Shown here in pieces: positions 1 to 30,232 of a stretch of DNA of 30,232 nt. Under the pieces are notes generated by a model. The model searched no databases. It saw nothing but the letters and a program-made list of their open reading frames with translations, and was not told the DNA's origin. Every line of letters starts with the position of its first letter. The stretch's first letter is position 1. Source of the stretch: a virus. The translations under genes were made by a program, and so were the position numbers. The stretch covers positions 1-30,232 of IMG/VR virus record IMGVR_UViG_3300036851_000799. The stretch is one strand, 5' to 3'.

Positions 1-198
1 AAAGAGCCCGATACCACCGAGAACGGCGGAGCACCTAACGTGCTCGACGTCATCGACGCGTTCGCGCTCGACTTCAACCTCGGCAACGCGATCCGCTTTG
101 TGCTTGAGAAGGACGACGGCGACGCGCTGCAGAATTTGCGCGAGGCTCACATCTACCTCGAACGCGCGATCGCTCGCCTGGAGGCTAGTAGCAGGTGA
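1..198 (+). CDS. DUF3310-like phage protein, C-terminal fragment
   Basis: The reading frame is open from base 1 and ends at TGA 196-198, giving the last 65 residues of a protein whose start lies outside the window. The segment VIDAFALDFNLGNAIRFVL, followed by GDALQNLREAHIYLERAI, matches the pattern of the small DUF3310 family found in many phage early regions. Members typically read as a Val-Ile-Asp helix, a Gly-Asn pair, and a terminal helix with a Tyr-Leu-Glu-Arg motif. The biochemical role of the family is not established. The word CCTAAC at 34-39 encodes a Pro-Asn pair here. A GGAGG at 180-184 near the end can serve the next gene. The family call rests on motif memory and is fairly firm; the function is unknown. 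Confidence 0.72.
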   Translation, partial: KEPDTTENGGAPNVLDVIDAFALDFNLGNAIRFVLEKDDGDALQNLREAHIYLERAIARLEASSR

Positions 199-886
199 CC
201 CCTAAGGCCTACGCAGGCCATCGTCATGGCCACCTCTCACCGGCGGACGCCATGACGATGCAACCAATCGAGACGCGCTATGCGGGTTACCGATTTCGCT
301 CCAGGCTTGAGGCGAGATGGGCCGTATTCCTGGACGCCATGCGGTGGCCATGGACTTACGAGGCGGAGGGTTTGAGCTCGGCAGCGCCGGCCGCTACCTG
401 CCGGATTTCCGGATCAATGGGCAGGCGTTCCTCGAGGCCAAGCCGACACCTAACGCGGTATACGAAGAGGATCGCGAGCGGTACTTCGCTCTCTACCACT
501 ACACTGGCGACCCGGTGTGGTTGGTGATCGGAACGCCTGGCGAACACACAATCGTGGTGACCGGCCTTCCCGACATATCCGGATCCCAGGGCCAATGGGC
601 TGAATGCCGTTGGTGCGGCGCACCGGCAGTCCTCGCGTTGGCGGACCATACGGTCTGGTCGACGGCGTGCGCACTCGAGTGTCAGACGAGCGAGATCGAA
701 TACCTGCTCCACGAATTGCGCGTCGCGGGCGGCTTCGTGGACGGAGATCCTCTTGTCAAACTCGCCGAGCGGCTTCGTTCGGCCACACTCACCCCGATCG
801 TACCGGCTGCCAGGATCGACGCGGCGATTTCCGCCGCGCGCGGAGCCCGCTTCGAATTCGGCGAATCCGGCGCGGGAGGCGGCTGA
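195..886 (+). CDS. PD-(D/E)XK-like phage nuclease, split by a -1 frame change near 368-374
   Basis: Two overlapping frames make one protein. The first runs from GTG 195 (GTGA overlap with the previous stop, GGAGG at 180-184; ATG 252 or 258 are alternatives) to about base 374. The second covers about 374-886, one base back. Joined at the heptamer G_GGT_TTG they give about 230 residues. Glu39 in RSRLEARW, Asp71 in YLPDF and Glu81-x-Lys83 in LEAKP fit a PD-(D/E)XK active site. Beyond this, Cys-x-x-Cys in CRWCGAP and two later cysteines suggest a zinc site. Without the shift, the first frame continues as low-complexity Ser/Arg sequence and stops at 527, and the second frame lacks Glu39. Either recoding, a real inactivating deletion of one base, or a sequencing error could explain this. 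Nuclease function is inferred from the residue pattern. Confidence 0.62.
368..374 (+). promoter_or_regulatory. Candidate -1 slippery heptamer in the nuclease gene
   Basis: The bases GGGTTTG read G_GGT_TTG in the upstream frame, which is the X_XXY_YYZ pattern for tandem -1 slippage. After the slip, reading continues at base 374 with GAG CTC, the frame that carries LPDF and EAK. A purine-rich stretch, GAGGCGGAGGG (360-370), lies directly at the site and resembles Shine-Dalgarno stimulators. The same bases would also be explained by loss of one G from a run of four, which would restore the more family-like Glu-Gly-Phe-Glu. Confidence 0.4.
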
Positions 887-1962
887 TGGCCCGGATCCGT
901 TACGTCAAGCCAGAGTTCTGGTCGGACGAAAAGATGGCTCCGATGCGCCCACTGGAGCGGCTCGTGTTTCTCGGGCTGATCTGTATGGCGGATGACAAGG
1001 GCCGCCTCGTCGACAACTGGAAGACGATTGACGGGCTGTTGTTTCCGGAGACGGACGATTCCGCGCGAGAGTCTCTTGAGGTCCTCGCGAATGCGGGGCG
1101 GATCATTCGCTACACCTCGGCGAGCGGACAGAAGCTCATTCAGCTCGCCAACTGGAAACGTCACCAGAAGGTCAGCAACCCCTCTAAGTACAACCTGCCC
1201 GCGCCGTTAGGCGAGATTGACGAGGACGTATCGGACGACGCTCCGGACGATCGCACGAGCCTCAACGGAGAGTCTCATGCAAGCCTCTCGCGATCCTCCG
1301 GAGACTCTCGGTTACCGATCATCGATCATCGACCATCGACCATCGACCATCGGTCATCGAAAAGCGCGGGGGCCGCGCCCCCGCACCCCCAGTCGCCTTT
1401 GGCGGTCGCGGGACCGATTCGCGAACTGCTCGATCGCTGCTACCCCGCGACCGACACCCAGCGCCGCCGGCAAGTCGAACGGCAAATGCGCGCGACGTTG
1501 ACGTCGAAGGGCTGCCGTCTCGAGGGCAGCGAGTACGTGCGCGCATACGATCAGACACAGCTGCAGGACGCCTGCGCATACGTCCTGAAACTCCGCCTCC
1601 GGGAACCCGACGCCGCCATTCGTCTCGTCCTGCTTCGCCTGCGCGACACGTATCTCGAGTGGCGATCGAGCGCCGAGAAGGGCGACCCGCTCGCGGCCGA
1701 CGTAAAAGCAGGAACCGGCGCCGTGCCAGCGCCCCTCGCTTACGCGCAGCAGCTCGAATGCGCGCGCGAATGGGCGGCTGAACGGCCCGAACTCGCGGCG
1801 GAGATCGAGCAACTGGCAACCGAGCGCCTCGGCGATCGCGCCACGAACGGCCGCGAGCTGCAGCGCTCGATCGACGACGAGACGATCGCGCGGTGGCGCG
1901 ACGCCGGATTCCCGATTCATGCGGCAGCCCATGGGGCGGCCGATCCTGGAGGCACCTCATGA
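886..1962 (+). CDS. Phage replisome-organiser-like replication protein
   Basis: 358 residues from ATG 886, which overlaps the preceding stop as TGATG. The first ~107 residues (KPEFWSDEKMAPMRPLERL, then GLICMADDKGRLVDN and NWKRHQKVSNPSK) follow the pattern of the winged-helix N-terminus of phage replication-initiation proteins. These bind origin DNA and load the helicase loader. A hydrophilic linker (about residues 108-175) is encoded partly by six 7-bp repeats, and a basic helical C-terminal region (about 176-358) follows. No helicase or primase motif is visible. Position after DNA-metabolism genes and before VRR-NUC fits a replication role. A start at 604 in the same frame would add sequence overlapping the nuclease in another frame and is unlikely. 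Function is inferred from domain pattern and context. Confidence 0.6.
   Translation: MARIRYVKPEFWSDEKMAPMRPLERLVFLGLICMADDKGRLVDNWKTIDGLLFPETDDSARESLEVLANAGRIIRYTSASGQKLIQLANWKRHQKVSNPSKYNLPAPLGEIDEDVSDDAPDDRTSLNGESHASLSRSSGDSRLPIIDHRPSTIDHRSSKSAGAAPPHPQSPLAVAGPIRELLDRCYPATDTQRRRQVERQMRATLTSKGCRLEGSEYVRAYDQTQLQDACAYVLKLRLREPDAAIRLVLLRLRDTYLEWRSSAEKGDPLAADVKAGTGAVPAPLAYAQQLECAREWAAERPELAAEIEQLATERLGDRATNGRELQRSIDDETIARWRDAGFPIHAAAHGAADPGGTS
1316..1357 (+). repeat. Heptanucleotide tandem repeat, six units, inside the replication gene
   Basis: Six 7-bp units run head to tail: CGATCAT twice, CGACCAT three times, and CGGTCAT once. They encode a repeating Ile-Asp-His-Arg-Pro-Ser-Thr type stretch in the linker of the replication protein. 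Because 7 is not a multiple of 3, gain or loss of one or two units would shift the frame and remove the C-terminal half; only changes of three units keep it. Confidence 0.85.
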
Positions 1963-2504
1963 CTGCAACGACCGTCACCATTGCCGGCAACGACTGCACG
2001 CTCGACGGGGCGATCGAAGACGTCACCATCGAGCGCGTGCTCGAGCTCACGGTCAACAGCGCGATCGTCGGCGCGTCGCACGATCAGCTCGTCGGCACCA
2101 TCGCCGCGCTGCGCATGATCCTTGTGCAGCTCCTGGCGCCCCACCCGCCTAACGCACTCAAGCGGCCGCTGATCACGTGCCCGTCGTGCAACGGCGCGAA
2201 GACGGTCGCGTTCGAGCGCGGGCCCTGCGAGGCCTGCGCCGGATCCGGTGAAGTCGAAGCGCCACCGTCGCCGACATCCCGCGCGCTGGCGACGCGGGTG
2301 CTGCACGCCGTCGTGCATCACCGGGTCGCGGTCCAAGACCGAATCAAGTACCTGGTCGAATGGAAGCTCGCGACGCCCGAGCGCGAGAGCGAGACGATCA
2401 ACGGCCAGCGAAGAGCTGAAGCGCGGCTGATCAAAGCGATTCGCGATTGCGCACGTCCGGAGCTCGAGGACCTGCTGCGCACCGAGCTGGAGTCGCTGCT
2501 GTGA
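1959..2504 (+). CDS. Phage protein with a DnaJ-like four-cysteine zinc motif
   Basis: 181 residues from ATG 1959, coupled to the previous stop as ATGA with GGAGG at 1949-1953. A central pair of Cys-x-x-Cys knuckles (CPSCNGAK and, about 16 residues later, CEACAGSG) resembles the CxxCxGxG zinc repeats of DnaJ-type proteins and is likely to bind one zinc ion. The N-terminal half is a helical segment with Val-Leu-Glu-Leu-Thr and a Leu-rich helix. The C-terminal half is a charged helix rich in Arg and Glu. No catalytic motif is seen. It sits between the replication protein and three small coupled ORFs, so a role in early DNA metabolism or host interaction is possible, but the specific function is unknown. 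Confidence 0.6.
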   Translation: MTATTVTIAGNDCTLDGAIEDVTIERVLELTVNSAIVGASHDQLVGTIAALRMILVQLLAPHPPNALKRPLITCPSCNGAKTVAFERGPCEACAGSGEVEAPPSPTSRALATRVLHAVVHHRVAVQDRIKYLVEWKLATPERESETINGQRRAEARLIKAIRDCARPELEDLLRTELESLL

Positions 2505-2662
2505 AGTTCGCGCCGAAGAACAACGACCGCACGCGCACCGAGCTCCAGTGGGCGTTCTGCGCTGCCATCCGGCGGGCGGCGATCAGCTGGAAACACGCCG
2601 GGCGCGACGCGGCTGACGAGTGGGCCGAGTTCTACGCGTTCGTCCTGGAGGCCGCGCCATGA
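2501..2662 (+). CDS. Small conserved-style phage protein, 53 aa
   Basis: A short frame from GTG 2501 (GTGA overlap with the previous stop, GGAG near 2489) to TGA 2660-2662. The protein is basic at the start (KFAPKNNDRTRTELQWAF) and acidic-aromatic at the end (DEWAEFYAFVLEAA), with a likely amphipathic helix. Coupling on both sides (GTGA before, ATGA after) and host-like codon use support it as real. I do not recognise a family. Confidence 0.5.
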   Translation: MKFAPKNNDRTRTELQWAFCAAIRRAAISWKHAGRDAADEWAEFYAFVLEAAP

Positions 2663-2982
2663 CACCGAGAGAGCGACTGGAGTGGCTCGAGAGTCAGTTC
2701 AGGCAGCAGCTCGCCGCATGCGCGCCCGATCAGCGCGAGCTGTGGAATCGGCATATCGAAGCCGTACGCGCCGGCATCGACGCGCTCAAGTTCCGAACCG
2801 ACGCGGTGCGTTGGCGCTCGCTGCTCGAGAGTCAGCGGATCCGCGTCATCGGCACTGCGAAGCTCGGCACGCCCGAGGGGCACATCACGCTCGACTTCTG
2901 GGGCCGGCACCCCGACGTCGATGCCGACGTGCAGGCGAGCGCCGTTAGGCGACTGATCGAGTACGTGGACGGCTTGCGATGA
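2659..2982 (+). CDS. Hypothetical phage protein, 107 aa
   Basis: Starts at ATG 2659 inside the ATGA junction, with GGAGG at 2647-2651 as ribosome site. The first ~45 residues form a probable long charged helix (RERLEWLESQFRQQLAA), followed by a region that alternates strand-like segments (RIRVIGTAKLGTPEGHITL). A GTTAGGC word at 2944-2950 is here read as GTT-AGG-CGA rather than the usual TTA-GGC. No known domain is recognised. Tight coupling in the early operon is the only functional context. Confidence 0.55.
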   Translation: MTPRERLEWLESQFRQQLAACAPDQRELWNRHIEAVRAGIDALKFRTDAVRWRSLLESQRIRVIGTAKLGTPEGHITLDFWGRHPDVDADVQASAVRRLIEYVDGLR

Positions 2983-3230
2983 TGACGGGTCTACAGGCCG
3001 GCCAGCGGCTCGACGGTTCTCGAGACTACTCGATCGACACGTATCCGGCGCGAGTTGCCGCGTACCGACGCGAATTGTTTCCGCCGCTCACGGCCGAGGA
3101 GGAAGCCGCAAAGGCAACACGCCTCGGCCGAGCGCCGCGAATCGTTCGGTGCGGCGGTTCCAAGTACCCCAGCACAGGGTGCGGCCGATCCGTCTGGGCG
3201 GCGGTGCCGTGTCCGTGGTGTGTGACATGA
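2979..3230 (+). CDS. Small protein with C-terminal zinc-ribbon-like cysteines, 83 aa
   Basis: ATG 2979 overlaps the previous TGA; a second ATG at 2982 is equally possible. The N-terminal 50 residues are charged and lack a known motif. The last 30 residues hold CGGSKYPSTGCGRS and end in PCPWC-Val-Thr, giving four or five cysteines arranged like a small zinc ribbon. Such short cysteine-rich proteins are frequent in phage early regions but poorly characterised. It ends in an ATGA junction with the VRR-NUC gene. Confidence 0.5.
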   Translation: MMTGLQAGQRLDGSRDYSIDTYPARVAAYRRELFPPLTAEEEAAKATRLGRAPRIVRCGGSKYPSTGCGRSVWAAVPCPWCVT

Positions 3231-3721
3231 TGCTCGACTGGGATAGCATGTCGCCGCAGCAGAAGATCGCGGAGATCGAGCGACGCAATCGGAATCGCGC
3301 TCGTGGCCTGCCACTCGACACGCCCGAGCCCGAGCCGGAGCTCACGCGCGAGCAGCACACCGAGCGCGAGCGCCTCGAGAGCGCGCATTGGCAAGAGGAG
3401 CAGCGCGAATGCCGCAAGGTCTTCGTCGGGATCGGCTGCATCGCGTACTGGCTCTCCCAATCGCGGAAGACCAAACAGACGCCGGGCCTCGGCGATCTCT
3501 GGGTCTTCGCGCCCGAGGGATGGCAGCTCGCCTGGTGGTGGGAAACGAAAAGCGGTGAGGGCAAGCTGACGGAGTCGCAGGAGCGATTCGCCGCGTTATG
3601 CAGATCCCGGATGGTGTTGCACGGATCCGGCGATCGGCGAGCAGCTCGCCAATTCGTGATCCGACTCGGCCTCGCGTACGAGATCGACGGCCAACTCGAA
3701 ATCACCCGGAGGGCAACGTGA
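3227..3721 (+). CDS. VRR-NUC domain nuclease
   Basis: 164 residues from ATG 3227 (ATGA junction; ATG 3230 is also possible). The N-terminal ~65 residues form a charged helix. Residues ~66-164 carry the VRR-NUC signature: Gly87-Leu-Gly-Asp90, Glu106-Thr-Lys108 in WWWETKSGEG, and Ser117-Gln118 in the helix after it. VRR-NUC is a PD-(D/E)XK branch found in phage stand-alone proteins and in the C-terminus of FAN1. It cleaves structured or flapped DNA using a metal ion. Here it probably serves phage replication, recombination or host DNA degradation. The N-terminal helix is longer than in minimal ~100-residue phage versions. The family call is strong; the substrate is inferred. Confidence 0.82.
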   Translation: MMLDWDSMSPQQKIAEIERRNRNRARGLPLDTPEPEPELTREQHTERERLESAHWQEEQRECRKVFVGIGCIAYWLSQSRKTKQTPGLGDLWVFAPEGWQLAWWWETKSGEGKLTESQERFAALCRSRMVLHGSGDRRAARQFVIRLGLAYEIDGQLEITRRAT

Positions 3722-4059
3722 GCGACATCGATCGATTCAAGCCGGTCCCTGGATTCGCGATGCCTCCGCGCGATGTCCTGCAACAGATCGCGGCGCATGA
3801 GCAGTTCCCGTTACCGGATCTCGTGCGTGAGGATGACTGGCTGTTCTTCGAAAGCCCGGACGTTGGTGATCCGTCCTGTGTGTGCTCACGCTGCAGCAAG
3901 CCGATCACGAAGGGCATTCCGGTCCGGGTGTTCGTGAACGAGGGCGCAGACGGCGAATACCGATACCACGGCGCATGCGTGGGACTGCCATCGCTTGATA
4001 GCGTCGACGCGGCCGAGTTCATCCCCGGCGAAGAGCGTGACTTCGGAGACGAGCCGTGA
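3718..4059 (+). CDS. Phage protein with LIM/RING-like Cys-His motif, 113 aa
   Basis: GTG 3718 starts within the GTGA junction after a GGAGG at 3706-3710. The protein opens with an acidic segment, then has Cys-x-Cys-x-x-Cys in VCSRCSKPI and, about 24 residues later, YHGACVG, i.e. a Cys/His-x-x-Cys pattern that could hold one zinc. The spacing resembles half of a treble-clef or LIM-like knuckle. No enzyme motif is visible. It lies between VRR-NUC and another cysteine-containing protein in one coupled operon. Function unknown. Confidence 0.55.
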   Translation: MSDIDRFKPVPGFAMPPRDVLQQIAAHEQFPLPDLVREDDWLFFESPDVGDPSCVCSRCSKPITKGIPVRVFVNEGADGEYRYHGACVGLPSLDSVDAAEFIPGEERDFGDEP

Positions 4060-4493
4060 AGCGGCGCACGCGAGGCCTCGTTCGTGTGCTCTCGTCATGC
4101 GCGCGCTGCGGCAACGGCTGCGGGATTTATCCGTTTCGCGTCGACCATGGGCTTGTCGGCCACGAGCTGTCGGTCTGCCATCGATGCGATGCGCTGCCGA
4201 ACGACGAGCCCACGTCGCTTGAGCGGTTCGCCATGGGACTGGACCCGGCGAATCCGATCGACGTGCTCGAATTCGTCGAGAAGTTCGTCGCGGATCCGGC
4301 CCGGGTACGCCGAAGCGCCGCGCACTTCCTCGGTCAGTCGCGCTATGACGAGCTGCTCCCGGAATGCCGCGAGTTCATCGAGCGCGGCCGCGCTCGGCGT
4401 GAGGAGATGCGGCGCACCTCGTTCGTACCCACGCTCGACGACGACCCAGACGCTGACGACGACGATGACAGCGACTGGGACGTCGATTACTAA
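4056..4493 (+). CDS. Cysteine-containing phage protein with acidic tail, 145 aa
   Basis: Begins at GTG 4056 in a GTGA junction. The N-terminus contains CARCGNGCG and, 21 residues later, CHRC, a likely zinc-binding pair. A helical middle follows (IDVLEFVEKFVADPARV). The last ~17 residues are almost all Asp, with a terminal Trp-Asp-Val-Asp-Tyr. Acidic tails of this kind occur in DNA-mimic and single-strand-DNA-binding-associated proteins, but the tail alone does not establish that. This gene ends the coupled early run; a 65-bp gap follows. Confidence 0.55.
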   Translation: MKRRTRGLVRVLSSCARCGNGCGIYPFRVDHGLVGHELSVCHRCDALPNDEPTSLERFAMGLDPANPIDVLEFVEKFVADPARVRRSAAHFLGQSRYDELLPECREFIERGRARREEMRRTSFVPTLDDDPDADDDDDSDWDVDY

Positions 4494-4558
4494 GTCCCAT
4501 CGCGTTTCCACATTCCCACACGGAGGTCACCATTGCCAGCCTAACGCAGGAGGTCGAC
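4494..4558. other. Gap between early run and accessory region
   Basis: 65 bp without an obvious gene. It holds two Shine-Dalgarno-like runs (GGAGGT 4522-4527 and AGGAGGT 4548-4554) and one copy of the GCCTAAC word (4539-4545). An in-frame ATT at 4532 follows the first run and could extend the next gene by nine codons, but ATG 4559 after the second is more likely. Confidence 0.5.
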
Positions 4559-4993
4559 ATGTTTGCCGAGCGTGTCATTCGCGCCCTCTTCGGCCCACTG
4601 TTCGACGCGCTCGCCCGCGAAATCCGCGGTGACGTCAGCGACGCCGAATCCCGCCTGACAAAAAGGATCAACACTATGGACGTCTTACTCCAGGAAGCAC
4701 TCGATCGACTCACTTCGATTGTCGGCGCCGAGGGCACCCGAGTGATCGGTGCCGTTGGGAAGGAAACCGGCGAGATCAAGACTGCGCTCAAAGGTGTCGC
4801 GAAGCAGATTCGCGACGGGCTCAATCCGGCTGCAGCGGCGGCCGCGATTGATCGAGCTGCCGACAGTGTCGGTGCACTCGGTGATCAGCTCGTGACCGGC
4901 ATCGACGCATTGAGCGACACGATCACGGTCGAGAACGCGGAGCCAGACGCAGAGGAGCCGCCGGCCGGCGGAGGCACCGGCGAACCGGCGTAA
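4559..4993 (+). CDS. Alanine-rich helical hypothetical protein, 144 aa
   Basis: ATG 4559 follows a strong AGGAGGT (4548-4554) with 4-bp spacing. The protein is predicted from its sequence to be mostly amphipathic helix: MFAERVIRALFGPLFDALA at the start, then Leu- and Ile-spaced heptads, an Ala run (NPAAAAAAIDRAADSV), and a disordered acidic Pro/Gly tail. No transmembrane stretch or catalytic motif is seen. It resembles small coiled-coil or membrane-surface proteins in overall character only. It ends 123 bp before the TIR/NDT-like gene and may be part of the same accessory insertion. Function unknown. Confidence 0.5.
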   Translation: MFAERVIRALFGPLFDALAREIRGDVSDAESRLTKRINTMDVLLQEALDRLTSIVGAEGTRVIGAVGKETGEIKTALKGVAKQIRDGLNPAAAAAAIDRAADSVGALGDQLVTGIDALSDTITVENAEPDAEEPPAGGGTGEPA

Positions 4994-5017
4994 CATTCGG
5001 TGTAACACGTACCACGC

Positions 5018-5042
5018 CGGGGCTCGTCAGGCACGAGCTCCG
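5018..5042. other. 10-bp stem-loop upstream of the TIR/NDT-like gene
   Basis: CGGGGCTCGT (5018-5027) pairs with ACGAGCTCCG (5033-5042), with one G-U pair and a CAGGC loop. No T run follows, so it is a weak terminator candidate. It separates the alanine-rich gene from the cargo gene at 5117 and could insulate or regulate it. Confidence 0.45.
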
Positions 5043-5116
5043 ACGTCGTGGCACTACTAAGGCTACCGGAACCGCGCGGGAGGCAGTCTCTTTGCTGGAA
5101 CCCTTCCATCCAGTCT

Positions 5117-6052
5117 ATGACCGATGCCACTGCGCCCACTCTGCCGAGCAGGAAGTGTTTCGTCATTACGCCGATCGGCCCGAACGACTCTGCGATTCGC
5201 CGCGCCACCGACGGTCTCGTCGCCACCGTCATCAGACCTGCACTAGCAGGCCGTTTTGATGTCTTCGTGGCTCATGAGATCGCCGCTCCCGGGTCCATTA
5301 CGAACCAAGTCATTCAACACCTGCTCGACGACGAACTGGTGATCGCGAATCTCACTGGCCTGAATCCCAACGTCATGTACGAACTCGCGGTTCGCCATGC
5401 AACACGAAAGCCGGTTGTGGTCGTTGCTGAAGACGGCACAGGCCTACCGTTCGATGTTGTCACAGAGCGAACTCTCTTCTACGTCAATGACATGGCCGGA
5501 GTGCGTGACCTCGTTCCGCGGCTTCAGCGCACAGTCGACGAGGCAGTTGCTGATACGAAGCCGGACAACCCGATCTATCGCGTCCGAGAAGCACAGGTGA
5601 TGCGCGAAGTTGCCCGCGGCGATACCGAACGCTACCTCGTCGACCAGGTCTCCAATCTCGAAGAGCTTATGGGCCAGGTTGTTCGGAGGTTGGACAGGAG
5701 CACGTCGCCGACCAACCTAGGGGTCCCCGGATTCGCCTACCGAGTGCAAGGAGGCTTCACCAAATCCGACGCTGAGAATCTGCAGTTGGGCATTATGCGT
5801 GCTTATGGCGAAATCCTTGAAGACATCTTTGCTGAGAGAGGAGAGAGAGGATCGAACAAAAAGTTCTCCGACGTTGTGGTCTTATCGCGGCGACGGATTC
5901 TCCTCTCCGAACTCCTCGGCATAGCTCGCAAGGCAAGCCCTGCGGTAAGCACGGTTCACGGCCCCAATGGCGAGATGCTTATAAACGACGGTTCGGTCGC
6001 GCCGGAGAACGCACCGACGTCATCGGATTCCGATAGCCGAAATGACACTTGA
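5117..6052 (+). CDS. Nucleoside 2-deoxyribosyltransferase/TIR-like fold protein, cargo gene
   Basis: 311 residues from ATG 5117. Residues 13-122 carry FVITPIG (15-21), a PGSIT motif (58-62) before a helix ending in [10 protein letters not shown], and [18 protein letters not shown] (78-95) with Glu89 well placed as a catalytic residue, then KPVVVVAE and a Pro-Phe-Asp. This pattern fits bacterial proteins of the NDT/TIR-SLOG-like Rossmann group, which act on nucleosides or NAD-type nucleotides and often occur in conflict systems. The C-terminal ~180 residues are helical and charged and may sense or oligomerise. G+C is visibly lower than in flanking genes, the gene is uncoupled upstream, and neither iterated word occurs in it. 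These suggest separate acquisition. A GTG at 5048 in frame is possible but less family-like. Substrate and role are inferred. Confidence 0.62.
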
Positions 6053-6510
6053 GCGCTTCGTGTTCTCGGCCGGGCCCTAGTTCCTTGTCGATCGATTCAA
6101 CCTTCACCGGGTTCTTTCTGCGCGATGGTCGTCGCGGTGGCTTCTGCTGGGATGAGAAGCCGCGGTGCGTCAACGTGTTTGGTGGCGAACCGCATCGCCT
6201 GAAGACGAAGGGCCCAGTGATCGCCGATCTCATCACGCGTTGCGAGCACCGGCCGGCGTCGAAGCAAGGCGAGTGCGGCGCGCGTCTGTACGTCGCGCTC
6301 CTCACGTTCGGCGGCAGTGCAAAGGCACAAGGCCGCGGCGAGCGGCTCTGGCTCGTCGTCGAGGTCACCGCGCCGCAGATCCAGCGCATCAGCACCGAGC
6401 CGATGATCCTCCTCGAGAAGCTTTCGCTCCTCAACTGCGTGCTGCCTGGCGTGGCGTCCGATGTGTTAGGCGGCGTCGACGAGATCGCGGCCGGAGGCCT
6501 GGGCACCTAG
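6049..6510 (+). CDS. Hypothetical phage protein, 5' end uncertain
   Basis: An open frame with host-like codon use from about 6110 to TAG 6508-6510. The only starts near its 5' end are TTG 6049 (TTGA overlap with the cargo gene stop) and TTG 6085; no ATG lies before residue ~120. Sequence features include [16 protein letters not shown], two later Cys in [17 protein letters not shown], and a hydrophobic WLVVEV segment. A GTTAGGC word at 6465 encodes Leu-Gly. No family is recognised. The weak start and junction position suggest that insertion of the upstream cargo may have removed the original N-terminus. Confidence 0.45.
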
Positions 6511-6737
6511 TGGCGAGGCAGCGCGGGATGCGAGGGCAACGGGCAGAACCGAAGCATTGTATCTGCGAGAGCGGTGACGTGACGCATCCGGAGCACACGA
6601 AGCCGCGGCGCAGCGCCGGCGCGCACCTCAACCCGTCGTGCCCGCACTCGACGCTACGCCAGACGACGAGTGGTGGTCGACTGCCGAAGATCAGACGCAT
6701 TCCAGGCACGCGCGGCGTGACGCTCGTCGATGAATGA
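6510..6737 (+). CDS. Small basic Cys/His protein, 75 aa
   Basis: GTG 6510 overlaps the previous TAG by one base; ATG 6528 is an alternative. The peptide is basic, with HCICESGD, a His-Pro-Glu-His pair and a later SCPHS, so it may bind zinc. It ends at TGA 6735-6737 and overlaps the small terminase start at 6730. Codon use is less convincing than in the neighbours, but without it the 219-bp stretch would be empty. Function unknown. Confidence 0.4.
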   Translation: MARQRGMRGQRAEPKHCICESGDVTHPEHTKPRRSAGAHLNPSCPHSTLRQTTSGGRLPKIRRIPGTRGVTLVDE

Positions 6738-7302
6738 ACCGGCCGCGGTCCCCGGGGTGCATCTCGTCGTTCACCCGACATACGTCCCGGATAGTTTCCA
6801 GGGCAAGCTCGAGCCTAACGACTTCTGTCGCGCGTGGAATTCAAAGCGGCTGAAGTACTGCCGGTCGCGCGCCGGCTGGGGCACGACGCACGTTGGTTCC
6901 GGACGGTGCCGAATCCACGACGGCGGCGGTGACGACCGCGTCAAGCACGGGCTGCATCGCCGCTATCAGTTCAAGACGCAGAAGCGGACGGCGGGACTCG
7001 AGCACCAGTCGGCCGACCCGACACCGCTCGATCTTTCGGCCGAGCTCGCGCTCGCGCGCACGCTGCTGCAGGAGTGGCTCGAGAAGAAAGACACGGATCC
7101 GGCGGACGGCATGAAGCTCGTCTCGGAAGTCACGCGCATCGTCGAGCGCATCGAAGGGATCAACGCGAAGAACTACATCACGTACGCCCAGCTCAAGCGG
7201 TTCCTGTTCATGGCGCGCCAGGGCATCGAGCTGCTCGTGCCTGACGAGGAGTTGCGGAAGAAGATCTTCGAGTACTTCGTCGGGCTCCGTGTCCCCTACT
7301 AA
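6730..7302 (+). CDS. terS: Putative terminase small subunit
   Basis: 190 residues from ATG 6730, directly upstream of the large subunit with a 14-bp overlap. An N-terminal zinc-type module (CRAWNSKRLKYCRSRAGWG, then GRCRIHDGG and a short basic His-Gly-Leu-His-Arg-Arg-Tyr) is typical of a group of small subunits that read CxxxxGxGTxHxGxGRCxxHGG. It is followed by a long helical region (about residues 95-175) suited to oligomerisation. Small subunits recognise the packaging site and regulate the motor. The call depends on the cysteine-rich opening and position. A small HTH is not obvious. Confidence 0.65.
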   Translation: MNEPAAVPGVHLVVHPTYVPDSFQGKLEPNDFCRAWNSKRLKYCRSRAGWGTTHVGSGRCRIHDGGGDDRVKHGLHRRYQFKTQKRTAGLEHQSADPTPLDLSAELALARTLLQEWLEKKDTDPADGMKLVSEVTRIVERIEGINAKNYITYAQLKRFLFMARQGIELLVPDEELRKKIFEYFVGLRVPY

Positions 7303-8989
7303 GCCGGCGTCGTTCGAGTGGTCGTACGATGGCGGTGTGCTCGATGCGCCGCTGCTCGCGCCGAGCGACCCCTGGGCCCAAGCGCTCGCCGAAGTCTTCG
7401 GTGACACGTCGCCGGCACTCGACCCGATCGATCTCGAGAACGGAGTACTCGAGCCCGCGCCACGCATGCCGCTGCGCCAGTTCGTCGAGCAGGCATGGCC
7501 GATCCTCGAGCCCGAGTCGATGTTCATTCCGAACTGGCACATCGACGTCATCTGCGCGCACCTCGAGGCGGTGATCGACGGCCGGATCCGGCGGCTCGTG
7601 ATCAACATTCCCCCAGGCTTCATGAAGTCGTTGCTCGTCTGCGTCTTCTGGCCGGCGTGGGTGTGGACGTTCCGACCTGGGTGGCGCGGGATCTTCTCGA
7701 GCTACGCCGGCGATCTCGCGATTCGGGACTCCGTGAAGTGCCGCACGTTGATCGAGAGCGAGTGGTATCGCGGCACGTTCGCGCCGACGTGGCAGCTGTC
7801 GAGCGATCAGAACGTGAAGAGCTACTTCCAGAATACGCGCATGGGGTTCCGGCTCTCGCTCTCCGTCGGCGGCAAGGGCACCGGGTTCCGTGGCCACTGC
7901 GTCATCGTCGACGATCCGCTCAACGTGCGCGACGGCTTCAGCGATCCCGCGCTCGACGAGGCAGTGCGTTGGTGGGACAAGACCATGTCGACGCGCCAGA
8001 GCGACCCGCGCGTGGGCGCGCGCATCATCGTGATGCAGCGGCTGCACGAGAAGGATCTGAGCGGCCACGTGCTTCGTCGTGGCGGCTACGAGCATCTTTG
8101 CATCCCGATGGAGTTCGAGTCGAAGCGACGCGGGGCGACGGTGATCGGCTGGCAGGATCCACGTGTGGAGGAAGGTGAGCTCGCATTCCCCGAGCTGTTC
8201 CCCGCCGACGTCGTCGAGGAGCTGAAGACCGATCTCGGCTCTGATGGCGCGGCCGGCCAGCTGCAGCAGCGACCGACCGCGGCCGAAGGCGGCATCTTCA
8301 AACGCACCTGGTGGAAGTGGTACTCGCAGATTCCGCCGGTCTTCTACGAGCTCGCGTTCTCGCTCGACTGCAGTTTCAAAGACACCGACGGCACCGACTA
8401 CGTTTGCGGTGGCGTGTGGGGTCGGATCCAGGCCGATCTCTACCTGCTCGACTTCCTGCGCGCACGCCTCGATTTCGTGTCGACGCTGGCGTTCCTGCGC
8501 GAGATCCACAAGAAGTGGCCTAACGTCTTCGCCAAGTTCGTCGAAGATAAGGCGAATGGCACAGCCGTCATCAACACGCTCAAGCGTGAGATCCCGGGGC
8601 TGATCGCGATCGAGCCGGACGGCGGCAAGGTGGTGCGTGCTCGAGCGGCCTCACCGATCGTCGAGGCGGGCAATGTGTGGCTCCCGGATCCGGCGCACGC
8701 GGCGCGCATCGCGCGCGAGTGGCTGACGATCGCCGAGCGCCCCGGCTCGTGGCTGCCGGCGAAGTACGTCCGCGGCAAGCCGACGCATAACGACTACCTC
8801 GGCGCGATGGTCGAGTGGACGAGCGAGTACGTCGAGGAGCACGCGGTGTTCGACGCCGGCGTCTTCGATGACCAGGTCGACATGACGACGCAGGTGATCA
8901 ACCGGCTGTACAAGAAGCAAGGGACGAAGAAGGCCGAGCGTCCGACGTCGCGGAGCTCGGCGGCGAGTGCGATAGCGGAGATGGGGTAG
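7289..8989 (+). CDS. terL: Terminase large subunit (packaging ATPase-nuclease)
   Basis: 566 residues from GTG 7289, with no in-frame ATG before residue ~60. The ATPase domain has the Walker A variant NIPPGFMKS (106-114), Walker B VIVDDP (205-210, Asp208/Asp209), and an Arg-rich coupling region with VMQRLHEKD (~248-256). The RNase H-like nuclease domain shows Asp360 in FSLDCSF, VEDKANG (418-424), and the terminal VFDDQVDM acidic cluster (525-532). It powers DNA translocation into the prohead through the portal and cuts the concatemer. Length and domain order are normal for the family. Its stop lies 5 bp from the end of the convergent protease gene. One CCTAAC word (8518-8524) encodes Pro-Asn. 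High confidence. Confidence 0.95.
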   Translation: MSPTKPASFEWSYDGGVLDAPLLAPSDPWAQALAEVFGDTSPALDPIDLENGVLEPAPRMPLRQFVEQAWPILEPESMFIPNWHIDVICAHLEAVIDGRIRRLVINIPPGFMKSLLVCVFWPAWVWTFRPGWRGIFSSYAGDLAIRDSVKCRTLIESEWYRGTFAPTWQLSSDQNVKSYFQNTRMGFRLSLSVGGKGTGFRGHCVIVDDPLNVRDGFSDPALDEAVRWWDKTMSTRQSDPRVGARIIVMQRLHEKDLSGHVLRRGGYEHLCIPMEFESKRRGATVIGWQDPRVEEGELAFPELFPADVVEELKTDLGSDGAAGQLQQRPTAAEGGIFKRTWWKWYSQIPPVFYELAFSLDCSFKDTDGTDYVCGGVWGRIQADLYLLDFLRARLDFVSTLAFLREIHKKWPNVFAKFVEDKANGTAVINTLKREIPGLIAIEPDGGKVVRARAASPIVEAGNVWLPDPAHAARIAREWLTIAERPGSWLPAKYVRGKPTHNDYLGAMVEWTSEYVEEHAVFDAGVFDDQVDMTTQVINRLYKKQGTKKAERPTSRSSAASAIAEMG

Positions 8990-8994
8990 GGCGG

Positions 8995-9972
8995 TTAGAA
9001 CGCGGGCGTGGGGTTTTTGTCTAGCCCTTCTTGCAGCACCCGATCGAGCTCTCGCAGTTCGGACGCTTTGATCACGAGCCCGAGGTTGTTGGGAATTTTG
9101 CTGAACGCGCGAACCCCTTGTGCCGTTGGAATCGTGACGATCTTAACCTCGCCCTCGGCAGTGTGAGATGGTCCCGCATACATCACACCGAGCAGCTTCG
9201 CGGTAGGCTTCCCGATCTGCATGAGCGTTCGGGAAGCGTAGGCGCCTTGGTTAAACAGCAGCACCGGAGAGCCGCTTGACCCCGGAAAGCACGCTGCGTC
9301 GATCAAGAATTCTCGCTTCCCGTCATAGTCGTGATAGGGATGGGTCGCAGCGACCCCCTTTCGGAAGATCGGCATGTTGTTCGCGGAATCCCAGATGCCG
9401 TTTGGGTAGCCAACCATGACGACATCGTCGAGCGCCGTCAGTGCGGCAAGCTCAATCTCTGTCGCGATGTCGTTCAGGCTGAAATGGACGTAATAGACGC
9501 GACCACCCCTTCCGGCGATAATCCCGAACGTCTGAGCCAACGGCAGGGCACATAGATCTACGTCCGGATCCGGGTGCTGTACCCACCTCGCTTCAAAATC
9601 ATCGAGAACAACCCACACAGACTTGCCAGATGGCTCGATAGAGTCGTCGGGAGCCGCGGGATTTGCCGCGAGGTGCAGATACAGACGTCCGGTCGCTGCG
9701 TCTTCAACCACATGCTTGTTCGTGACGATGGCGGGGACGTGAAGTGGCAGATCGCGAGTCGCAAACGCGAAAAAGAATCCGGTTCCCGTCGATGTGTCGC
9801 CATTTTTCAGTGTGCATTCAATTCGGACGGTCGCGTAACCGAGCTGCTCAACGGCGGTGAAGGACTTGGGCATTTGGACGGAAGTTAGGGTTCCGAGGGC
9901 GACGGCGGAGATCTGGCTGCACGCGAGCGAACTGTCGAGACTTGCGCGATCGCCGGGCTGGGCATTAGTCAT
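8995..9972 (-). CDS. Trypsin-like serine protease, inserted cargo gene
   Basis: 325 residues if started at the minus-strand ATG ending at 9972; ATG at 9873 (Met34, MPKSFTAVEQ) is a good alternative that removes a non-domain leader. The catalytic triad is clear: His87 in IVTNKHVVED, Asp139 in HPDPDVDLCAL, and Ser233 in CFPGSSGSPV. No signal peptide or membrane helix is convincing, so it likely acts in the cytoplasm. It is the only minus-strand gene, lies convergent to terL and divergent from the portal, and has lower G+C. Proteases of this class occur as stand-alone genes on mobile elements and as effector domains in some defence systems. A morphogenetic role is less likely since a gpI-type prohead protease is present. 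Role inferred. Confidence 0.78.
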   Translation of the reverse strand: MTNAQPGDRASLDSSLACSQISAVALGTLTSVQMPKSFTAVEQLGYATVRIECTLKNGDTSTGTGFFFAFATRDLPLHVPAIVTNKHVVEDAATGRLYLHLAANPAAPDDSIEPSGKSVWVVLDDFEARWVQHPDPDVDLCALPLAQTFGIIAGRGGRVYYVHFSLNDIATEIELAALTALDDVVMVGYPNGIWDSANNMPIFRKGVAATHPYHDYDGKREFLIDAACFPGSSGSPVLLFNQGAYASRTLMQIGKPTAKLLGVMYAGPSHTAEGEVKIVTIPTAQGVRAFSKIPNNLGLVIKASELRELDRVLQEGLDKNPTPAF

Positions 9973-10147
9973 TCCCGCACAACCGAGCCCGCTGGCAGAT
10001 GCCGAGCGCCCCGAAACCCGCGATGTTCCTGACTCGCGACTGGTGACGGGGCGTCGTCGTTAACACCGGCGACTCACCCCGATCGCTGTCACCACTGACG
10101 GCCCTGCGCTCCCTCGAGGAGCTCGGGGCCGTCTCACATCCCGGACC
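9973..10147. other. Region between the protease and the portal reading frame
   Basis: No clear gene on either strand outside the portal-frame extension, which is open on the + strand from 10064. The minus-strand promoter of the protease should lie here, but I cannot point to clear -35 and -10 boxes. A long hairpin (10097-10133) is the main structure. Confidence 0.5.
10097..10133 (+). terminator. Hairpin before the portal, near-copy of one at 29340
   Basis: GACGGCCC (10097-10104) pairs with GGGCCGTC (10126-10133), and an inner stem GCTCC/GGAGC (10108-10112 with 10118-10122) extends it. TCTCACATCCC follows, giving only a weak T tract. The sequence and the CACATCCC tail closely match the hairpin at 29340-29371. 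It may be a terminator inherited with this block or a 5' regulatory structure of the portal message. Orientation of any termination is not certain. Confidence 0.5.
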
Positions 10148-10264
10148 CTGGCCACCGACACCGCGAAGCTCCCTGCACCGATCGCCGCCACAGGCACGAC
10201 TACCATCCGCCGGGAGGTCGTCGGTGACGAGTACGTCACCGCGCTGCAGGACGTCGGACAGCGG

Positions 10265-12358
10265 ATGCGGGTGTACACGCGCATGCGACGCGGTGATGGC
10301 GCGGTCAACACGTCGCTGCTCGCGATCGAGAAGCCGATTCTCGGCGCGCGCTGGGACGTCGCCGGCGATGACGACCTCGCGCAGGCCTGCCGCGATGAGC
10401 TCTTCTCGAGCGATCGCGCGCAGCCATGGGATCCACCGATCCTCGAGCAAGCCGTCGAGCATCTGCTCGGGATGTTTCAATACGGCTTCGCCGCGTGTGA
10501 GCCCATCTGGGAGATCGGCGACGACGGCAACGTCCATTGCACGCGGATCACCCGGATCCGGCAGGAGAGCGTCCGCACGATTCGCCTCGACACGCGCGAG
10601 CAGCCCGAGGTCCTGATTCAATACACGAATCAGCTCGATGGCGGATGGCGTGAGATCGAGGTGCCCATAAACCAGCTGATGCTGGCGGTGCACGCACGCG
10701 AGGGCGCGGACTATACCGGCGTCGCGCTCATCCGGAGCTCGTACCGGGCGTTCCTCGAGCGTGACACGATTCGCAAGACGCGGCTCTGGCACCACGATCG
10801 ATTCGGCGCTGGAACACCGACAGCCGAGTACCCGGAGAACGCCGGGGACGACGCGAAGCGCGACGTCGATGAAGCGCTCGAGAACTGGCGAAGTGGCACG
10901 AAGACGTTCATCGCAGTGCCGTTCGGGACAAAGCTCGACGTCAAGGGCGGGCAGTCGATGACGGGGACCGGCCCGGTCGAGGAGCTCGCGTCGCTGGCCG
11001 CGGAGATCGCAAAGAACACGCTCTCGCAGCTCACCGAGTTCGGAACGTCCGGCAACACGGGTAACCGTTCGTTAGGCACTTCCTTCGCCGAGCTGCTCCG
11101 CCAAGCGCTGCAGGGCTATGCCGAGCGGGTTGCGCAGATCATCCGACGCAAGCTGCTGATGCCGTTCGTGCGGTGGAACTTCGGCGAGACCGTCGACGTG
11201 CCGGAGCTCACCGTGCGCGTGTCGCTCGCCGGCGTGACCGAGCTGCTCAGCGCGATCACCATGGCAACGGCTGCCGGTCTCACGCTCGAACCGGAAGACA
11301 TTGCGGCAATCCGCGACGAGCTGGAGCTCCCGGAGATCGAGCTCGAGGAACTCACGAGGCGCATCGAGCAGCGTCGCCTCGACGCCCAGAAGACGAAGAC
11401 GGCGATCGATGCGAAGACGGATCCCAAAACCGATCCGAAGTCTGATCCGACGAAGGAGCCGAAACAGCTCGACGATCCTCCGCCGGCGCCGATGCTCGCG
11501 CCCGATTACCTCGGTCGCTTCCGCCCGGCGAAGATCGTCGGTCTCGAGGAAAAGTTCGTGAAGCCGCGGCTGCTCGGTGATCAGCTCGATCGAGAAGCGA
11601 CGCGCGCGACGGCCGACGTGCACGACGTGCTCCGCGACATCGATCGCGATCTCGCCGCCCAGGTGCGCGGGTTCGCCGAGCAGGGCGCCGACGTGCTTAC
11701 CGCGAAGGTTGCCAAGCTCGCGGTACCGAACGCGCTCCGGATCCGGCTGCGTCGCGCGATGGATACCGCGGCCGAGCGCGCGCGCAATGTCGGCGCCGAG
11801 AGCGTCCGCGAGGAGCTGCAGCGTCAGGGCCTCGAGCGCGCGGCCGAGAAGACACTCGCCGAGCGACTGCGTCGCCTCTTCGCCGATCGCGAATTCTTCG
11901 GCGGGTTCCGTCGCATGATGCGCTCGATGCTCGATCTCTTCGTCGATCGAGAAATCACCGCGCGCGAACAGGGTGCCCAGGACGCCGCACTCGCGGCCGT
12001 GACGGATGGCGCGCGCGCTTCGGTACCGGCGGACGCCGCCGCGATCGCTGCCCGGGTGAAGGCGATGCTCGAGGAGCGCTCGGTCTCCGCAGTCGAGAGT
12101 CGCGTGACGTCCGTGATCAACGTGTCGTTCGGGCAGGGTCGCTCGGAAACCGGCCAGCTCTTCGGCCAGGAGATCGACACGCAGATCCGGAGCGAAGTAC
12201 TCGACGGCAATACGTGCGACTGGTGCAGTGAGCACGACGGCGACGAGTTCGACTTCGGCGATCCGAACGCGCCCGAGCTCCCGGATCCGAACTGCGACGG
12301 CCAGTGGCGGTGCCGCGGCTTCTGGTTCTACCAACTCAAGACGCCGGCGGGCGCATGA
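10265..12358 (+). CDS. Mu-like portal protein (DUF935 type) with C-terminal MuF-like motif
   Basis: 697 residues from ATG 10265. The N-terminus (RVYTRMRRGDGAVNTSLLAI, ILGARWDV) is a DUF935-type portal opening; portal proteins form the dodecameric DNA entry ring. About residues 1-350 fit the portal. A low-complexity DPKTDPKSDP linker (~384-396) follows, then a helical region and a final CDWCSEHDG...CDGQWRCRG cluster (~651-685) typical of MuF head-morphogenesis proteins, normally a separate gene in Mu. The frame is open upstream to 10064 and reads family-like (RREVVGDEYVTALQDVGQRM), but no ATG, GTG or TTG occurs there; CTG 10148 would add 39 residues. The true start is therefore probably upstream. 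Portal call firm; fusion inferred from motifs. Confidence 0.85.
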   Translation: MRVYTRMRRGDGAVNTSLLAIEKPILGARWDVAGDDDLAQACRDELFSSDRAQPWDPPILEQAVEHLLGMFQYGFAACEPIWEIGDDGNVHCTRITRIRQESVRTIRLDTREQPEVLIQYTNQLDGGWREIEVPINQLMLAVHAREGADYTGVALIRSSYRAFLERDTIRKTRLWHHDRFGAGTPTAEYPENAGDDAKRDVDEALENWRSGTKTFIAVPFGTKLDVKGGQSMTGTGPVEELASLAAEIAKNTLSQLTEFGTSGNTGNRSLGTSFAELLRQALQGYAERVAQIIRRKLLMPFVRWNFGETVDVPELTVRVSLAGVTELLSAITMATAAGLTLEPEDIAAIRDELELPEIELEELTRRIEQRRLDAQKTKTAIDAKTDPKTDPKSDPTKEPKQLDDPPPAPMLAPDYLGRFRPAKIVGLEEKFVKPRLLGDQLDREATRATADVHDVLRDIDRDLAAQVRGFAEQGADVLTAKVAKLAVPNALRIRLRRAMDTAAERARNVGAESVREELQRQGLERAAEKTLAERLRRLFADREFFGGFRRMMRSMLDLFVDREITAREQGAQDAALAAVTDGARASVPADAAAIAARVKAMLEERSVSAVESRVTSVINVSFGQGRSETGQLFGQEIDTQIRSEVLDGNTCDWCSEHDGDEFDFGDPNAPELPDPNCDGQWRCRGFWFYQLKTPAGA

Positions 12359-12678
12359 TGCCGTTGGAAGTGTACACGTTGCGAATCTATTCGCGCGGCA
12401 GCGACGAATCCCCCGCGCCACGCAGCGAGCAGCCGCTCGTGCTCGAGCATTCCGTGCACGCGATCGAGGGCACCGCTGGCGAGTTGTTAGGCAACTACGC
12501 GGTCGACCCGAAGTCGCCAACCCTCGCCTGTATCGCGCACACGGGACACGCCGGCGGGATGGGTGGTGCGTTTTGGGCACCCGATGAACGTTCGGCCGCC
12601 GTGGTCGTTGGCGTAGAGCTCGAGCTGCCGGCGAAGCCGTTGCATGGGTTCCGCGTGGAATGGGAGCGTCACTCATGA
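12355..12678 (+). CDS. Hypothetical head-region protein, 107 aa
   Basis: ATG 12355 or 12358 in an ATGATG that overlaps the portal stop. The protein appears to be mainly beta: PLEVYTLRIYSRG at the start, a Leu-Leu-Gly-Asn encoded by the GTTAGGC word, and RSAAVVVGVELEL near the end. No domain is recognised. Position between portal and prohead protease suggests a minor head component. It ends in an ATGA junction with the protease gene. Confidence 0.55.
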   Translation: MMPLEVYTLRIYSRGSDESPAPRSEQPLVLEHSVHAIEGTAGELLGNYAVDPKSPTLACIAHTGHAGGMGGAFWAPDERSAAVVVGVELELPAKPLHGFRVEWERHS

Positions 12679-13790
12679 CACGCATCGCGTCCCGCTTCCT
12701 GTATTCCGCTGTCGTCACGTTAGGTGACGGGCCATCGTGGCAACAGATCCTCCAGGTCGGCGCATGGAAACATCCGCAGTATGGCGATCTCGTGATCACC
12801 GCCGCCGATCTCCGCGAGCTAAAAACCAACTTCGACAACCGCGTGCGCTCGTTCGTGTACGCCGACTACGACCACGGCATCGCGAACCCAAAGGGCGACG
12901 GCAACGCGATCACGGCGGGTGAGGTCACCGCGCTCGAGCTGCGCAACCACGACGCCGAGCTCTGGGCCCTGTACGAACCGACCGCGCCCGCGCGCCAGAA
13001 GATCGAGGCCAAGGAATACCGATTCACGTCGGCCGACTTCGATCCGAACTACGTCAGCAAACGCACCGGGTTGGCTGTGGGCAAGGTGCTCCGCGGCTTC
13101 GCTCTCACGAATCGGCCGTTCCTCGAGGGAATGGCGCCCCTGTCGCTCGGCGACGCGCAGGGCGCTCCGATGCTGTTCGCCGAGTACTCCGACGTCCCCA
13201 CATCTCAGGAGATCCCCATGTCCGTCAAGACCAAGCTGAAGCTCGCGGAAACCGCGACCGACGCCGAGGTCGAGGCGGCGGTGGACAAGCTCATCTCGGA
13301 CGCCGCGCAGGCGACCACGCTGAGCGAGTCGCACACCGCGGCCACGACTGTCATCGGTACCGTTCGCACCACGCTCAAGCTCGACGAGAAGGCCGACGTC
13401 GGCGCTGCCGTGAAGACGCTCGCTGATCGGAACGCCGAGCTCACGAAGAAGGATCGCGAGCGCGAAGCGGATGCCACGCTCGACAAGGCGGTTCGCGAAG
13501 GCAAGCTCGCGCCGGCGATGAAACCAACGTTCCGCGCGCAGTTGCTCTCCGACACGCAGGCGGTCGCGGACGCCGCGAAGGAGATCCTCGAGAAGAGCCC
13601 GAAGATCATCCCGATCGGGACTCAGAAGGCTGACGGCACGGTCGACAGCTCGCCAACGACCGATCGCGAGAAGCTGCTCGACGAGAAGATCAAAACGATC
13701 CGCGCCGAGGAGAAAGGCATCTCGTACGGCGACGCGCTGATCAAGGCCGATCGACTCCTCGACGACGAAGCTGCAGCCCGCCAGAGCTGA
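12675..13790 (+). CDS. Mu gpI-like prohead protease/scaffold protein
   Basis: 371 residues from ATG 12675 (ATGA overlap). The N-terminal ~175 residues show the Mu I-type protease pattern: YADYDHG (62-68), GEVTALEL, YRFTSADF, GKVLRGFALTNRPFL and a MAPLSL cleavage-like region. The remaining ~190 residues are charged helix with Ala/Glu/Lys repeats, as in capsid scaffolds. In Mu and similar phages the scaffold is also made separately from an internal start, and one is present here at 13218. The protease would process the scaffold and perhaps capsid during maturation. Order portal - protease/scaffold - decoration - capsid is typical. The last codons run into a pyrimidine-rich 53-bp gap. Confidence 0.82.
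   Translation: MTRIASRFLYSAVVTLGDGPSWQQILQVGAWKHPQYGDLVITAADLRELKTNFDNRVRSFVYADYDHGIANPKGDGNAITAGEVTALELRNHDAELWALYEPTAPARQKIEAKEYRFTSADFDPNYVSKRTGLAVGKVLRGFALTNRPFLEGMAPLSLGDAQGAPMLFAEYSDVPTSQEIPMSVKTKLKLAETATDAEVEAAVDKLISDAAQATTLSESHTAATTVIGTVRTTLKLDEKADVGAAVKTLADRNAELTKKDREREADATLDKAVREGKLAPAMKPTFRAQLLSDTQAVADAAKEILEKSPKIIPIGTQKADGTVDSSPTTDREKLLDEKIKTIRAEEKGISYGDALIKADRLLDDEAAARQS
13207..13220 (+). promoter_or_regulatory. Internal ribosome site and start for the nested scaffold
   Basis: AGGAG (13207-13211) is followed after 6 bp by ATG 13218-13220, in frame with the gpI-like gene at codon 182. This lies at the boundary between protease domain and coiled scaffold, which is where a separate scaffold is expected to start. 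Confidence 0.65.
13218..13790 (+). CDS. Nested scaffold protein (internal start of the gpI-like gene)
   Basis: 190 residues sharing frame and stop with the protease gene. The start is ATG 13218 with AGGAG six bases upstream. The sequence MSVKTKLKLAETATDAEV begins a charged helical protein with repeated Ala, Glu and Lys and ends with QS. Nested scaffolds in the same frame are known for lambda C/Nu3 and Mu I/Z. Independent expression is inferred from the ribosome site and domain boundary. It would fill the prohead and then be cleaved. Confidence 0.6.
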   Translation: MSVKTKLKLAETATDAEVEAAVDKLISDAAQATTLSESHTAATTVIGTVRTTLKLDEKADVGAAVKTLADRNAELTKKDREREADATLDKAVREGKLAPAMKPTFRAQLLSDTQAVADAAKEILEKSPKIIPIGTQKADGTVDSSPTTDREKLLDEKIKTIRAEEKGISYGDALIKADRLLDDEAAARQS

Positions 13791-13843
13791 GTCGTCCCTC
13801 TCCCCTCCCCCGTTTGCTGACCTTCGCCGAAGGATAAATCACC

Positions 13844-14242
13844 ATGCCGAATCCGAAACTGACGAACCCCACGCTCCCCATCGAGGGGTTCGAGAACGAG
13901 AGCGTCACAACCCTGACCGAAGGAATGGGCGTCGTCCGTGGGACCGCCGAAGACCAGTGCGACATCGGCGCGGCCGACGACCTGGTGCTTGGTGTCGTCG
14001 CGCTCAGCACCGAGACCGCGACCGGCTTGGTCGCTCCCCTCCACATCGGTCACGGCGGGACGTGCTACGTCCGCTCCGGCGCCGCGTTCGCGGTCGATGC
14101 GCTGCTGACGATCGACAACGCCGGACGCTGGGTCACCGCCGCCACGGGCGAGAAGGTCCAGGCGCAGGCGAATGGCGCAGCGGCGGCCGCCGACGAGCTC
14201 ATCGCCGCGACTCGGCTCGACGGGCTCTCGGAAGCTCCGTGA
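13844..14242 (+). CDS. DUF2190-like capsid decoration protein
   Basis: 132 residues from ATG 13844, with GAAGGA upstream at 13828-13833. The beta-rich sequence and the Gly-rich turn (APLHIGHGGTCYVRSGAAF, then AVDALLTIDNAGRWVTA) match small capsid decoration or stabilising proteins of the DUF2190 type that sit just before the major capsid gene. They reinforce the expanded shell. Size is close to family norm. No cleavage or signal sequence. The family call rests on pattern and order. Confidence 0.65.
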   Translation: MPNPKLTNPTLPIEGFENESVTTLTEGMGVVRGTAEDQCDIGAADDLVLGVVALSTETATGLVAPLHIGHGGTCYVRSGAAFAVDALLTIDNAGRWVTAATGEKVQAQANGAAAAADELIAATRLDGLSEAP

Positions 14243-14295
14243 TCCGTCGGCTCACCCCTCTCACGCCTAACGGCACCTAACGGAGAACCGCGGCC
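14243..14295 (+). other. Leader of the major capsid gene with a doubled CCTAACGG word
   Basis: Two copies of CCTAACGG (14266-14273 and 14276-14283) lie 10 bp apart, just before GGAGA (14282-14286) and ATG 14296. The first is an exact GCCTAAC word and the second ACCTAAC. No gene is present. Confidence 0.55.
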
Positions 14296-15276
14296 ATGCC
14301 TGCTGTCAACAAACTGGTTGTCAACACGCGACTGACGAACGTGTCAGTCGAACTCAAGGGCGGCACCGGCTTTGTCGCCGACACTATCGCCCCCATCCTG
14401 CCGGTCACGAAAAAGTCTGGCGACATTCTCGAGGCGGATCAGTCGAACCTGCAGGTCGACCCCGACGGCGACGATCGCATCGGCCAGGGTCAGTATCCGC
14501 CGATCCTGAAGGGCGACCTGGACACGACCGCGTACAACACGCAAGAGCGCGCACGTGGCGCGACAGTACACGATGACGAAGTCGACGCCGACACCGCCGA
14601 GGACGCGCCGTACGAGGTCAAGGTACGCGCCACCGAGCGTGCCACGATGCGGCTGCTGCGGAACCGCGAAGTCCGTGTGCGGGCGATCGCGCTCGCGGCC
14701 GCAACCGGCGCGTCGCCGGCGGTCAAGTGGGACGCGGCGCTCGGCGACCCGGTCGCGGACGTGCGCGTGCAGAAGGTGGCGATGTACAACGCGATCGGGA
14801 TTGCGCCGAACTACATGGTGATCCCGTGGCTCGTCGTCGAGCACATGAAGGAGAACGCGGCGCTCAAGGACTATTTCAAGGGCGGCGCAACCACGTCGGA
14901 CCCGGCGCTCGTCGACATCGCGATGCTCCGGAAGATCTTCGGCATCCCGAACATCTCCGTCGCCGACGCGAGCGTCGTGGCCGGTAACATGGTCGCCGGC
15001 CCGAAGACCGGCGCCGCGATCTCGAGCATCTGGTACGACGACGTGCTGCTCTTCTACCGTCCGGAGCGGCCGACGCGGTGGGAGCCGGCGTTCATGTACA
15101 CGTACGCGTGGAACACTGCTTTCCGCGGCGCCGCGCGGAACGAACGCGGGCAGTACGTGACCGAGACCTACGACAAGCGTGGCCGCACGTTGTACATCGA
15201 CGCGCGCACGTACGTCGACGAGCGCTCCCTCGTCGCCACGGCGGCCCGCAAGCTCACGAACGTCCTCTCCATCTAA
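14296..15276 (+). CDS. Major capsid protein
   Basis: 326 residues from ATG 14296. The sequence opens with a short flexible arm and GTGFVADTIAPILPV, has a long middle helix (ERATMRLLRNREVRVRAIAL), then PALVDIAMLRKIFGI and a C-terminal beta region with WYDDVLLFYRPERP and YTYAWNT. The length, helix position and location directly after decoration and protease genes fit the HK97-fold major head protein that forms the icosahedral shell. No N-terminal delta domain of HK97 size is visible, consistent with separate scaffold. The gene is followed by a strong hairpin, as often seen with highly expressed capsid genes. Fold is inferred; role is strongly supported by context. Confidence 0.85.
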   Translation: MPAVNKLVVNTRLTNVSVELKGGTGFVADTIAPILPVTKKSGDILEADQSNLQVDPDGDDRIGQGQYPPILKGDLDTTAYNTQERARGATVHDDEVDADTAEDAPYEVKVRATERATMRLLRNREVRVRAIALAAATGASPAVKWDAALGDPVADVRVQKVAMYNAIGIAPNYMVIPWLVVEHMKENAALKDYFKGGATTSDPALVDIAMLRKIFGIPNISVADASVVAGNMVAGPKTGAAISSIWYDDVLLFYRPERPTRWEPAFMYTYAWNTAFRGAARNERGQYVTETYDKRGRTLYIDARTYVDERSLVATAARKLTNVLSI

Positions 15277-15287
15277 CCGTCGGACTA

Positions 15288-15326
15288 ATCGGGGGAGTAC
15301 GCCGGATCCGGTCGCGCTCCCCCGAT
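15288..15326 (+). terminator. Strong hairpin after the major capsid gene
   Basis: ATCGGGGGAG (15288-15297) pairs perfectly with CTCCCCCGAT (15317-15326) around a 19-base loop that itself holds the palindrome CCGGATCCGG. No T tract follows. It may stabilise or partially terminate the capsid message rather than end the operon. Confidence 0.6.
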
Positions 15327-15349
15327 GTCATCTCCCGAGGGCACTCCCC

Positions 15350-15718
15350 ATGAAGCTCATCGCAGACACGGTGCTGACGCACCGCAGCAAGACCGGCCAG
15401 TCGTACCTCGTCGAGGTCGGGAAAGAGTTCGAGATCGACGACGCTTCCGGCCAGACGCTCATCGACGCCGGCGAGGCGCACGAACCCGCCAAGCGCCGAG
15501 CCGGCGCCGGCGATCCTGTTCGAAACCTGAGCCCGACCGAGTTCGCCGCGCGCTTCGTCGAGCAGCCAGCCGAGAAGATCATCGCTGCCATCGGCGAGAT
15601 CGAAGACCCCGACCTCCTTCGCATCATCGGGGAAACCGAGGCGGCCGGGAAGAACCGCTCCACCGTGCTCGCCGCGGTCCTCGAGCGCGGCACGCTGCTC
15701 ACGACGCCGAAGAAGTAA
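15350..15718 (+). CDS. Head-region hypothetical protein, 122 aa
   Basis: ATG 15350 follows GAGGG at 15337-15341. The first ~40 residues look like a small beta domain (YLVEVGKEFEIDDASGQTLI) often seen in capsid-adjacent connector or decoration proteins. The second part is helical (PTEFAARFVEQPAEKIIAAI and ETEAAGKNRSTVLAAVLERG). No exact family is recognised. The place between capsid and connector genes suggests a structural or assembly role. Confidence 0.55.
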   Translation: MKLIADTVLTHRSKTGQSYLVEVGKEFEIDDASGQTLIDAGEAHEPAKRRAGAGDPVRNLSPTEFAARFVEQPAEKIIAAIGEIEDPDLLRIIGETEAAGKNRSTVLAAVLERGTLLTTPKK

Positions 15719-15753
15719 TTCGCGCTCACCCTCAGCTGAGAACCTCCCATCCC

Positions 15754-15951
15754 ATGACTGACACAACGAAACAGCCGACGCTCGTCACCGTCGAAGCGGT
15801 GAAATCCGAGCGCGAGTGGGTGCACAAGGGCAAGACCATGCAGCCCGGCGACCGCGCTGAGGTGACGCTCGCGCAGGCCGCGAAGCTCGAGAAGGACGGC
15901 GTCGCGAAGTTCGTCATCGCCGGCAGTCCCGTGAAGCCGGTCACGACGTAG
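15754..15951 (+). CDS. Small head-tail region protein, 65 aa
   Basis: ATG 15754 to TAG 15949-15951. The sequence VKSEREWVHKGKTMQPGDR followed by Leu-Ala-Gln-Ala-Ala-Lys-Leu and a terminal strand fits a recurrent type of small phage protein with a His-x-Gly-Lys, Pro-Gly-Asp and a helix before a Gly-x-Ala strand, usually beside head-tail connector genes. Function is unknown; it may be a capsid accessory. Confidence 0.55.
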   Translation: MTDTTKQPTLVTVEAVKSEREWVHKGKTMQPGDRAEVTLAQAAKLEKDGVAKFVIAGSPVKPVTT

Positions 15952-15963
15952 CCCAGCGCACTC

Positions 15964-16434
15964 GTGGCTACGACCTACGCGACGGTTGCCGACGTCGAGA
16001 ACGAGTTGAAGGCGGTCCTCCCCACCGGGTTCCCGGTTGCACCGGTGGCGGGGGACTCGACGCCGTCGCAGGCGCAGGCCGCGGCGCAGCTCCTCGAGGT
16101 GACGACGGGTCTGCGCGTGCGCGTCGTGAACGCGTTAGGCCAGGAGCCGGAAGCCGGGGACGATGCCGCGACGCTCGTCAAGCGCGGCGTCGTCAATCAG
16201 ATGTGCGCCTGGGCGCTGCGCCGGATCGCGCTCGGCCGATCGGCGACGGATGTCGAGGTCCTCGTGAAGCCGTACGCCGACGCGTACAGGGGCGTGCTCG
16301 AGGAGATCAAACTCCTGCCGGACATTTTCAAACGCACGATCGTCGGGACGCACCACGTCGGCAGCACGGCCGCGGAGAACCGCCGCGATCCGATTCTCGG
16401 CGATGACGCGCTCTCGCGGACGGATCTCTACTGA
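15964..16434 (+). CDS. Head-tail connector protein
   Basis: 156 residues from GTG 15964, 12 bp after the previous gene. MATTYATVADVENELKAVLP and the helical arrangement (about four helices, RGVVNQMCAWALRRIALG, then an acidic C-terminal arm) match phage gp6/Gp15-type head-tail connectors that bind below the portal. Length is slightly above the family's usual 100-150. It shares its last base with the next ATG (CTGATGG). A GTTAGGC word at 16134 encodes Leu-Gly. Confidence 0.65.
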   Translation: MATTYATVADVENELKAVLPTGFPVAPVAGDSTPSQAQAAAQLLEVTTGLRVRVVNALGQEPEAGDDAATLVKRGVVNQMCAWALRRIALGRSATDVEVLVKPYADAYRGVLEEIKLLPDIFKRTIVGTHHVGSTAAENRRDPILGDDALSRTDLY

Positions 16435-17000
16435 TGGCGCTCTTCGCGCGCCTCCGGATCCGGATGGACGACGGCGCAGTGCGTGACTTCGCGACGCAGG
16501 CCCTCGCGAACATGGACGATCTCCGCCCAGCGCTTCGTGTGGTCGCCCAGAATCTCCGCGGCTTCATGAGGCGCGTGTTCAATACGGAGGGCAAGGTGTT
16601 GTTAGGCAAGGTGTGGGAGCCGTTGCGGCCCCGCACTGTCGCCGCCCGCACGGCGCGCACCGGACACTACCGCGAGCAGTCGAACGAGAAGCCCACGCGG
16701 CGCATCCTGCACTGGACGCAGGCGCTCCGGCGGTCCGTCATCGAACGCGACGCGGAAGGCCACGTCGAAGCCGTGACCGCGACGTCGCTCACGTTCGGCA
16801 CCGAGATCGCGTACGCGGCGCCAAATCAGAAGCGTCGCAAGTTCCTCGGCATGACGGACGACTTCGTGAAGACGGACGTCGTCGCGCCGATCGCGCAGTA
16901 TCTCGTCGGTCGGGATCCACGAACGGCGGCCGGCCAGCGTCGCACGCGGCGAATCGGCAGCACCAGCGGTCCGGTTCGACTCGACGAGGCCGCCGACTGA
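16434..17000 (+). CDS. Mu gpG-like tail completion/virion morphogenesis protein
   Basis: 188 residues from ATG 16434 (TGATG overlap). LRPALRVVAQNLRGFMRRVF, a Glu-Gly plus Trp-Glu-Pro-Leu-Arg motif, TLRRSV-like ILHWTQALRRSVI and FGTEIAYAAPNQ (ending in an Asn-Gln before a basic run) follow the phage virion morphogenesis family (Pfam Phage_tail_S, Mu gpG). It acts in tail completion and head-tail joining. The final basic and Pro-Gly tail is longer than needed and likely disordered. Good confidence in family; exact step inferred. Confidence 0.72.
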   Translation: MALFARLRIRMDDGAVRDFATQALANMDDLRPALRVVAQNLRGFMRRVFNTEGKVLLGKVWEPLRPRTVAARTARTGHYREQSNEKPTRRILHWTQALRRSVIERDAEGHVEAVTATSLTFGTEIAYAAPNQKRRKFLGMTDDFVKTDVVAPIAQYLVGRDPRTAAGQRRTRRIGSTSGPVRLDEAAD

Positions 17001-17521
17001 TGATCGCGAACGTGCTCGACGAGATCGCCGCCAGCGCGGTCGCGCAGCTCCCGGGAATGATCACCGAGGTGGCCACCCTCCGCAATGTCGTGCTCGACGC
17101 GACGATCAATGTCGTCGACTGGTGGAAGACGGACGCCGAGTTCCTGACCGTGCAGTTCCCCGCCCTCTTCCTCACGTGGGACGGAACGACCACCCGCGTT
17201 AGGAGTCCGCTCGGCCGACAGGCGAATCACCGGATTGGACTCGGGTACGCGGTGCGCCTCGCGAACAGCGTCGACATCAAACGGCACCTGACGTACGTGC
17301 CGGAAGCAATCCTTGCCTGGCTCGACGACTTCCCGATCACGAGCCGCGGCGCCGGCAAGACGATCATTGCGGTCGCGCCGAAGGAAGACATTGAAATCCA
17401 GGTCGATGCCACGCGACTGAAAGACGGCTCGCTCATCTGGGGCGTCGACCTCGGCCCGATCACGGTGACCGCGTCCGACGTCGCCGCACAGCTCCCCACG
17501 CGTCCGATCACCCATCCCTAA
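17000..17521 (+). CDS. Tail terminator-like protein, 173 aa
   Basis: ATG 17000 shares its A with the preceding TGA. A beta-alpha-beta mix (FPALFLTWDGTTTRV, IGLGYAVRLANSVDIKR, LTYVPEAILAWLDDF, IIAVAPKEDIEIQVDATRL) and its place between the completion protein and the tube protein fit a tail terminator that caps the tube and meets the head. The stop codon TAA lies inside a CCCTAACG word (17516-17522). No direct family motif is recognised, so the role is contextual. Confidence 0.55.
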   Translation: MIANVLDEIAASAVAQLPGMITEVATLRNVVLDATINVVDWWKTDAEFLTVQFPALFLTWDGTTTRVRSPLGRQANHRIGLGYAVRLANSVDIKRHLTYVPEAILAWLDDFPITSRGAGKTIIAVAPKEDIEIQVDATRLKDGSLIWGVDLGPITVTASDVAAQLPTRPITHP

Positions 17522-17545
17522 CGCCACTCCCCGGAGAGTCTGCAC

Positions 17546-18358
17546 ATGTCCGCGAAAATCGGCCCCTCGCCCGACAACGTCGTCCTCGGCGCCGGCGAGA
17601 TCTTTATCAACCGCTTCGACAGCGACGGCGTCGAGACGGGCTACTTCCACCTCGGCAACTCCGACGATGTGCGCGCCGTCGTCACGACCGAGGAGCTCAT
17701 CATGAAGAATGCGATGCGCGCCGCGCGCGGCATCTACAAGCGCGTGATCAAAGAGACAGCGGTCGAGCTCAAGATTCGCAATTTCGAGTTCAACCCGGTG
17801 AACATGGCGCTGTTGTACATGGGCGACGTCGCGCAGACGGCGCAGGCCGGCGCCGTGGTCACCAGCGAACCGCTAACGCCCGCGGGCGGGTTGATCAAAG
17901 GTCGGTTCTACACGACCGCCCAGCGCGCCATCAGTGCAGTGACGGTCGAGAAGGGCGCCACGCCGCTCGTGGTGGCTGACGACTACGTGATCAAGGATCC
18001 AGCCCGTGGGTTCATTCAGATCCTCGAGGATGCCACGCTCGTCGGTCTCGCCGACGGCGACGACCTCACGATCGACTACACCTCGGCCGCGCTCACTGGC
18101 GCCACGGCGCTCGACTACATCCGCGCGGCGAACAACCCGCGGATCGAAGCGAAGATCCTGTTCATCTCCGATAACCAAGCCGGCCCGAACTGGGAGTACG
18201 AGTTCTGGAACGTCAACCTCAAGCCGGACGGCGAGGTTGCGCTCATTGGCGAGGACTGGGCGAGCTGGAACCTGAGCGGCAGCGCCCAGGATGACTCGGT
18301 CGGCGCCCACGGCGGCAGCGCCGACGAGCCGTTCTTCCGCAAGACGTTCCGGTCGTAA
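17546..18358 (+). CDS. Major tail tube protein
   Basis: 270 residues from ATG 17546 with GGAGAG at 17532-17537. The beta-rich composition, an early MSAKIGPSPDNVVLGAGEI segment, Gly-Tyr-Phe-His-Leu-Gly-Asn, and YEFWNVNLKPDGEVALIGED near the C-terminus match siphophage major tail proteins that polymerise into the tube. It is followed at once by the two-frame chaperone and tape measure, which is the diagnostic tail order. Its stop overlaps the next ATG by one base (TAATG). Confidence 0.8.
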   Translation: MSAKIGPSPDNVVLGAGEIFINRFDSDGVETGYFHLGNSDDVRAVVTTEELIMKNAMRAARGIYKRVIKETAVELKIRNFEFNPVNMALLYMGDVAQTAQAGAVVTSEPLTPAGGLIKGRFYTTAQRAISAVTVEKGATPLVVADDYVIKDPARGFIQILEDATLVGLADGDDLTIDYTSAALTGATALDYIRAANNPRIEAKILFISDNQAGPNWEYEFWNVNLKPDGEVALIGEDWASWNLSGSAQDDSVGAHGGSADEPFFRKTFRS

Positions 18359-18915
18359 TGGACCGCCTCACGTTGACCCTGCACGGGGCGGACGGCCGGA
18401 TCCGGTCGTTCGTCTCCGCGCAGGACACCACGCTCGAGCACGACGTGTGGATGATGCGATACGTCCGCGCGTGTGGCTTGCACCAGGTCACGCTCAACGA
18501 TCCGGAAGCTGTGCTCGAGCGCGCGCTCGCCTCTGGCCACGTGATGGACCTACTCGCGGGGTCGATCGTCGAATCCGGCGTGCCGTTCAGCGAAGCGGCG
18601 ATCGCCGAGCGAGTACAGTGGCTCTCGAGTATCACCGACGCCGCGAGCAAGGCGCAGGTTCGCGAGGCACTCGTCGGACTCCTCTTCTCGTTTTTTCTCA
18701 GCGGAACCGCGTCATCGACGACTTCCCCGAGCTCTTCCCTCGCGCCGGCGAACCCGCCGAACCGCGACGACGACGCCGGCGAAAGCGCTCCCGCCCCGAC
18801 GGTTCCGACGCCACAGCGGGAGACGGCATCGATCGAGAGTCACGCAGCGGCTACGAGCTCGGAGAGTGGGGACCGCTCGTCCGCGAGCTCGCCGGCGGCG
18901 ATCCCGAGCGCGTAG
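18358..18915 (+). CDS. Tail assembly chaperone, zero-frame product
   Basis: 185 residues from ATG 18358 (TAATG overlap). The first ~113 residues are helical (SEAAIAERVQWLSSITDAAS, then REALVGLLFSFF) as in gpG-type chaperones that coat the tape measure. After the TTTTTT run at 18691-18696 the frame becomes Ser/Ala/Pro-rich with no fold signal (SSTTSPSSSLAPA) and stops at 18915. This tail is probably the default terminus of the shorter product, or is an incidental open frame. The -1 frame carries the more protein-like sequence. Confidence 0.7.
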   Translation: MDRLTLTLHGADGRIRSFVSAQDTTLEHDVWMMRYVRACGLHQVTLNDPEAVLERALASGHVMDLLAGSIVESGVPFSEAAIAERVQWLSSITDAASKAQVREALVGLLFSFFLSGTASSTTSPSSSLAPANPPNRDDDAGESAPAPTVPTPQRETASIESHAAATSSESGDRSSASSPAAIPSA

Positions 18916-19070
18916 CGAAGGTTCTCACGTGGCGAATCCGCGGCGCGGTCACGGAGCTGCTCGAACGTCGCAGGACCGAAGCGCGGGAGAACTACCGCCT
19001 CGAGGTGTTGGCGTGCGCGATGGCCGGCGCTCCGATGCCCGACCCGCCGGAGATCCTCGAGGGAGCGTGA
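18358..19070 (+). CDS. Tail assembly chaperone, -1 frameshift fusion
   Basis: The fused product has ~237 residues: 113 from the zero frame to base 18696 and ~124 from the -1 frame, 18696-19070. The second part opens SQRNRVIDDFPELFPRAGEP, has a basic Arg-rich stretch and ends with a helical GEWGPLVRELAGGDPERV...RENYRLEVLA domain and PPEILEGA. In lambda the matching gpG/gpGT ratio controls tail length by chaperoning the tape measure. The tape measure ATG (19077) lies 6 bp after the fusion stop. Frame use is inferred from coding quality and gene order. Confidence 0.72.
18690..18697 (+). promoter_or_regulatory. -1 frameshift site in the tail chaperone
   Basis: GTTTTTTC; the zero-frame codons are TTT-TTT (18691-18696). 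Slippage by one base lets the second Phe tRNA re-pair with UUU and continue as TCT CAG CGG. A -1 fusion at this position is the rule in long-tailed phages between tube and tape-measure genes. Confidence 0.7.
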
Positions 19071-19076
19071 TGGCGC

Positions 19077-22000
19077 ATGGCTGAACGCGTCACCATCTCG
19101 ATCAGCGGCGTCGATGCGGGCGGGAAAGCCCTCATCCGCGACGTCGTCAAAGAGCTGAACGCTGCGACGACGGCCGAAGGCAAGGCGGCCGCCGGCGCCG
19201 ATCAGCTCGCGACCGCGGGCAGCCGCGCCGCGCGAGATCTTGGCTCAATGCAGGCAACGTTAGGCCGGCTGGTGGCGTTGTTGGGTGCCGCGTCGATTCT
19301 CCGCTTCACGAAGGAAGCGATCGACCAGGCAGACGCCATGCGAGATCTCTCGCAGAAGACCGGCGTCAACGTCGCCCAGCTCAGCGTCCTCGATCTCGCG
19401 GCCAAGCGCGCCGGCTCGTCGACGGAAGGCCTTACTGGCGGGCTGCGCTTCCTCTCCAAGTCGCTCACGGATGTCCGCGCTGGTGGCGCCGACGCAGTGC
19501 AGGCGTTCCGCGCGATCGGGCTCTCGGCACGCGACTTCGACGGGCTCTCGCTCGATCAGTCGGTGAAGAAGATCGCCGACGCGTTCGATGGTTATGCGGA
19601 CGGCGCAGGCAAGTCTGCGATCGCGCAGAAGATCTTCGGCCGATCGGGGAGTGAGCTGATTCCCTTGCTCCACGATCTCGCCGGCGACGGCCTGGCGAAG
19701 GTCACCGCGGAGGCTGAGAAGCTCGGCGCGGTGATGTCGCAGGACGACGTCGACGCGGCCGACGCCTTCAACGATGCGCTGGGCGATGCGAAGCTCGCAG
19801 CGTTAGGCTTCGCGCGCGAGTTCGCGACGTCGATTCTGCCGCCGATCACCGACTTCCTGCGCCTGTCGGCGGAGCTCGCGGCCAGCGTGCCAACGGAGTT
19901 GAAGGTCTTCATCGGCGTGCTGTTGCTCACGACCGCCGGCGCGCTGGGCACCGCGGCAGCGATCGGCACGTTGAACCTCGCCGTGACAGCACTCGCCGCG
20001 AATCCAGTGGTCGCCGCGATCGCGGTGATTGGTGCACTGGTCGGAGGCCTCGCCGCGCTCGCCGCAGCAAAGCGCGTCCAGGAAGAGCAGGAACGACGAG
20101 AGCTCGAGGCCCGCGCGGCGAACATCCTTCGCACGCACCAGCTGATCAACGAATTGGGCGCCGAGCGACGCGCGATCGAGAGTGGCGCAATCTCCGGCAA
20201 GAAGCTCGAGGATGCCAAGCGTCGACTCAAGACAATCACGGAAGAGCTGATCAAGGTCAGTCCTGAGTTTCGCGCGGCGCTGGAGAAGGAGGGCATTTCC
20301 GCCGATAACGCGGTCACCGCGCTCACACGCCTCAACGAGGAGCGCGTAAAGCAACTCGAGTTCGAGGAGCTGGTCACCGCGGTCGAGATCTCGAGTACGC
20401 GCAAAGCGCTGAACGAGGCGCAGGAGAAGCTTCAGACCGCGGCGGGGCGGAACATCGACTTCCTGAATTCGAAGGTCGCGCTACTCACGACCCAGCTCGA
20501 GCGCGCCACCCAGCGCCAGGGTGAATTGAACGCGGCGATCGCGCGCGCAAAGGGGCTTGAGGCACCGACCGCGCCGACGGAAAAGCCGAAGCCGGACATC
20601 GTGCTCCCGGATCCGGCACTGCTGGCGGCACGGTTGACCGCGGAGAAATCGGCACTCGAGAACGAACGCGCCCTATTCGCCGAGCACCAAAAGCTCGAGG
20701 AGCAACGCAATGAGCAGGGGTTCGCGCGCGGGCTCGCGGGGCTCAGCGCCTATTTCGCCAAGCGCAAGGCGATCCTCACCGAGAACATCGACAACGAATT
20801 CCTCGCGCTGCTCAAGCAAAAGAAGATTCTCGCCGATGCGCCCGTGGCCACGCAGGCGGAGGCGGAAGCCAAGAAGACGGCCCTCGGCGAAATCGACGCG
20901 AAGATCGCGCAGCAACGCGTCCGCGAGCAGCAGCAGCTGGAAGCGCTGACCGAGGATGAACGGCAGAAACGCCTTCAGCTCGCACAGCAGATCCTCTCAT
21001 TCGAAGCCACGATCCTGCAGGCGCGTGGGCGCACGCACGACGCGACGATCGCGCAGATCGACGACCAGGTCAAACGCTACGAGCTCGCACTCCGGCAGCA
21101 GGGGACGCTGAGCGAAGAGGCCGTACAGCGGCTCCTCGAGAACGCGCGCCAGGCCCTCACGCCGCGCGCCGATTTCGAACGGGTGCAGCAGGACGCCGAG
21201 CGTGTGTTCAGCGAGATCGACATCGCGCGCCAGCGTATCGACAACAAGGTCCGCGCTGGGTTGATCTCGCAGCTCGATGGCGAGAGGGCGGTTGCGGCCG
21301 CCGAGCGTGAACGAATTCCGGCGCTGCAAGCGATCGCGGACCGAATGCGCGCCGTCGCGCAAGAGATCGGGGATCCTGCACTTCTCCAAGCGGCCGATGC
21401 CCTCAGCGTGCACATCGGATCGTTAGGCCTCGTCACCGACGAGGTCCGCCAGCGGTTCATCAATCTCGGCGCCGACATCCGGCGGTCCCTGCAGGCGGAC
21501 CTGTCGAACTTCCTGGGCTCGGCGATCAACGATGTCTTCAGCGACGCCGGCAAGCGGAGCGACTTGAAAGCGCTCGAGGAGCAGGCACGCCGCGCACGCC
21601 AGGAGCTCGCCGCGCTGGAGTCGGGCGATCTCTCACCGCAGGCCAAGGAGTCGGTCAAGGCGATCCGCACCGAGATCGAGCAGATGGACGAGCAGATCCG
21701 GAAATCCCGCGACGACACGGTGACCTGGGGCGATGCCTTCCTCGAGCTCGCGAAGAACGCCGTCGGAAGCGTCCAGCGCATTCTGGGCGAGCTCATCGCG
21801 GCCGAGATCATTCAACGCGCGCAGGGATTGTTCGGCCGGAAGGATGCGGCCGTAGAGACAGCCAGCGCGGCGACGGCGCTGAGCGCAGCGGGTGCCACCG
21901 TCAGCCTCGGTGCATCACGCACGCAAGGCGCTGCAGCGCAGCTCGGGGGTGCAGGCGCGATCGTCACTCGCTCGGCTGGCGCGATTGGCACGTCCGCCGG

Positions 22001-22574
22001 CGCGCTCTCCGGAGCCGGCGCGATCCTTCTCCGCGCAGCGACGGCGTTGCAGGCCGCCGCTGCCGCGCTGGCGATTGCGAATGCGACTTCGAATGGGCTC
22101 GAGGTCTCCGATTCCGCCATCGATGCGGTGAGACGGTTCATCGGCCGCGGTCACGCGAGCGGCGGCTTGTTACGCGGGCCCGGTACCGGAACGAGCGACA
22201 GCATAATCGCGCGGGTCTCCAACCGCGAGTTCATCGTCAACGCGGAAGACACGAGCCATTGGCTGCCGTTCCTCACGGCCATCAATACCGGGAAACTGCG
22301 ATCGCTCGCGCCGATCCTGGCAGGGCTGAGCACCGGGCTCCGCGTCCCTCGCCTCCGATCGGTTGATCGCGTACCACGCTTCGCTGAGGGTGGGCTCGTC
22401 CCATCAACTGCGGATGCGCCGAGACCGACACCATTCGAAGGCCGACTCCACGCGCGGCTCGAGCTCAGCCCGGATCTGGTGCTCCGCGAGCTCCGCACGT
22501 CCGAGGCTGTTGCGGTGCTGGCAGAGATCGTTCGCGGCCACCGCAGCCTATTCCGTTCGGTTCTCGAGGGGTAA
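19077..22574 (+). CDS. Tape measure protein
   Basis: 1165 residues from ATG 19077. The N-terminus (MAERVTISISGVDAGGKAL) leads into a TP901/prophage-type TMP core with ADAMRDLSQKTGVNVAQLS (~82-100) and FGRSGSELIPLL (~182-193). A hydrophobic region at about residues 277-335 (VFIGVLLLTTAGALGTA onward) has two probable membrane helices. A long coiled-coil centre and the usual Gly-rich end motif GPGTGTSDSIIARVSNREF (~1036-1054) follow. It sets tail length and may form a channel at DNA entry. At roughly 1.5 angstrom per residue the tail would be of the order of 170 nm (inference). Four TTA codons occur, three of them inside GTTAGGC words. Confidence 0.9.
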   Translation: MAERVTISISGVDAGGKALIRDVVKELNAATTAEGKAAAGADQLATAGSRAARDLGSMQATLGRLVALLGAASILRFTKEAIDQADAMRDLSQKTGVNVAQLSVLDLAAKRAGSSTEGLTGGLRFLSKSLTDVRAGGADAVQAFRAIGLSARDFDGLSLDQSVKKIADAFDGYADGAGKSAIAQKIFGRSGSELIPLLHDLAGDGLAKVTAEAEKLGAVMSQDDVDAADAFNDALGDAKLAALGFAREFATSILPPITDFLRLSAELAASVPTELKVFIGVLLLTTAGALGTAAAIGTLNLAVTALAANPVVAAIAVIGALVGGLAALAAAKRVQEEQERRELEARAANILRTHQLINELGAERRAIESGAISGKKLEDAKRRLKTITEELIKVSPEFRAALEKEGISADNAVTALTRLNEERVKQLEFEELVTAVEISSTRKALNEAQEKLQTAAGRNIDFLNSKVALLTTQLERATQRQGELNAAIARAKGLEAPTAPTEKPKPDIVLPDPALLAARLTAEKSALENERALFAEHQKLEEQRNEQGFARGLAGLSAYFAKRKAILTENIDNEFLALLKQKKILADAPVATQAEAEAKKTALGEIDAKIAQQRVREQQQLEALTEDERQKRLQLAQQILSFEATILQARGRTHDATIAQIDDQVKRYELALRQQGTLSEEAVQRLLENARQALTPRADFERVQQDAERVFSEIDIARQRIDNKVRAGLISQLDGERAVAAAERERIPALQAIADRMRAVAQEIGDPALLQAADALSVHIGSLGLVTDEVRQRFINLGADIRRSLQADLSNFLGSAINDVFSDAGKRSDLKALEEQARRARQELAALESGDLSPQAKESVKAIRTEIEQMDEQIRKSRDDTVTWGDAFLELAKNAVGSVQRILGELIAAEIIQRAQGLFGRKDAAVETASAATALSAAGATVSLGASRTQGAAAQLGGAGAIVTRSAGAIGTSAGALSGAGAILLRAATALQAAAAALAIANATSNGLEVSDSAIDAVRRFIGRGHASGGLLRGPGTGTSDSIIARVSNREFIVNAEDTSHWLPFLTAINTGKLRSLAPILAGLSTGLRVPRLRSVDRVPRFAEGGLVPSTADAPRPTPFEGRLHARLELSPDLVLRELRTSEAVAVLAEIVRGHRSLFRSVLEG

Positions 22575-22583
22575 GCCCTAACG

Positions 22584-23714
22584 ATGCGGACCTTCGCGCT
22601 CGGCGCGGTCATGCTCGAGGAAACGTTCGAGGGCTACCGCGATCTCGCGGAACTGCTCGAGTACTGGACCGAAGTCGACCCGGCCAGCATTGCGGTGCTC
22701 TCGCTCGAGGACGACGGGTACGCGGCCGGCGGGCAGCGACGCCACCTCGTCATGACGGTCAACAACACGTCCGGTGCGTTAGGCACGGTGAAGCTGAGCT
22801 CTCAGGGGCGCGGTGTTGGCACGTGGGCGCCTAACACGGTGCTCACCCAGGTCGCGGCGGATCTCAGCGTGCGCTACAAGGCGGAGCCCGCGCTCGCCGG
22901 CTGCGCGCTCGGCGTGCGCGCGTCGACCAACTTCTTCGGCACGTCGATCTTCGCCGATCCGGCGATCTGTGACGGCGAGTGGCACACGGCGACGGGCACG
23001 TGGCTCATGCAGGACGACAGCGTCGGCGCCGATGGGTTCCACTTCATCGCGACGAACATTCCGATCGGCGCCGAGGGCGCGATCGCGTTCGACGACTACC
23101 GCATCATCCGGCGCGACAACGTCTGGCGGGTGATCGACAACACCTGCCCGGTTGCGTTCATGCGCGCGGACTGGGAGAACGGCATCCGCGAGCGGTTCAC
23201 GTATCCGACGCAGCTGCACACCGCGCGCGATGGATCCGAGTGGCGCGAGTCGCTGCGCATGATCCCGCAGTGGCGCCTCGACTACGTGACGAAGGCCGGG
23301 GACGCGGCCGAGTCGGCGCGCGTCGACGCCTGGCTCTGGCTGAACCAGGGCAAGCGCGTGGCGGTGCCGCGGTGGATCGATGCACTGCCGCTCGCGTCGA
23401 TTCAGTCGAGTGGCCACGAGATCTTCATGTCCGGCGACATCACCGATCGATGGTTCCAACGTCGGCAGCGCGCGCTGATCTGGGAGAGCCCGACGAAGTG
23501 GGAGGCCGTGCCGATCGACACGCTGAACGGAGGCGTGCCATCGCGCATCACCCTCGACCCGACTGAAGCGGCCGTCGTCGGGACATATCGCATCGGGCCG
23601 ACCCTCGTCGTCCCGCTCATGCCCGGGCGCCTGGCGCCGGATCTCCCGTTAGGCCGGCCGAGTAGTCACTACGCGGAGATCCCGCTCGCATTCACCCTCG
23701 AGATGGTGCAGTGA
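22584..23714 (+). CDS. Distal tail or minor tail protein, 376 aa
   Basis: ATG 22584 follows directly on a CCCTAACG word (22576-22582); GAGG at 22566-22569 is a distant ribosome site. The N-terminal third is a jelly-roll-like segment with FHFIATNIPIGAEGAIAFDD typical of a carbohydrate-binding or decoration fold; the remainder (VWRVIDNTCPVAFMRADWEN, then IPQWRLDYVTKAGD and FQRRQRALIWES) looks like a distal tail/Dit-type platform. Position right after the tape measure supports a tail-tip role. Domain reading is tentative. Confidence 0.62.
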   Translation: MRTFALGAVMLEETFEGYRDLAELLEYWTEVDPASIAVLSLEDDGYAAGGQRRHLVMTVNNTSGALGTVKLSSQGRGVGTWAPNTVLTQVAADLSVRYKAEPALAGCALGVRASTNFFGTSIFADPAICDGEWHTATGTWLMQDDSVGADGFHFIATNIPIGAEGAIAFDDYRIIRRDNVWRVIDNTCPVAFMRADWENGIRERFTYPTQLHTARDGSEWRESLRMIPQWRLDYVTKAGDAAESARVDAWLWLNQGKRVAVPRWIDALPLASIQSSGHEIFMSGDITDRWFQRRQRALIWESPTKWEAVPIDTLNGGVPSRITLDPTEAAVVGTYRIGPTLVVPLMPGRLAPDLPLGRPSSHYAEIPLAFTLEMVQ

Positions 23715-24349
23715 GCCTCACGAGCGTCATCTACCGCGGCCACGATCTGCTCAGCGTGATGCCAAACAATCGCGAGGAGCGCGACCAACGCGCCCTTATG
23801 CGCGTCGAGCTGCTCGATAGCCAGACTGGGCAAGTGTCGACGCGGCCGGCGTGGGCGGGGCTGCTGGTTGACCACCCGTTCACCTGGACGCTCGACGGCC
23901 GCGCGGAGATCGGCGACTTCCTGCAGTGGTGTGCGTTCCGCCGCGGGCGTTATACACCGTGCTGGGTGCCGACCTGGCGCCAGGAGCTCACACTCGCCGA
24001 ACCCGCCGGATCCGGGGACACCGAGCTCACGATCGTCGACGTCGGGTACACGACGTCGCTCTTCCCGTCGGAAGCGCGGCGTCACCTGGCCATCATCACC
24101 GCGACGGCGGGCGTTCGGACCATCACGCCGCGGCGCGTGACCGACGCACTCGAGAACGGCGATGGCACCGAAATGCTGACGCTCGAGGCGGCGTCGGGGA
24201 TCGCGCTGCCGATCGACACGATGATCGCGTACCTGGTGCTCGCGCGGCTCGATAGCGATGACGTCGAGCTGCTCTGGTACCACTACCAGGCGGCCGAAGC
24301 GGTCGTTCGACTCGTGGAGCTCCCGCGCGAGCTCGAGGCGTACGCATGA
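23711..24349 (+). CDS. Minor tail protein, 212 aa
   Basis: GTG 23711 lies in a GTGA overlap. The sequence contains HPFTWTLDGRAEIGDFLQWC and RYTPCWVPTWRQELTLAEPA, followed by strands and turns (GSGDTELTIVDVGYTTSLF). This is a commonly seen companion of BR0599-type tail proteins in siphophage and Mu-like tails. No catalytic residues are apparent. It likely belongs to the tail tip complex. Family name uncertain. Confidence 0.58.
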   Translation: MSLTSVIYRGHDLLSVMPNNREERDQRALMRVELLDSQTGQVSTRPAWAGLLVDHPFTWTLDGRAEIGDFLQWCAFRRGRYTPCWVPTWRQELTLAEPAGSGDTELTIVDVGYTTSLFPSEARRHLAIITATAGVRTITPRRVTDALENGDGTEMLTLEAASGIALPIDTMIAYLVLARLDSDDVELLWYHYQAAEAVVRLVELPRELEAYA

Positions 24350-25203
24350 CGGCGATCGCGCTCGAGCGCCGTGGCGCGATGCCGATCGAGTGCTACCGGT
24401 TCCAATACGTCGGCACGTCGACGGCGCTCGCACGGTGGACGTCGTCGGACAGCTCGCGCGACATCTCGATTGCTGCCGCCATTCACCCTACGGGCGGCGA
24501 TATCCTCGAGACGTATCTGCCGGCACCGATCGAGCACGATGATCTCGAGGGCAGCGACGAAGGCGCGGGGACCGGCGTGCGCGTGTCGTTGCCGCAGGAC
24601 GACGCCGAAACGAACCCGCTCGTCGATCTCTTTCGCTTGAGCGAGCCGCCCTTCCCCGTCGAGATGTGCTTGTACCGCGGCCATCGGGGGAGCGGTCACA
24701 CGACTCGCCCGTTCTTCGGCGACGTCGCCGGCGCCACGTTCGCAAACGGATTGTGCACGCTGACGGTCGCACCCAAGCAGGCCGCGCTGGCGAGACGAGT
24801 CCTGCGACAGCTCATCCAGGCGCCGTGCAACAACGTGCTGTACGACTCGTTCTGTGGTGTGAACAAGGCCTCGTTCGGCGTTGCAGGGACGATCGATGCG
24901 ATCGCCGCGGACGGTGTAACGCTGACGGTCTCGGAAGCCAGCGCGTTCGCCGACGGCTACTTCGGTGCTGCCGGACTGCTCGAATTCAGCACGCGGATTG
25001 GCACGATCGTCGAGCACGTGGGCGACCAGCTCACGCTCCGCCGTGCGGTGCCAGGCCTTATCGTCGGCTCCGCGGTGACGATCTACCCCGGGTGCAAGCG
25101 CGATACGACCGATTGCAACGTGAAGTTCAACAACATCGCGAATCACATGGGGTTCCCGTTCGTCCCGTCGATGGATCCGTTCAAGGACGGCGCTCAGGTA
25201 TGA
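24346..25203 (+). CDS. Phage BR0599/DUF2163-type tail tip protein
   Basis: 285 residues from ATG 24346 (ATGA overlap). The C-terminal PGCKRDTTDCNVKFNNIANH and FPFVPSMDP form the characteristic Cys/Asn-Phe/Pro signature of the BR0599 family, with two cysteines likely bridged or metal-bound. The upstream part holds a beta-rich segment (EMCLYRGHRGSGHTTRPFFG). Members sit in tail tips between distal tail and receptor proteins. Size is typical. The stop is followed by an 8-bp gap with a GTTAGGT word. Confidence 0.75.
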   Translation: MTAIALERRGAMPIECYRFQYVGTSTALARWTSSDSSRDISIAAAIHPTGGDILETYLPAPIEHDDLEGSDEGAGTGVRVSLPQDDAETNPLVDLFRLSEPPFPVEMCLYRGHRGSGHTTRPFFGDVAGATFANGLCTLTVAPKQAALARRVLRQLIQAPCNNVLYDSFCGVNKASFGVAGTIDAIAADGVTLTVSEASAFADGYFGAAGLLEFSTRIGTIVEHVGDQLTLRRAVPGLIVGSAVTIYPGCKRDTTDCNVKFNNIANHMGFPFVPSMDPFKDGAQV

Positions 25204-25211
25204 GGCGTTAG

Positions 25212-28200
25212 GTGGCCTTCATTGGGATCGTGATCGCGTGGATCGCCACCTACGTCGCGCAGCAACTGCTGCGCGCGGTCACGTTTCGGCCGGAGAATCA
25301 GAAGCCGGGCCATATCGAGCCGCCGGCACCGCAGGAAGGCGCGACGATTCCGGCCATCTTCGGAACGGTGAAGCTGGCGCCGAACATCGTTGCGTTGCCT
25401 GACGATCCGCCTCGAGAGGTCCCCGTCAAGAAGCGGATCCAGACCTCGATCTTCACGACGCGTAAGCAGACCGTCGCCCATAAGTACCTCGTCACAATGC
25501 AGGGCGTGCTGTGCTGGGGCCCGGTCGACGAGCTGGTCGACATCGTCCTCGCCGACAAGTACTCGATGGCCGGCGGCGCCGGCGTGGTGAACTACCGCGA
25601 GAACGTTGGGCCCGGCGACATCACGGTCGTCATCAATGCTGCCGGCATCGCGCCGTCCCTGCCGCAGGCGTACGCCGCCGGTGGCACGGCGCTCACGCTC
25701 GACGCGCCCTTCCTGTACGGCGGCCGCGATGGCGAGGGCGGCGTCACGGGGACGCTCCGGTTCTACTTCGGCAGCGCGACACAGAATGCGAACGCGTACC
25801 TGGTGACGAAGGTCGCGGATCCCTTCCCCGCCTATCGCGGCCTCTGCTACGCGGTATGGGAACATGTTAACTGCGGGCAGAACCCGTATCTCAAGAACTG
25901 GCACTTCGTCCTCCGCCGCTGCCCGACGACGTTAGGCACGCTCGCCGGCGACGTCACCCTGTCGCGGATCGGCAACGACGCGAACCCGGCCGAGGTGCTG
26001 TACGAGCTGTGGACCGACGCGCGATGGGGCATGGGGCGTCGCGCGAGCGAGCTCGATATCCCGAGCTTCATCGCGGCGCTCGAGACGCTGGCCGACGAAG
26101 AGCTCGGGATCAGCGGGTCGCACGGCGAGAGCGGACAGGCCGACGCGAAAGCCGCCGAGATTCGCCGGCACATCGATGCCACGTTCGGCCCGGATCCGGC
26201 GACGGGGCTGATGCGCCTCAAGCTTATCCGCGATGACTACGACGTCGCGACCCTGCCCGTGTTCAACACGTCGAACACCTCGCGGGTGAACGTCGCACGG
26301 CCGCCGCTCGGGGAGAAGACGACGCAGGTGAAGGTGAACTACACCGACGCCGGCGCGGGCTTCACCACGCGCACGCGGCAGGCGCACAACCCGGCAGTCG
26401 AACGCGCGCAGGGCTACGCGATCGGCGCGGTCGCGAACTACCCGCTGCTTACGACGGGCGCGAACGCCGAGCGTGTAGCGGCGCGCGACTGCCGGACGGT
26501 CTCGGCAACGCTCGCCGCGGGCTCGATCGTCGCTACGCGCGCGGCCGCACGGCTGGCGCCCGGGGAACCATTCATCATCGATTTCCCGGACGACGGGTTC
26601 CCGATGGTCGTGGTGCGTGCGACGCGATCGAAATACGGCTCGATTCATAGCACGGAAGACGTCGAGATCCAGCTGACCGAGGACGTCTTCGCCTCGAGCG
26701 GGGGCGTGTTTGTCACCACGCCGCCCGACGTGTGGGAACCGCCACCGCCGACCGCGTTCCCGAACCTGGTCGTCACACCGGTCCTCACGCTGGACGCAAC
26801 GCAAGGCTGCGTGAAGCTCGTGATCGAAGGGCGCGTCGAGTCGATCGTGAGCATCGAGATGACGCGACAGAAAGGCGGCGAGGCGGCCGAGGCGCCGGTC
26901 GCCTTCGACGCCGACGATCCACCGCAGCTCTGCGTCGATCGCGACGATATCGAGACTGGGCGTATCGCGTGGGTGGTTACCTTCACCCAGGCCGACGGAA
27001 CGGAGGACACTGAGGAAGGCGAGGAAGCAATCCCACCGTTAGGCGCGGATGACGGGAACGCCGACGGGACGCCGGGCAACTGGTCGCACGCGTTCATCAC
27101 TGAGTACGGCGGGACGGCGGTGCTCGGTGCGCACGGAACGGCCGCCGAAGATCTGCCGTGCGGCCTGTACCGCCGGTTCCTCAAGCCCGGCTCATTCCTA
27201 CGTGGCCAGGCGACCGTCGTGGTCGCCGGCGCCATCACGGCGTTTCTCGATCTGAAGGTGTCGCTCGACGGCGGCGACACGTGGGAGACCGACTCGGTCG
27301 GCATTCGCGTCCCGCTCCGCGACGTGAAGCACGCGGTCGGCTTTGCGATCGAAGTGCCCGAAGATTTCGAGGGCGACGTGTTACTGAAGGCTGTCGTCGA
27401 GGGCGGCAACGACGTCGCGGTGCCCGAGCTCCTGAACTTCATCATCGAGTCCACGTCGGCCGAGCCACCGCCAGCAGATGGCGAAGATGAGCCGGTGACA
27501 CCAGGCGTTCCGACGGATGGCCTCGTCGCCTACTGGGCACTCACCGAAGGCAGCGGATCGTCGGTTGCGTCGAAAGACCCGGCGCCATCGGGCCCGTCGC
27601 TCACGCTTGGGTTCACGACGGGCACCGAGTCGGACGCTCGCTTCGACCCGTCGTGGCAGACGGGACCGCGGCGTTTGCGACCGGCTGGGTTCGACCTTGT
27701 GTATTCAGCATTCAGCCATCTGGCAAATATCCCGTCGTACGCCGCTGGCTCCGCATGCTTTATGTACGTTGATGTCACCACGTTTGGAGGACTGGCGAAA
27801 TTCTTTATGGGCATTGGGAACTCGCCATTCACGTATCGAATGGGGGTCGACGGATCGAATAAACTGTTCGCGCAGATTTCCGAAGATTCAGGCGGAGATC
27901 CCGTACGTACGGCGACAGGGACGACGACAATATCGAACGGGTCGAAGCATCTCGTCGGATTCATTCACGACGGCACGAACCTAAACGTCTACGTCGACCC
28001 CGAGGACGGGCTTCCCGAAGGGACTGTGGCCTGTGCGACGGCGAAGTTCGACGCGACGACGGATCTCATCATTGGCGGTGGCGCGTACCCCCCCGGCGCT
28101 GGCCAGCCCGACAACTTCGATCACGGCGACGTGGTGTACGCGTCCGGTGCTGGGGTCGCGAGCTGGACGCCCGATGACATCGCGGGTCTGTTCGCGTGGT

Positions 28201-28229
28201 TCAAACTCACCTACCCGGCGTTGTCATGA
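25212..28229 (+). CDS. Tail tip/host specificity protein with C-terminal LamG-like domain
   Basis: 1005 residues from GTG 25212 (GAGG at 25202-25205). A short hydrophobic N-terminus (FIGIVIAWIATYVAQQLL) leads into a J/GTA-type central tail protein: IPAIFGTVKLAPNIVAL, VLCWGPVDELVDIVLADK, and WTDARWGMGRRASELDI, up to about residue 500. A Pro-rich linker and two beta regions (FPNLVVTPVLTL, VAGAITAFLDLKVSLDGG) follow. The last ~240 residues begin DGLVAYWALTEGSGSS and contain HLVGFIHDGTNLNVYVDPE, a concanavalin-like LamG fold likely to bind surface sugars. Bases ~27690-27990 are clearly lower in G+C than the rest, so the receptor-binding end may be exchanged. Confidence 0.8.
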   Translation: MAFIGIVIAWIATYVAQQLLRAVTFRPENQKPGHIEPPAPQEGATIPAIFGTVKLAPNIVALPDDPPREVPVKKRIQTSIFTTRKQTVAHKYLVTMQGVLCWGPVDELVDIVLADKYSMAGGAGVVNYRENVGPGDITVVINAAGIAPSLPQAYAAGGTALTLDAPFLYGGRDGEGGVTGTLRFYFGSATQNANAYLVTKVADPFPAYRGLCYAVWEHVNCGQNPYLKNWHFVLRRCPTTLGTLAGDVTLSRIGNDANPAEVLYELWTDARWGMGRRASELDIPSFIAALETLADEELGISGSHGESGQADAKAAEIRRHIDATFGPDPATGLMRLKLIRDDYDVATLPVFNTSNTSRVNVARPPLGEKTTQVKVNYTDAGAGFTTRTRQAHNPAVERAQGYAIGAVANYPLLTTGANAERVAARDCRTVSATLAAGSIVATRAAARLAPGEPFIIDFPDDGFPMVVVRATRSKYGSIHSTEDVEIQLTEDVFASSGGVFVTTPPDVWEPPPPTAFPNLVVTPVLTLDATQGCVKLVIEGRVESIVSIEMTRQKGGEAAEAPVAFDADDPPQLCVDRDDIETGRIAWVVTFTQADGTEDTEEGEEAIPPLGADDGNADGTPGNWSHAFITEYGGTAVLGAHGTAAEDLPCGLYRRFLKPGSFLRGQATVVVAGAITAFLDLKVSLDGGDTWETDSVGIRVPLRDVKHAVGFAIEVPEDFEGDVLLKAVVEGGNDVAVPELLNFIIESTSAEPPPADGEDEPVTPGVPTDGLVAYWALTEGSGSSVASKDPAPSGPSLTLGFTTGTESDARFDPSWQTGPRRLRPAGFDLVYSAFSHLANIPSYAAGSACFMYVDVTTFGGLAKFFMGIGNSPFTYRMGVDGSNKLFAQISEDSGGDPVRTATGTTTISNGSKHLVGFIHDGTNLNVYVDPEDGLPEGTVACATAKFDATTDLIIGGGAYPPGAGQPDNFDHGDVVYASGAGVASWTPDDIAGLFAWFKLTYPALS

Positions 28230-28369
28230 GAGGTCATGTGCTGACGGTGCCGCCTAACGTGCCGACCGGCCAGAGGATGCTCATCGGGTGGGTCCACGAC
28301 GGCAAGACGATACGGGTGTACGTCAACGGGCGGCTCATAGAGACACACACCGCAGAGGCGACTGAATGA
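28226..28369 (+). CDS. 47-aa ORF resembling a LamG strand pair
   Basis: ATG 28226 in an ATGA overlap, ending at TGA 28367-28369. The core MLIGWVHDGKTIRVYVNGRL repeats the pattern of the LamG segment HLVGFIHDGTNLNVYVDPE of the preceding protein. It could be the remnant of a second LamG-like domain, split off by a stop, or a small accessory. Coding signs are host-like and a CCTAACG word encodes Pro-Asn. No separate function is known. Confidence 0.5.
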   Translation: MRGHVLTVPPNVPTGQRMLIGWVHDGKTIRVYVNGRLIETHTAEATE

Positions 28370-29079
28370 CCGGCGTGAAAGGACGCCGCTGGGGCGCCGA
28401 CGTGTACCTCGACCCCTCGATCGACATCGGCGCGATTCCATACAAGGGCGCGAACGGACGGCTACTGTGGCTCACGCCGGGTGCCGCGGATCAAGTGATC
28501 ACGTCGAACGGTGTGAGCCCGTCAATTCCATCGTATGAGGATCAAACGGGCGGCGGCGGTGGCGGCAGCGGTGATCTCGTGTTTCTCGAGGAGGCCTCTG
28601 GGTCGGCGGTCTCGTCGCTCGTTCTCAATAGCTGGTACGACGCTGCGTTCGACCACTATGTCTACGTGGCGAAAAATATCCAGCCGTCGAGCAATCAGAT
28701 CATCAGCACAGAAGCATCGACCAATGGTGGGTCGACGTGGCTGACCTCAGCGATTTATCGGTGGGCGTTGGGCTTCGGGTATCCAGGCGGCGACGGAAAG
28801 GACAACGGCACAACGGTTGGATTCCCGATGCGGAACACGGCGACGCCGATCGCTTCCACCGAGGGTTACAGTCACCGCTTGGACTTCATGGACCCCGGCA
28901 GCACGTCGCTCCGCAAGACCATGTTTGGGCTCGTGCACGTGCCGGCGTCCGACATCGGGATCATCACGTTCCACTTTTCCGGCGTCATCGAAACCACAAG
29001 TGCTATCGACGCGATTCGCCTGATCCCGGCGAGCGGGACAATCACTGGAACGATCCGGATGTATGCCTATGCGAGCTAA
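28366..29079 (+). CDS. Tail fibre-like protein, 237 aa
   Basis: ATG 28366 overlaps the previous stop (ATGA). Residues 1-~60 form an attachment segment (VYLDPSIDIGAIPYKGANG, LLWLTPGAADQVITSNGVSP). A poly-Gly hinge GGGGGGSG follows at about 62-69. The C-terminal ~165 residues are beta-rich and end SGTITGTIRMYAYAS, a closing pattern common in siphophage fibres. G+C is lower than in the tail-tube genes. It probably makes the distal fibre tip that contacts the cell. Confidence 0.68.
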   Translation: MTGVKGRRWGADVYLDPSIDIGAIPYKGANGRLLWLTPGAADQVITSNGVSPSIPSYEDQTGGGGGGSGDLVFLEEASGSAVSSLVLNSWYDAAFDHYVYVAKNIQPSSNQIISTEASTNGGSTWLTSAIYRWALGFGYPGGDGKDNGTTVGFPMRNTATPIASTEGYSHRLDFMDPGSTSLRKTMFGLVHVPASDIGIITFHFSGVIETTSAIDAIRLIPASGTITGTIRMYAYAS

Positions 29080-29272
29080 ACTCCCGATCAACCCGGAGTC
29101 GCCGGCTAAGACGGCCGAGCGAGAGCTGGTCGCGATCGCAACGGCGCTGCAATCGGGCAAGGCCACCGACGCGGAGCGCGATACGGCGCTCCTCGCGCTC
29201 CGCGATCGACTGGCGATTCGACCGTCGCGAACGCCTGACGCTGGCGGGTCACTGGGTAAGCACGTACGGTAA
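29063..29272 (+). CDS. Small hypothetical protein after the fibre, 69 aa
   Basis: ATG 29063 or 29069 overlaps the fibre end by 17 bp. The peptide is helical and charged (PAKTAERELVAIATALQSGK), with Leu-Ala-Leu-Arg-Asp. The stop TAA (29270-29272) falls inside a tandem 13-bp duplication. It may be a small fibre chaperone or unrelated. Confidence 0.5.
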   Translation: MPMRAKLPINPESPAKTAERELVAIATALQSGKATDAERDTALLALRDRLAIRPSRTPDAGGSLGKHVR

Positions 29273-29286
29273 GCACGTACGGTAAG
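29255..29286 (+). repeat. 13-bp tandem duplication across a stop codon
   Basis: GGTAAGCACGTAC occurs twice back to back (29255-29267, 29268-29280) and starts a third time (GGTAAG 29281-29286). In copy 2 the TAA is the stop of the preceding ORF. Confidence 0.85.
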
Positions 29287-29294
29287 GCAGCACG

Positions 29295-29310
29295 GCGCCG
29301 GATCCGGCGC
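29295..29310. repeat. 16-bp perfect palindrome
   Basis: GCGCCGGATCCGGCGC is self-complementary over all 16 bases and contains the iterated CGGATCCG. It could form a short hairpin in the message or be a protein target. Confidence 0.8.
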
Positions 29311-29339
29311 TGACAACTCGAGTTCCACCGTTCTCACAC

Positions 29340-29373
29340 ACGGCCCTTCGCTCTCCGGAGCGCGGGGCTGTTT
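29340..29373 (+). terminator. Rho-independent terminator between tail and lysis genes
   Basis: ACGGCCC (29340-29346) pairs with GGGCTGT (29365-29371), with an inner perfect stem CGCTC/GAGCG (29349-29353 with 29358-29362) and a TCCG loop. TTTC follows. It lies in the 136-bp gap 29273-29408, which has no gene, and would end the tail transcript before the lysis genes. It is closely similar to the hairpin at 10097. Confidence 0.65.
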
Positions 29374-29408
29374 CACATCCCCTCGCAACACCCGCTGGCA
29401 GGAGACCC

Positions 29409-29834
29409 GTGGAGGATCACGAGGAACAGGAACGCCGACACACGCAGCCGGGACGGCGGACCGCCGACGCGGTCGCGTTCCGCGAATCGGCCACCTACGA
29501 GGCGGTCATCGACGAAGTCGCCGATGTCGCCAAGGTACTCAAGACGGTCGGCATCAGCTGGAAGCGCTGGGTGGTGTTCGCCGGCGTCTTCGGCGCCATG
29601 GGCGGGGCGGTGATCGGTGCGGTGAACTGGTTAGGCGGTCGATACCAGTCGCCCTACGAGGTCCGGCAAGAGACGGCCGCTCGCATCGCGTCGATCGAGG
29701 ACCGCGTGGGGAACGTCGAGGAAGCGATGGATCTCATGTCCTACCTGCTCTGCGTCCAAATCCGCCGCACGGATCCGGCGGCCGTGCCACCCAAGTGCAA
29801 CGAATCCTCGATCCGGAGGCTCGCTCCCAAATGA
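29409..29834 (+). CDS. Membrane protein, lysis-region (possible holin or spanin)
   Basis: GTG 29409 is preceded by AGGAG at 29400-29404. 141 residues: a charged N-terminus (~50 aa), one clear membrane helix at about residues 56-76 (WVVFAGVFGAMGGAVIGAVN), and a charged C-terminal helix with a heptad-like ARIASIEDRVGNVEEAMDLM. A single-span protein with a coiled coil near the lysis position fits a holin accessory or inner-membrane spanin-like protein. Final role unproven. It overlaps the next ATG as ATGA. Confidence 0.55.
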   Translation: MEDHEEQERRHTQPGRRTADAVAFRESATYEAVIDEVADVAKVLKTVGISWKRWVVFAGVFGAMGGAVIGAVNWLGGRYQSPYEVRQETAARIASIEDRVGNVEEAMDLMSYLLCVQIRRTDPAAVPPKCNESSIRRLAPK

Positions 29835-30232
29835 CCGACGAAAGCCGACACCTCATCCGAAAGCTCTTCGCTGCGCTGCTCGTGCTCTTCGGCATGACCA
29901 TCTTGGCGCTCGACGTTCACACGTCGTTCAAGCGACAGGGACCGCTGCACTATCTGAACATCGGCGTCGCGGTCGGACTCGGGTTCGTCGGCGGCTGGCT
30001 CCTGAATCGCCTCGAGGCTGAGTCGGTCGCGGACGCCATCCTGAAGCGTCTCCCGCTCATCTCAACGCTCTGGCCAGGCGGGAAGCGAGCGACCGATCCA
30101 CCGCCGCAGCCAGGCGTCCCTGCACCGCCGTCAGTCACGAACGTTCAGCCGCCGCACGTGACGGAGCTCGATCTGCCGCCGGCGCCGGCGCCGCGGCCGA
30201 TCCTCGCGGATCACGATCGAGGCGCCCTCTAA
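29831..30232 (+). CDS. Holin-like membrane protein, 133 aa
   Basis: ATG 29831 in an ATGA junction. Two hydrophobic helices are visible: residues ~11-30 (KLFAALLVLFGMTILALDV) and ~41-60 (YLNIGVAVGLGFVGGWLL). They are followed by a charged patch and a Pro-rich tail (ATDPPPQPGVPAPP, then LDLPPAPAPRP). Two membrane helices and a small size fit class II holins, which open the inner membrane for lysis. The stop TAA is at the very end of the window, so any endolysin would lie beyond. Role inferred from topology and place. Confidence 0.55.
   Translation: MTDESRHLIRKLFAALLVLFGMTILALDVHTSFKRQGPLHYLNIGVAVGLGFVGGWLLNRLEAESVADAILKRLPLISTLWPGGKRATDPPPQPGVPAPPSVTNVQPPHVTELDLPPAPAPRPILADHDRGAL

Follow-up and report, generated by a model that had tools for sequence, protein, structure and literature searches.

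Why should a seven-base word recur throughout a viral genome? The question is raised by GTTAGGC in the stretch of DNA analysed here, a viral record of 30,232 nucleotides (IMGVR_UViG_3300036851_000799; hereafter, the window). To our knowledge, iterated DNA words that mark DNA as self are known from very few lineages. A first-pass annotation had proposed that a phage sharing such a word with its host would be adapted to a host recombination, segregation, uptake or methylation system.

Abundance and placement of GTTAGGC in the window

Exact counting gives 22 copies of GTTAGGC on the two strands together (15 on the + strand and 7 on the - strand) and 31 copies of GTTAGG (19 + and 12 -), figures identical to those of the first-pass annotation. 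This corresponds to one GTTAGGC per ~1.4 kb, or 728/Mb. The Markov background that the annotation had suggested as a check yields, summed over both strands, 1.03 expected copies at order 1, 0.95 at order 2, and 2.69 at order 3. The word is therefore present at twenty-odd times chance and ranks first or second among all 7-mers of the window; its description as non-palindromic and far above chance is upheld by the sequence and the Markov counts. A maximal-order model raises the expectation to 20.7, because the inner 5- and 6-mers (33 TTAGG and 34 GTTAG) are nearly all copies of the word. We rejected this figure as a refutation, since subwords made up of GTTAGGC copies render it circular.

The true unit is a near-invariant GTTAGG core, preceded by C in 25 and followed by C in 22 of its 31 copies, and no extended flanking motif was found around these copies in the window. 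Words differing by one mismatch are, as a group, neither enriched nor depleted; the six-base core is sharply recognised, with tolerance at position 7 only. Spacing of GTTAGGC along the window is even (CV 0.51, P=0.0015).

Most copies (19-20 of 22) lie inside genes, and their frames are highly regular. Fourteen sense copies on the + strand are read G|TTA|GGC: 1206..1212 in a Rep-type gene, 6465..6471, 11071..11077 in the portal gene, 12486..12492, 16134..16140, 16601..16607, three in the tape measure gene (19259..19265, 19802..19808, and 21422..21428), 22778..22784, 23648..23654, two in a tail gene (25931..25937 and 27038..27044), and 29630..29636. A single sense copy (2944..2950, +) is read GTT|AGG|C. 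Antisense copies on the - strand are read G|CCT|AAC without exception (n=4-5), as at 2147..2153, 6813..6819, 8518..8524 in the large terminase gene, and 22829..22835. The frames reported earlier, TTA-GGC on + and CCT-AAC on -, thus apply to 14 of 15 sense copies and to every genic antisense copy. That most TTA codons of the window belong to the word is likewise confirmed, although the proportion becomes 14 of 22-23 in place of about 15 of roughly 20. When synonymous codons were shuffled, ~0.83 copies were expected in genes against the 19 observed.

The word fills 27% of the available synonymous sites in sense and 31% in antisense. The + strand excess (15:7) stands as a count, but as a bias it disappears once the sites offered by + strand genes are allowed for, because nearly all genes lie on that strand and codon availability follows them. 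We thus rejected this polarity as a sign of a Chi or KOPS function; codon availability explains it in the window, and there is none in the candidate host described below. Together, these data show that GTTAGGC has been inserted by the choice of synonymous codons and of stop codons, equally in the two orientations.

With 6.6% of the window intergenic, ~2 core copies are expected in or touching gaps, as opposed to 7 of 31 observed (34, 4540, 14266, 14276, 17517, 22577, and 25207). The earlier count of at least six gap copies is accordingly borne out for GTTAGG, but not as an excess for full GTTAGGC, of which 2-3 of 22 are so placed. These include the copies between called genes at 4539..4545 (-) and at 14265..14271 (-), the latter with a second core nearby at 14276..14281 (-, followed by T); that at 28252..28258 (-) has a tail gene on one side and the next long gene on the other. 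Four further gap copies consist of the core only. The core at 34..39 (-, followed by T) lies in or touches a gap, that at 17517..17522 (-) supplies, as CC-TAA-C, the TAA stop of the gene at 17000-17521, that at 22577..22582 (-) falls in the 9-base gap 3' of the tape measure gene, and that at 25207..25212 (+) lies in an 8-base gap and touches the start codon at 25212. The remaining core-only copies are found at 449..454 (-, followed by T), 9884..9889 (+, G), 12719..12724 (+, T), and 17198..17203 (+, A).

Chance, composition, codon bias, or mutational bias could be invoked for such an abundance, and the maximal-order expectation would favour this. However, that expectation is circular, the codon shuffle falls far short of the observed number, the one-mismatch neighbours are unshifted as a group, and the word is written in several reading contexts as well as in gaps; a mutational bias would require a process specific for seven bases. 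Chance itself is refuted, and we consider this explanation as a whole very improbable.

Distribution among phages and Acidobacteriota

Four other phages are rich in the word: G329 (33 copies against 1.1 expected), G004 (55 against 2.4), G005 (49 against 1.6), and G330 (19 against 1.2). The window and these four have almost no genes in common, and GTTAGGC is the top 7-mer in all five. Phage densities range from 728 to 1,205/Mb, compared with ~360/Mb in the densest bacterial genome found. Even spacing is seen in the window and G329 and only slightly in the bacterial genome G249; spacing more even than chance was not seen in G004, G005, G332, or G333. In contrast to the four unrelated phages, 34 relatives of the window terminase found in viral contigs, of which the nearest has 54% identity, show no enrichment. 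Inheritance of the word along with the terminase was therefore rejected. G016 was discarded as a word-rich phage because GTTAGG is about as frequent there as its composition control and the tetranucleotide profiles show no relationship, and so were L124, L132, L133, and L156, where GTTAGG occurs in tandem or dispersed longer repeats with no isolated words.

In a survey of ~400 Acidobacteriota genomes, the word is clearly iterated in one family only, where 5 of the 18 species show it and a sixth does so more weakly; its distribution is bimodal inside this family, and it is not clearly iterated elsewhere in the class. G249, a member of the family, carries 1,586 copies of GTTAGGC at 13-fold enrichment, and a 605 kb sample of it holds 205 copies against 16 expected (13-fold), again as the top 7-mer. 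The tetranucleotide signature of the window, with the tetramers of the word excluded, has as its best matches exactly the five word-rich genomes. Judged by composition within Acidobacteriota, the G249 family or a close relative is probably the host of the window phage. Terriglobia, the sole genome matches of the terminase, were rejected as hosts, since their genomes contain the word 8-10 times less often than its reversed control and composition fits poorly.

The first-pass expectation of a word shared with a plausible host lineage is consequently supported by enrichment in both the G249 family and unrelated phages. (C)GTTAGG(C) is a lineage-specific word under DNA-level selection, common to the probable host and its phages. 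Because several unrelated phages over-use it as strongly as do certain members of the probable host family, it looks like a recognition signal. No relevant earlier report of GTTAGGC as a word was found in the literature, and its use as a DNA recognition signal appears to be undescribed.

Candidate readers of the word

As the best explanation, we propose that (C)GTTAGG(C) serves as a recognition word on the chromosomes of this one family, and more densely still on its phages. A host DNA-handling machine would read it in either orientation, and DNA carrying it every kilobase or so would be handled as self. The leading candidate is a sequence-biased uptake system like those that read USS and DUS; uptake and recombination bias may then have spread the word through the host and its resident phages. 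An uptake-signal-like use is the best fit, although as a candidate only, and we put it somewhat short of an even chance. In its favour, beside the enrichment, the synonymous placement, the lack of polarity, the even spacing in the window and the distribution among phages and bacteria, strength and density resemble those of USS in phages, which reach ~750/Mb at saturation (PMC6776037) beside 728/Mb in the window, and lie far above the observed-to-expected ratio of Chi, which is 2-3 (PMC3784561).

Like GTTAGGC, the USS of Pasteurellaceae and the DUS of Neisseriaceae are short, non-palindromic, tens-fold enriched words used alike in both orientations; they occur about once per kilobase and mostly in genes, in hosts and in phages such as Haemophilus phage HP1, and their flanks differ slightly from lineage to lineage. 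Uptake words are evenly spaced, as GTTAGGC is in the window and G329; the uptake signals of HP1 have a spacing CV of 0.51, equal to that of the window. GTTAGGC differs in its phylum and sequence, in being denser in phages than in hosts, and in its patchiness within one family; the 13-fold enrichment of G249 is at the lower end of the tens-fold expected for an uptake word.

ComEC, which speaks for uptake, was found in 16 of the 18 genomes of the family. Word-poor species are among these, and its near-universal presence was rejected as the explanation; this and the lack of even spacing in G004 and G005 speak against uptake. The same holds for phage density, as an uptake drive should make phages lag behind the host. 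A further point against it is that uptake words build up mainly in temperate phages (PMC6776037), and a tyrosine integrase was detected in a single phage among those scanned.

A Chi-like function is possible but rather unlikely. Here, host AddAB would recognise single-stranded GTTAGGC and switch from degradation to recombination, the nuclease sparing DNA that carries this non-polar word, and phages lacking a recombinase and a nuclease inhibitor would carry it as a means of survival and recombination. Both words are non-palindromic 7-8-mers over-represented in the host and in recombinase-less phages; the present phages surpass their probable host as recombinase-less lambdoids do in Chi over-representation (PMC3784561), and no recombinase or Gam-like protein was found among the window proteins scanned. 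PDDEXK_1 (AddAB-type nuclease) domains occur in 18 of 18 family genomes, where long ORFs resembling AddA and AddB adjoin each other. However, word-poor species have AddAB to the same extent, and they cannot be told from word-rich ones by any AddB column. Divergence of AddAB in G249/G319 was also rejected as the cause, being no greater than that of ComEC and RecA, which therefore indicates a fast clade. Compared with Chi in E. coli, GTTAGGC has an observed-to-expected ratio that is roughly tenfold higher. Chi usually shows a leading-strand bias, whereas the candidate host shows neither this, with 103 of 201 copies agreeing with contig GC skew (51%, hand tally), nor replichore polarity (G249 contigs, chi2 18.0 on 23 df).

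Another genome-wide word acting inside the cell, whether linked to methylation (as suspected for HIP1) or a site for a nucleoid or repair protein, seems improbable. The sharp core with its tolerance at position 7, the sporadic occurrence within one family, and a DNA methylase-like protein encoded by word-rich G004 would agree with this. Nevertheless, a restriction-type reader would drive phages to avoid GTTAGGC, and a reader protein was not found. HIP1 of cyanobacteria is likewise the top iterated word of its lineage and mainly genic, but it is a palindrome tied to methyltransferases, while GTTAGGC is asymmetric and dense in phages.

We give hardly any credence to a phage-specific operator, with repeated asymmetric sites that a repressor or other regulator of the phage would bind, as in mycobacteriophage stoperators: the seven gap copies of the core and the location of 15 of the 20 TAA stops of G005 in the word would suit it, but stoperators are longer, repressor-bound, confined to one phage group, and mostly in short gaps, whereas GTTAGGC has no flank motif, is mostly genic, and is common to phages with almost no shared genes, and its chromosomal enrichment in G249 and relatives largely refutes this reading. 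KOPS, also an asymmetric iterated word, is defined by replichore polarity; GTTAGGC lacks polarity toward the terminus in the candidate host, and an FtsK-orienting role is excluded. Among the systems named in the first-pass annotation, segregation thus falls away, while uptake-like and Chi-like readers remain, with a methylation-linked word as a less probable candidate. GTTAGGC also conforms to the integron attC R' consensus (core GTTRRRY), a likeness judged coincidental; the word lacks an extended motif and paired attC structure and is not confined to gaps, occurring in genes and chromosomes.

Implications for the family and its phages

GTTAGGC may be a genome-wide self-recognition word that one Acidobacteriota lineage evolved for itself, and Pasteurellaceae and Neisseriaceae would then no longer be the only families with a word of the USS/DUS type. 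Unrelated phages would have introduced it into their genomes independently, mimicking the self mark at up to 3x the density of the densest host genome found; we advance this with considerable reserve. The occurrence of the word in uncultured bacteria, in a subset of one family, and in at least five nearly unrelated phages constitutes a natural experiment on the gain and loss of such words. Counting GTTAGGC provides an immediate tool for assigning hosts to orphan phages, and the word makes it possible to ask directly whether selection favours phages that carry the self word of their host.

GTTAGGC and its placement in the phage genome

The 30.2-kb viral contig (G+C 65.5%) comes from a tailed phage that carries almost all of its genes on the + strand, among them those for a Rep-type initiator, large terminase, portal, head protease, major head protein, tape measure, and tail genes. 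The 22 copies of GTTAGGC (15+/7-) and 31 copies of its core GTTAGG reported in the first-pass annotation are both exact, and the Markov-background count of 7-mers that it proposed places GTTAGGC first or second among all window 7-mers, far above an expectation that varies with Markov order (1.0 at order 1-2, 2.7 at order 3). The order-5 expectation is as high as 20.7 because the inner words occur almost solely as part of GTTAGGC. The core is preceded by C in 25 of 31 copies and followed by C in 22, and the flanks of these 31 copies hold no more motif beyond C on either side.

Within genes, the word is placed where no amino acid is lost. TTA-GGC fills 14 of 51 sense sites, in which a codon able to end in G precedes Leu-Gly (27%; 0.4 expected from codon use), and CCT-AAC fills 4 of 13 antisense Pro-Asn sites (31%; 0.35 expected). 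The control pairs TTG-GGC, CTA-GGC, and CCC-AAC are without excess in the window, as is TTA-GGC preceded by a codon not ending in G. Synonymous-codon shuffling of the window genes left a mean of 0.83 words (maximum 4 in 200) versus 19 real ones. The + strand bias, previously likened to that of Chi or KOPS, therefore reflects site availability and not polarity, as + strand genes offer more sense than antisense sites. In the word-rich phage G005, 15 of 20 TAA stop codons fall within GCC-TAA-C, another no-cost position; genes of the phages and of the bacterial genome G249 were called with a simple codon-usage caller. Spacing of the 22 window copies is more regular than expected by chance (CV 0.51 vs 0.94, P=0.0015). 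The same test on Haemophilus phage HP1 gave almost exactly this result for its 17 uptake signals (CV 0.51, P=0.002).

Other features of the window were also observed. Strong over-representation extends to the palindromes CTCGAG, with 150 counts summed over both strands against 46-51 expected, and CCGGATCCGG-type words (GGATCCGG, 33 vs 2.9 expected). Two cores lie ten bases apart at 14265-14281 (GTTAGGTGCCGTTAGGC, minus strand), in the gap directly before the major head gene. Between terminase and portal, the minus-strand gene at 8995-9972 in this + strand phage encodes a trypsin-like serine protease (PF13365, 2e-10; phrog_7688, 4e-66) and is possibly a late-acquired gene.

The word in other phages and in a candidate host family

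GTTAGGC iteration was not found in the closest terminase relatives of the window, and the word was therefore not inherited along with the terminase gene. Scanning IMG/VR for two nearby copies yielded contigs with the iterated word, which is abundant in phages G004 (55 vs 2.4 expected), G005 (49 vs 1.6, comprising all 49 GTTAGG copies), G329 (33 vs 1.1), and G330 (19 vs 1.2), and more weakly iterated in G332 and G333. Gene similarities among these phages, and between them and the window, are few and weak.

Related sequences occur elsewhere among viral contigs. G332 (loci L418-L420) carries the extended form TCGTTAGGCT, possibly a dialect of GTTAGGC, with CTAACGA/TCGTTAG at 27 vs 2.6. At L132 (2886-3140) and L133 (1554-1760), CGTTAGGAC/CGTTAGGAGCGTTAGG repeats spaced 6-9 bases cluster on both sides of a short region and look like an origin- or operator-type array, separate from the isolated words. 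A 28-base unit containing GTTAGGC, CCAGTACCCCCCGTTAGGCGTAGGGGTA, is dispersed singly and in tandem in L156 (7,653 bases), while L266, part of a 44.6-kb contig of 50% G+C, iterates GTTAGGC and GTTAGTT/TGTTAGT in its first 10 kb only, possibly as a related word family of another host.

The bacterial survey covered 297 fragmented genomes drawn from the phylum Acidobacteriota only, among which G249 stood out (790+796 GTTAGGC vs 303+315 of the reversed word); in almost all others, GTTAGGC is far rarer than this control. GTTAGGC ranks first among the 7-mers of 605 kb of G249 (205 vs 16 expected), where synonymous codons again carry it (169 copies in genes vs 12.8 after shuffling). Counts are split within the 18-species family of G249 (1,586, 789, 642, 610, and 577; one weak, 181; the rest 27-253), and the remaining genomes of its class (149 class genomes searched in all) showed no comparable iteration. 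With word tetramers left out, the tetranucleotide signature of the window has its highest correlations with precisely the five word-rich genomes (0.65-0.70), versus 0.41-0.63 for word-poor genomes and 0.27-0.42 for Terriglobia, the lowest. The suggestion that phage and host share the word thus holds for a plausible host. From composition, we infer that the window, G004, G005, and G329 would be phages of the G249 family or a near relative, as G332 probably is.

AddB and ComEC trees place the word-rich species in three separate lineages, and the trait was therefore gained or lost several times. In the word-rich clade of G249 and G319, divergence at AddA, AddB, ComEC, and (G319) RecA is ~1.6-1.9 times as high as usual. 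A second, distant AddAB type (L453, L457, L459, L462) accompanies the common type in G316 and G061; in G320 and G323, no type but this second one was found.

Possible functions of the word

GTTAGGC may act as an uptake-signal-like word, a reading that we put forward tentatively. Enrichment is 13-fold in G249 and ~15-30-fold in the five strongest phages, and both this strength and the density in the window (728/Mb) are of the same order as for uptake signals in Pasteurellaceae phages, which reach ~750/Mb at saturation (PMC6776037). One-mismatch neighbours are as a group not enriched, except at position 7, and those of HP1 uptake signals behave similarly. Strength, density, and one-mismatch pattern therefore favour an uptake-like word. 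However, the word is denser in the phages than in any bacterial genome found, just one of these phages (probably G004) yielded an integrase, and ComEC is near universal across the G249 family.

A Chi-like role is doubtful. The higher phage density would fit it, as recombinase-less phages over-represent Chi beyond the host core genome (PMC3784561). AddAB occurs in the G249 family, but also in word-poor species, and in G249/G319 it has diverged no further than ComEC and RecA. Moreover, the observed/expected ratio of GTTAGGC is ~ten times that of Chi in E. coli and lambdoids (2-3; PMC3784561). The word also lacks replichore polarity in G249 (chi2 18.0 on 23 df, per-contig counts), where a 75:25 bias would give a chi2 of ~68 by our estimate; agreement with contig GC skew was 51% in a hand tally from the per-contig table. 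This lack of polarity counts against classical Chi and excludes the segregation (KOPS) role raised in the first-pass annotation. Recognition by another reader, which may be linked to methylation, is unlikely, and a phage operator, chance, or bias is very improbable.

Our literature search returned no paper mentioning GTTAGGC as an iterated word and no description of an uptake-type word in Acidobacteria. Broadly, GTTAGGC belongs with the USS/Chi/HIP words, as a new iterated word that is specific to one lineage and has a putative reader.
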